This document shows, piece after piece, positions 1 to 64,000 of a stretch of 64,000 nt of DNA. Each line of letters opens with the position of its first letter. The first letter of the stretch is position 1. The notes under the pieces were generated by a model. That model was not told the origin of the DNA and searched no databases. It worked only from the letters and a program-made list of their open reading frames with translations. This DNA is from Patiria pectinifera (lineage: Eukaryota; Echinodermata; Asteroidea; Valvatida; Asterinidae): assembly GCA_029964075.1 (NCBI GenBank), contig CM057144.1, positions 13,415,281-13,479,280 of the forward strand, in the 5' to 3' direction. Made by a program: the position numbers and the translations under genes.

Positions 1-855
1 ACAATTACAAATGCAGTATCTTGTACACGTTTCAGCTTTCAAGAAGGTTGCAAGTTCATTGTCCTTTCAAAATCTTTGTCAAAGACTAAACACCTGATAT
101 TAGGCATTCCAAGTGGTATCAGATTTGATTATATAATGGTATGGACCCAAACGCTATCTGTGAACGCCCTTATCCAAATGCAACATAAAGGCCATGCAAT
201 ATTTTCAAGCACTGCGTAACACATACCAATAACCCAATAATTGGTGCATACAAACAAATACTAAGTGTGGAAATTACATAATGCAGGTCCAAAAATACAC
301 AGCGTTACCAAATCAAAGATATCTCTGGTTTGCAATGATGGATTTTCTTGATTTTTGCACCAATTATAAACAAGACCATAGGCTTGAAAATGCTATAAAA
401 TCTGATGAGCTACTCTGACCAACTTTGGAGAAAATCAGCGATTTCTTCATGCACGATGCTTATTGGAACACACTTTGTAATATGATCCGTGCCTCCGTGG
501 CACCAAGATTTTAGGAAAGGGGGCACGGTGACAAAATCAGTCTTGACTACGGAGCGCGAGTCTCCCTTTAGCCCAGCTACCCCTCCCATGCCCTCCCCAC
601 ACCCATGACATGTGCTACAGGGGGTACAATTTCAATTGAGTACAATCTGACCATAAGCCAATAAACCTCAGTGTCACCCCAGAGATTTGACTAGGCCTAT
701 ATCTTCTTCCCGGAAATCCACGGCCTTTTTATACTCATTGAATCAAACTGTCGGAATTTAATTGCTTCCTCTGATGAGATCGACCCGACAGCTGAGAGAT
801 ATTATACAAGACGACGTCGGAAACTGGACTTACGTGGGATGAAACCCGAGCTTAC
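1..855. other. Intron of the GDPD5-like gene, no further exon recognised
   Basis: Begins (in gene sense) with donor GTAAGC at 855. I found no in-frame stretch continuing the GDPD family after its NDxxDFNW motif. A C-rich patch around 560-610 and AT-rich sequence elsewhere are the only compositional features. Confidence 0.4.
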
Positions 856-959
856 CAATTGAAATCTGCGATGTCATTTTGTGCCATCACCCAGTAATAC
901 AGCCACATTACAATGAAGGCGAAGCACACGACCACTAAGACGGCCCATAGCTTCTCAAA
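856..959 (-). CDS. GDPD5-like coding exon 2 (first transmembrane segment)
   Basis: Acceptor TTTCAG (complement of 960-965) and donor GTAAGC flank 104 bp that encode residues 43-76 plus two bases. About 20 hydrophobic residues (AVLVVVCFAFIVMWLYYWV) form a clear membrane helix. Confidence 0.82.
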
Positions 960-2083
960 CTGAAATAGAACAAAAATAACCAAATTGAATACGGTGGATA
1001 ATTCACTTTGCAATGTACACGCTGTGTGAAAACCTTTTTAGGCTTGGAAGGTTAAGTGCCTCAGGCAACAGAGAACATTGAGAGTTTGACAATTTCACAC
1101 GTAAATCTTAAAAGGTTTCCTACAGTACAACAATGAACTTCAATGAAGCTGTACATGCATAATATGTTCCATACTCAACTAGGCAGATTTAGTATTAGGA
1201 AAAAAACAAAACCAACATGACTTATGAAACTGTGAAAAAGAAAACAGAATATTTAAAATTGTATATTGTGTAAGTAAGTAGCACTACAATTAGTTTCATT
1301 GCCAATGTAAAGTTAAAGGTAGGGTACATCATTTGTGAATTTTTTTCATTTGAAGCAACAACAGAGCTTGAAATCTAAAGCCTGATGAAGTTTTAGCTCA
1401 GTGAATACGGTATATTCTGAGAAAAACAATAGTCTAAGATTTTAAATTCAATTGAAATTCAATTCAGCGGATGCTGATTTCTTATTCAGCCGACTGCAGA
1501 GCTATGCAATGTGTCACGCACAGGAACGACGAATAATAGCAACCGCGTGCAACTGCGTCGTATCAATGCTTGCGCGTGCGCAGCCATATTCACGGATTCC
1601 TCAAACCTCGTCCAACCCCGCTCCAGTCAATTTCTTTGTTCAACTTTGACAAGTTACAATAACGAACCTAGTCAGTTATCCTTTGTGGTTAATTTTTAAA
1701 AAAAAAATTTAAAAAAAAATAATTTGGAAAGATTTCCATATACGAAGTTCACTAATTTTCCTCTGTATTGACTAACAAGCCCCCAGATAGCAATTTCATG
1801 TCATCAAAGTCAATTTGAGCAGTGAGAAAATACAAGCATTTTCTTAGAAAACACTTAGAATTTTTCAGTCCAATCTCATAGGGTTTGTACACAGGGTGTT
1901 GAGTGAACTTCGTATATGGAAATCTTTCCAATAATTTGTTTAAAAAGGCAAGCGTACCTTTGTGGTAGGTTCTGTTGATCGTTGATATCGTTTCCACCTG
2001 CATCCATACAGGCCGGTCATGACGGACAGACACACCTGCTGCTTGTAATTCTGAGTGTTCTCCAAACGGATGTGAGACACCAT
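856..2083 (-). CDS. GDPD5/GDE2-like glycerophosphodiester phosphodiesterase, 5' part (2 exons; rest off left edge)
   Basis: Two coding exons on the minus strand, 2083-1958 and 959-856, join in phase 0. They encode the cytoplasmic N-terminus and first membrane segment of a GDE-type phosphodiesterase. Exon 1 gives 42 residues starting at a strong-context ATG (AAGATGG) and contains LSVMTGLYGCRWKRYQRS, which closely resembles the start of vertebrate GDPD5 as I recall it. Exon 2 begins FEKLWAVL, continues as a hydrophobic helix and ends in NDIADFN, matching the family's 'NDYDEFNW' stretch after the first membrane span. The family is a six-pass membrane enzyme that cleaves glycerophosphodiesters or GPI anchors. 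Exon 2 ends after two bases of a Trp codon, and the next exon was not found in 1-855, so the catalytic GDPD domain lies outside. GDPD2 or GDPD4 orthology is not excluded. Confidence 0.82.
1308..1660 (+). repeat. Degenerate copy of the TTAA-flanked intronic repeat
   Basis: Shares 'catttgaagcaacaacag', 'tgatgaagtttTagctcag' and the CpG-rich 'gcaaccgcg' stretch with the longer copies at 6084-6636 and 10582-11555. The right part is missing. Located in intron 1 of the GDPD5-like gene. Confidence 0.55.
1718..1936. mobile_element. Short inverted-repeat element (MITE-like) beside GDPD5-like exon 1
   Basis: Near-perfect terminal inverted repeats of about 34 bp: 1718-1752 reads ...TTGGAAAGATTTCCATA... 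and 1900-1936 is its reverse complement. Total length is about 219 bp. It lies in intron 1 only about 20 bp from the exon 1 donor. No transposase and no clear target duplication seen. Confidence 0.6.
1958..2083 (-). CDS. GDPD5-like coding exon 1
   Basis: Encodes residues 1-42 and ends ...STEPTTK before donor GTACGC (complement of 1952-1957). The start at 2083-2081 is preferred over the longer upstream open frame because the family begins with M-V-x-H and the context AAGATGG is strong. Upstream sequence (2084-2110) is presumed 5' UTR. Confidence 0.8.
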
Positions 2084-2984
2084 CTTGAAGTTCTTGCAGT
2101 ATCAATGGCGAAGTAATGAGTTAGAGATAAATGTTGTCTTGATAGTCGGACGATGGGTGGTGTTAAATACAGCACTGAGATCCAAGTGTTGAATATGTGA
2201 GGTCACGTAAGGTCATCCGATGTCTCATCCGTTAATGACTGTAATTTGTGATGAGTTCAATCAAGTCCGCGTGTACATATTGCAGGATTCGTCCAGGGTA
2301 CAGTAATATATGTAATCCGAAGACTAGCTCATGATCATCTGCACAGACACCGTGCATCACCCCTTGGCTGGTATGACGTCACCAATCCCAGGTTTCCTGA
2401 AGTCTGGGCTTCAAGTGTGTTGAGGTCTCGGCGGATTTCACTCAGCGTGCAGTGCTAGCGGATGTCGAGGTATCCTGTCATGTTGGGTTAGAGGCTCTCC
2501 CCGTCCGTACATAGCTTGTCTGCCGGAACGAAATAGAAACGAAATCACATAGATTAACAACAAATAATACCGAAAGCGCAACCAAAAATACACGACCACA
2601 TTTCTGTCATGAAGTACATACAAACACCAAATGTTTCTTAATTTATAAATACAATTAACTCCTACACTGTATAAATAGAAAGCGTGCCAGATTAACGTCA
2701 GGCCTGTGCTTCATGTGCAAGCGAATCATTAATGCATTGTCTTCTATTTATTTTCTGTGTAGACATTTCGAGCATGGGTAGGCAGGCCTTAGGGCTACAG
2801 TGTTTAAGTACACTTTTGTTTACCCTGGCTGGTTTGAAATGTTATATTGTTTGTCAAAAACCCATTCCTACTCGCATCAGTCTTCAGTCTTGTCTGGTCA
2901 TACTTTTCAATTTCCATTTTTTGTTTACTTTCTGATATATATTTGCTTTGTCATTGTACTTTTGTTCATTTGTTGGCCGAATAA

Positions 2985-3010
2985 ATAATAATAATAATAA
3001 TAATAATAAT
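2985..3010. repeat. (TAA)n microsatellite
   Basis: Uninterrupted ATA/TAA trinucleotide run of about 26 bp. Confidence 0.95.
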
Positions 3011-5224
3011 GCAAACAACTAGGATACAAAATTTGTAGGAGTTGAATGTGGGTTAGACTTGTGGGAATTTGCAGTATTGCCAAAAATTCACATTCGCAAT
3101 CACATTTGTGCCTCGTATGAACACAAACATTGCAGTACATGTACATGAGTTTACATCCAAAGGCATCACCAATGACAAGTTCAACACTCTTTTAATTAAC
3201 TTTTAACTTATCGATCAACTCCGTCAAAAGGAACGTCTGGTACCTATTTCTACACATTCTCTTTACGCGTCCCACCAGACTACTGAAGGGTCAATCTTTT
3301 CAAACAAGCTCCATTGGATCTCGGAAGCTGCGGGCCAACGAATCCATTTTCATGCGTGAGTCACGTGATTGTGCCATGTAATTTCTGGAAGGAGTAGTGT
3401 TTTTGAGTAGAAAAATCTGATTTTTTGACCCCGGTGACCCCATAATGACCTTTGACCCCAGTTTGGGCTGGTACTGATACTTTTGACAAAGTTTGGTTGA
3501 AATCGGTCAAAATATGTAGGAGCAATAGACAATGCCAACGTTTGTTACTAACTAACGGAGAGACATGATGATTTATTGAGTTGCTATCCCGCAGCCAAAA
3601 ATTGTACACGTACCCGTCTAGTCTTACGTGTAGGCTTCAAATTGAAATCGCTTGGCTTCACTCTCAGGTGCAAAATGTTAAAGAAAAGTCTCCTTTAAAA
3701 ATTGAAGTGAGACTTCAAAACTTGGCTGGTGAAATACTGAGGACCTTGTCTTTGCCTCATAAGAATGTTTGGAGAATATGGTGGGCTAAAGAGTGAGTAA
3801 AGTTGGCCCGAGTTTGTTTTGCATGTTTTTCTGGACTCAAGGTCCCAGTTTGCACCACGTGTATCCATAAAGTTGCCTTTCATTTCCTATACAGTTAAGT
3901 AGCAATGACAAAAACTTAACCAAATTACTGTATTCATCTTTGACTCAGCAATTCTCCACAGAGCCTCAACAGGAAGAAATCAAGGAGAAATCTTGGTCCC
4001 AATGTCTCCAAGGAAAAGTTTGCATCTCCCTGACCTGCTTCTGACTAAGCACAGATGATTTTTTTTTTTCTTCGGCGCGATAAGTTGTGATGGCGGACGT
4101 CGTGCGTGTGTTTGCAAGACGCTGGTCATGTGACCAATCAAGAATCATTTATCAACCAAGGAGAAGCTGACTCATACCAGTATGGAGTTAATTAACATAA
4201 ATCACCCTCTCTGTTGTATACTGAGTCAAAAAGAAACTGACTTGGATTCATGATTTTTTGTCTTGAAAGGCAATTAAATTTCAACACACGAATGAAGTAC
4301 ATGTACATGTTTGTATTAAAAGAACACACATGTACTTCCACTCATCTAGAAAAAGAATTACTTAAATTGATCCATGCCATTAGAAGTAAATGTATGTTTA
4401 TAATAAAATATAGTATAAAAGAACCTATTTTTATAGCTGTCCATGGATTGCCATTGGAAGCTATTGAGCTGAGTGAGAATTACAGATTCACACAGGCATT
4501 CAAATCAGGATTTCAATCATTTGAGTCAAGACTGAAACCTTATTTTTACTGTCAGGTTTTGTGTTTTGAATATGAGGAACAAGTCCACTTTTGTGTTTCT
4601 GAAATATTGATGGCGATTTGTGTCTGTTTTCCTTTGCAAGTTTTCATTCATTCGTGGAGGTGGGAAAACATCCATGTTTCATTGTATTTAATGGGTATTC
4701 ATCAGTTCGTAGAATAGTAAATGATCGGTGGTGGACAGCTAAATTTTGTGATCTTTTTATTAAATAGTCCTAACTTAGGAATAGAGTATGCACATTATGC
4801 GCAATGTTCACAATTACTAGTCAATAACATGCACTTTATCCCTTTGTTATTTTTATGAAATGGAGCGAGCCAAATATTTCCAAAAATAGTTTTTTTCTAA
4901 TTCGGTCACTTTCTTTTTGACTTGTGCTGTTTAGTGGTAGTATCACTGCAGGAGTCTTGATGCTGGATTTAAAATCGTTTTTGTTTCGTTGATGGTAACC
5001 ACCGAGCAAGAACCTTTTGTTTCGTTTAAATAACTAAAGGACAAGAACCTTTCCAGCAGGATATCGGACCACCTGCCACTGACGAACGGACTCAAGGGTC
5101 ATGATATATGGAAACGATTAATTAATAAAAATAACCCGCTCTAAAGGTATCGAATGGAAGTAATTCTTTTATAAGATGGAATTTTGCGTCGGGGTGATAT
5201 AAATCAAATTAGGTTTTGCCCTTC

Positions 5225-5390
5225 ACCGACGTTTTTAAACACTGTATACTCAGTGTGTTACCTCCCCGAGTGAAAGTTGGAAAATATCACTCGGGTGGGA
5301 CTCGAACCCACGACCTCCTGCTTTCTAGTGCAGGTGCGGATAGATCTCTCTCAAATGACGTCACTGTCACAAATTGCCACGTGCATCAGC
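5225..5390 (-). repeat. tRNA-derived SINE fragment
   Basis: Contains the reverse complement of a pol III B box (GTGGGTTCGAGTCCCACC) after 'aaacactgtatactc'. The same arrangement recurs at 20998-21135. It is not a real tRNA gene, because a full cloverleaf cannot be formed around it. Confidence 0.6.
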
Positions 5391-5484
5391 CTATTCTTAG
5401 TTGAATTTTCGTGATGCGCATGGACTGTGCCTTATTTCAAACAACATGCGCGCGTGTTTAGAACATTTTGCACACTGTGCGTAC

Positions 5485-5875
5485 AGCACCCGATGGTGTT
5501 GAATACGCAGTTGTAATTTTCCTACGCAGATGGCCAGCCGGGCTACTGAAACAGACTCTTAACTAGCCCGCGGGCATTTTCACTAGCCTGCATGTTTTTT
5601 CTTTTATATTATGTATCCTGAGGCAATATTGTCAGTGTTTTTAATAAACAGATCTAATAATGTAACCCTAAACAGTTAATAAAATTAGACACAAAGTGAT
5701 ACAGGTTTACTTTCTGAATTTACTGATTTATTTCTTCCTGTCCTTTCATCTTTGCCGTACATCCCAATAATGTTTGACTCGCCAGCTGGGCTACTTAAGG
5801 AATAGTTTGACCAGCCCGCCGCTGTTTTGACTAGCATTTGGCTAGCGGGCTACCGCTATAGTTGAACCCTGCTGT
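5485..5875. mobile_element. Degenerate hAT-like DNA transposon remnant
   Basis: The right end reads, in reverse complement, CAGGGTTCAACTATAG followed by GCCCGCTAGCC. The left part has the inverted counterpart (GCCAGCCGGGCTACTG). Internal 'agcccgc' motifs recur. The left terminus and target duplication are unclear. Confidence 0.4.
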
Positions 5876-6083
5876 CAGAGAATTTTCATTGACACTGACC
5901 ATGAACTCTTTCAATGAAACCAGTTGATGTGACGTGTGGGAAGTTAAAAAAGAGGAAATCAGCTGATCAGAGGAAATGGCGCATTCAATGAAACTAAATG
6001 TGACGTGTGTGACATGAGTAAACGTGCATGCGCATTAAACTAATGAGGATACATCCATTTGAAAATGAAACGAAATACTTTAA

Positions 6084-6636
6084 AGTTTATAGTCAATCAT
6101 TCATTTGTAATTTGTGCATTTTGTTCGTTTGAAGCAACAAAAGTGTTCAAAATCTAATGAAGGATACTGAACAACTAACCTGATGAAGTTTCAGCTCAGC
6201 TTCAGCTGTATATGCTGAGAAAAACAGCATTCTACATGTGGATTCTCAATTTCAAATCAAAAGTTGCTGAATCATGTTTTGAACTGGGCCTGAATTCAGC
6301 GTCCGAGATGCGTTCTCAATGAGCCGATTGCAGCTATGCAATGTCGCGCACTGATCCGACGAATTATAGCAACCGCGCACGCCTGTGGGTCGTGCCAATG
6401 CTTGTGCGCGCTTTGCTGCAAAACAAAACGAACTACTAATTTAAATTTCCTACAGTGCGTCTTAAGAAGCACCGTTGGAAAGGCCTTCTGTTGTTGATTT
6501 CTTCAAAATAACAGCTTTCCAGAAAGAATAATTTCACAGGGAGTTTAGTCCCCTTACTATCTTTCAACCAAGTATGTTTTTCAACAATAATTACGCCAGT
6601 CACTTTTTGGATAGCTGCAAATGATGGACTCCAGCT
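6084..6636. mobile_element. TTAA-flanked non-autonomous DNA transposon, copy 1
   Basis: TTAA at 6080-6083 and 6637-6640 bracket termini that are inverted relative to each other (AGTTTATAGTCAATCATT... and ...AAATGATGGACTCCAGCT). A better-preserved copy lies at 10582-11555. From 6641 a second partial copy runs inverted ('actaaactccctgtgaaa'). TTAA targeting is typical of piggyBac and Kolobok superfamilies. Confidence 0.6.
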
Positions 6637-8302
6637 TTAAAGATAGTAACAGCACTAAACTCCCTGTGAAAATATTCCTTCTGGCATATATGCTGTCATT
6701 TTGAAGAAAACAATAAAAGAAAGTCATTTCCAAAGATGAGTCAAGTGACGCGTTTTTGGAAATTTCCGTTTGTAGTTGGTTTGTAATTGGGTGAATCCAT
6801 GAAAGGGAAATGTATTACAATTGTCACCAATTGGCAAATGTTACGCTTACAAAATGTAACAATGTAATCTTAGCTGAAGTGTTAAGATATTTCTGTCCAC
6901 CCTTTCGCTGCCGAACCCAGTGATGTCTACCAACTTTGACAGAAAGCAGAACAGGAAATTGAGGGCACATTGAGGGACAGGGGATACTGGGATCCGGGGT
7001 CAACTTTGTGCGAAGTGTCTTTGTGTGAAAGGGTTAACTGCAAAAAGAAGGGGGTGGTTACTGAAAAAAAAATATCAATGCAAGGCCTGTTGTAAAATTG
7101 CAGTTTAGGATCCCGTTCAATTTTGTAAAAAAAACAGTAGGGTTTTGATTTATGTTTGAACTGTTGTGACTCGTATTACTATTAGTCTCTATATTAATAA
7201 CTTTAAGGAAAACTGTTGAAACAGGTATATGTAAGAAAGTCATGCAATTTTGTGTTTGAATTTGCGCTAACGTGTGCAAAATAAACCTGGAAATTACACG
7301 AAATTACACGAAATATAGATGTCTGAAAAAGGGGGAATAATTTTTTATCGCTTTAAAACGGGTGAGAGTGCTTCTAAAGCATAAATAAACTACAAAGTCT
7401 AAATGTAAAAATAAAAACTTGACAAAGTTCTACATATTCACGTACATGTTCCAAGTGTGGCCTTTATTTACGGAGGTGGTCCAGTAAATTGGACACATTT
7501 AAGGGGAAAATAAGGTGTTTCACGGTAATAATATGCGCCATCTTGCCCGTGCCGTGGGGCAATTTTACACACGTTGCTGTGTACGCATCATCAATGGAAA
7601 ACTGCGCTTCCAAGTCATCATGCGTTCATTCCAAAATGCGCCCACGTCTAGCAAGCATACGTTCTTTTTGCCCCGTGAACAAGATGGCACATTATTACCA
7701 CGAAACACGTTATTATTTATATTTATGTCTTTAAAAATTAAAATGACACTTTTTTCCCCCTAAAATTAATTTTGTGACTGTGTTGGTCAAAATACTAATA
7801 TTTTTTGTTAAAGATAATCAGAGGCTGATTAATGTGAGTATAACTATAATATATGCCACTTGCCAGGCCTATATTCAATTTTTTTTTGTCACCACTTGTT
7901 GTTAACCCCCCCCCCCCCCAAAAAAAAAACCCCGCAAAATCTCATCAAATCATGTACACGCGCATGGGGCTAGCGCGAGCATACCACACACAAGTAGCCT
8001 ATACAGACAGACTTGCCACATGCATTTGTAAAAAATTAAAACACAAGAATCTTTTCAATGTTTAATTTACACCAACACTACAACAGATTACTTTCGAATA
8101 ACCTACCTTCGTCAAGCAGCACGCAGAAGTGTCGATGGTTTACAAGTATGACAAAGTCCGAAGTATGGAAAGGCAGATTTCCGAGGAATATAACGAGAGA
8201 AGATTAGCCTGCAATTTACAGCGAAATACTTCCGGATATGATGATGTACCGGTGCGGTACGTGGGTGCTGATATCGCGCGCTGATTAACATCGCGCCGCA
8301 TC

Positions 8303-8311
8303 GCGCATGCG
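8303..8311. promoter_or_regulatory. NRF1-like site at the TRAPPC14 start
   Basis: GCGCATGCG, a near match to the palindromic NRF1 consensus, lies 17 bp upstream of the chosen ATG in a local CpG-rich patch (about 8270-8315). No TATA box is nearby. This suggests a CpG-type housekeeping promoter, by inference. Confidence 0.45.
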
Positions 8312-8327
8312 TAAAAATATATTGAAG

Positions 8328-8735
8328 ATGGCGGACGATTTGGACGTGCTGCAAAAAGACTGCAAATTTCAGTTACTTTTCCCTTCGAAAGAGCCGACAG
8401 ACTGGCTTGATATTCAACACATTCCACCTAGATGTAAAATCTACTCCGGGGAGCGGGTCACTTTCGCCCTCTTAGTGCAATATGTCGGTGAAAATGACTG
8501 CAAAGAACGGGTGCAGGAATGGCAGGCGGCGATACGTTCCGTGCACTGCAAGGCGCACATCGGTTGCAGCACAACCGACAACAATGCGGTTACGTGCGTT
8601 ACGAAATCGCCGGGCAGATCGAAGTCAGGGGGGCGGAGTCACGGTTCCTCTAGGCCGTCCAACTCGTTAAGCAGATCAGCTAGGATTTGCAAACCCTTTG
8701 AAACATTCAACACAGGAAAAGCTACAGTGAGAGAG
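8328..8735 (+). CDS. TRAPPC14: TRAPPC14 exon 1
   Basis: Residues 1-136, phase 0 at donor GAG|GTAAGG. Contains IYSGERVTFALLVQ, matching the conserved 'LYLGETVRFLLVL' strand at the start of the family, then a Ser/Arg/Gly-rich linker. Confidence 0.9.
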
Positions 8736-11700
8736 GTAAGGATTGACTTCATTTGGTTGATTGTATTGTATTTCATTGTGTATTTTATCATTTTTTGTAT
8801 GTTTATTTTTTTATAAATTTACAAATGAAGGCCTGGAGTGACATGGCCTGGAGTGTCATGGCCTAGCGCCGTGTTCTGGTGTTTCAGAGGCAACAGTGAC
8901 GTGGGTTCGAGCCCACCGGCGGACACTTGTGCTCTTAAGCAAGGCACTTAACCTTTATTGCTTCGTTCTTTGGATGTGACGTTAAGTCGTAGGTCCTGTG
9001 TGTTGCAAAAATGCACATAAAAGAACCCAGTAAACACTTATCGCTAGCCTAAGAGAAGGGTTTTGCCCCGGTGTTTCTGGCCTCCTGTGTAAACTCCCAC
9101 ATGGAGTATTTAGGAGAAGAACCAACCAAGAGCCTAGGCCTACTTTGTTGTGGAACTTTGTTGTGCAATCAGTTGATCCGCATGATCGGTAAAACCTTTT
9201 CGACATTCGCATTGCATCATGGGAGTGGATGACAAACATTGCCCGAAATTTACATGCAAGTCTATGACGAAAAACGTAAGTGAGTTCAGCAATGAAATTT
9301 TCACACAATGTTTTGTAAGGTACAGAGAATATAAACCACCTATTGGTTTGGTAAAAACGTGAGTAGTTCGGGAGAAATCAGTGGGGTTACTTCCAAATTA
9401 GATGACCATAAAATCCCTCGATCGGCTGTGTGTGCTGCGTGCATTTGTGGCCGGCCGTGCACAGCTAGCCACGGTTTATTTTTAATAGGCCTATATCGTC
9501 CGTGTACCTGTTTTTGAGGCATCAAGTTTGAGGTTTGACCTTGACCTTGTAGTGACGCACACGCCAGATTCATACCACACAACCAAAAGATTGTCCAATC
9601 ACATGATATACACAAATTGACGTGGTACGCACAAAATCTAAGACAAACAAAAAATGCCAGGGTTGTCTAAGGGGCAGTGTTTCCCCTGCCCATTCAAACG
9701 TGAGGCGGCCCACCTCGCTACTTTCAGTGACCACCTCGCTAAATTTCAGCCAATATCACCACCTCTCTGTGAAGATTTGCAACAAAGGAAATACTAATCG
9801 AAAGATTTTCATTTTGTGTTATTTATACGCGTTTTCCATGACCTGTTTGTATCAAGAACTCACAATATGAAATCACTGCGCTTTTTTGTGAGAGCTGCAT
9901 TCTTTTCAATTTGTTTCAATCATCAATTTAAAGTTTACCGCCTCTCTCGGTTCATTAGCCAGGGGAAACACTGCTAAGGGGCGTGGTTAACTGGCAAACG
10001 GCAATAGGTCAATTATTCTTCGACTTGGCGTGAACACTAAGAATAAATAAACAAATAAAAAAATAAAACAAGACAAATTCATCTTGTTACTATACCCGTG
10101 TAAATTCTTAGTACATGGACATGGTGCACAGTGCACACATTGTTTCTACGAAGAATTGCGAAGAATGGTTTTGTTAAAATCATTTCCTTTTACTGTCTGT
10201 TATCAAACATACATGTATGCACAACTTACATACTTGTGCTTTATATGTAGTACACAGCATTGATCAATTAACGTGCCCACTTGTACGTACTGCACTCGAT
10301 ACATGTACCATAATTGATCGCAGTGTGCAACGCTGCAGAAGATTTCCGCGATTCACACTCAAAAACAGATCAATATCTTGGGCTTTTAAAACCGAGTTTC
10401 CTTGCTGACAGCAAAATGCTGCCATCAACGCTCCTGGTTACCGTTGCCAAGCAGATTCTATCAATAATTTGATTTGTACGGTAATGGGCTTTCTCTTGAG
10501 TTAATGAAACGGGCAAGTTGTTATGCCATGTGTTGGATTCTTATTGATCTGATGGCTCACCAGATAATGTCACAGGCTTAAAGCTATAGTCCATCATTTG
10601 TAATTAGTGCATTTTGTTCGTTTGAAGCAACAACAGTGTTCAAAATCTAATGAAGGATACTGAACGACTTACTTGATGAAGTTTCAGCTCAGCTTCAGCT
10701 TCAGCTTCATATTCCTAGAAAAACAGCATTCTAGGATCTCAATTTAACCCTAAAGGGGCCAGGTTATTTTGACCATCTCTCAGCCGGGGGGGGGGGGGGG
10801 GGATCTAAGATCTCGGCCATCGAGTGACGAAAAATTTTGAAACTCAGCACATGCATAGAGCAACTCTTCCTGAACATACCCAAGAAATTTCATGATTATA
10901 GGTCAAAGGGTATTGGAATTATGGCTAATTAATTATTCATATGTACGAACGGCAATTCTGCTCTGTGTACACGACGTATATGCGAAAATTCAGTTTTCAC
11001 GGCGCATAGCGCCGGAAAATTTTTCGCTACGCGGCAACCCGTGGTCCGATTTTTATGTTTGTGGTATCAAAAGATGCGCAAAGCTCGAGGCTAAAAGGTC
11101 ATAACAGCTCGGGTCGCGAAAAAAAATTTTTTAGAGGCTATCACAAAAATTGTTGAGGGGGGGGGCGGATTCCGCCCCCCCCCCCCCCGGCCCCTTTAGG
11201 GTTAAAATCAAAAGTTGCTAAATCATGTTTCGAATTGTTTTGAATTGCAGTTTTACGCGATGTTGCGCACTGATCCAACGAATTATAGCAACCACGCGCG
11301 CCTGTGCGTCGTTCCAATGCTTGTGCGCGCTGCGCCGAATAACAAAACGAACAACTAATTTAAATTTTCCTATGGTGCTTCATAAGAAGCACCGTTGGAA
11401 ATGCCTTCCTCGTTGATTTCTTCAAAATGAGAGCTTGCCAGAAAGGATAATTTCACAGGGAGTTTAGTCCCCTTACTATCTTTCAACCAGTATGTTTTTC
11501 AACAATAATTAAGCCGGTTACTTTTTTGGATAGCTGCAAATGATGGACTCTGGCTTTAATAGAAGCAATGGACAGGTTTTTTTGTCATGGTGGATCAAGG
11601 CAGCACTCAGACTGGGACCTTGAGTGCAGAAAAACATGAAAAACAAGATCATGCCAACTTTACTCACTCTTTTGCCAACAAAATTCTCCACAATTTTCAT

Positions 11701-14700
11701 GAGGCAAAGACAAGGTGCTCAGTATTTCACCAGCCAAGTTTGAGGTCTCAATTCCATTTTTAAAGGAGACTTTCGACCAGTGTTCTCGACCAATGAAATT
11801 ACAGTGTCCAAGCACACGACATAATGTTATTGTTAATGAGAGGTGCAAATCGGGCGATTCACAATACAGTGCGCCACCACGAGTTTGCCATGGAGAGTCC
11901 ATTTTTCAAGTTTACGGTCGACAAAACATGGCCCATTTGAATGAGTGTCAGTAGATAACTTGAGCTAATTTGTTATAGATTTTACACTGGGGTTGGCATA
12001 CCTCCAGAAACTAAGTCCAACTGTGTGTGTGTACAATTTCCCCTGTGGGTGTTGGAATTTGCCTGAATGGGTATGGTTCCTAGTAAATTAGGCTGGGGAT
12101 TTAGGGTTTTAATACAAAAAACACCTTATTGATGAAGATAAAAGGAAATCGTAAACAGATACTCAAATCATACGCTTACGAAACTACTGACCGGAAAAAC
12201 GAACAATTTCAAATGTTCCGCGCTGCGAATTTGTTTTGACCGTCTCCCACAATGCACTGGGAAAAATGAACTCTCCGTGACAAACTCTTGGTGGGCACTG
12301 CTTAATGCAAAAAAACCCAAACTTCTGCTTCCAATTACATGGCATTTGAAAATAGGGTAGGTAGGTAGGGAAAACAAATTTTGTTGGCAATTTTTTTTTT
12401 TTTTTTTTTTTTTTTTACGATCGTACGGAGATGTCTGCATGTACATTGTAGTCAAGGGTAAAAGGTAGTAATTGATGATTTTCAGGTTTTTTTCCTCATT
12501 TTTTCCCCCCAAAAAATTAGGGTAGGGGCTGTCAAAATAGGGTTCCGGTAGGTAGGGTAACCGGAAGCAGAACTATTTTTTTTTTTTGGCCTAATGCACT
12601 GTCAGTACATGTATTTGGACCCTTTGTGTTGTAAACTATGTGTACCTTAAAATTAATACGGACGAACTCAGTAAAAAAATACCATGTTTAGCATTTCAAT
12701 GAAAATGGGCGACGTACATTTGATGGGTGCAGACCTTTAGAACCGAATCAATAACTAATCGTATATTGATAGCAACACTGTTAAGTTGTGGAATTCATTT
12801 AACACAGAATGAAATGAATAAATGTCACAGTGTTGCGCGCGATCACACCATATCATACCTAGTTCCCTATGGGTCGTCTTGTCATAGATCTATTACTGAT
12901 ACAGCACACCTGTCTAGATAGTGTGTGCATGCACCTCTCTCTGTGTGACCCTATCGTTATGAGTCATCACACTCGTAGGATTAATGCGCAGGGCATCTCG
13001 TCTGGAGAGTCCCTTGTCCTAGATACACATGTAATAAGGATTGTGTGGGCTCGTTGGAGGCTACAGTGCTTAAAGAGACATCTTGAGGTGCATACAATGA
13101 GGCAAAAAGTTGAAATCTCTTCAGCAAAGGTGTAGGCCCTAATCATGTTGTTTTGTTCAGTAGGTGTACACAATCTTAAATTGATACACGGGGAAATGGA
13201 GTTGAAAGGTACATGTATAGAGGGTGAGTCACAAAAGGCGGAACCCAAACCCCCAAAATATATTTCATATTTAAAAAAAAATGTAGAGCACCAAAAATAA
13301 TTATGACTAGGAAGCCAATTTCATAAGCTACTTTAAGATGAAAAAATTACTGAAATTGCTCAATCCATTCAAAGAATATCACCTTTTAAACGCAATGACC
13401 CTAAAACCTGTTTCGTCCACAAAAAAAAGCAATGTACATGTATTGTGTATTTTGACTTTTTGGAACAACAAAGAAAATGACACAGAATACTTGTTTCATC
13501 AACTGTCAACAACTGTAGTACACAATATGTTTTTAACAGCCCTGGTTAGGCAACCAATGTGATTTATAACATCCATATGTACTTATTAGTGTTGTTACAT
13601 ATATGTACTTATTAGTGTTGTACAATGTATAGTGGTGGGAGAAATCAGAGATTTCAAAATCTGGTTTATCTGAATATTTGTTTTTAAACTGAATAATGGT
13701 TGTTCCAAATTCACCGGAACTTCCCATCCAGCTGACAGTCATGCCAACAAAAAGTGACGAGGGAGGTGCCGCACGAAATGCCCTCCCAACGACTGGGTAT
13801 AGTTTGCAGGGTTCAATGACCACTGAGCCTTTACGAAAACTCTCCAGAGCTGTAACGTTGAAACAAAAAATAGACAGGAACTCTCTGATGTCAAATAGGC
13901 AGGCTATTCATGCACCACAAAGACCTCCAGCAAATGAATGCAGTTACAAAAATCAGAGACCGACCATGGGGCAATTTGGAGGATGTTGCAGTTGTTTTGT
14001 TTAGCCTGTGTCACAAAAAATGGAAGGCTTCACTTTTTTTTAAAGTTGGTTTCATACAACCGGATTCCAAAATTGAAACAAAGATTTCAAACTGAATTTA
14101 AATAAAATCCGAATTTAATCCCACCAGTGACCACTAGTACTGCATGTCTGACAAATTATCTAATATTTATTTAGAAAATTATTGCAGTCTAGTCATAAAG
14201 TAAGTTTGTTGACATGTGTGAAAGTAACAGGTCCTTGTTTTTGTTTACCTCCGTTTTCCCTACAGAGTGAGCCTATCATACATGATGATGTCGTCATCTT
14301 TCCCCTGAGTGCTCCGTTGAACACCTTGCCAAGTTCCCTGCGGACGCTGACCGTGTCGGTGCACATCACCAGTCAGGCCACGTCCCGCCGATACCCACGA
14401 GAAAACAACTACCTGGATTTACTCCTGCAGTTACCCATGGAAGACGTCTTTCAGCTACAGCGCCCTCTGTTGAAATGCACCGGTGAGAATACCACAGAAT
14501 TGGGAAGTCAAGGGTGTAGCCAAGTAAATAGGCCAAAAATCCATCCACCGAGTTTATGAATAATGTTATACATTTTAAATGATTCTTTAGAGGTTCTGAG
14601 AGCCATGAAATTGGAGAATTGAAACATAAATTGCACTGCAGCTCAGGCCTGGACTTTAGAAAAATACTGCCCTCAATTTTACCAAAAATAGTCCACATTT

Positions 14701-17700
14701 TTTTGTAATCGTTTACACGTTCGTGAACAAGTACACGTGTACATGTAAGCCAGCTACTCTGGTTCTCTGACCTGACAACCCCCCCCCCTCCCCCAACATC
14801 TAAAGATTGCTCTGTTTAATCTGAAGTAGGGTCGGGGAACCAGACTACAAGACATGCATTTTTTTCTTTGTTTTTCCAGCATCTACATGTATGAAAGCAA
14901 AACCTTAAACAGGTTAGCATGACAATCTTTGCTATAAAAGACTAACCCCCAAATCCATCCATTTTTGAAAATTACAACGAAAGCAAATGTCATATATTAT
15001 CTTTTAAAGTTGATGAACTTTTGACCTTTCAAGATGATCACTGATATGACCTCCAGATGGATAGCTACCAGAATTGTTAGAAAAATTGACAGAAATCTGG
15101 ACACTCTGGGGTCTTTCGTTTGTACAAGAATTCCATCACAGCATGCTTCTGAATGCCCTTGCCATATGGTCCGTACCCAACTCGGCATGGGTCTGGACCC
15201 AGGATTCCTTGGCCTTGCTCTTGACAAGTTGGAGTCGCATCAGACTGTGCTTTGGTATAAACATCGGAGGCAAACCCTTGCTCAAAATTCTGGACTTCAC
15301 ATCATTGGAGTGTCTTGAAAAAGTCCTTTCGTTCCGTCCGAGTGGCAAAAGTACAGCTTCTGGTGCTTACAGATATCGGGACACTTGATCACTCTGCACA
15401 CAATCGAGGCCCCCTTCAATGGCGAGAAAGCATTGTGCAAGCTATTGTACAAAGCAACTGCCCTGTCACGGATTACCTGAACAATAGCTAGCACAATGCT
15501 TCCGCCATTGAAGGGGGCCTTTGTGATAGAATTGACAGCGTGCCAGGATTGCTCTACATACAATGTATACTGCACATGTAGCAACAATTTGAATTTTACA
15601 GTTTTGCATTTGATAGTTATTGTTACTGAATATCTGTTTTTTTTTGGGTGGTTTTTTAATTAAATTTATTTTGCAGTGAAAGCAGAGTTGGCCATTCTAC
15701 CTCCGCCTGAGATTCGATGCCAACATGTGGCCGTGGCAGGCAAACATTTTCTTATTATCAAGGGTGAGTTAACCCTCCTTTTGTTTGATCAATCACAGAC
15801 AGTTAAAAATTCAAGCCCGTTCCCCTTCCATGCCTTTCACACAGGCTAGTCACCAACAGTCAGATCATATTTCATGTAGGCATGGTGGCTAGTCAAATTT
15901 CATCAACAGACAAAAGCAGGTGACTGGTAGGCACAGCTGGCTTATCAATCTCCTTCAGTCAAAGCATAGCTATATCAGGTTTCATAACAATCACAGCCAG
16001 TCAATCCTGCTTTGTGAACGCAGGGAACACTCAACTGTTAAAAACAGTCATTTGGTTTATTTTGACTGCTGGGCTGGCCTTGTTGAAATTGCCAGCCAGA
16101 GAGGGAGGGTTAATAAATTGTGGTGAAGACAGAAAGTTTTTGTCACTTTTATCTTTATGTTATGTATTGAAGACAATCTATGGATCAAGAATTTCATATC
16201 ATAAATCTGAAATCCACAGTGTATTTTAAAGTTTGAAGTTTAAGTTTTAATTTATTTTTTTTGGAATCTGGAATTTTAATTTCTCCCTTCTCATTCACCT
16301 TCAGACGTAAAACCTACCTCCTTTTACTGCATGTGTTCTTTTGTCCCATTACAGTTAACAACGACTATGCAGAGAGGCTGATACTAGACCAGGTTGAAGT
16401 GCATAGGTTCAAGAATTGCATATAAATCTGAAATTCACAGCGTATTTTAAAGTTTGAAGTTTAAGTTTTAATTTAATTTCTTTGGAATCTGGAATTTTAA
16501 ATTTCTCCCTTCTCATTCACCTTCAGACGTAAAACCTACCTCCTTTTACTGCATGTGTTCTTTTGTCCCATTACAGTTAACAACGACTATGCAGAGAGGC
16601 TGATACTAGACCAGGTTGAAGTGTTATGGAATAAGAACCACAGTCTGCAGCACGCACCCCATCCAGCCTGGCCGCATAAGACTGATCAAGCCTCAGTTAA
16701 CGAGTATGTACCAGATTGTCTGCCCCAGATTAGGATGTGAGCTTGGACACTTAGTCGTTTCATTGATTATTAGTAGAAGTATACATGGTGAGTCAAAAAG
16801 AAAGTGACCTGGATTATTGATGTATTTTTGTCTTAAAAAGCAATCAAATTTGATACGCTTATAAACTATGTCTTAAAAGAACATGTTCTTCCACTCATAA
16901 TAATAATAATAATAATAACGGAAATTTATACCGCGCCAGTATCTGCCATACATGACGCTCATGGCGCAAATCAAAACTTATATCAAATCAGAAAATACCA
17001 AAACAATTAAATTTAACTAAACAAGAATATTCGGAGTGGTCTGAAACAAATACGTCTTCAGGGCAACTTTAAATTCAGAAAGCGATGAGATATTGTGAAT
17101 GGCGAGGGGTACTTTGTTCCAAAGATGACGACCTGCGTAAGAAAATGATCAATCACCCCAAGATTTGTGAGAGTGAGGGACAACAGGCAAAGAAGCATCA
17201 GTAGATCTCAATTGCCTGGATGGATTGTAAAAGGTCTATGTTGGAAAATGCTTGAACTTCCCCCCCCCCCCCCGAGTTTGTCCAAAAAAAATTTGATAAT
17301 TTTTTTCATTGAGAATTTTTTTTAGTCCCACGATTTGACTGGTTTGATATGTATGTAATAGGGATGTAAATGGCGGCACTGCTGTCAAAATGGTCCGTTC
17401 TCCCCCTCTCTCCCCCCCCCCCCAAAAAAAATATTTTCTGGGGCCTTAAATTTTGGGCAACATTTGTTTTTTTAAATTCAAATTTCTAAACAAAATTGGA
17501 AAAACAAAATTGTGAGACCCACCAAGCCAAATCCTAGGTGCACCACTGACCTGTTGGATGATAATAGCTGTTGTTGTTGATATTCTGTTGCAGTATTCTA
17601 GATGAGATGGATAATACATTCATAGAGTTGGTCTCTAGTCCGTCATATCACACACCATCGTCCCTTCAACCCTTAGAGCAACACGCGTTCGTCTTCCAGC

Positions 17701-20700
17701 TTCACTTCAGCCAGTTCTGGAGAAGCAAGCCAGCTAAGGTATACATGTCTGGCCAGTTCAAGACTGGCATTTGTGAAGATGACGTTTCTGGAATTTTATT
17801 GTATTTTTTTGGGTGATATTCTTTATCAGTTTTTTAATACCGACCAAATTGCCACTTGATGTGTATTTGCATCTGACTTGGTCCCAGTCGATTGGCACTA
17901 ACTCCCTAGGCATTTTTGCTAGGATGCAACCTCAATCCTGCAAAATCCTCCAACTGCCTCCATGTAAAAATTTGCATTCAGCCTCAATCCTGCAAAATCA
18001 TCCGTTGTTTCTTGAATGTGATCCTTGGAAGGGTGACCACTGCCTCAATCCTGCAAACTCCTACGGCAATCACTGTCAATATGTCAAGGCAGAGCCAGTG
18101 ACATCCTGGAGCAGTGTAGAGGATTTCAAGCATAATCTACTTGTAGGCCTAAATTTATGCACGGCTGAGCAAAAATAACACGAGATCCAGCCTAAGACCT
18201 TGACACATTGCATCCTGCAAAATCGGCCTCAGGTTTTTGCCATGCAACCTCAGTCCTTCAATGTCCGGCTTCTGATTTTGCAAGGAGGATTTGGGACGAT
18301 TTTGGAAGGTTAGGGTATAAAATTATCATGTTTAGCCATGCTTTCTGCTGGTAGTAGCTCTGTGCAACTGGATATATTTATAGCGTTATTAATGTCATTG
18401 TTTAAAGGTAAAATACCAACATTCGCAAGCATCAAAAAAAAAAAAAAATCAAATTATTGTGAAATACTTTACTTGACTGTAAGTGAATAATAGTTTCAAG
18501 CATCCTGTGAAATCATGGCACTTGGTGTGCTGTCATTTTCAAGAAAAGCAAAATTTGTGCGTCAATTTTCAACGATGGTTGGCCGACCATCTTTGGAAAA
18601 AATACCTGACTTTTTTTTTCAAATACTGCCCCCAACTTTACAAAAATTTTGGTAGCCCACATTTGCTTTGCAATCGGTTACACATATCCGTGAACAGGTG
18701 CAAGCCAGCTAGTCTGGTTCCCTGACCTGACAATTCCCGATGTTCTATAACTTGCTTTGTTTCCTCTGAAGTAGGGTCAGGGAACCAGGCTACAAGATCA
18801 TTTTTTTTTCCCCAGCCAAAATACCCCAAAACTTTAAACAGGTCAGTCTAAAAATATATCTGCTATCAAATACTAACCCCCAAATCCATCTTATTTCTGA
18901 AAATTACAGCAAAAGCAAATGTTGTATATTACCTTTAGACATTTTTGTGGAAGCAGGCGATAACTTGGGACTGGGTTCAACTAACGCTTCATTCTGCTAA
19001 CCTACATGTTGTCATTGCACACTAACGCCATCGTCCTCTTGACTCATTGTGTGTCAATCCAGGGCATTGAGTTGCCTCTCTTACTGAGTATCACGTGGTA
19101 CGTTCAGTCCATGGCCAGTAGGCAAACTGTCTGCACTCACTACTCACTGCCTAGCCTGAGACTGGATTTCCCATCCTTCATCATGTCTGCACAGTGTCCG
19201 TCACCCATACAGGTTGGCAACAGGTTCGTCAATCAGGCTCATCTCTGTGTTGTCAGTCTTCATGTGTTTTGTTAAAATTAAAGCAGCCAATATATCGTGA
19301 GTGTCGGACAACTCGACCGTTTGCAAACTCGTCTTGGGACAAGTCGACCGTGAGACAACTCAACCATTGAGACAACTTGACTGTTCACTAAGTCGTCCGC
19401 TTTGAGACAAGTCAACTTTGGCACGGAAACAACTCGACCGTGCGAGGTGTTGTACATGTGTATAGCTAGCATATAGCGGGTGGTATTTTCCACATAGGTT
19501 GCCCGTCAATGTTTGGTCGTTTGGCTGTGTCGCGTTGCGGGTAAGTCGCAAAATCTGTGGCATGACCATGCTCGGGGACCCCGGGCCAGGTGCACGATGG
19601 CACGGCATGCAAGGCGCGGTGGGCGCCGGAACTTAGCGCGGTGCACGCACGGTCGCAACGGTGACGTGGCATGCACGGTGGTGCGGGGCGAAGTTCAGCG
19701 AATCCCAGTCCCAGCCGGGCTAACCCCGATCCTCTCGTCCAGCAACCCCAGCCCCATCAACCTGCCCCGTCCGGGTCAAGTCCAACTGTGTCCCGTCAAG
19801 CAATCGCAACCCCACCAACCCGATTATCAAAATCTGGACACGCAAAAAATCCCCGGCCTGGTTCCAAAATCAAATTACGACCGAGCCCCACGCCCGCAGA
19901 ATGTACCAGCCCCAAAAACCTTGCCCACAAAAAAAAGACACACAAGAAGTGCGAGTCGACTCGTCTCAACGGACGACTTGTCACAACGGATGACTTGTCT
20001 TTCCATTTGACGCACAGACGTTCGAGTTGTCGCACCGATCAAGTTGGCAAACGGTCTAATTGTCCGAGCCCCATATGTCTATAAAATCTAAGGTCACTGT
20101 GCCCCCACTGTACTTGTTCTACATAACCCCCGAGGACATATACACAAAGGGAGAACAACAGATCCTTTCAGTCCTCGGGAGTTTGGTCTCCTGTTCAAAA
20201 CGGTCCTCTGCAGTAGGTTTGTGTGCTTAGTCAATTGGAGAGTCTTATATTACAGGGACAAAGGAAAACACAAAGCATTGTCCTCGGGAGTATAGTGAAA
20301 CAAGAGTGGGTGTTTCCACAGTGATGACAAGACATGATGAGTACACTTGTCAATGTCATTGCTGCAGTGTGTCCAGCGTCCACATGAAGAAGCTACAGGC
20401 TTGTGTACATTTAGATGACGTTTAGTCGCACATGTACATTGTACTCTTCGCCAATCAGTGTGTGCACTATATCCATGCTATTTACTTGTGCATTTCATCA
20501 TGAGTTGTCCACTCATCAACTGTTCCTTGACAGAGTCATTGTAGCCCGCATCAATTTAGGTTACAGGCTTAAGACTTCTAACTCACTCTTAGAACATTGC
20601 ATTCCATGAAATTTGATTTAATTACATATTTTAATTATCAGACCAGTCACAGGTTTATAACCTTCTGCCCTTCTTCTTGTTAACAGTTAGATCCCCAGTG

Positions 20701-23700
20701 CTAGCTTTTTTTCATCTACGCTCCCGTCTTGCCTGTGTCGCTAAACCCCTCGACTGGTCTACTAGAAATTCTGTCTTAGCTTTAGCTTCCTACATCTGTC
20801 AACCTGCTAGCTTCATCACCATTTCAAACATTCTGCAATTATTTTTTTTATGAGGCACATGTCTGTTATTATGTATCACAATCATGGTCCCATTTCATGA
20901 TCATGAAACACGCATATTCTGCTAGAAGGATTAACTTTTGACCAACTTTTCTCGTTGGGGTTGTAAATTCTGTATTGGATTGCTACTTTCCCTTCTTTCA
21001 TGTAATTTATAAACACTGTATACTCGATGTAGTCAAGCTTGTGAGAAAAGAAATCACAAAATCACAAGCTTACTCGGTGGGACTCGAACCCACGACCGCC
21101 TTCTTACTAGTGCAGGTCGGCCGACCAGCGTTGGAGAAAACTGGCTTTTTTCAAAAACTGCTTCTAAATTTTCATATTTAGTTATTTCGCATTTTCTTTG
21201 CAAACAATTACACACCTGTGAAGGAGTACAAGCCTGCTAGACTGATTCTCTGACCTTACAGTTCCCCAAAGTCTAAAATTGCTCCGTTTCATCTTAAGTG
21301 GGGTCAGGGCGCCAGACTACAAGAACATGATTGGTTTTCTTGGTTTTTGCAGCATCTACAAGCCCAAAACGTGAAACAAGTCATTGTTACAATATTTTCT
21401 ATAACATACTAATCCTTTAAATCCATTTATGTCGGAAAATTGCAGCAAAAGCAAATGTTGTACATTCCCTTTAAGTGATTCAACAATGGAGTCTTTTTTT
21501 TGTTTTTGTGGGAAGGTGAAGGGATATATTTTAACTGTTCTATCTGTCTGCTCAACTCTATATCCAGTTAATGCTTGCTGAATACTAATCACTGCACACA
21601 TCGTTCTCTTCACGTAACAGTTTTAACGTGAACTACACGTTACTAAACAACCTTCAGGACTTCTTGGGAATAACATTACTATGGATGCCCGGCAATCGCT
21701 CCATGACAGACACAGGTACTGGTAGCTTATAGAACGTGTAGTTCACATTCATTTTAACCTCTCTGGTAGCATGCGTATTTCACTAACAACTTGACTGATA
21801 GAAAGGAAAACAGCCACAAAACATGTTTTTGGGACGCCCAAGAACGACGCTTTACCTTTTGAGGGATTTTTAGGTTATTTTTTCTCTCAGAATCTAGAAG
21901 TGTTCGTTTTACAGAGTCCATGCTAAAAGTTTTGAATTTTCTGGTCCAATTTAATCCCTAATCCTAGTTCCCTAGGCATTTTTGCTAGGATGCATCCTCA
22001 ATCCTGCAAAATCCTCCAACTGCCTTCATGTAAAAATTGCATACAGCCTCAATCCTCAAAAATCATGCCTTATTTCTTGAATGTGGTCCTACCGGTACGA
22101 AGGGCGACTGCTGCCTCAATCCTGCAAAATCCTCCAGCAGTCACTGTCAATATGTTGAGGCAGAGCCAGTGACATCCTGGAGCAGTGCGGAGGACTTCAA
22201 GTATAAGATTGAGTATAAGATTGTGATCTTCATTTTCCAGACGAGACATCATCCCGATTTATTGAAGAGGCTGTAGTATGTGAGCAACCCAAGATGGATC
22301 TTGGAGTCTGTCACAAAGGGTCAACGACTGACGTGTCAGTGACCTTCCAGGCTGTTAGATCCGGCGTACACGAGGTAGGCAGCTCAATTGTATTTCATCT
22401 GTGGAACCACGCCTTGCACCGGTTGATAAGGTTAAGGCACATGCATATATTTTCGGTAACCCTATAGAGCTTTCTTTGCCAGCCGGTGATTGGCACTGGT
22501 TGCCAACCGTTGCCAACCAGGCCTGGGCAAACTAAAAAAAAGGTAAAGGGGACGAACCTGTATTCACAGGAACGGAGTGCCCATCTCTCTTTCATAGCGA
22601 TTGGGCCAGACTCATATGCTGCTGTGGGGGGATCGCCACACCTCCTCCACAGCTAGTCTGTTACCTTCCCAGCATTGAACAATGCCGGTACCCATTTAAC
22701 ACCTGGGTTGAGAGGAGTAATTGAGGTGAAGTGCCTTACTCAAGGGCACAACACGCATGGCCACGGTGGGGTTCGAACCCACAACCTCTCAATCACGAAT
22801 CCTGTGCTCCACCGCTAGACCACACTATGGAAGGTTGACATCATAGCTAGCATTGTTTTCAAACATCATTGCTACAAAATATACTACAAAGTCTATCAAA
22901 GACCAAATAAAAATGCATTTCTTACACAAGGAGGATGAATATGCAATTTTTGGTGAAATCTGTTGCCAACCATGGCTTGAATTTATGCCCTTGCAGCCCA
23001 TACAAAATGACGCTCAACGTTTACAAACGGAAGAAAGGTTTATAGGTGTAAGGAGCACGGAGTGCATGCACATGACCTGTGAATGAACATTGTTCATCCT
23101 CAGTGTTAGCTTCCAGTACGAGTGATTCCCAATACAGTGTGCCACCAAGGGGCTGCTAAGGAGAGTCCATTTATCAACCTTATGCGGCCGTCAAAAACGT
23201 GGCCGACTAACCGCAATTTGAACGAACTTGAGGAAATGTTTGATAGATCGGGGCGTAGCATTCTGCCGCCTCACAAAAAAACACTATCTTGATACAAAGA
23301 AAAACTAAAGATATTTGAATCATTTACGAAACTAGTGACTGGACAACGTAACAATTTTAAGTGTCCCACGCCAACGGCAAATTTGTTAACCGTCTCCCAC
23401 AATGCACTGCAAAAATGGACTCTCCGTGGCAACCTCTCGGTGGCGCACTATTGGGAATCGCCCGTATTGTGAACGCTGAATGATACTTTTATCATCAGTC
23501 TCATCACACTAACTAAAATGTAAAATAGCAGTCAACCAGTGACTAGTTGGTCTTCATTTCGTGGTCGTTCAGATCGGCAAGTTTATGAAGTTGAAACTGC
23601 AGTACGCTACGCCGCCCAATCAACAACCACCCCAACCGACGACCGCTCCCTCGTCGCCGTCCAAACTACCTCCGGTCGCCATGGCGACCCCTGGCGAGGA

Positions 23701-24467
23701 GTCGCAGACAAACACGTTTCCACGGCGCGATCGGCGTCGCTTCAAACGTCCCACGCTACCTCGTCAGCACTCGTTCTCGTCGCTGTATCAGCGCTTTCAG
23801 ATAGCGGGCAACAGGTCTCGTTCCAACTCCTTCACCAGTGACGACGACACGCACTCGCTGCCGGGGGATCTGACTGAACGGGGAGATGCAGCGTCGTGTT
23901 CATCGCTCAATGGGTGAGTCATTGTTCGATGCTCGTTAAAGGTAATATACAACATTTGCAAACTTCAAAAAATTATTGTGCGATAACTTACATGACTGTA
24001 AGCGAATGATAGTCTAACTTGTGAAAACAGGGCACCTGGTGTGCTGTCCTTTTTCAAGAAAAGAGGAATATTTGTTTCAATTTCCAACAATGGTCGGCCG
24101 ACCATCTTTGGGGGAAAAAACCCTAGCTTTTCAATTTTAGAGAGGTCGGGTGACCGGGAAAACAAATTGTGTCTACCTTTTAGCACGGATGGTCTATTGG
24201 CAAAGTTTACGCCCCTCCCCCATTGAAAGTGGTCTAGTGACCCTCCAAGTTGTCAGGTCATTACAATTAAACAGTTTATGTCTCCATTCTGTCATCACGG
24301 CCATGGTTTCTAATTTGCTTTTTTTTTCATTTTCGATCAACAGGTCAAACAGTGTCACCAACAGTCCAGTCAAGACACAGCATGTACCCAACAACCAACC
24401 GCCCCCAAAACCATCTGTCAGTATAGACAAGATTGCCAAGAGGAGAAGTAAAGTCTACGTTATATGA
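8328..24467 (+). CDS. TRAPPC14: TRAPPC14 (MAP11 / C7orf43) orthologue, ten coding exons, 612 residues
   Basis: Coding exons: 8328-8735, 14266-14482, 15677-15763, 16577-16703, 17594-17738, 19063-19223, 21621-21715, 22241-22374, 23573-23913, 24344-24467. They total 1839 bp and all junction phases agree. Family landmarks as recalled from human TRAPPC14 (about 580 residues) appear in order: SEPIIHDDVVIFPL (from residue 137), PPPEIRCQHVAVAGKH, LEQHAFVFQLHF, CTHYSLPSLRLDFPSFIMSA, NYTLLNNLQDF, FQAVRSGVHE, KLKLQY and C-terminal SIDKIAKRRSKVYVI. In vertebrates the protein is a TRAPP II subunit that tethers preciliary vesicles through RABIN8 and has been described as microtubule-associated. Residues about 90-136 and 465-590 are low-complexity, rich in Ser/Pro/Arg. 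The start at 8328 (AAGATGG) is chosen over the upstream in-frame ATG at 8307. Oddities: duplicated exon 4 acceptor region and a triplicated terminal exon. Confidence 0.93.
8830..9125 (+). repeat. tRNA-derived SINE
   Basis: Pol III A-box-like TGGCCTAGCG is followed by B box GGGTTCGAGCCC. The body 'gtgctcttaagcaaggcac' is shared, in variant form, with SINE-like copies near 22735, 28455, 29875 and 57520. Confidence 0.65.
9675..9973. mobile_element. hAT-type MITE with 8-bp target duplication
   Basis: Perfect terminal inverted repeats CAGTGTTTCCCCTG / CAGGGGAAACACTG, flanked on both sides by the 8-bp direct repeat CTAAGGGG (9667-9674 and 9974-9981). Length 299 bp and no coding capacity. The 8-bp duplication and CAG terminus are hAT hallmarks. 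Confidence 0.88.
10582..11555. mobile_element. TTAA-flanked non-autonomous DNA transposon, copy 2 (host of a nested element)
   Basis: TTAA at 10578-10581 and 11556-11559. Termini AGCTATAGTCCATCATTTG and its imperfect reverse complement at the right end. Internal sequence matches the copy at 6084-6636, except for the 454-bp insertion at 10748-11201. Confidence 0.7.
10748..11201. mobile_element. piggyBac-like MITE nested in a repeat
   Basis: Terminal inverted repeats CCCTAAAGGGGCC / GGCCCCTTTAGGG are flanked exactly by TTAA (10744-10747 and 11202-11205). The related repeat at about 6250-6270 runs through this point without the insert. Subterminal poly-G (10788-10801) and poly-C (11175-11188) also mirror each other. 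Confidence 0.85.
11851..12312. mobile_element. Foldback element, copy 1
   Basis: Left end GCGATTCACAATACAGTGCG... CCATGGAGAGTCCA; right end (reverse complement) GCACCCACC-like, then GAGAGTTCATTTTTCCCAG. The interior 'ccgtctcccacaatgcactg' is shared with the better copy at 23122-23462. Right boundary approximate. Confidence 0.5.
12391..12416. repeat. Poly-T run
   Basis: 26 consecutive T residues; low-complexity. Confidence 0.95.
14266..14482 (+). CDS. TRAPPC14: TRAPPC14 exon 2
   Basis: Acceptor CCCTACAG, donor G|GTGAGA, phase 1 out. Residues 137-208. The opening SEPIIHDDVVIFPLS matches human 'EEPIVSTDEVIFPLT'. Confidence 0.93.
14640..15013 (+). repeat. TRAPPC14: Dispersed intronic repeat, right half, copy 1
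   Basis: Shares 'ccagctactctggttctctgac', 'agtagggtcggggaaccag' and a terminal 'gcaaatgtcatatattat' with 18590-18934 and 21150-21475. It is the 3' half of the TTAA element described at 18406-18934. Lies in intron 2. Confidence 0.65.
15408..15519. repeat. TRAPPC14: Inverted repeat / hairpin in intron 2
   Basis: GGCCCCCTTCAATGGCG at 15408 pairs with CGCCATTGAAGGGGGCC ending at 15519. Inner arms AAGCATTGTGCAAGCTATTGT / ACAATAGCTAGCACAATGCTT also pair imperfectly, leaving a loop of about 32 bases. Confidence 0.85.
15677..15763 (+). CDS. TRAPPC14: TRAPPC14 exon 3
   Basis: Acceptor TTTTGCAG, donor AAGG|GTGAGT. Encodes residues 209-237 with PPPEIRCQHVAVAGKHFLI, nearly colinear with human 'PPPVLRCRQFTVAGKHLTV'. 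Confidence 0.94.
16186..16632 (+). repeat. TRAPPC14: 222-224 bp tandem duplication spanning the exon 4 acceptor
   Basis: Intron sequence, polypyrimidine tract, acceptor and the first 48 coding bases of exon 4 occur twice (16186-16409 and 16410-16632). In the first copy the frame continues into H-R-F-K-N-C-I-stop, making it a truncated exon copy. Confidence 0.9.
16577..16703 (+). CDS. TRAPPC14: TRAPPC14 exon 4
   Basis: Acceptor ATTACAG, donor GA|GTATGT, phase 1 in and 2 out. Encodes VNNDYAERLILDQVEVLW... A near-identical acceptor and first 48 bases lie 222 bp upstream, but that copy runs into a stop, so the downstream copy is the functional exon. Confidence 0.85.
16897..16918. repeat. TRAPPC14: (TAA)n microsatellite and retroelement-like tail
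   Basis: TAA run adjoining a 300-bp stretch ('taccgcgccagtatctgccatac', 'ggggtactttgttccaaag') that looks like a retroelement 3' end in reverse orientation. The retroelement assignment is tentative. Confidence 0.6.
17594..17738 (+). CDS. TRAPPC14: TRAPPC14 exon 5
   Basis: Acceptor TGTTGCAG, donor AAG|GTATAC, phase 0 out. Encodes ILDEMDNTFIELVSS and LEQHAFVFQLHF, matching human 'LEEHNFLFQL'. Confidence 0.92.
17890..18170 (+). repeat. TRAPPC14: 'Cctcaatcctgcaaaatcc' repeat block, intron 5 copy
   Basis: Short motif CCTCAATCCTGCAAAATCC repeats four to five times. The whole block, including 'gagccagtgacatcctggag', is duplicated in intron 7 at 21968-22205. Confidence 0.8.
18406..18934 (+). mobile_element. 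TRAPPC14: TTAA-flanked DNA transposon with terminal inverted repeats, most complete copy
   Basis: Left AGGTAAAATACCAACATTCG after TTAA (18402-18405); right GCAAATGTTGTATATTACCT followed by TTAG, one base from TTAA. Related fragments lie at 14640-15013, 21150-21475, 23943-24180 and, inverted, at about 26795-27130. The interior carries the palindrome GGTTGGCCGACC. Non-coding. Confidence 0.65.
19063..19223 (+). CDS. TRAPPC14: TRAPPC14 exon 6
   Basis: Acceptor CAATCCAG. Encodes GIELPLLLSITWYVQ and CTHYSLPSLRLDF. Donor AACAG|GTTCGT is weak, but it is the only one giving the phase 2 required by exon 7. The tempting CAG|GTTGGC 14 bases earlier would break the frame. Confidence 0.85.
19304..20067. 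mobile_element. TRAPPC14: DNA transposon with subterminal 'GACAACTCGACCG' repeats in intron 6
   Basis: Termini TCGGACAACTCGACCGTTTGC and TCGGACAATTAGACCGTTTGC (reverse complement of the right end). Both ends are packed with variants of ACAA(C/G)TCGACCG. The GC-rich interior (about 19500-19900) contrasts with the AT-rich intron and creates long accidental open frames. No transposase recognised and target duplication unclear. Confidence 0.75.
20998..21135 (-). repeat. TRAPPC14: tRNA-derived SINE fragment
   Basis: Same 'aaacactgtatactc' and complement of the B box (GGTCGTGGGTTCGAGTCCCACC region) as 5225-5390; fused on the right to the TTAA repeat family. Lies in intron 6. Confidence 0.55.
21150..21475 (+). 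repeat. TRAPPC14: Dispersed intronic repeat, right half, copy 3
   Basis: Matches 14640-15013 and 18590-18934 ('gtggggtcagggcgccagact', 'agcaaaagcaaatgttgtac') and ends CCCTTTAAG. Confidence 0.65.
21621..21715 (+). CDS. TRAPPC14: TRAPPC14 exon 7
   Basis: Acceptor CGTAACAG, donor ACAG|GTACTG. Encodes FNVNYTLLNNLQDFLGI, matching human 'FTVTYTLLNNLQDFLAV', the most conserved block of the family. Confidence 0.94.
21968..22205 (+). repeat. TRAPPC14: 'Cctcaatcctgcaaaatcc' repeat block, intron 7 copy
   Basis: Colinear with 17890-18170, including 'ccctaggcatttttgctaggatgca' at the left. Ends only about 35 bp before exon 8, close to its branch-point region. Confidence 0.8.
22241..22374 (+). CDS. TRAPPC14: TRAPPC14 exon 8
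   Basis: Acceptor TTTTCCAG, donor GAG|GTAGGC, phase 0 out. Encodes DETSSRFIEEAVVCEQPKMD and VTFQAVRSGVHE, matching human 'VAFQALRTGLFE'. Confidence 0.93.
22610..22830 (-). repeat. TRAPPC14: tRNA-derived SINE, reverse orientation
   Basis: In reverse complement, a tRNA-like head (B box GGGTTCGAACCCCACC) is followed by 'gcccttgagtaaggcactt', the same body as other SINEs here. Lies in intron 8. Confidence 0.65.
23122..23462. mobile_element. TRAPPC14: Foldback element, copy 2
   Basis: Long imperfect inverted repeats: GATTCCCAATACAGTGTGCC... GGAGAGTCCATTT on the left, and the complement of GATTCCCAATAGTGCGCCACC... GGAGAGTCCATTTTTG on the right. About 340 bp, intron 8. Related to 11851-12312. Confidence 0.75.
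23573..23913 (+). CDS. TRAPPC14: TRAPPC14 exon 9
   Basis: Acceptor TCGTTCAG, donor GG|GTGAGT. Starts IGKFMKLKLQYATPP (human 'LSQHMKLKLQFTAS'), then a Ser/Pro/Arg-rich, likely disordered and phosphorylatable tail. It is clearly more GC-rich than the flanking introns. Confidence 0.92.
23943..24180 (+). repeat. TRAPPC14: Left half of the TTAA element, intron 9 copy
   Basis: Starts after TTAA with AGGTAATATACAACATTTGC and follows 18406-18615 through 'ggtgtgctgtc' and GGTCGGCCGACC. Confidence 0.7.
24344..24467 (+). CDS. TRAPPC14: TRAPPC14 terminal exon 10
   Basis: Acceptor ATCAACAG, TGA at 24465-24467. Ends VSIDKIAKRRSKVYVI, matching human 'LSLDKIAKRECKVLVV'. Two further copies of this segment follow at a 173-bp period. 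Confidence 0.93.
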
Positions 24468-24516
24468 CCTCTCCAGTGCAAGGTCACAGTCATGAGGTCA
24501 AAGGTCATAAGTTCGG

Positions 24517-24760
24517 GTCAAACAGCTTAACCAATAGTCCAGTCAAGACACAGCAGGTACCCAACAACCAACCGCCCCCTAAACCATCCATCAGTATCGA
24601 CAAGATTGCCAAGAGGAGAAGTAAAGTCTACGTTATATGACCTCTCCAATGCAAGGTCACAGTCATGAGGTCAAAGGTCATAAGTTCGGGTCAAACAGCT
24701 TAACCAACAGTCCAGTCAAGACATAGCATGCACCCAACAACCAACCACCCCCTAAAACCT
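24517..24760 (+). repeat. TRAPPC14: Two extra tandem copies of the TRAPPC14 terminal coding segment (3' UTR)
   Basis: The segment beginning GTCAAACAG recurs at 24344, 24517 and 24690, a 173-bp period. Copy 2 still encodes ...SIDKIAKRRSKVYVI and a TGA; copy 3 stops at about 24760. No acceptor AG precedes copies 2 and 3, so they are probably untranslated. Confidence 0.88.
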
Positions 24761-25735
24761 ACTGTTCTACTTGTTTCACCTGGGTCTTACGTTTCGGGGG
24801 ATTTCAGGCCTTGAAAGACTGGGGAAAACTTCAGTTCAATGTGGGTCCATGTTCTGCAGTCAAATTTGCTATGAGTCGGAGGCCAAGCCAAAGTTCCAAG
24901 TATTCCAATTTAGTTTGGGGTCATCAAGGCTTCTAAATGATTCTTGTGGCAGTTTCCAGTTGTTTTCAGCTAGATTTTCAGCAATGAGTAGCTGTTTTGG
25001 CAGCTGTAGTGCTTGCATTTTGCAAATTTGTCTTATTTTTTGTTTTAATCCCACTCCTGACACCATGAATCCCACTGCTGACACCATGTAAGATGTAAGC
25101 CACCATGTAAGTGTTAGTTTCTTGAGCGCTCATGGCCAAGTGAAGAATACAGGACACAAAAGCACAGAATATTGGGTGCAGTCCTTGGGAGTCGTATTAC
25201 AAATGGGTACCCATTGGACAGTAGGAAGTTTTCTGATGTGTCTGATGTCTGACCATACATCAGGCATGACCACTGTGATGTATGTCAAGGGCCACATGTC
25301 AGTAGCTTGTCCTACAACATGGATATCTGTATTTCTGGAGACCAATGTGGAGTTCTGAAATTCCCCATTGGACAAAATGTACAAGACCAGATTGTCTGTA
25401 TTCATTGTGCTACTCCCTACGTTCATGCACTTTTAACAAAAAAGACATCGTAACTTATATTTCTAAAGCCAGGGTTTGCAGTTTACAATGCATGAAAGAG
25501 CATTTACAAATGTAAAACGTGTTCTCTTTTTTATATAAGATGGATATATATATGTGTATATGGGACTGTGCAATGACACTTATGCAAGCGTTTTCAAAAT
25601 ATATCAAGGTTCTCAAAGAGTTTTGAGAATTCCAGAGAGAACTTGTCAAGCTGGAAAGATAAAAGACATATTTAATACAAGTGAAGTCCGTTTACAAAGG
25701 ATAAATATCCTGTAAAGTTTATTATACACAGTCTG

Positions 25736-25741
25736 AATAAA
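25736..25741 (+). terminator. Candidate polyadenylation signal
   Basis: AATAAA 1.27 kb downstream of the TRAPPC14 stop, in AT-rich sequence. It is a plausible 3' end but not uniquely so. Confidence 0.3.
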
Positions 25742-26646
25742 TCCCCGTAGTGCGTCGTTGATCACGTGGCGTTGAAGTATTCGTCCCAACGCACGCGCAG
25801 CAAAAATAGAAGTTCCATTCTAAATGGAAGTTCCATTGCAGGATTTATAACATCTAAATACTTTTTGTGTCTCTGACTCTGACCAATCAGATGACGAGGA
25901 TTTATTCAGGTGTTGTATAAAACAAATAGGCCTAATAAATGTTTCACATTCGTGCAATGGGAAGAATAATTTCATTCGGTTACCGATGGAACGTTCCACT
26001 CTCCTTGTGGAATGGAACCTCCCCATTTGTGTGCAATGGAACCTCCCATCTGTCAGCTCATGAAATTACTCTAATCATTGCACTCACAAACATTCATTAT
26101 TTGTATAACATTATAGTAGTTTTTAATTCTAGTTTCGTAAGTTGTCTTTTTGTTTGTCGAAGTTAGTGACAGAATTCAGCTGCACTGTGCAATATGTAGT
26201 ATATTTAGATAATAACTTTAAAATAAGGAACTCTATTTTTAAGAGACATACTTCAGATGAACTCTTGATCTTGCCAGGAATGCTTGTGTGTTTGTTTTGT
26301 TCTGAAAGTTCAGATTGTAAGATTTGAGAGTGAATTTAAGGCAATCCAACTAAAAATATTAAACTTTGGAACTATTTTTATGCTTAACAAACATGACGAT
26401 AGCTATGTTAAAATGGGGCTGTAAACGTGGTATTTGCCATACTTAAAGTGGCTAAAGAAAGTCCAAATCAAGGTATAGAGAATAGACCCCTCTCAAAGAC
26501 AGCCATCTTGGTAGGCACAGTACAACTGCATATTCAAATTTTTTCAAAACCATCAGGTAGATGCGCACACAGAGTGTAAAATGTTCTAAACCGACGCACG
26601 CATGTTGCTAAAATTTCTTCCGTGATTTCACAGCATGCTTGAGACT

Positions 26647-26785
26647 AGCCCGGTTCATACTTCACGCGAAAGCAAAAGCGAAGCGAAATTCGTGACGTCA
26701 ACAATACATTCGAAGCGCGTCCACCATTGTTGATGACATGAAATTCGCTTCGCACATGCTTTCGCGTGAAGTAGGAATCGGGCTT
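26647..26785. mobile_element. Palindromic MITE
   Basis: AGCCCGGTTCATACTTCACG... pairs with the right end, whose complement reads AGCCCGATTCCTACTTCACG. Arms extend about 60 bp (CGAAGCGAAATTC...) around a short loop. Confidence 0.8.
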
Positions 26786-28394
26786 TATCCACTTACAGTC
26801 AAGTAAGGTATTTCATAACAATCAGTGGCGCATCCAGGATTTGGTTTTTTTTGGGGGGGGGAGGCTCAAAAAAGTTTGTACAAATTTGTTAAAAGTTGAA
26901 ATTTTCAAAAAAAATTGCCCCAAAATTTTGGCCGCAGAAAAAGATTTTTTTTTATTTTTTAGGGGCGGCCTATTTTGACGTTGGTGGCGCCCCTTGCTCC
27001 CCTATTATACTACTCGAAAACAGGCCACATTCATATCTCCAAGGCCAAATTGTGGGACTAAATGAAAATATAAAAAAAAGTTAATAGTTTTGTTTTTTGG
27101 TGTTTGCAAATGTTGCATATCACCTATAAGTCATATTCTTGCTGGAGCCATTTAAATGCTGTCTTCATCTTGTCGTTAAATAGAAACTCAGTTTTTTAAC
27201 CATTTTTTTTTTAACATGAAGTGCAAGGAAATCTACACATGACAACAAATTAATCAGAACGTAGCAAACCACAGGACAGAATAAGATATCTTTTACAAAT
27301 TTATTTTACGCTTTGTCTTTTACAACAGATCTGAGTAATTCGGTTATATAAAGTAGTCACCATTTACTTGAAAAAAAAATCAATTTGAAGCTATGATACC
27401 CTGCAATATTTTATAATTTCAAAAGGAGTACCGTACAGTATAAACTAATGCCTACTCCCATATGTGACCAAATCCCATGTAGGGCTGTCTTTTTTTCAAA
27501 TAATTGCCTGTTCGAATGCTTGAAACTGCATTTGACCGAATATTTGGATATTCGAAACTGCCAGCTACAACTGCGTACAGAGTGCGCCAGTTAAAACATC
27601 TGCATGCCGCAATTGATATGGAATGCTGAAGTGTTTTGCACGAAGTGTTTTATAAATGCCAAGGGCTTTAACCTGCAACATTTTGTAAAAAGACGGGAAC
27701 AACGAACCGCTGTTGACAAAAAAAAAAGGGCGCCTGACAATAAAGTGCGAAACTTTCCTTTTTCTTTTTTTGTTTGGTTTTCGAATATTCCAACCGGCAA
27801 AAAAATATGGTTGATGATCGAATATTCTCTTCTTTGAGGGTCTGTAAATCAAAGCTACATACAGCACAATTAAATTGCAGATCATGTGATTTGGTCACAT
27901 TGGTGTGAGAACTTTTCAAGCTATCAACAAAATTCAAAAGTTTAATTGATTGAAGCACATATTCAACACACACAAAAAGAAACTTTAAAGCAAGACTTCG
28001 CTAGTGCAGGTTTCCTAGACCTTTCATCTGATTGCATCTTAGCAATTAACTTTCGCACCTGCAAATTATCTTGACAATGCACCTGTTAGAAACACATTGT
28101 TTAATTGATACAAAAATATGCACAGTGTGTATACATGTAGATTTGTACTTAAGGTGACATGCATATTCAAGCTATGAATTCACATCTTTGTAGTAATAAA
28201 CCAGGCATTTGCCTACACACAGTTTATCTGAATTTGTCATTTATTTGATAAAATACAAGCAAACATTACTATATTTCAGTCCAAGGAGTAATCGTTGGAA
28301 CGTTTTATGATCAGGGTCACAACGGAATTGGCCTCTATAAAACTTTTGAAGATAAGCTCACAACTTTTACAGATTATGGGACCACTAATTTATA

Positions 28395-28505
28395 CCCTAA
28401 CGAAGTAAATGGTCCAATGGTTATTGTTTCTGACTCCCCTGGGTGCGTGTGTCCCTAGGCAAGGCACTTTATCACAATTACGTGTGCTTCTCTCCATAGA
28501 GAATA
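28395..28505 (+). repeat. SINE-tail fragment
   Basis: 'ctaggcaaggcactttatcacaatta' resembles the SINE bodies at 29765-29935 and 57430-57560. Confidence 0.5.
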
Positions 28506-28639
28506 AAAGTTAACAATTATGGCAGAGAATTTGTTTAAAATCACGCAAAAGTTTTAAAAAAAAGGTGTAAGTTATTGTGTTGGAACTTGCTTTTGAAGCT
28601 TCACATCATTGCTATTTATACACAAATTGACATTTTATA

Positions 28640-29545
28640 AAGAGTAAGACCTACATGTACGATTTCATAAACAATTACAATGAAAGCCGCAGAAAACCTG
28701 TTCTTCACATTTATAAGAACTTATATTGATCCATGAAATAAATTGATATACATATGAAGAGTAAAACCTTCATGTACGTTTTCATAAACAATTACAATGA
28801 ACGCCGCAGAAAACCTGTTCTTCATATTTATAAGAACTTATATTGATCCATGAAATAAATTGATATACATATGAAGAGTAAAACCTTCATGTACGTTTTC
28901 ATGAACAATTGCATGTACAATGAAACTAGTACTTTACACTTAAAGAGAAGTATCTTGATCCAGCTAAAAAATGATATAGGCTATACATTTCACCAAGAGT
29001 AAGATTTACATACATGTATACGTTTTCATTAGCAAGTTACAATAAAAGCCGTAGAAAACCTGTACTTTACATTGATAAGAACGTATCTTGATTACATTTT
29101 GTAAAGAGTATAAGACCTACATGTACGTTTTCATGCACGATTACAATGAAAGCCGCAGAAAACCAGTACTTCACATTTGTAAGAACTCGTATTGATCCAG
29201 GCAAAAATTGACGTACATTTTATTAAGAGTAACACCTATATGTACGTTTTCATGACCAATTACAATGAAAAGCCGTAGAAAAGCGGTACTTCGCACTATA
29301 ACTATAGGAAATTATTTGATACAGGTAAAATTTGATATATACATTTTATAAAAAGTAAGACCTACATATATGTTTTCATGAAAAACTACAATGAAAGCTG
29401 TAGAGAACTGGTTCTTGAAATTTTTATGAACCTATCTTGATCTAGGTAAACATTAATGTATACATTTTATAAAGAGTAAGACCTAGCCTACATGTACGTT
29501 TTCATGAACGATTACAATGAAAGCCGTAGAAAACTGGTACTTCAC
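28640..29545 (+). repeat. 103-bp minisatellite, unit 1
   Basis: Degenerate tandem copies of a unit containing 'tacgttttcatgaacaatta', 'gaaagccgtagaaaacc' and 'aagaacgtatcttgat'. Flanked by two related 'aaggagtaa...gtt' segments (28285 and 29605). Confidence 0.85.
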
Positions 29546-29764
29546 ATTATTGACAGATATTTTGGGTCTGCATCTAACATCAAGTACTATCTTTTATTTC
29601 AGTCAAAGGAGTAAATGTGGAAAGTTATATGATGCAGGGTCAGATCAGATAGAGCCCTATCACCTCAAGATAAAACTTATTTTTTACAATGATGATTAGC
29701 TTACAACTTTCACATATATCACGGGATCACATCAACAGAGCATCCTGGTCCAATGGTTACTGTT

Positions 29765-29935
29765 GAGTTACCCATGGTGTGTTGGTTCTCTCGTCCTTGG
29801 AAAACCCGTTCTCGCGTTCAAGTTCAACACGAGAACGGGGTTTCGATACGCCATTGGACTCAACTGGGTGTGTGTGGCCCTGGGCAAGACACTTTATCAC
29901 AATAACGTGTACTTCTTTGAGTTTTCTCCATAAAG
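29765..29935 (+). repeat. SINE-like element, unit 1
   Basis: 'ggggtttcgatacgccat' followed by 'ggccctgggcaagacactt'. The same element lies at 57430-57560 in unit 4. Confidence 0.55.
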
Positions 29936-30712
29936 GGAAATATACAGAAAGATATGAGTGATTGCAGAGAATGTGATACGTACGTCGCACTGATATATCC
30001 AACAATTACATTAAAGTATGATATGACAAGTTTGCAATGACAATTTTTAGGGTATTTTTATAAGCTTCACTTACTGTATAAGCATTGCTACATAGCATGG
30101 CAAATTAAGGCATATGTTTACATGAACAATAATGAAAGGTATTAAAATTGTAAAAGGTACACAAATCCCAATACATGTTGGCCTACATTATCACTGAACT
30201 CCTTTTTATAGCTCCATGGTATTCTATACAACAATGTACTCTTCACTATGTATATAAGCCAATCAGTGACGCCTGTAATGAAGTAGACATAAAATCTATC
30301 GTTGGGCACCCTTAAAGACAGACATGCAGTGCTCAAAATAATTGTGGCCCTCTTCCATCTTCAAACTGGAGGGGTGGGAGTATGTGAACATAACAACAAA
30401 TCAGCATAAAATCAGCCAATGCACTGTGCATAATTCTGCCAATTTTAATACCCCAACTGTCATTATTTCTTTTCAGTTTCGGACCCACCGGTGTCTTTAT
30501 CAAAGATCAGTTTCATTGATCCTTGCAACCAATGGCTCATCCTCGTCTTCATAGTCACCATCCCAATGTGGATAGGCCCTATCACCACTCTTGTGTTCAA
30601 TGGTCAATCTCTCGAAACCCTGGTACATGTACGTAGCTTTTAAATTCACCCTCATCGTGCTCATACACCTCTTCATGCTCATTGCGTATCTATATGTTTC
30701 TTCCATAACACT

Positions 30713-32083
30713 TTATATTTCGGTTTCGCTTGCAATGGTGATAGTTTTGATATCTCCATCTCTAATTTTTTCCAGACTGTCCTCGTCTTTGCTTGGATCG
30801 CACTCAACAAGATCCACTTGATCCGGTGTTCGCTTTGTGATTTTATAAATGATCCCAGGTCTGTTGTCACATTTCACGAGAACGTCAGGACGAAATTCAG
30901 TGTTGCGATCCCAGATAATACCCCTACAATCAAACCATTTTTGTAGGCAGTCTGGTTCATTTTTTGCGGCACATTTTTCAGGTACAATGAGCCATGTCAC
31001 AAAGTTTTGACGCTGAGATACAACCCGGGCACGAAAAAGGTCATCAAGACACTCTCGAAAACCTGCTGGAAGGAAGTGGTATTCCTTTGTATTTTTCCCT
31101 TCCCTTGGGCCAATACCTGTTTTTGTCCCATCCACTACCTGTTTAGTTGTCCGCGTATCACGGATCACTGCTGAGATCATTATCCCACATTTCATTGTTC
31201 TCACCCGTTCCCATACCCACTTCAGAACTTCTTCTTTATTGAAGAGGATATATTCAGCCCTTGAAGGTATAGAACAGAAGTTCATGTAAAGCATGTCAGT
31301 TTCCCCCAGCTCAATTTCCAATATATCATTGAATTCGCATGTCACGGACTCGGGGAACAAATGCTCATGGAAGCAATGACACTCCTTGTCATTATCGACT
31401 ACTACAAACTCATATGAGTCTGGATCTAATTTTTGCTTAATCATCGCATCTACGATTGACAGGAGCATCCTGCCATGACCATCCAACAGGATTACCTTCT
31501 TGGAGTTGCGTCTTGTCATTTCTTCTACCAACTTGTTTGCCCGTTTGTGTTGGTCATTATACTCATTCATATTTGTTTGTCTGGAGTCAAATACTTCAAA
31601 GAGTGTCCCTTTAAATCCCATTTCCCCATCCACCATGTTATTGACAGGGTGCAGTATTGAGTGAAATTGACGGAGTGAACCCTTCCGAAGTCGCAGACAA
31701 ACATCTGGAGCCAGTGCTTCTATCACCTGAATATCCCCAAAAGTTGGCTCAAATTTTCCAACTTTCTCTTTACTTTGCTTATGGACATGCAGTTTCATCA
31801 TTAATTCGATTGCACCACGGGCCTTTTGTCGTGCTTTTTGTAACTCCTGACTTTGTTTGTCTAGTGGTTTGTCTTCCAACTGCCAAGACAGTGCAACACT
31901 CTCTTTCTGAATCTTCTCCAGCTCGTCCAGCTTCTCTACCTCATCGAGATGCTGGATTTGTGTCACAAGTATGCACCGAGAGCATAGCTCATCTTGACCA
32001 GGTACAAAGGAGGGGACAGATTTATAACAGCTTTTGCATTTATTTCCCCCATGTTGCCTGGTACCAGGGTAAAATGATGCCAT
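30713..32083 (-). CDS. Array paralogue 1 (C-terminal type A), zinc-ribbon plus methyltransferase-like protein
   Basis: Intronless, 456 residues; family not recognised by name. N-terminus has CKSC...CSRC (two CxxC pairs, 14 residues between), shorter than its sisters because 'NSDNP' is missing. A charged helical linker (about 45-100) follows. The core carries LRKGSLRQFHSILHPVNNMV, LLDGHGRMLLS (glycine-rich loop-like), VVVDNDKE (acidic end of a second strand) and DMLYMNFCSIPS, an arrangement resembling a Rossmann-fold methyltransferase; that is inference. The C-terminal type A module is shared with paralogue 4 (WLIVPEKC, YKITKRTPDQVDLVE). A second in-frame open stretch follows the stop. Promoter: TATAAA 192 bp upstream. 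Strong start context. Confidence 0.85.
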   Translation of the reverse strand: MASFYPGTRQHGGNKCKSCYKSVPSFVPGQDELCSRCILVTQIQHLDEVEKLDELEKIQKESVALSWQLEDKPLDKQSQELQKARQKARGAIELMMKLHVHKQSKEKVGKFEPTFGDIQVIEALAPDVCLRLRKGSLRQFHSILHPVNNMVDGEMGFKGTLFEVFDSRQTNMNEYNDQHKRANKLVEEMTRRNSKKVILLDGHGRMLLSIVDAMIKQKLDPDSYEFVVVDNDKECHCFHEHLFPESVTCEFNDILEIELGETDMLYMNFCSIPSRAEYILFNKEEVLKWVWERVRTMKCGIMISAVIRDTRTTKQVVDGTKTGIGPREGKNTKEYHFLPAGFRECLDDLFRARVVSQRQNFVTWLIVPEKCAAKNEPDCLQKWFDCRGIIWDRNTEFRPDVLVKCDNRPGIIYKITKRTPDQVDLVECDPSKDEDSLEKIRDGDIKTITIASETEI

Positions 32084-32274
32084 TGTAATGATGGGATGTA
32101 TATATCTTATTTGCTAAGCTAAAGTGATTTGCGCAAGAAAGCTTTGGCAATTACAACAGTACTAATCTCCAACTTCTATGACTTCCCAAACTACCGGACT
32201 CGTCAAGGTAAAGGGTGAAGCTAGGGCGTATGTATATCGGCCAAATGATGCAATGTCACTATCTTACCAGGCTG

Positions 32275-32280
32275 TTTATA
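32275..32280 (-). promoter_or_regulatory. TATA box of paralogue 1
   Basis: TATAAA on the minus strand in ACTATAAACAGCC, followed about 20-45 bp downstream by GTGACATTGCATCATTTGG, which is conserved at the other copies. Confidence 0.6.
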
Positions 32281-32792
32281 GTACCTACGGATGAAGTCCG
32301 GGTAGTTTAATAGACTCGCAACTCAGCACTGTAATTCACTGTTTTTATGTACATAAATCAATGTACGTGTATACAAATCCTCCTAAAATGTAAACTCCAT
32401 ATTTTATGATAAATCATCAGTTTCACTTTACATGGGGCCTCCTGTCCTTATAATGTGAAAATGAAAATCTATGTTGAATTCCGAAGGATAAAGACTTCTT
32501 AACCAAAAGTGCACAGGGAACTGAATTTCACTTTTCAAATAGCAATAAATCAAGAAGCTTAAACAGTTTGTCTTGAGTACTATAAAATGGAAGAAACTTT
32601 CCTCACTGATAAATGCGAATAATCAGATGATTTTTTTTTTTAGACCTGTTCGTAGTACAAAAACTATCTTGAGATACCTTAGAAGTACATACATGTAATA
32701 CAAATCTGTCAACAGGTATAAGATGGTACGGTTGAGTAGAAACTATACACTGCCAAAACAGGCTCCTGTGGGTTGTGGCGTCGTTTACTCAC

Positions 32793-32845
32793 ATAAACCT
32801 TGCTGCTGGAAATGGTGGCTACATTCACGAAGTCATTAAAAACAT
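32793..32845 (-). other. Exon-like block B, unit 1
   Basis: 53 bp between acceptor TATTTCAG and donor GTGAGT on the minus strand. Phase-1 reading gives VFNDFVNVATISSSKVY. All four units keep both splice sites, and unit 4 differs by an in-frame 3-bp change. Confidence 0.45.
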
Positions 32846-33902
32846 CTGAAATACAAACGGCATGAAAAATAAACATAATTCAGTGGCGTATGGCAAGGTC
32901 ATGTTGATTGGGGGAGCGGGGTGTTAGACGTGAAAATGGAAACTCGCCGTATTCGTGCTGAAAGTTTGAATCAGGGGGCGGAGGGGGGGGGGGGGTAAAG
33001 GGCTTTACACGACACCACTAGAGTGATTGGGCAATTGGTGGCGCTTTTCATGCGCCAAATAAAAAAGCGCCGTGAGAAAATTAGGCCCTCGTGAAAACAA
33101 ACTCCAAGTTTTTCACGAGCGCCCCCAATTTTTTTATGCGAGTATTCACAAGCTTATAGGCACTCGTGAGAAAAGGGCACTCGTTACAATATACCCCTTC
33201 CCCATTAAAGATGATGATGACATTTTCACAGAGAACATAACATGACTAAAGAGTATTATAACATTTGAGACAAAAACAATACTTGGGGTGGTAAAATAAT
33301 ACGGTAATTGAAAAAGGGAACAAATTCAACACAAAAATGCACGACAGAAGCTTGATAAAATTGACAAATTAACTTTCCTACCAAAGAAATTGGACTGAGT
33401 ATGTGCAAGTAGCATCTTTTAAAAACAAAATATCTTTTAATAACACAAATACTCTACCTGATAATCCCTTGAATACATGTAGTTCCGGTTTTCTGGATTT
33501 AATTTGCGCAAGACAGACTATGCCAGCTATTCTCTCATTGTCCAAAATCACCAGAAGACTGGGGAAAAATCAATTAAATGGCTGTTTAAAAAGTGTTGTT
33601 TTTTTTTTCTCATTAAAGTAACATTTTTCATTACCATTACAGAAAGTGTTTTTGTTTTTTACAAGCAGTATACTTTCGGTTTGTCAAGTGAAATTTGGAA
33701 CAAATATTGGCCCAAAGCTTTACCATAATTTTTGTTTCAACAATTTCATCAAAATATGAAAACATCAATTCTGCAATCTATACTAAAATGAATGCATACT
33801 ATTTTAATGTTGTAGAGGAAAAGAATAGTTGTTGCAAGGGAAAACATGACCTTGGGGCCCTCTGTTCTCATAAATCATTTTGTCTCTTCCTGGTAAACTC
33901 AC

Positions 33903-33984
33903 CACCATTACTGTTCCATCTCCATTGATGATAAGATAGCCATCTTGGTCTGGTACCCTGTCTAGATTATGAGGTCCAGGCCCA
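33903..33984 (-). other. Exon-like block A, unit 1
   Basis: 82 bp with acceptor ...AGAG and donor GTGAGT. Spliced after block D it reads GPGPHNLDRVPDQDGYLIIN and continues open to the donor. Conserved in units 2 and 3. Confidence 0.4.
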
Positions 33985-34621
33985 CTCTATACATGCAAAG
34001 AAATAATAACATCGTGCGTAACATTAACAACCAGGCAGGGCATGTATGTAGGCCTACACTTGTATTAGAGATTATTGATATGTTAATGTAATGTGTGGAT
34101 ATTCACAATATGTTGCAATGTGTGGATATTCACACTGATCAGTTGATTGTGGTATGTCGGTTGATCATGCCGACACTAGTTGATCCTGCTGCCATCGGTC
34201 GATCAATGTTTCTTTTCAATTCGTGGCTCTTGAGGAAAGTTTTGAAAAAAAGGAAGTATTTCTTTCTTTGTTAAAATTTCCTACAAAATAGACCAACCAT
34301 GCAAGTGATAGCGCAGATCATAAGATCTTTGGTGCAGATGCATTGATTGCGCTCAACACACACACACAAACACATACTAATCTAAAACAATATAGTTGGG
34401 GAAACAGGTAAAATTAGTAGAGAGTTGACAGTGTTAGGCTAATCTCAAAGAAAAAAGAAGGAAAAAAAAAAGGAAAATGAGAATTACCGTCAACTGTCTA
34501 CACCGAGAACATGCGTATCATATAATTATACCAGCAGCTTATTAAAAAACGGCCTGGTATCATTTGTAAAAACTGACTGAACTTGGATTCTACAAATCAT
34601 GGAGGAATAAAGTTTACTTAC

Positions 34622-34704
34622 CAGCCTTCAAATGAACAAGGAACAGCCAGTGCAGAACTTATGCCAACGCCTAGCCCCACTGATATGATGTGGCATGGAT
34701 TGTG
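34622..34704 (-). other. Exon-like block D, unit 1
   Basis: 83 bp with acceptor ATGCGCAG and donor GTAAGT. Open reading includes VGLGVGISSALAVPCS. The phase-2 exit fits block A at 33984. Confidence 0.4.
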
Positions 34705-36349
34705 CTGCGCATATACGATACGGTGCAATAATAATATGCAGGCCAACCAACGCCCAAATGAACAAAAATTGTTTTGTTTATTCAAATTCAATGTCTGGTT
34801 GAATGAAATTTCAATAGGGCTTGTTGCTCCTAAGGTTGCAGACCAGTAAATAGGCCCCAAATTGCCTACGCCGGCCAAATCACGATTTGCATGCCCTCAA
34901 AATCTTCAGTATTTGAGAGTATTGTGGGCCATGAACTTGAGGGTTTGTAAAAAATATGGGTGAAAGCCGTGCACAGGACTGGGAGCTTGCAGTTGTGTGT
35001 AATTTGGATGTAATTTGGACCCTAAAAGCGCTCTATTTTTTGCAATGGAGTGTAGCCATCGTTTTTCAAAATGGCGATGGGCTTCAGGACTATTTTAAGG
35101 GGTGATCATCTTCGGATGGAAGTTTCTCCTAAAAGTCATCAGTTGACCCCCCGGAAATTGAAACAGAAAATGAAAGGTGATGAAATAAGCTTTAATTTGA
35201 TGTGTGTCTCGAACACCTTGGAGAGTTGTAAGTATTTTTCCCGAATTTCTGAAGTGGGAGCATTCACCATTAGGGTCTATGGAAGTTTATTTACTGGTCT
35301 GCTACCCTAATGATGCCAAGGCCGACTGGCCTTTAAAAAAAGTAGTTTCTCGATTAATTGGGCTTTTTGAAAAATGAAGGAGGCATCTCCCTTTTTCCCC
35401 CAATGCGAAAGGCGGATAATTTGTTAAAAATGTTGGAAATAAATATAAGAAACTATTTGGACAAAATTTGCAAAACAATATGGTGTAAAGGTAAAAATCA
35501 CCGGAAAAGAAAAGAACAAAAAGGGCAGTGAAAAAAAAGAAAGAAGCGGGCCGACAGGGACGAGATACTAGTTTCTTTTTTTCACTTGGCCTATAAACAT
35601 CATTGTCATGACTGTGTACGTGTGCTGTGCACGTGAACCGTGGTGAACTTAATGTATTGTATAAACAGGTATGCTGTTTTTTTCTGCCACACACTAAAAA
35701 ACTATCATAAATATAGTAACCATTATTTTTGAGAGACTCTCAACTGCGCGTGCTGCTTCCAAATATTCAAGTTAATAGCAGTATGCTAGAAGTAGAAATA
35801 ACATTTATAAAATCTGACCCAAAAACATGCCAACATGTCTGCAGATGCCGCATCCACATGTAACTGTGTGTTTTGAATTTATTTACTTGTGTTGGGGTCA
35901 AAGATCCTATCTTTGGTTGGGGCATATAGTTTTAATATAACTTTATGGGATGGGCCGATGGGGTCGTTTACAGAAAAGAACTTGACTTCACACTGAGAAA
36001 TCCCGTGAAATTTCTCACACTGGGAAATCCCCCTATATCACGCTTTGCGCTATCGCGGTGTATAGAAAACCTGAGTACAGTGCAATAATGTATAGGCCAC
36101 TATACCCATGCCCAAATACAAATGATAGTGTTTTTTTTCCATATTCAATGGTTGAATGGGCTCGTTGCTCCTAATAATGCCAAGCCCAACCGGCCTTTAA
36201 AAAAAGTAGTTTCTCGATTGGGCTTTTTGAAAAATGAGGGAGGTGTCCCCCCCCCCCCCCAATCCACCGAAATCCATAATTTTGCCATGCAGAAAAAATG
36301 TTGGTGGCCAGTGAGTGCATTAGAATCCACCAGTTAGGCGGGAGTAAAT

Positions 36350-36560
36350 CTGTTGAGATCCTGAATCCATCAAAGTCCCCCAACTGCTCACGGGAGGTAT
36401 CCTGAATCCATCAAAATCAAAGTGCACGTACCACTAGGCTTCATGTCCTGAATCTATCAAAATCCCTCAACTTTTTCAATATGGAGGTATCCTGATTCCG
36501 CCGAAATCCTCCAAAAACAGGCATGTGGATGTTGATGGATTCAGGTACGTATTAGGGTTA
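36350..36560 (+). repeat. 'Cctgaatccatcaaaatc' repeats, unit 2 boundary
   Basis: Four to five degenerate repeats of GATCCTGAATCCATCAAA / GGAGGTATCCTGA. An equivalent block lies at 45430-45640. Confidence 0.75.
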
Positions 36561-36974
36561 GTGCTTGAAACTGCATTTGACCAAATATTTGGATATTTGA
36601 AACTGCCAGCTACAACTGCGTACAGAGTGCGCCAGTTAAAACATTTGCATGCCGCAATTGATATGGGTTGCTGGAGTGTTTTGCACTAAGTGTTTTATAA
36701 ATGCCAAGGGCTTTAACCTGCAACATTTGTAAAAGCAAGGGAACAATGAACTGCGTCAACAAAAAAGGGCAACTGACAATAAGTGGCAAATTTTCCTTTT
36801 TAAATTTTTTTAATTTATTTTGGGTTTAAGAATATTCCAACTGGCAAAAAACTATGGTTGATGATCGAATATCTCTTCTTTGAGGGTCCGTAAGTTATTG
36901 TGTTGGAAAATGCTTTTGAAGCTTAACATTATTACTATTTATACACAAATTAATATTTACATTTTATAAAGAGT

Positions 36975-37480
36975 AAAACATACTACATGTACGATTTCAT
37001 GAACAATTACAATGAACGCCGCAGAAAACCTGTTCTTCATATTTATAAGAACTTATAGTGATCCAGGAAAAAAATTATATACATTTTATGAAGAGTAAAA
37101 CCATCATGAACAATTACATGTACAATGAAACTGGTACTTTACACTCAAAAGAAGTATCTTGATCCAGCTAAAAAATGATATAGGCTATACATTTCACCAA
37201 GAGTAGGATTTACATACATGTACGTTTTCATGAGCAAGTTACAATGACCGGTACTTTACATTGATGAGAACGTATCTTGATTACATTTTGTAAAGAGTAT
37301 AAGACCTACAGGTACGTTTTCATGAACAATTACAATGAAAGCCGTAGAAAACCGGTACTTTACATTGATAAGAACGTATCTTGATTACATTTTGTAAAGA
37401 GTATAAGACCTACAGGATACGTTTTCATGAACATTACAATGAAAGCCGTAGAAAACAGGTACTTTACATTGATAAGAAGC
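36975..37480 (+). repeat. 103-bp minisatellite, unit 2
   Basis: Same unit as in units 1 and 3, about five copies, ending at TATCTTGACC, the intact form of the site that is disrupted by an insertion in unit 3. Confidence 0.88.
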
Positions 37481-39303
37481 TATCTTGACCACGTAATGGT
37501 CAGGTCACAAATTTTACAAAGGGGAAGAGAGTATATAATACGTCTCAAATCAACTACGTCTATGGCAAGCAACCCAAAGCATCACCTATTTACATTGTTA
37601 AGCACATACATGTAGATGTATAACGTATGTGCCTAAGTCACTTACACCTTCGGCAGTTCCATATGTTGTAATGACATTTCAGGTTCTTCAGTTTAATCCA
37701 TATCAAGATTCTAAAAATTAATGTGGCCTGACGTTGCGAACTTAGCAAGTTCTTCTTCAGAGGCTAAAACAGATATCAAGATTGTCAAGTTCATTTGTTA
37801 TTAACCCGAAAACAAGTATGTTCTGTTGTGATGTGAGGGATGACCATTAACTAGAATTAACTCGCATGTATGAACAGAAGAAGGTTGGTAAATGAGTTTA
37901 TCATTTCTACACCATTCTACACAATAAACAATCAAATCATCCTGATTTTGGTATTTGTGCTTGCAGCAGCAACCGGGTACGACGACCCAATGTTTTAATT
38001 ACATCTTTCAATAATTCGAACCTTTAAAGACTTGATAGTATTTACAGAACTATCATCTATTATCTAGGGGTAAGAGCCTTTCATTATAGACACGTTTAAG
38101 TAATCAATTAATTATACAGAATTATACCTGAGACAACACTCGTTTTTGCAATTGTTATGATTATTTCTAAATATTCGTACCCAATTTGATATTATGTTTA
38201 GTCTCATCGCTGTGATGACTACCAGGTACGACAGTGTTTTAATTACGGTCATTCAATAATTTGAACCCTTAAAGACGTCTTGATGGAGACAATATTTACA
38301 GAACTAGGGTCTATCATTTAGGCGTAAGAGCCTTTCATTTAGCATATTTGCGAAATCAATAATAGAATTAACCTTGAGACTTCCCTCCTCTTTACAATTG
38401 TTATGGTTATTTCTGAATATTCGTACCACATTTGATATTATATTAAGGCAAGCTTTTCAGAACCATCTTTTTTGGTTTTGTACAATACCAAATACCTTCC
38501 GCTGAGGATAAATCACGCATACTATGGTGCAAGTCTATTCAGACTTGTTCGCGTTCTGAACGCATTAGATCGCTGGAACAATTCTAGCATCTCATCTAGT
38601 AGATCTGATCTTTATGAATCTTACTGCCAACCTGCAAATCTCGTTTTATACCTTCGTCAGAAACTACTCCAACCATACCTTGATTGCCACTTGTGGATTT
38701 CATTGAACCTTTAAGCTTTACAGAACTTTTCTTAAGGCTTCAGAGCCTTTAGCCTTTAACTATTCTTAATTGAATAATCGCAAGATACCACTCGTCTATT
38801 ACATTATGGCTGTTTCTAGATTTGTACCCCATTTAACATTGCTGTGTTGACTGCCAGATACGAAAAACCAAAACCATATTTGGAAAAATGGAAACGTACA
38901 CCTGAACTATGCAAGACAACTCCTTCAGGCAAGGGTAGCAATGTTCGTCTCTTATTAATACTGTTTGAGACACTGAACAACTATGAAATTACAACCAGAC
39001 TTTACAACTGTGTTAAAAATTGTGTGTTGTCGTTGCTGCTCGCAAGCGTGAAGTGATCTACCTTCAATCCAACCACGCACACATTCCTGTGCCACTCCTA
39101 TTCAAATTACCCGCCCTTAACCACTCTACCGTGTTTCATTTACATATCAATGATAAAGCAGATTTATTCTAATTCGTCCCGGTACTCAACCGAATAAATC
39201 AATATGTTTAAAAATGCACACGCCCATTACGCGCCGTACTGATTACAACCTGTACTGGTTGTGTTTGTTGAATACTAGTAATATTGCGTTTATCATAGAC
39301 GTG

Positions 39304-39579
39304 CAAGGGCGGATCGTATGTGACTGTATGTGACATCGCAATTAAGGCAGACAATGAGTACACCACCATGTTTTCCTAAGGAAAACATTGGTTAAAGTGG
39401 TCAGAAATTGCCTCAGATCGCACCCGCACAGAGCATCTCGATTCCAAAAACATTTCGGGGCCCTTAAGCGGGCCCCGAACCCCACGCCGTAATTCTTTTG
39501 ACCCACTTTTTTTTTGGGGGGGGACCAAAATTTGTTGGCCCCCCCCCCCAAAAAAAATTGTGTTCTGGATCCGCCCTTG
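39304..39579. mobile_element. hAT-type MITE ('CAAGGGCGGATC' family) in unit 2
   Basis: Starts CAAGGGCGGATC, ends CTGGATCCGCCCTTG, and is flanked by the 8-bp duplication TAGACGTG (39296-39303 and 39580-39587). Unit 3 retains the uninterrupted site near 48050-48062. Confidence 0.9.
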
Positions 39580-39799
39580 TAGACGTGTTGTCTTGATCTA
39601 AAGTTGATTACAGACTGTATCCCTGCTGGGACAATTTTTTACGTCAGATCCTTCAATAGCAGGGGCGTAACTGGGGTGAAACGTCTGGGGGCACCTAGGG
39701 GTGCACACATTTTTCAAGGGAGCACCGAAAGTAAATGAACTGCGGCTTGCCTTTTTCGTGTTTTTTTTTACTCGCATGATAAAGGCCAACCTGCATGTA

Positions 39800-39895
39800 T
39801 ATCAAGGGCAGATCCATTTTTTTTTTGGATTCTAGATGCTCTGTGGCGCGATCTGAGGCAATTTCTGATCACTTTAACCAATTTCTTTTTTAGGC
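39800..39895. mobile_element. Older fragment of the same MITE family, shared by units 2 and 3
   Basis: 'caagggcagatcca' then 'tctagatgctctgtgg' and 'gatctgaggcaatttctga'. The corresponding piece in unit 3 (about 48275-48480) is longer, so it predates the unit 2/3 duplication and was then partly deleted in unit 2. Confidence 0.65.
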
Positions 39896-40272
39896 ATCGA
39901 CTACTATACTAACGGCGAAATCGATGTGTTCTTGAAATTCACAGTGCATCGACATTATATGCGTAATCACTGCGGACGTAGTTTGTCCAACAGTTGTGAC
40001 ATGACAAAAGTGTAAATACATTGGCATACGCGTACGTAATAATACAGGATGATACATTATTGCCTTTAGATACATTATTGCCTTTAGATACATTATTGCC
40101 TTAAAATATGAACATCAGTCCAAATGCTCATTTCGACAGCGCGGTGTACAATGTTTGTTCATTTTGAAGAGTTCAAAATGGGGACACCGGGTGGGAACGG
40201 ACCCGTGGCCCCCCGTACTTGCGACACTGTTCAATAGGCGTAAGCTTTAGTGCACGTGAATCTGTCGGTAAT

Positions 40273-41640
40273 TCAATCTTTCCATACTTTAACATGCCTG
40301 ATATCTTTCTGCCCTATACTCGGACCATTGCCGGGATGTTCCACTAGATATACCATAAGTGGTGTTCGCTTTGTAATACGATATTTTTGATCAGGATTTT
40401 CAACCCATCTTACACAAACACCAGGAACCAATTCAAGTCTGTAATCCCAGTTTATCTCATTATATCCAAACGCGTTTCGTAGAATGTTTGGGTCATTTCT
40501 TACTACACAGTTTTCAGGTCTGATAAGCCATGTCTTAAAGTTTCCACGCGCAGACACTTCCTCACCACTAAAAAGTTTTTTGTCTAAAAGGCAGGTCTCA
40601 AAACCCACCGCACGAAGGTGATAATCGTATATGTCTATTCCTTGACATGGGCCAATAGCTGTAAATATCCTGTCTCTTTGGTCGACCTTTGTCCGCGTAT
40701 CACAGATCACTGCTGAGATCATTATCCCACATTCCATAGTTTTCATGCGTTCCCATACCCACTTCAGAACTTCTTCTTTATTGAAGAGGATATTTTCGAC
40801 CCTTGATGGTATACTACAGAAGTTCATGTAAAGCATGTCAGTTTGCCCTAGCACAATTTCCAATATATCCTTGCATTCGCATGTCACTGACTTGGGGAAC
40901 AAATGCTCATGGAAGCAATGACACGCCTCGTCATTATCGACTACTACAAACTCATATGAGTCTGGATCTAAGCCTTGCTCAATCATCGCATGTATGATCG
41001 ACAGGAGCATCCTGCCATGACCATCCAATAGGAATACCTTCTTGGACTTGCATCTTGTCATTTCTTCTACCAACTTCCTCGCCCGATTGTTTTGGTCATT
41101 GTACTCATTCATATTTATTTGTTTGGAGTCAAATACTTCAAAGAGTGTCCCTTTAAATCCCATTTCCCCATCCACCATGTTATTGACAGGGTGCAGTATT
41201 GAGTGAAATTGGCGGAGTGAACCCTTCCGAAGTCTCAGACAAACATCTGGAGCCAGTGCTTCTATCACCTGAACACCCCCAAAAGTTGGCTCAAATTTTC
41301 CAACTTCCTCTTCATTTTGCTTTGGGACATGAAGTCTCATCATTAAGTTAATTGCACCGCGGGCCTTTTGTCGTGCTTTTTCTAATTCAAGAGTTTCCCT
41401 GTCTGGTGGTCTGTCTTCCGACTGCAGAGACAACGCGTCAACCTTTTGTTGAATCTCCTCCAGCTCATTATGCAGCTGCTTTACCTCATCGAGCTTCTCG
41501 ATTTGTGTCACATGCACACACCGAGAGCACATTTCAACTTCACCGGGTATAAAGGAGGGGACCAGTGGGTTGTCAGAGTTTTCACACATTGCGCATTTAT
41601 TTCCCCCATGTTGACTGGTACCAGGGTTAGATGATGCCAT
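40273..41640 (-). CDS. Array paralogue 2 (C-terminal type B), zinc-ribbon plus methyltransferase-like protein
   Basis: Intronless, 455 residues. CAMC (16-19) and CSRC (38-41) form a zinc-ribbon-like pair, with a Glu/Lys-rich helical linker at 45-105. The core at 114-312 has LLDGHGR (204-210), VVVDND (232-237) and DMLYMNFCSIPS (268-279), placed like the SAM-binding loop, acidic strand end and motif IV region of a methyltransferase; catalytic function is unproven. C-terminal type B (about 320-455) has WLIRPENC and a small beta-rich tail, PGVCVRW...YRITKRTP...YLVEHPG, that could be an SH3-like barrel. The N-terminal 60 residues are almost the same as paralogue 4, but the C-terminus matches paralogue 3. 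It ends 31 residues earlier than paralogue 3. Confidence 0.87.
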   Translation of the reverse strand: MASSNPGTSQHGGNKCAMCENSDNPLVPSFIPGEVEMCSRCVHVTQIEKLDEVKQLHNELEEIQQKVDALSLQSEDRPPDRETLELEKARQKARGAINLMMRLHVPKQNEEEVGKFEPTFGGVQVIEALAPDVCLRLRKGSLRQFHSILHPVNNMVDGEMGFKGTLFEVFDSKQINMNEYNDQNNRARKLVEEMTRCKSKKVFLLDGHGRMLLSIIHAMIEQGLDPDSYEFVVVDNDEACHCFHEHLFPKSVTCECKDILEIVLGQTDMLYMNFCSIPSRVENILFNKEEVLKWVWERMKTMECGIMISAVICDTRTKVDQRDRIFTAIGPCQGIDIYDYHLRAVGFETCLLDKKLFSGEEVSARGNFKTWLIRPENCVVRNDPNILRNAFGYNEINWDYRLELVPGVCVRWVENPDQKYRITKRTPLMVYLVEHPGNGPSIGQKDIRHVKVWKD

Positions 41641-41818
41641 GGCGCAATGGGATGTTGATCTGATTTGCTAAAGTGATTTGCACAATATAAACCTTTGCAA
41701 TTTAACAGTATGGCTTTCCCAACTTATACGACTTCTAAACTTAGCTCGATCTCATCAAGATGTATGAAGCTAGTACCGGTATGGCCAAATGATGCAATGT
41801 CACTGTCTTACCGGGCTG

Positions 41819-41824
41819 TTTATA
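41819..41824 (-). promoter_or_regulatory. TATA box of paralogue 2
   Basis: TATAAA (minus strand) in GTTGTATAAACAGCCCGG, about 180 bp before the ATG, followed by the same GTGACATTGCATCATTTGG element. Confidence 0.55.
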
Positions 41825-42170
41825 CAACCAACAGATAAAGTCCAGATGATTTTACAGACGGGCAACTTATCACGCTGTGATTCACTCTGATTCACAAAAG
41901 TGCCTTGGGAATTGAATTTTGTTTTACAAACAGCAGTAACTCAATAAGCTTACACAGTTTGTCTTGAGTACTAAAACATGGAAGAAACTTTCATCACTGA
42001 CAAATGAGAATAATCAGATGATGTCAATTTTTAGACCCGTTCGTAGTACAAAAAGTTTCTTTAGATACCTTAGTCGCACATATACTGTCAACAGGTACTA
42101 TCTAAGATGGTATGGTTGAACTGCACTATGCCAAAAGAGGCTCCCTGTGGTTGTGGCGTCGTTAACTCAC

Positions 42171-42223
42171 ATAAACCGTGCTGCTGGAAATGGCCGCTAC
42201 ATTCACGAAGTCGTAAAAAACAA
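42171..42223 (-). other. Exon-like block B, unit 2
   Basis: Same length and splice sites as unit 1; reads VFYDFVNVAAISSSTVY. Confidence 0.42.
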
Positions 42224-43235
42224 CTGAAATACAAACGAAATTTGAAAATAAACATAATTCAGTGATGTAGCAGGATCATTTTGATTGGGGGGGGGGGTGT
42301 TAGACGTGAAAAGGGAAGCTCGCCATATCCGTGCTGAAAGTTTGAATCGGGGGGCGGGGGTGTACAGGGCCATACACGACACCATTGGAGTGATCGGGCA
42401 ATAGGTGGCGCTTTTAATGCGCCAAATAAAAATGGGCCACGTGAAAAAAGGCCCTCTTGAAAACAAACTCCTTTTTTCACGAGTGCCCTAAAGGTTTTCA
42501 CGAGCATTCACAAGGGTACTCGTGACAAAAATACCCCCTCCCCACTAAAGATAATGATGATGATGATGACATTTTCATAAAGCACAGAACATGACTTTTA
42601 AAAGTTATAACATTATGAGAAAAAACAATGGTTATTAAAACAGGGAACAAATCCTACACAAAAATTCACTACAGAAGATAAAAGTGACAAAATTAACTTT
42701 CATACCAAAGAAATTGGACTGAGTATGTGCAAGTAGCATCTTTTAAAAACAAAATATCTTTTAATAGCACAAATAGTCTACCTGATAATCTCTTGAATTG
42801 TTCCGGTTTGTCTGGATTTCATTTGCGCGATACCAGCTATGCATTGCCCAAATCACCAGAATACTGCAAAAAATCAAACATACAAATAAACAAACAAACA
42901 ATATTCCAACTTCAAATCACAAATGGGTGTTTGAAAGTGTTTTTTTTCTAATCAAAGTATTATGAATACTAACTTACTTCATTCCCACAACAGAAAATGG
43001 TTTTCAAGCAGTTACTTGTTTGTCAAGCGAAATTTGGAACAAACATTGGCCAAAAGCTTATCATAAATTTTGTTTCAACAATTTCATCAAAATATGAAAA
43101 ACATCAATTCTGCAATATAGAGTACTTTAGTATTAATATTTTAGAGGAAAAGAATAGTTGTTGCAAGGGAAAACATGACCTTAAGGCCCTCTGTTCTCAT
43201 AAATAAATCATTTTGTCTCTTCTTGGTAAACTCAC

Positions 43236-43317
43236 CACCATTACTGCTCCATCTCCATTGATGATAAGGTAGCCATCTTGGTCTGGTAACCTGTCTAGAT
43301 TATGAGGTCCTGGCCCA
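43236..43317 (-). other. Exon-like block A, unit 2
   Basis: 82 bp, frame open (DRLPDQDGYLIINGDGAVMV), sites as in unit 1. Confidence 0.38.
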
Positions 43318-43963
43318 CTCTACATGCAAAGAAATAACAATATCGTACGTAACATTAACAACCAGACAGTGCATGTATGTTCACTTATTAGAGATTATTC
43401 ATGTTGCAATGTGTGGATATAACAATCGGCAATCGCACTACACTGATCACTTTATTGTTGTGGTATGTCGGTTGATAGATGCCGACATCAGTTACTGTTG
43501 ATCCTGCTGCCATCGGTTGATTGCGATGGCATTAGTCGATCAATGTTTCTCTTCAATTCGTGGCTCTTGAGGAACGTTTTAAAAAGGGGAAGTCATTTTT
43601 TTTTTAGATTTCCTATACAGAATAGACCAACCATGCACGTGATAGCGCAGATGCATTGATTGCACCCAACACACACACAACACATGCTAATCTAAAATAA
43701 TTCAGTTGGAAAAAAAGGTAGAATTAGTAGAGAGTTGACAGTGTCAGGCTAATCTCACAAAGAGCAGAAAAAAATTGAGAATAACCGTTCACTGTCTACT
43801 ATGATGTGTACCATATGGCATACCATGGACATGATGGAGGTAGACCGCCATTACCATACCAGCTTATTAAAAACAGCTTTGTATCATTTGTAAAGTACTA
43901 AACAGACCGACTGAACTTGGATTCTACACATCATGGAGGAATACAGTTAAACGTACAACTTAC

Positions 43964-44047
43964 CAACCTTCAACCGAACAAGGCACAGCCTAGTGCAGAA
44001 CTTATGCCAACGCCTAGCCCCACTGGTATGATGAAGCCTGGATTGTG
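43964..44047 (-). pseudogene. Exon-like block D, unit 2, frameshifted
   Basis: 84 bp rather than 83. An extra base in the Ala-Leu region ('gcactaggctgtgcc') shifts the frame to a stop. Splice sites intact. Confidence 0.4.
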
Positions 44048-46049
44048 CTGCGCATATACGATACGGTGTAATGATATGCAGGCCAGTCAACGCCCGAATG
44101 CAAACAATTTTTTTTTATTCAAATTCAATGTCTGGTTGAATGAAAATGTCAATAGGGCTTGTTGCTCCAAAGGTTGCAGACCAGTAAATAGGCCCCAAAT
44201 TGCCTACGCCGGCCAAATCACGATTTGCATGCCCTCAAAATCTTCAGTTTTTGAGAGTATTGTGGGCCATGAACTTGAGGGTTTGTAAAAAAATATGGGT
44301 GGAAGCCGTGCACAGGACTGGGAGCTTGCAGTTGTGTGTAATAATAAAAGCGCTCTATTTTTTTTGCAATGGAGTGTATAGCCATCGTTTTTCAAAATGG
44401 CGATGGGCTTCAGGACTATTTTTAGGGGTGATCATCTTCGGATGAAAATTTCTCCTAAAAGTCAGGGAGGCATCTCCCTTTTTCCCCCAATGCGAAAGGC
44501 GGATTAATTGTTCAAAATGTTGTAAACAATTAAAGAAACTGTTTAGACAAAATTTGCAAAAAAATAATATTGTAAAGGTGTAAATCACTAAAAAAGAAAA
44601 GAACAAAAAGGGCAGTGAAAAAAAGAAAGAAGCGGGCCGACAGGGACGAGACACTAGTTTCTTTTTTCACTTGTTATGGCCTTTAAAAATCATTGTAATG
44701 ACTGTGTACGTGTGCTGTGCACGTGAACCGTGGTGAACTTAATGTATTATATACAGGTATGTTTTTCTGCACACCGTACTAAAAAAAACTATCATAAATA
44801 TAGTTACCATTGTTATTGAGAGACTCTCAACTGCGCGTGCTGCTTCCAAAGTTCAAGTTAATAGCAGTATGCTAGAAGTAGAAATAACATTTATAAAATC
44901 TGACCCAAAAACATGCCAACATGTCTGCAGATGCCGCATCCACATGTCACTGTGTGTTTTGAATTTATTTACTTGTGTTGGGGTCAAATATCCTATCTTT
45001 GGTTGGGGCATATAGTTATAATATAACTTTATGGGATGGGGTCGTTTACAGAAAAGAACTTGACTTCACACTGGGAAATCCCGTGAAATTTCACCCACTG
45101 GGAAATCCCCCTATAACACGCTTTGCGCTATCGCGGTGTATAGAAAACCTGAATACAGTGCAATAATGTAGGACACTATACCCATGCCCAAATACAAATG
45201 ATAGTTTTTTTTTGCATATTCAATGACTGGTTCAATAGGCTTGTTGCTCATAATAATGCCAAGCCGGACCGGCCTTTAAAAAAAATAGTTTCTCGATTAA
45301 TTGGGGTTTTTGAAAAAAGAGGGAGGTGTCCCCCCCCCCCCAATCCACCGAAATCCATCATTTTGCCATGCAAACAAATGTTGGTGGCAAGTGAGTGCAT
45401 TAGAATCCACCAGTTAGGCGGGAGTATATCTGTTGAGATCCTGAATCCATCAAAGTCCCCCAACTGCTCACGGGAGGTATCCTGAATCCATCAAAATCAA
45501 AGTGCACGTACCACTAGGCTTCATGTCCTGAATCTATCAAAATCCCTCAACTTTTTCAATATGGAGGTATCCTGATTCCGCCGAAATCCTCCAAAAACAG
45601 GCGTGTGAATGTTGATGGATTCAGGTACGTATTAGGGTTAGTGCTTGAAACTGCATTTGACCGAATATTTGGATATTCGAAACTGCCAGCTACAACTGCG
45701 TACAGAGTGCGCCAGTTAAAACATCTACATGCCGCAATTGATATGGGTTGCTGGAGTGTTTTGCAGTAAGTGTTTTATAAACTGCAAGGGCTTTAACCTG
45801 CAACATTTGTAAAAGGAAGGGAACAATGAACTGCGTCAACAAAAAAAAGGCAACTGACAATTAAGTGGCAAACTTTCCTTGTTTACATTTTTTTATTTTG
45901 GGTTTTCGAATATTCCAACTGGCAAAAAACTATGGTTGATGATCGAATATCTCTTCTTTGAGGGTGTAAGTTATTGTGTTGGAAATTGCTTTTGAAGCTT
46001 CACATTATTAGGCCTACTATTTCTACACAAATTAATATTTACATTTTAT

Positions 46050-46587
46050 AAAGAGTAAGACATACTACATGTACGATTCCATGAACAATTATAATGAACG
46101 CCGCAGAAAACCTGTTCTTCATATTTATAAGAATTATAGTGATCCAGGAAAAAAATGATACATTTTATGAAGAGTAAAACCTTCATGTACGTTTTCATGA
46201 ACAATTACATGCACAATGAAACTGGTACTTTACACTTAAAAGAAGTATCTTGATCCAGCTAAAAAAATGATATAGGCTATACATTTCACCAAGAGTACGA
46301 TTTACATACATGTACGTTTTCATGAGCAAGTTACAATGAAAGCCGTAGAAAACCGGTACTTTACATTGATGAGAACGTATCTTGATTACATTTTGTAAAG
46401 AGTATAAGACCTACAGGTACGTTTTCATGAACAATTACAATGAAAGCCGTAGAAAACCGGTACTTTACATTTATAAGAACGTATCTTGATTACATTTTGT
46501 AAAGAGTATAAGACCTACAGGTACGTTTTCATGAACAATTACAATGAAAGCCGTAGAAAACCGGTACTTTACATTTATAAGAACGTA
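46050..46587 (+). repeat. 103-bp minisatellite, unit 3
   Basis: About five copies. The period measured between successive GTACGTTTTCATGAAC words is 103 bp (46418 and 46521). Each copy carries a short open frame MKAVENRYFT, explaining small accidental ORFs. Confidence 0.9.
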
Positions 46588-46595
46588 TCTTGACC

Positions 46596-46910
46596 CAAGG
46601 GCGGATCCAGGGGGGGGGGGGGCCAAAGGGGGCCATGCCCCCCCCCCAAAACGAAACCAATTTTTTTTTTTTTTATGTGACATCGCAATAAAGGCAGGCA
46701 ATGAGTACACCACCATCTTTTCCTCAAAAACATTGGTTAAAGTGATCAGAAATTAACTCAGATCGCACCACGGAGCATGTAGAATCCAAAAAAATTTTCG
46801 GGGCCTTTAAGCGGGCCCCGAACCCCACGCCGTAATTTTTTTGACCCACTTTTTGGGGGACCAAAATTTTTTTTGGCCCCCCAAAAAATTGTGTTCTGGA
46901 TCCGCCCTTG
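46596..46910. mobile_element. hAT-type MITE ('CAAGGGCGGATC' family) in unit 3
   Basis: CAAGGGCGGATCCAG / CTGGATCCGCCCTTG termini, flanked by the exact 8-bp duplication TCTTGACC (46588-46595 and 46911-46918). The empty site is preserved in unit 2 at 37483-37490. Confidence 0.93.
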
Positions 46911-48920
46911 TCTTGACCACGTAATGGTCAGGTCACAAATTCTACAGAGGGGAAGAGAGTATTTACGCCTCAAATCAGCTACGTATAAGGCAATAATTAA
47001 GCAACCCAAAGCATCACCTATTTACATTGGCACATACATGTAGATGTATAACGTATGTGCCCAAGTCACTGTAATGACATTTCAGGTTCTTCATTTTAAT
47101 CCATATTAAGATTGTAAAGTTCATCTGTTATTAACCCGAAAACAAGTATGTTCTGTTGTGATGTGAGGGATGACCATTAATAAGAAGGGACTCGCATGTA
47201 TGAACAGAAGATGGCATTTTATGGCCATCATCAGTCAGACTACAGAGATAATCATGGTCAAGTCATCCAGGTATATTGTTTTGAGTGGGCTAGCTAACTC
47301 ACTGTACGCAATGAAGGCTGCTGGGCGCAAGGACATGTTTCTGCACAAATCTAATGGAGAGAGCGACATTTTTAAAGGCTGTTTGTATATCTGGTTATGT
47401 ATTCTTTAAAGGTGCGTTATCAAAACTGAAATGCCACAAATTCAAACACCCAATCGGTAAATGAGCAACCTCGTCCCCAGGGTGTCGAGCTGTACGCGCC
47501 CACCACCACCTGCTCTCTCACCCTGATATTGGATCATTTGCATGTGCAAATGAGGAATAGTCTGGTGCCTGCCTGTGCGTTACATTTGCATTTGTTTTTG
47601 TATGCGGTGTCTGGGGTAAAAACAGAATCCACTCGTCGCAGCGCGAGCATGGCATGAGTTACGCCAAAATACGATTTTATTTTAATTAAAAGAAACCTGT
47701 TACGATCTTAACGAGACAACATGCAATATCACATTTCATATTGATATGAAAAAATTGGAAAGGAAATGAATATTTTAAAGAAGGTGTGGACGAATGATCG
47801 CGAAAACACGTACGTTTTGAATAACAAGTACACGATAAAAATCCATTACTAGCAAATTGCGGTATCGAATCAGGATACAGGAAGAAAGTTTGATATCCAG
47901 GGCTTACTATTTGAAACGAGGTTGGAAACAAAGTAAGCACTGGGGACGAGGTTGGTAAATGAGCGCTTAAAAATGCACACGCCCATTATGCACCGTACTG
48001 ATTACAACCTGTACTGGCTGTGTTTGTTGAGTAGGAATATTGCGTTTATCATAGACGTGTTGTCTTGATCTAAAGTTGATTACAGACTGTATCCCTGCTG
48101 GGTCAATTTTCTACGTCAGGTCCTTCAATAGCGGGGGCGTAACTGGGGTGGAACGTCTGGGGGCACCTGGGGGTGCACACATTTTTTTTTCAAGGGAGCA
48201 CTGAAAGTAAATGAATTGCGGCTTGCCTTTTTCGTTTTTTTGACTCGCATGTTAAAGGCCAACCTGCATGTATATCAAGGGCGGATCCATTTTTTGGGGG
48301 ATTCTAGATGCTCTATGGCACGATCTGAGGCAATTTCTGATCACTTTAACCAATTTCTTTTTAAGGCAGAGATAGTGGTGTAAGCAGTGCCTGCCTTTAT
48401 TGAGACGTCACAAAAAAAAATGGTTTCCATGTTGTTGGGGTTTTTTTTTTGGGGGGGGGGGGCGGCCTCAATGTAGGCCTACTTGGAGCAAGGCCAGTAT
48501 AATTACCTCAAATAGCACACCCCCAGAAATGAATGCATAAGTGAAATTATGAACAGCTACAAAATCAGCTTATAAACTTATAAAGAACATACTCACGGGG
48601 AAGACATTTCTTGCGAAAACCCGCTCAGTGCATTCACTGTTTCAAAATTTACAACACATCGACTACTATACTAACGGCGAAATCAATATTGGTCTTGAAA
48701 TTCACAGTGCATGCACTCGACATTTATACAACCGTGGTTAATCATTGCGGACGTAGTTTGCCCAACAGTTTTGGCATGACAAAAGTGTAAATACATTGGC
48801 GTGCGCGCACGTGATAATACAGGTTGATACAATATTGCCTTTAGACATGTTAAATATGAACACCAGTCCAAGTGCTCATTTCGACAGCGCGTGAGCGCGG
48901 TGCATAATTTTTTTGCTCAT

Positions 48921-50381
48921 TTAAGAGTTGAAGGGGAACCGGGTGGGAACGGACCCGTGGCCCCGTACGTACTTACAACCCTGGTCAGTAGGCTTTAGCT
49001 CCAGTGCACATGGATCTGTCCATACGTTAACATGCCTAATATCTTTATGCCCTATACTCGGACCATTGCCGGGATGTTCCACTAGGTATACCGTAAGTGG
49101 TGTTCGCTTTGTAATACGATATTTTTGATCAGGCTTTTTGTCCCATCTTACACAAACACCAGGAACCAATTCAAGTCTGTAATCCCAGTTGATCTCATTC
49201 TGTCCAAACGTGTTTCGTAGAATGTTTGGGTCATTTTTTACTACACAGTTTTCAGGTCTGATAAGCCATGTCTTAAAGTTTTTACGCGCAGACACTTCCT
49301 TACCACTAAAAAGTGTTTCGTCTAAAAGAAACGCCTCAAAACCCGCCGCACGAAGGTGATAATCGTTTATGTGTATTCCTTTACATGGGCCAATAGCTGT
49401 AAATATCCTGTCCCTTTGGTCGACCTCTGTCCGCGTATCACGGATCACTGCTGATATCATTATCCCACATTTCATAGTTTTCATGCGTTCCCACACCCAC
49501 TTCAGAACTTCTTCTCTATTGAAGAGGATATTTTCGACCCTTGATGGTATACTACAGAAGTTCATGTAAAGCATGTCAGTTTGCCCCAGCCCAATTTCCA
49601 ATATATCTTTGCATTCGCATGTCACTGACTGAGGGAACAAATGCTCATGAAAGCAATGACACTCCTTGACTTTGTCAACTACTACAAACTCAAATGAGTC
49701 TGGATCTAAGCCTTGCTCAATCATCGCATGTATGATCGACAGGAGCATCCTGCCATGACCATCCAATAGGAATACCTTCTTGGAGTTGCATCTTGTCATT
49801 TCTTCTACCAACTTCCTCGCCCGTTTGTTTTGGTCATTGTACTCACTCATATTTGTTTGTTTGGAGTCAAATACTTCAAAGAGTGTCCCTTTAAATTCCA
49901 TTTTCCCATCCACCATGTTATTGACAGGGTGCAGTATTGAGTGAAATTGGCGGAGTGACCCCTTCCGAAATCTCAGACAAACATCTGGGGCCAGTGCTTC
50001 CATCACCTGAACATCCCCAACAGTTGGCTCAAATTTTCCCACTTCCTCTTTACCAGTTTGCTTTGGGACATGCAGACCCATCATTAATTTGATTGCACCG
50101 CGGGCCTTTTGTCGTACTTTTTCTAACTCCAGAGCTTTTTTGTCTGGTGATTTATCTTCCAACTGCAAGGACAGCGCGCCAACTTCTTGTTGAATCTCCT
50201 CTAGCTCGTTATCCAGCTCCTCTACCTTATCGAGCTTCTCGATTTGTGTCACAAGCACGCACCGAGAGCATAGCTCATCTTGACCGGGTATAAAGGAGGG
50301 GATCAGTGGGTTGTCAGATTTATTACACTTTTTGCATTCATTTCCCCCATGTTGACTGGTACCAGGGTTAGATGATGCCAT
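48921..50381 (-). CDS. Array paralogue 3 (C-terminal type B), zinc-ribbon plus methyltransferase-like protein
   Basis: Intronless, 486 residues. CKKC...CSRC motif; its N-terminal variant GQDELCSRCVLVTQ pairs with paralogue 1 rather than 2. The core keeps LLDGHGRMLLS, DMLYMNFCSIPS and SILHPVNNMV, but the acidic strand end is VVVDKVKE instead of VVVDND, so one presumed cofactor-binding position differs. The type B C-terminus is nearly the same as paralogue 2 and extends a further 31 residues (...PTDQGCKYVRGHGS...). Starts at an ATG in GCCATGG context. Confidence 0.86.
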   Translation of the reverse strand: MASSNPGTSQHGGNECKKCNKSDNPLIPSFIPGQDELCSRCVLVTQIEKLDKVEELDNELEEIQQEVGALSLQLEDKSPDKKALELEKVRQKARGAIKLMMGLHVPKQTGKEEVGKFEPTVGDVQVMEALAPDVCLRFRKGSLRQFHSILHPVNNMVDGKMEFKGTLFEVFDSKQTNMSEYNDQNKRARKLVEEMTRCNSKKVFLLDGHGRMLLSIIHAMIEQGLDPDSFEFVVVDKVKECHCFHEHLFPQSVTCECKDILEIGLGQTDMLYMNFCSIPSRVENILFNREEVLKWVWERMKTMKCGIMISAVIRDTRTEVDQRDRIFTAIGPCKGIHINDYHLRAAGFEAFLLDETLFSGKEVSARKNFKTWLIRPENCVVKNDPNILRNTFGQNEINWDYRLELVPGVCVRWDKKPDQKYRITKRTPLTVYLVEHPGNGPSIGHKDIRHVNVWTDPCALELKPTDQGCKYVRGHGSVPTRFPFNS

Positions 50382-50562
50382 GGCGCAATGAGATGTTGAT
50401 CTTATTTGCTAAAGCGATTTGCACAATATAAACCTTTGCAATTTGACAGTATGGCTTTCCCAACTTATACGACTTTTAAACTTAGCTTGATCTCATCAAG
50501 ATGTATGATGAAGCTAGTACCGGTATGGCTAAATGATGCAATGTCACTGTCTTACCGGGCTG

Positions 50563-50568
50563 TTTATA
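50563..50568 (-). promoter_or_regulatory. TATA box of paralogue 3 (locally duplicated)
   Basis: TATAAA on the minus strand about 182 bp upstream. A second 'tttatacaaccaacaga' copy about 20 bp further upstream duplicates the TATA segment. Confidence 0.55.
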
Positions 50569-50918
50569 CTACCAACAGATATTTATACAACCAACAGATT
50601 AAGTCCAGATGATTTTACAGACGGGCAACTTAGCACGCTGTGATTCACTCTGATTCACAAAAGTGCCTTGGGAATTGAATTTTGTTTTACAAACAGCAGT
50701 AACTCAAAAAGCTTAAACAGTTTGTCTTGAGTACTAAAACATGGAGGAAACTTTCATCACTGACAAATGAGAATAATCAGATGATGTTTTTAGACCTGTT
50801 CGTAGTACAAAATGAATCTTTAGATACCTTAGTATACTATCAACAGGTACTATCTAAGATGGTATGGTTGAACTGCACCAAAAGAGGCTCCCTGTGGTTG
50901 TGGCGTCGTTTACTCACA

Positions 50919-50971
50919 TAAACCGTGCTGCTGGAAATGGCCGCTACATTCACGAAGTTGTAAAAAACAAC
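50919..50971 (-). other. Exon-like block B, unit 3
   Basis: 53 bp; reads VFYNFVNVAAISSSTVY with conserved splice sites. Confidence 0.42.
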
Positions 50972-51978
50972 TGAAATACAAACGAAATTTGAAAATAAAC
51001 ATAATTCACTGATGTAGCAGGGTCATTTTGATTGGGGGGGGGGGGGGTTAGACGTGAAAAGGGAAGCTCGCCATATCCGTGCTGAAAGTTTGAATCGGGG
51101 GCGGGGGTGTAGAGGGCCATACACGACACCATTGGAGTGATCGGGCAATAGGTGGCGCTTTTAATGCGCCAAATAAAAAAGGGCCACGTGAAAAAAGGCC
51201 ATCTTGAAAACAAACCGCACTTTTTTTCACGAGTGCCCTAAAGGTTTTCACGAGCATTCACAAGGGTACTCGTGAAAAAAATACCCCCTCCCCACTAAAG
51301 ATAATGATGATGATGATGACATTTTCATAAAGCACATAACATTACTTTTAAAAGTTATAACATTATGAGACAAAAAAAGGGTAATTAAAACAGGGAACAA
51401 ATCCTACACAAAAATTCACTACAGAAGCTTGATAAAATTGACAAAATTAACTTTCCTACCAAAGAAATTGGACTAAGTATGTGCAAGTAGCATCTTTTAA
51501 AAACAAAATATCTTTTAATAGCACAAATAGTCTACCTGATAATCTCTTGAATACTGTAGTTCCGGTTTTTCTGGATTTAATTTGCGCAAGACGGACTATG
51601 CCAGCTATTCTCTCATTGTCCAAAATCACCAGAAGACTGGGGAAAAATCAAATAAATGGCTGTTTAAAAAGTGTTGTTTTTTTCTAATTAAAGTAACATT
51701 CTTCATTCCCATAACAGAAAGTGTTTTTGTTTTTTACAAGCAGTATACTTTCGGTTTGTCAAGTGAAATTTGGAACAAATATTGGCCCAAAGCTTTACCA
51801 TAATTTTTGTTTCAACAATTTCATCAAAATATGAAAAACATCAATTCTGCAATCTATACTAAATTGAATGCATACTATATTAATGTTGTAGAGGAAAAGA
51901 ATAGTTGTTGCAAGGGAAAACATGACCTTAAGGTCCTCTGTTCTCATAAATCATTTTGTCTCTTCCTGGTAAACTCAC

Positions 51979-52060
51979 CACCATTACTGCTCCATCTCCA
52001 TTGATGATAAGGTAGCCATCTTGGTCTGGTACCCTGTCTAGATTATGAGGTCCTGGCCCA
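51979..52060 (-). other. Exon-like block A, unit 3
   Basis: 82 bp, open frame DRVPDQDGYLIINGDGAVMV, donor GTGAGT. Confidence 0.4.
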
Positions 52061-52244
52061 CTTTACCTGCAAAGAAAAAAATAACATCGTACGTAACATT
52101 AACAGCCAGACAGTGCATGTATGTACACTTATAAGAGATTATTCATGTTGCAATGTGTGGATATTCACAATCGGCAATCGCACTACACTAATCAGTTGAT
52201 CATGTCAGTTGATGATGCCGACATCAGTTGATCCTGCTGCCATG

Positions 52245-53390
52245 GGCGTCAATCCTGGGGGAGGGAGGGAGGGGAGGGGACATGTCCCCCCACTTTTGAA
52301 GGGTGGGGGACACAATATCAAATGTCCCCCCCCCCAGATTTTTGAACTCGTGTCTCATTTACAGGGCCCTATTATGTACTACAATGTATCTTTTGCTTAG
52401 AAAATATTGGATAAAGTGGTCAAAAATTGCCTCAGATCGCACCACAGAGCATTTAGAATCCAAATTTTTTTCAGGGCCCTTTAAGCGGTTCCCAAACCCT
52501 ATGCCTAATTTAGCTTAGAAAACCTCGAAAATTATGTTTAAATTATCATCTTTTGCTAAGAAAATTATTGCTTAAAGTGGTCAGAAATTGCCTCAGATTG
52601 AACCACAGAGCATTTTCAATCGAAAATTTTTCGTGGCCCTTAAGCGGGCCCTGGACCCTATGCCTTTAGCTGAGAAAACCGCTAAAATGATTATGTTTAA
52701 ATTATTATCTTTTGCTAAGAAAATATTGGTTAAAGTGGTCAGGAATCAGAGCATCTGGAATCAATTTTTTTCGGGGCCCTTAAGCGGGCTCCGAAGTCTG
52801 AACCACAAATGTCATGCCTATAGCTCAGAATACCGGTAGCTGATTCAATGACTCCAACCTCGAAAACGATGTTAAAAATAATTATCTTTTGCTAAGAAAA
52901 TATTAGTTAAACAATGGGAGAAAGTGGTTAGAAAGTGGTTAGTGTTTCAGATCACACCACAGAGCATCAAGAATCCATTTATTCGGGGCCGCGTAAGGGC
53001 TTCGCGCTCAAATCAGTTCTGATAAAAGTATATGTCCCCCCAAGGGCGAATCAATAACACACTTTTTTCGGGGGGGGGGGGGCAAAAACAATTTTGGTCC
53101 CCCAGAAAGTGGGTCAACAAAATTATGCCGTGGGGTTCGGGTCCCGCTTTAATGGGCCCCAACATTTTTTTTTTTTGATTCTAGATGCTCTGTGGTGCGA
53201 TCTGAGGTAATTTCTGACCACTTTAACCAATGGTGTTTTTTTAGGAAAAGATGGTGGTGTACTCATTGCCTGCCTTTATTGGGACGTCACATAAACAAAA
53301 ATTGGTTTCGTTTTTTTTATGGGGGGGGGGGGGTGGCCCCCTTTTCCCCCCCGGATCCGCCCCTGTGTCCCCCCCCCCCCCCCTTGCGAT
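52245..53390. mobile_element. Composite, nested transposon insertion in unit 3
   Basis: Interrupts a sequence that is continuous in unit 2 (near 43515-43530). Contains G/C homopolymer runs, 'GGATCCGCCCCTG' ends and four to five degenerate 160-180 bp repeats (words 'cttttgctaagaaaat', 'gcctcagatcgcacca'). No coding sequence. Confidence 0.7.
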
Positions 53391-53785
53391 GCCATTAGTC
53401 GATCAATGTTTCTCAGTTTTCAATTCGTGGCTCTTGAGGAACGTTTTGAAAAAGGGAAGTATTTTTTTAGATTTCCTGATAGACCAACCATGCAAGTGAT
53501 AGCGCAGATATGCATTGATTGCGCTCAACACACACAACACATACTAATCTAAAACAATTCAGTTGGAAAAAAAGGTAAAATAAGTAGAAAGTTGACAGTG
53601 TTAGGCTCATTTCAAAAAGAGAAGAAAAAAAAATTAGAAAATTGAGAATTACCGTTTACTGTCTACAATGAGTACATGCGTGTCATACCAGCAGCTTATT
53701 AAAAACAGCTTTGTTTCATTTGTAAAGACTGACTGAACTTGGATTCTACACATCATGGAGGAATAAAGTTATACGTACAACTTAC

Positions 53786-53868
53786 CAGCCTTCAACCGAA
53801 CAAGGAACAGCCAGTGCAGAACTTATGCCAACGCCTAGCCCCACTGGTATGGTGCGGCCTGGATTGTG
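53786..53868 (-). other. Exon-like block D, unit 3
   Basis: 83 bp, open frame including IPVGLGVGISSALAVPCS, acceptor ATGCGCAG and donor GTAAGT. Confidence 0.42.
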
Positions 53869-54754
53869 CTGCGCATATAAGATACGGTGCAATAATATGC
53901 AGGCCAGCCAACGCCCAAATGCAAACAAAAATTGTTTTTTTTATTCAAATTCAATGTCTGGTTGAATGAAATTTCAATAGGGCTTGTTGCTCCTACTAAT
54001 GCCAAGGCCGACAGGCCTTTTAAAAAAGTAGTTTCTCGATTATTATTTTTTGGGCTTTTTGAAAAATGAAGGAGGCGTTCCCATTTCTTCCCCCAATGCG
54101 AAAGGCGGATAATTTGTTCAAAATGTGGGAAATAAATAAAAGAAACTATTTGGACAAAATTTGCAAAAAAATAAATTGTAAAGGTACAAATCACCGGAAA
54201 AGGAAAAGAACAAAAAGGGCAGTGAAACAAAAAAGAAAGAAGCGGGCCGACAGGGACGAGACACTAGTTTCTTTTTTTCACTTGGCCTATAAAAATCATT
54301 GTCATGACTGTGTAGGTGTGCTGTGCACAAAGTCATGAACCGTGGTGAACTTAATGTATTGTATATACAGGTATGCTGTTTTTTTCCATAAATATAGTAA
54401 CCATTGTTATTGAGAGACTCTCAACTGCGCGTGCTGCTTCCAAAGATTCAAGTTAATAGCAGTATGCTAGAAGAAGAAATAACATTTATAAAATCTGACC
54501 CCAAAACATACCAACATGTCTGCAGATGCCGCATCCAGTGTGTTTTTCATTTATTTACTTATTTAATTCTTAGTTTAACTGCGTAGCACATTCAGTGGAA
54601 TCCACTGGTCTCCCATGGGGCCCAGTAAAGAGAAGACAATGCAAAGCAATTACAGTTTTAGACGTGGGACGGTGGGAGGAAAAGCCCAGAAGAATATTCT
54701 GAGGAGAACCCCACCGAATCAGGTAGGGACTGCAAACCCAATCCGCATATTGGC

Positions 54755-54830
54755 CCAGGCGGGAATCGAACCCGGGTCACAACGGTGGAAGGTGAGGAAA
54801 GTAACGCTACGCCAACAACCTGACTCCCCT
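54755..54830 (-). repeat. tRNA-like SINE head
   Basis: Reverse complement has 'gtagcgttactttcc' and B box GGGTTCGATTCCCGCC. No anticodon arm can be assigned with confidence. Confidence 0.45.
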
Positions 54831-55469
54831 ATCATCCATAAAGCGTTAAGCGCAATACTCGTCATTATAGCAAATCTACTCTTTGTGTTGCGGGCGTCAT
54901 ACCCCCCCCACCACGGTTTTCGAGGGGAAATGCTCAAGAATAGCACACTGCATTTTGAATGTGCATGTATATTCCAACGGAGAAATCATACTTCCATCTG
55001 AATTGTCAACATTTTAGCAAAATATTTTTGAGACTTTTCGCCTTCAATACTCTTACAGAATGAATACTTAATAGAGTGAGTGCATTCGAAATGCATATTT
55101 TTGTTTTGCAAATAAAAGTCGGGGTGCAACACTCATTATTATTCTTGCAGTTTATTACTGGAGTTTGACGGGAACAGCCAGGACTGGAAGATGATTTTTT
55201 GTCAGGCTTTCTCTCATTATGGGCAGTAATATCACAATATCACTATATCAAAATATAACGTGTGAAGAGGCTTTGCAATTTGCTTACACTCACCAGAAAT
55301 CACAAGAATAACCCCATCACATTTGCCGTGAGGAATAAGTGGGGTAACTATACGGGGAACACCCCCCCCCCCCATCTTTATCTCCATCTCCATTGTTGAA
55401 GTCAGCAAAATATCCTGCCGAATACATCAACGCTAACTTAAGAACCCGAGAATTTCCGTGCCCCCCCCC

Positions 55470-56345
55470 CCCCACCTTGAAATCTTGAAATGAACAAAAA
55501 GTATACACCGCGCAGGGTGACCGTAAGGTCAGAGCCAAATTCTGCTAAATGCACATCAAAAATCTGTCAGATTTATCAAAAATCTGCCAAATGCCTCAAA
55601 ATACACTAGAAACACTTAAAATCACAGGCAGTTTGTTAGTATTGCCTTAATTAAGATTCAAATTACATAATAAACAATCTAGTCACTTAAAGATGTTGTG
55701 AAATTATTGGTAAATTTCGGGCAAAATGCGGATCCGGCCCACAACGAAGTCCGTTTCCCAGTGAACCTCAGCACTTAGGATTGCAGCTTTTTTAAAGAAC
55801 ATGTACACTTTTTTGTTCAAATTTGCTGTTTTTCTGTCAACCATTTTTGCAGAAATGTGCCAGAAATCTGCCAAAAAATCCATTCTGTTAAATTTTCTGT
55901 CAAACTCATTTTTTTACAAAAGTTCTGTCAAAGTTAGCCGAAAATCGGCTAAAACGGTCACCCTGACACCGCGCTGTCGAAATAAGCGCCTGGAGCGTCT
56001 ACGCCAATGTACTATGTATTTACACTCATGTCATCATGGCAAAACTTTAGGCAAACGACGTCCGCAATGATTTCACGCATGGTTGTATAAATGTCGAGTG
56101 CATGCACATTTCGCTGCGCCGTTAGTACATGTACAGTACGGTTGTTGATGTGTTGTACAAGTTTTGAAACAGTGAATGCCATACTATACTGAGCGGGTAT
56201 TTTCAAGAAATGTCTTCCCCGTGAGTATGTTCTTCATACTAAGTTTATAAGCTGATTTTGTAGCTGTTCGTAATTTCATTTCTGCATTTATTCTTGGGAG
56301 TGTGCTGTGCTAGTTGAGGTACTGGCCCTGCTCCAAGAAGGCCTA
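55470..56345 (+). repeat. Inverted orphan copy of the paralogue 3' flank
   Basis: Reverse complement of the region downstream of paralogues 2/3 (about 40130-40170 and 48480-48900): 'gaacaaa...caccgcg', 'ctgtcgaaat', 'gaaatgtcttccccgtgag', 'ttataagctgattttgtagctg'. Split by a MITE at 55513-55965. No coding part of the paralogue is attached. Confidence 0.8.
55513..55965. mobile_element. hAT-type MITE ('CAGGGTGACCGT' family)
   Basis: CAGGGTGACCGT / ACGGTCACCCTG termini with exact 8-bp duplication ACACCGCG (55505-55512 and 55966-55973). The intact site is present, in reverse, at about 40138-40147. The interior is rich in 'aaatctgccaa' repeats. Confidence 0.92.
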
Positions 56346-57429
56346 TACATTTGTATTGTCATTGAGAACAAAAGTCGCTGTTTCAGTCATACAAAACAAT
56401 TGCTGAGATACTGTGATAGGTCTAGGCCTATAGCTTGAGTATCTTCCAGCGAGTACATGCCTTGCATGCTCATGGGGAATTCTAATTAGCGTTGGAGTGC
56501 AAACTTTGTTGTATCCGCAGAATCAAAACACTGTCTCTAACTTGAAAATTGAACGGACTCCACAAAACCCTTTTCCGTAAAGCAAAACAGAAAAATCCAG
56601 TAGTGGTAAGACGGCAAGTTTGTACAAATTTATTTTACCGTGGTTTTGTCTTTTACAATGGGTCCGAGTAGTTTGGCTATAACTATCCACCATTTACAAA
56701 AATTCAATTTGAAGATACATGTATAAGCTAGTCTGACGCAATATTTCTAATGTTCAAAACAAAGTTTATAAAGTAATGCCTTCTCCCACGGAAAGACGAG
56801 AATTCTCTACTTCAGGTTTCCCAGACAATTAATGTGATTGCATAGTCAATACAAAGAAAAACTTAAAGGCTTCTCTTAATCTCTAATACATGATTCCTAG
56901 ACCGAAGCAATTACTTTCGCATCTGCAATTTATCTTCACAATTAATGCACCTGTAAGACACACATTATTTAATTGATATACAAAAATATGCACATTGACC
57001 TTAAGATACAATTTATGTCGATTTGTACTTAAAGTGACATAAATATTCAAGCTATGAATTCACATCTTTGTAGTAAAAAACCGGGCATTTGAATACACAC
57101 TGTTTGTCTGAATTTGTCATTTATTTAATAAAATACAAGAAAACACTACTTTTTTTAAGGAGTAAATGTTGGAATGTTATGATCGGAGTCACCAGCAGAT
57201 AACCCTGTGACCTTAAGATAAAACATAAGTTTGTTTATAATTATAGCTCACAACTTATTGTTGTTATGGAATCACATGTACATCAAGTATCCTGGTTCAA
57301 TCCCGACTCATATGGAGTATTCTAAACCCTGTTCTATGAGTGACCCGCGAATGCAGTGTTCTCGGGGTGTCGATCACAAACGTCCAGGCAAAGTAAAGTG
57401 CGTGTGGAGTACAACTGGACGAAAACATT

Positions 57430-57560
57430 AAAATCACGTCATTGGAAAACCGTTCTCGTGTTCTTTTTACACGAAAACGGGGTTTCGATACGCCATGGGA
57501 CTCAATTAGGTGTGTGTGGCCCTGGGCAAGACACTTTATCACAATAACGTGTACTTCTCT
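57430..57560 (+). repeat. SINE-like element, unit 4
   Basis: 'ggggtttcgatacgccat' and 'ggccctgggcaagacactt' as at 29765-29935, at the equivalent position of unit 4. Confidence 0.55.
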
Positions 57561-58157
57561 CCATAGAGGAAAATATTCCGAAAGATATGAGTGATCGCAG
57601 AGAATGTGCTACGTCGCACTGATATCCAACAGTTGCATTAAATTATGATATCACAAGTTTGCAATGACTAGTTGTTAGTGTATTTGTATAAATTGCTAAA
57701 AAGCTTCGCTTACTGTAACAAGCATGGCTATGTACATATTTTATAAAAAAAAAATTACGGCATACGTTTAAATGAACAACTATGAAAGTTATAAAAATGT
57801 ATAAAAGTTATAAAAATCTCAACACGTGGAGGCTACATTATCAACTCTGGCTGTACAACAATGTACTTCTTACTATATATTAACATATCAGTGACGCATG
57901 TAAAGAAGCAGACATAAAATCAATAAATTGTCATGCAGTGCTCAAATTAATTGTGGCCCTCTGTCAGCCAAGTCACTGTGTATAAATCTGCCAATTGGAA
58001 TATCCCAACTGTCATTATTTCTTGTCAGTTTTGGAGCCACCACTGTTTTGATCAAAGATCAGTTTCCTTGCAACCAACCAATAATCATCCTCATAAGTAA
58101 CTACATGTACATGTATACTATAATCACCATGGCCATCACAATATATTGATAAACATC

Positions 58158-59630
58158 TCACTGGCTGTCAATCTCGAAAATGTCCTGGTCTGTACAGCCT
58201 ATTGTGAGAAAGTCCTTCATATCAGTTTCCAATGCAATGGAAACATTTTTGATATCTCTGCGAACTTCTTCCAGACCGTGCACTTTTTCGACTGGATCAT
58301 ACTCTACAAGATCCACTCGATCTGGTGTTCGATTTACAATTCGATAAATTCTTCCTGAACTTTTTTCACATTTCACGAGAGCACCAGGATAGAATTCAAC
58401 GTTGCGATCCCATTCAATGCCTTCATCCTTAAACCAGGATTGTAGGCAGTCTGGTTCATTTTTGGTGGCACACTTTTCAGGTACGATAAGCCACGTCCAA
58501 AAGTTGTGACGCCGAGACACAACCTTAGCACCAAAAAGGTCTTCAAGACACTCTCGAAAACCTGCTGGAAGAAGGTGGAATTCCTTCGTATGTTTGCCTT
58601 TCCTTGGGCCAACAGCTGTTAGTGTCCCTTTGTCTATCTGTGCCTTTGTCCGGGTATCACGGATCATTGCCGAGATCATTATCCCACATTTCACATGAGT
58701 TTTCATGCATTGCCATGCCCACTTCAGAACTTCTTCTTTGTTAAAGAGGATATTTTCAACCCTTGATGGTATGCTACAAAAATTCATGTAAAGCATGTCA
58801 GTTTCCTCTAACTCAATGTCCAAAATATTCATGCATCTGCACGTTACTGACTTGGGGAACAAATGCTCATGGAAGCGATGACACGCCTCGTCATTATCGA
58901 CTACTACAAACTCATACGAGTCTGGATCTAAGCCTTGTTCAATCATCGCATGTACGATCGATAGGAGCATCCTACCGTGGCCATCCAATAGATATACCTT
59001 CTTGGACCCGATTTTTTTCGTTGCTTCTACCAATTTCTTTGCCCGTGTGTTTTTGTCCGTGTACTCCTTCTTGTTGGTTTTTTTTTCGGACCCAAATACT
59101 TCAAAGAGTGTCCCTTTAAATCCCATTTCCCCATCCACCATGTTGTTAACAGGGTGCAGTATTGAGTGAAATTGACGGAGTGAACCCTTCCGAAGTCGCA
59201 GACAAACATCTGGAGCCAGTGCTTCTATCACCTGAATATCCCCAAAAGTTGGCTCAAATTTTCCAACTTCCTCTTTACCACTACTACTACTAGTTTGCTT
59301 TGGGACATGCAGACCCATCATTAATTCCATTGCACCGCGGGCCTTTTGTCGTACTTTTTCTCGTACTTTTTCTAACTCCCGAGTTTCCCTGTCTGGTGCT
59401 TCGCCTTCCAACATCCCAGACACTGTATCACCCTCTTGTTGAATCGTCTCCAGCTCATTATGCAGCTGCTTTACCTCATCGAGCTTCTCGATTTGTGTCA
59501 CATGCACACACCGAGAGCACATTTCAACTTCACCGGGTATAAAGGAGGGGACCAGTGGGTTGTCAGAGTTTTCACACATTGCGCATTTATTTACCCCATG
59601 TTGGCTAGTGCCAGGGCTAGGTGATGCCAT
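58158..59630 (-). CDS. Array paralogue 4 (C-terminal type A), zinc-ribbon plus methyltransferase-like protein
   Basis: Intronless, 490 residues, the most diverged copy. The N-terminus (NKCAMCENSDNPLVPSF, GEVEMCSRCVHVTQ) matches paralogue 2. The linker is longer, with a repeated 'VREKVRQK' and a Ser run (TSSSSG). The core retains LLDGHGRMLLS, VVVDNDEA and DMLYMNFCSIPS; the segment before it (GSEKKTNKKEYTDKNTRAKK) is more basic than in the others. The type A C-terminus (WLIVPEKC, YRIVNRTPDRVDLVE) agrees with paralogue 1 and extends to ...IGCTDQDIFEIDSQ. TATA box 173 bp upstream; start context GCCATGG. Confidence 0.87.
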   Translation of the reverse strand: MASPSPGTSQHGVNKCAMCENSDNPLVPSFIPGEVEMCSRCVHVTQIEKLDEVKQLHNELETIQQEGDTVSGMLEGEAPDRETRELEKVREKVRQKARGAMELMMGLHVPKQTSSSSGKEEVGKFEPTFGDIQVIEALAPDVCLRLRKGSLRQFHSILHPVNNMVDGEMGFKGTLFEVFGSEKKTNKKEYTDKNTRAKKLVEATKKIGSKKVYLLDGHGRMLLSIVHAMIEQGLDPDSYEFVVVDNDEACHRFHEHLFPKSVTCRCMNILDIELEETDMLYMNFCSIPSRVENILFNKEEVLKWAWQCMKTHVKCGIMISAMIRDTRTKAQIDKGTLTAVGPRKGKHTKEFHLLPAGFRECLEDLFGAKVVSRRHNFWTWLIVPEKCATKNEPDCLQSWFKDEGIEWDRNVEFYPGALVKCEKSSGRIYRIVNRTPDRVDLVEYDPVEKVHGLEEVRRDIKNVSIALETDMKDFLTIGCTDQDIFEIDSQ

Positions 59631-59802
59631 GGCGCTAGGGTGGGATGTTGATATTATGTGATTTGCACAATATTAAGCTTTGCAATTACAACAGTACTGA
59701 TCTCCAACTTGTTTGAAACTACATGTAAATGAACTCATCAAGGCAAATGGTGAAGCTAGTGCGTACGTAGTCGCCCAAATTATGCAATGTCACTTTCTGC
59801 CT

Positions 59803-59808
59803 TTTATA
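59803..59808 (-). promoter_or_regulatory. TATA box of paralogue 4
   Basis: ACTATAAAAGGC on the minus strand, the best TATA match of the four. Followed by AGTGACATTGCATAATTTGG. Confidence 0.65.
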
Positions 59809-60281
59809 GTACCAATGAATAAAGTCTATAGATGTATTTACAGATGAACAACTTAGCACTGTAATTCACTGTTTTGTACATACAAATATAAATCAATTGT
59901 ACATACAAGTATAAATCAGTATAAATCAATTGGACATACAAGTACTCCCAAAAATGTCAGCTGGCTAGGTTTTGATGATAAATTTAAGATTGAGAAATGT
60001 AAAGCCTAGTCAGTTTTACTTCACATCGGGCCTGATGCCTTTATTTTATGACAGTTCAATGAACGCGTCACTTGTTGTACTATAGAGTGTTGAATTCTGA
60101 AGGATATGAAATTCTGAACCAAGAGTACCCTACGGGGAATTAAATTTTGTTTCATTGACAGTAGTTGGAACTTAATTAACTCCGTTATAGGCCTGGTAGA
60201 GATCACTCCTGAGTAAACGTCATCTTGAGCAGTACGGTTTCGATCAGAAGACTCTGTAACAAACAACAAATTGTAAATAAA

Positions 60282-60630
60282 TACGCCGTGGCCTCGTGGT
60301 CTGGAGCATTGAATTCGTGATCTTCGGGTAATTCTGCGGGTTGTGGGTTCGAGTCCAGCCTGGGGTCGGGTACGTGTGACCTTGGGCAAGGTACTTTGTC
60401 ACTTTTTGCTCCTGAGTAAATGGGTGCCTGTGAGGGCAGAGATGGTTTTTGTGGTTGATTTTACTGCTCTGCGCCTAACAGGCTGCAACGAGCTGTATAC
60501 TCCCCAGGGAGCTGAGATGGTATCTGAAATGTTTCATTGGCCCGGTGAGCAGGGTAATAATGATAGCGCCTTGAGCACCAATAATGGTAGATACGTGCGC
60601 TTTAAAAATACCCATTATTATTATTTTTAA
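60282..60630 (+). repeat. tRNA-derived SINE, near full length
   Basis: A-box-like 'tggcctcgtggtctgga', B box GGGTTCGAGTCC, body 'gaccttgggcaaggtact', and 3' end 'gcgctttaaaaatacccatt' followed by (ATT)n. This is the most complete SINE in the window. Confidence 0.75.
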
Positions 60631-60835
60631 ATAAATAATTAGACTTCAGTTGCTTTTTATAATTATTATAAAAAGCATTTTACCCTTTTGTAATATTGTG
60701 TATTAATTCCTGAAGATGCAAGAAAGAATATGAGATTTTGAAAAGGAAAGTTTAACAGCATTTTTTGCTCTTTAATTAGTTTCTGTAATTCCCTACGCCA
60801 GACCAGTTTATGCCACTAAGCCTGCGAGTTTGGTC

Positions 60836-61182
60836 GGTATCAAATGAGGGGAATAATGCTCATTGTGATTTTTGGCAAGGTATGCCCCTCTGTACATAGT
60901 TGGAAAATCTGTGATAGCATTGCAGCGGTGGCAGCATTTTGGGTGCTATCACTCTCTTTAAAAAAAAATGGCGGCCAAAGCATGCTTGTTACCACATATA
61001 ATTAATCCGGTAACAAGCATATTGGCGGCCATTTTGTAAACAAATTAAAAGTAAAAACACCCATAGAACTGCTACCTCTCACACAGTCACACTACAAAGC
61101 TATCGCACATTTTCAAACTCTAGATGTGCATACCTTGCCAATGATCACTAATCAGCATTGCTCCTTTCGATCAATTGATACC
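60836..61182. repeat. Long imperfect inverted repeat (about 160-bp arms)
   Basis: Left arm 'ggtatcaaatga...ttggcaaggtatg...atggcggcca' pairs with the right arm (reverse complement 'ggtatcaattga...ttggcaaggtatg...atggccgcca'). The centre is GCTTGTTACC / GGTAACAAGC around a 15-base loop. Probably a foldback transposon. Confidence 0.85.
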
Positions 61183-61284
61183 AGTGGCCCATTTTTTGGA
61201 CTGAAGCTGATAGTCTTTTATCTATGAGTAGAAACTGCACTATGCCAGTAAAGGCTCCTGGGGGTTGTGGCGTCATTTACTCAC

Positions 61285-61340
61285 GTAAATCTTGCTGCTA
61301 GGAATGGTCGCTACCGCATACATGAAGTCATCAAAAACAA
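61285..61340 (-). other. Exon-like block B, unit 4
   Basis: 56 bp; reads VFDDFMYAVATIPSSKIY, one residue longer than in units 1-3, both splice sites kept. Confidence 0.45.
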
Positions 61341-63660
61341 CTGAAATACAAACGGCCAGAAAAATAATCAAACATAATTCAGTGGCGTTGCAAGGTCATT
61401 TTTATTGGGGGGGGGGGGGGGCACTCGCCTCATCCGTGCTGAAAGGTTGAATCAAGGGGAGGGCTGAGGGTACATACACGTTGGAGTGATCGCACAATAG
61501 ATCTTTATCACATGCTGCCACCATTTTAGTCATGTTCCCTGTATCCACAATACTGAGTGGTAACATTTTTTTATGCAAAAAGGAACCAGTCTATTTTTTT
61601 CCTACCAGCCTCGCTTTGGTTACGTTGATTTGAATGGGAAAACTCTCAAATGGCCGCAACATGATAATTAAGGCTGAAACGATACGCCTGTGTCACGATA
61701 CGATACGTATCACGATACATATCAAACGATACGATATATATCGCGATATATCTTGGTATAAAACAAATTAATAAAATCATAACAGATGAACTTAATCAGG
61801 GTCTAAGTCCTCTTTAATCTGTCTCTACTCGTTTCTGATAATACACAAATACAGTAAGGTACTACTGTAATTTTCGAAATATTAACCGCAGCGGTTTCAA
61901 TTTTGTAAGGCCTCCAAATTCTAGTCAAAATGCTCTGAACCAGTTCCATTTACACTACAGAGCTATAAAAAGGGCCACAAAAGTTATATCAAATCATTTA
62001 CAATCGATACTCTAACAAACAAATATGGAAATTGATGATGAGAAATAAACTACGGGAATTGCTGCCGGCTGCCCCGTCCGGTCCCCGGCCTTAAAAGTTA
62101 ATGCATGGCCCGGCAGCATGCGCCGGGGAATGACAACATTTTCCCGAGGCACGTGACGTGAGAGAGAATGCAACCCACCGTGTGTTGTCTGACTGGAGCG
62201 TTACAAATCTTGCTTTTGTGGAAACAGTTGCTGATTTGTTTTGCCCTAAGACTAAACAGGTCCCGTTTTACCTCAAAACTTATCAAATTTGTGTGATTAC
62301 TAGCGAGTAGTTACGTTGAAAGTTGAAGTTTCGATCGTAACTTTCTACAAAAAAATCAAAACCAAAGATCTTGTCCTGTAGCGCCGTAGGAAACGATGCT
62401 GACATTTTTATGGCCGAATCCATTAATTTTGCAAGGGGTGATTCAGTCCCCTTTTTTTAGTTTTACATCGTTTCTTGAATACATTTCAGGAAAAAATATA
62501 TATTGTGACGTTGAACAACTTATTATCGAATGGTGTTCGAAATATTTCGAACACCATCACAAGTATAGTCGTCATTTTTCTTTTTTTAATAAGCGGAAAT
62601 ATTGGGAATTATTGTTCCAAAGAAAGAACACCACCCCTTCATTACCACAAATGGGGTGGTCCGCTGGGGAATTAAGCATGCTGCATGGCACCAGCTGCAC
62701 TAGTATCACGATGGAGGAATCCTCCACGTACATGTACGTACGGCTGGTCGCAAGCGTCTAAGACAGCTTTCACCGTACTTTTTACCGCTCGGTTTTGGTT
62801 TCGGTTTGTTAATAACTTTATTAATTGATAGTTCATTTCAGCAACACATCTCTTCTTGTACCAGTACAAAATACACAGGGAGAGTCCGCATGAACTTTTC
62901 ACGTGCGTGCGCTCGGAAAGGTGAGACTTCAACTCTTCGCATTATTATTTTTACATTTCGTGCTTCTCATGCATCGCAGTTGCTTGCAATTTTGTTTCGG
63001 TGCGCTGCCGCTGTTATTTATTACAAGCTGATTTACCCGATCATAGATCGGGTAGGGCGTAGTGTTGGGGATGAAAATGTGGGGAGTTAATGTAAATTGG
63101 GGATACTAGTTGGGGAGACATGCAGTTAAAACGCAATTTCCGTGGTGTGATCTGAGGCAATTTCTGACCACTAAAACCAATTTGAGCAAAAGATCATGTT
63201 TTAAAGTTTGGAGTTTAGAATAATTGAATCAGCTACATGTATTCTGAGCAATAGAATCATTATTGTAGGCTATAATTTTTATTCGGGGAAGAAAAAGTGG
63301 GGGGGGGGGACCAAACAATGTCCCCCACTTCAAAATGTTTGGGGAGGGGGGGGGGCGCTCAGCCTTGGTGGATGCATGGAGCTTTTAACACATGATGGAA
63401 GCGACAGAGCACTATATCACGTCATATGCGCATGCTTGTGCTTCAAATAGCGAGCACCGTAGACCCAACCTCGTTTCCAGGGTGTGGAGCAGGCTGCAGT
63501 ACGCGTTGCCGTCGACAGTTTTGCATAGCCCGGAAATACTACGCAGTGTAGACTTGCGATTGGTCAGACCGCGCAAGGCATACTTAATGTCTAGTCCTTC
63601 TGAGTATTCGTTGCACTCGGCGCAGGGGCGGCAAGCGAAGCATATGAAAGAATAGGGGCA
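61340..63660. other. Right-hand spacer
   Basis: No convincing gene. Contains 'acgatacgata' low-complexity sequence (61678-61755), a CpG-richer patch (62040-62175), a perfect palindrome (62530-62557) and a G-rich fragment of the 'gatctgaggcaatttctga' repeat (63140-63365). Confidence 0.5.
62530..62557. repeat. 28-bp perfect palindrome
   Basis: ATGGTGTTCGAAAT joined directly to its exact reverse complement, with no spacer. Confidence 0.97.
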
Positions 63661-63677
63661 CTTGGTGGCCACGCACC

Positions 63678-64000
63678 ATGGAGAAAAAATATTTTACCAA
63701 GGTCACCCCATACTACAATTTGGTGAACGCTTTTGCAGAACGGCCGAGTAAAACACGTAAACGGAACCCCTACGTCGAAGCCGCTGACCTCGCACAGTCT
63801 AGACACGCAGAAAAGCCAGCACAGGGGGCGGCCAGGCAGTCAACGTGAAAGCGCACACGACGGCAAATTCCTGCGCAAAACGCAGTCACGAAAAATAGAC
63901 GAAAACGATCGCCGGTCCGTACGGGAAAATCAGGACGACCCGAAGTGTCCGACCCGCCGGAAGACACCCTCCGCATTTTTCCACGGACGTGGAGCGATTT
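63678..64000 (+). CDS. Possible coding start at right edge, with one in-frame stop
   Basis: ATG at 63678 opens 56 codons (MEKKYFTKVTPYYNLVN...) to TGA at 63846. The same frame then stays open for about 50 more codons to the window edge, with a basic, Arg/Lys-rich composition. GC and CpG content are clearly higher than upstream. It could be a retroelement first ORF with a stop, a 5' exon, or chance. No family recognised. Confidence 0.25.

Follow-up and report, generated by a model that had tools for sequence, protein, structure and literature searches.

A tandem array of four putative sea-star genes with a predicted methyltransferase-fold core and two classes of tail

What are four long, similar and intronless open reading frames (ORFs) doing side by side in a sea-star chromosome, how did they multiply, and what do their products resemble? 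The window, by which we mean the whole 64-kb stretch of DNA analysed, holds six ORFs that run from ATG to stop over 150 aa or more. Two of these are of 155 and 169 aa, and the remaining four are the genes considered here, which lie in a single array:

27517-61500, no strand: tandem DNA array with ~9 kb spacing, non-coding DNA included; the extent is that covered by self-matches
30713-32083, minus strand: copy 1 (c1), 456 aa, tail class A, as c4
40273-41640, minus strand: copy 2 (c2), 455 aa, tail class B, as c3
48921-50381, minus strand: copy 3 (c3), 486 aa, tail class B, used for the structure model
58158-59630, minus strand: copy 4 (c4), 490 aa, tail class A, as c1

A sequence-only reading of this locus had described four minus-strand ORFs of 455-490 codons with a set of shared motifs, and the ORF list and the alignment recover all of them in all four copies. 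The ORFs of c1-c4 are intact, and each carries LLDGHGR, VVVD(N/K), DMLYMNFCSIPS and two CxxC pairs. In the five remaining frames of each ORF there are 10-44 stops, and each protein is encoded in one coding exon.

The copies look like real genes by the gaps in their pairwise alignments, which are multiples of three in 32 of 37 cases inside the ORFs versus 51 of 199 in the flanks (Fisher p 3e-12, the six copy pairs not being independent). The five non-triplet gaps within ORFs (16, 16, 16, 2 and 4 nt) involve c3 in every case and come last in order. Over the whole ORF, dN/dS is 0.56-0.77 in all six pairs, and over residues 119-320 it is 0.30-0.72. Among the comparisons tested, the excess of synonymous changes is clear in these residues for c3/c4 (p 2e-7) and c2/c4 (p 2e-5) and modest over the whole ORF of c2/c3 (p 0.02); c1/c2 in residues 119-320 (p 0.37) and the last third of c3/c4 (p 0.31) show no significant excess. 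The diversifying selection proposed earlier for the family finds no support in these values: dN/dS exceeds 1 in none of the six whole-ORF pairs and in two of the 24 pair-by-region comparisons (1.35 and 1.05), neither significantly so (Fisher p 0.50 and 0.90), and significance tests on seven of the 24 comparisons gave no case of positive selection.

The array was evidently produced by tandem duplication of the DNA in units of ~9 kb. Self-matches at this spacing include long non-coding stretches; examples are 35370-37490 with 44457-46595 at 92% and 39895-43516 with 48657-52246 at 87%. Because the copies sit in whole duplicated units of ~9 kb, repeated retroposition did not build the array; the self-matches, which span the non-coding DNA of these units, rule out retroposition copy by copy and contradict the idea that retroposition or transfer was the source of the four genes. 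At most, either process could have acted on the forerunner of the first copy. Three of the duplicated units (28636-29548, 37247-37488 and 46307-46593) contain tandem repeats of 104-126 bp, perhaps substrates for unequal exchange. The units also hold dispersed inverted and direct repeats (39329-39893, 46615-46794, 48292-48412 and 52401-53352), possibly small mobile elements.

Relatives of the family are few. Three protein searches, which detect only relatives sharing exact five-residue words and may miss distant ones in echinoderms, returned two: a 289-aa metagenome fragment (52% identity over 43% of the query) and LOC119723994 of Patiria miniata, an uncharacterized full-length relative of 472 aa with 83% identity to c3 (BLASTP) and no Pfam domains in its source record. 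Patiria miniata is an asterinid sea star, and the window probably derives from that group. Its protein is distinct from each of the four copies. From residue 119 onward it is c3-like (0.84-0.96 to c3 by segment), whereas its head is nearer c4 (57/76 and 36/40, versus 47/76 and 31/38 for c3); this protein is itself mixed, with a more c4-like head and a c3-like remainder. Together with the self-comparison, these searches agree with the earlier description of a lineage-expanded family, in the sense of one that expanded locally and has few detectable relatives. Scans of contigs, each a non-exhaustive search with two short peptide patterns, picked out 123 and 107 stretches in bacterial and archaeal genomes and 112 and 217 in viral contigs, none of which was confirmed as a relative. 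No title or abstract opening among the papers listed concerns the family, which may be in print elsewhere.

Profile libraries were similarly silent. Only weak matches came from PHROGs and NCBIfam (queried with the four copies and P0002) and from the sequences of the PDB (queried with c3 alone and then with the A1 profile), and Pfam gave nothing above cut-off in c1-c4. The only Pfam match common to all four copies, ANF_receptor at about residues 173-245, is below threshold in each (at best E 0.0006, 19.3 bits against a cut-off of 25.4); it points to a different alpha/beta fold, and we take it to be a chance match. In none of these libraries does the family, or its set of domains, correspond to anything named. 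The general kind of protein, a methyltransferase fold with added binding domains, is already known.

This kind of protein was suggested by the predicted structure of c3, on which the following features are placed:

50259-50336, minus strand: zinc-ribbon-like head with two CxxC pairs, c3 residues 16-41; cysteines kept in five of the five sequences that reach it
49257-49850, minus strand: predicted methyltransferase-fold core, c3 residues 178-375, from the structure model and fold matches
49749-49763, minus strand: D207-G-H-G-R loop after predicted strand 1 of c3, in five of the five sequences that reach it
49545-49562, minus strand: N274-F-C-S-I-P279 loop after predicted strand 4 of c3, invariant in six of six sequences
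49005-49193, minus strand: SH3/KOW-like barrel, c3 residues ~397-459, a weakly supported fold match

The model has a seven-strand Rossmann-like core that matches class I methyltransferases with Z up to 12.9 (E 3e-7); the VIA-align note puts the typical top Z at 7-8 when a model has no clear match. The methyltransferase-like core of the sequence-only reading is borne out, as a prediction, by the Foldseek and VIA-align matches. The core shares with class I SAM-dependent enzymes a predicted alternating alpha/beta arrangement and an acidic residue after strand 2; it differs from those listed in its low identity (~5-15%), its short D-G-H-G-R loop and its extra head and tail. MnmM is the best VIA-align match, closely followed by KsgA, EgtD, histamine methyltransferase and others, and no single methyltransferase family stands out among the fold matches.

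It could be argued that the core is not a methyltransferase fold at all, and that a model built on a shallow alignment settled on a common alpha/beta arrangement. The alignment has six sequences, and the best model has a mean pLDDT of 53.5 and a pTM of 0.50, the four others having 46.5-37.3. Half of the 20 ten-residue blocks between residues 181 and 380 average at least 70, and blocks 241-250, 281-290 and 311-350 average below 50. The matches that Foldseek lists superpose loosely (TM by query 0.19-0.27), none of Pfam, PHROGs, NCBIfam and the PDB sequences gives profile support for the fold, and the sub-threshold ANF_receptor match recurs in all four copies. Yet the PDB matches listed are methyltransferases, by title or by function, rather than a mixture of Rossmann proteins, and their Z values reach above the level typical of models with no clear match. 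We regard a different fold as improbable.

Outside the core, the four head cysteines of c3 (C16, C19, C38 and C41) may bind zinc, in a region that the model folds at low confidence. Many of the listed matches of residues ~397-459 are KOW/Tudor-type SH3-like barrels (Spt5 KOW, NusG, PHF19 Tudor and Agenet); the match to this type of small barrel, which has five strands, is weak.

The copies differ most in their last third, which forms two classes, c1+c4 and c2+c3, in agreement with the switchable C-terminus proposed earlier. Up to nucleotide 1350 of c3 there are 123 sites that divide the copies two to two. The 34 sites before codon ~266 are spread over the three possible groupings (3, 19 and 12), and all 89 sites after it set c1+c4 against c2+c3, a split that none of 2000 permutations equalled. 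Between the classes, DNA identity is 0.87-0.88 in the 40-codon window at 281 but 0.60-0.67 in that at 321, a drop that lies between strand 5 and the following long helix of the c3 model, and the class difference spans the end of the predicted core plus the tail. In contrast, c2 and c4 share an exact tract of 145 nt (codons 13-61), and c1 and c4 share one of 121 nt, while each of these pairs diverges overall by ~0.3 per synonymous site. The exact tracts suggest gene conversion, and unequal crossing-over could be the source of some of the mosaic pattern.

Does the core act as an enzyme? D236, at the end of predicted strand 2, is present in six of six sequences and suits SAM binding, and D269 and N274-F-C-S-I-P flank predicted strand 4, again in all six; the loop after this strand partly overlaps residues 276-287, where the model has low confidence. 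The textbook cofactor loop after strand 1 is GxGxG. That of the family is the shorter D-G-H-G-R in five of five sequences, and because this first loop is not GxGxG, methyltransferase activity is uncertain. N6-adenine and amino methyltransferases, as in DIRS-type elements, have (D/N/S)PP(Y/F/W) after strand 4; this motif is absent there, and N-F-C-S occupies the position in six of six sequences.

Our preferred account, which we hold tentatively and short of calling it probable, is that of a sea-star-lineage, tandem-duplicated family that combines a head, a SAM-using methyltransferase-fold core and a tail whose class switches the targeting. Tandem duplication of ~9 kb units would have multiplied the gene in the sea-star lineage, in which the nearest named relative is that of Patiria miniata. 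The protein plan would consist of the two-CxxC head, a predicted helical linker, the class I SAM-methyltransferase-fold core and the small SH3/KOW-like tail barrel. The SAM site of the core may be formed by the D207-G-H-G loop together with D236, the N274-F-C-S-I-P loop after strand 4 may serve the active or substrate site, and the head and tail may direct the core to RNA or chromatin. Gene conversion would homogenize parts of the head and of the cofactor half among copies, and the last third, including the end of the core, would be kept as two classes that set the partner or substrate.

The same architecture might also belong to a protein that kept the methyltransferase fold without its activity and serves as a scaffold that binds RNA, chromatin or a partner protein, the choice of partner depending on the class of tail. 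This is a real possibility, which we doubt more than we believe. The replacement of GxGxG by D-G-H-G-R, and of catalytic loops such as DPPY by N-F-C-S, argues for it, as do three of the 50 VIA-align matches listed, which fall on residues ~1205-1409 of human fatty acid synthase, in what we take to be its inactive methyltransferase-like domain. However, both loops are invariant in the copies and the Patiria miniata protein, the post-strand-4 loop also in the metagenome fragment, and dN/dS in the core is as low as 0.30. Since loop conservation fits a scaffold too, it favours the enzyme only weakly.

If the core is active, as in our preferred account, the array would encode an unnamed methyltransferase-like family, with a zinc head, an enzyme core and a reader tail, that the searched profile libraries miss, and the coexistence of conversion and tail-class divergence in one array would make it a natural set for the study of change in methyltransferase targets. 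If it is inactive, it would still be a lineage-restricted animal gene whose fold could be assigned from structure but not from sequence. A more specific version, which we find unlikely, is a new, sea-star-restricted class of SAM enzyme defined by a shortened D-G-H-G cofactor loop and an N-F-C-S-I-P loop at the active site, with a cofactor half shared by conversion and two exchangeable ends, made up of the last part of the core and an SH3/KOW-like reader, directing it to different targets in RNA or chromatin.

The single-exon ORFs invite another explanation for the ancestry of the family: an origin in a virus or mobile element, for example from a methyltransferase-like protein of a giant virus that ended in a chromo-like tail, followed by multiplication in the sea star, intronlessness being the trace. 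The second-ranked match in the viral fold library is a giant-virus protein annotated with a chromo-domain (E 1.1e-6), but it superposes poorly (TM 0.20/0.25, rmsd 23.8). Our own reading of 79 IMG/VR loci gave one distinct domain (L061, found again as L063) that looks methyltransferase-like and carries WLDYCG, a motif known from a viral methyltransferase-like domain. Its motif positions after strands 1 and 4 align with LLDGHG and YMNFCS in the register expected from the model, WLDYCG standing opposite YMNFCS; still, this profile match, to which the virus contributes one sequence only, is non-significant (E 0.48, probability 0.1), and the pattern scans of viral contigs and prokaryote genomes confirmed no relative. 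Such an origin appears to us unlikely. In L061, the WLDYCG domain (3321-3881, minus strand), which has no Pfam match above cut-off, lies at the end of a 986-residue open frame.

The array had also been set against an intron-rich genome, a contrast that holds here to the extent of one TRAPPC14-like gene. A plus-strand stretch at ~15676-15762 passes the Pfam cut-off for TRAPP14_N (32.3 versus 27 bits), and the plus-strand ORF 8289-8813, ~7 kb away, has a weak sub-threshold match to the same family (E 0.05); this suggests that the two are pieces of one gene and that genes near the array are spliced. Ten further open frames chosen for Pfam gave sub-threshold matches only in five cases and none in the other five, and neither tRNAs nor Rfam families were found in the window. 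At 24343-24756 (plus strand), a 173-bp unit is repeated 2.4 times at 93%.
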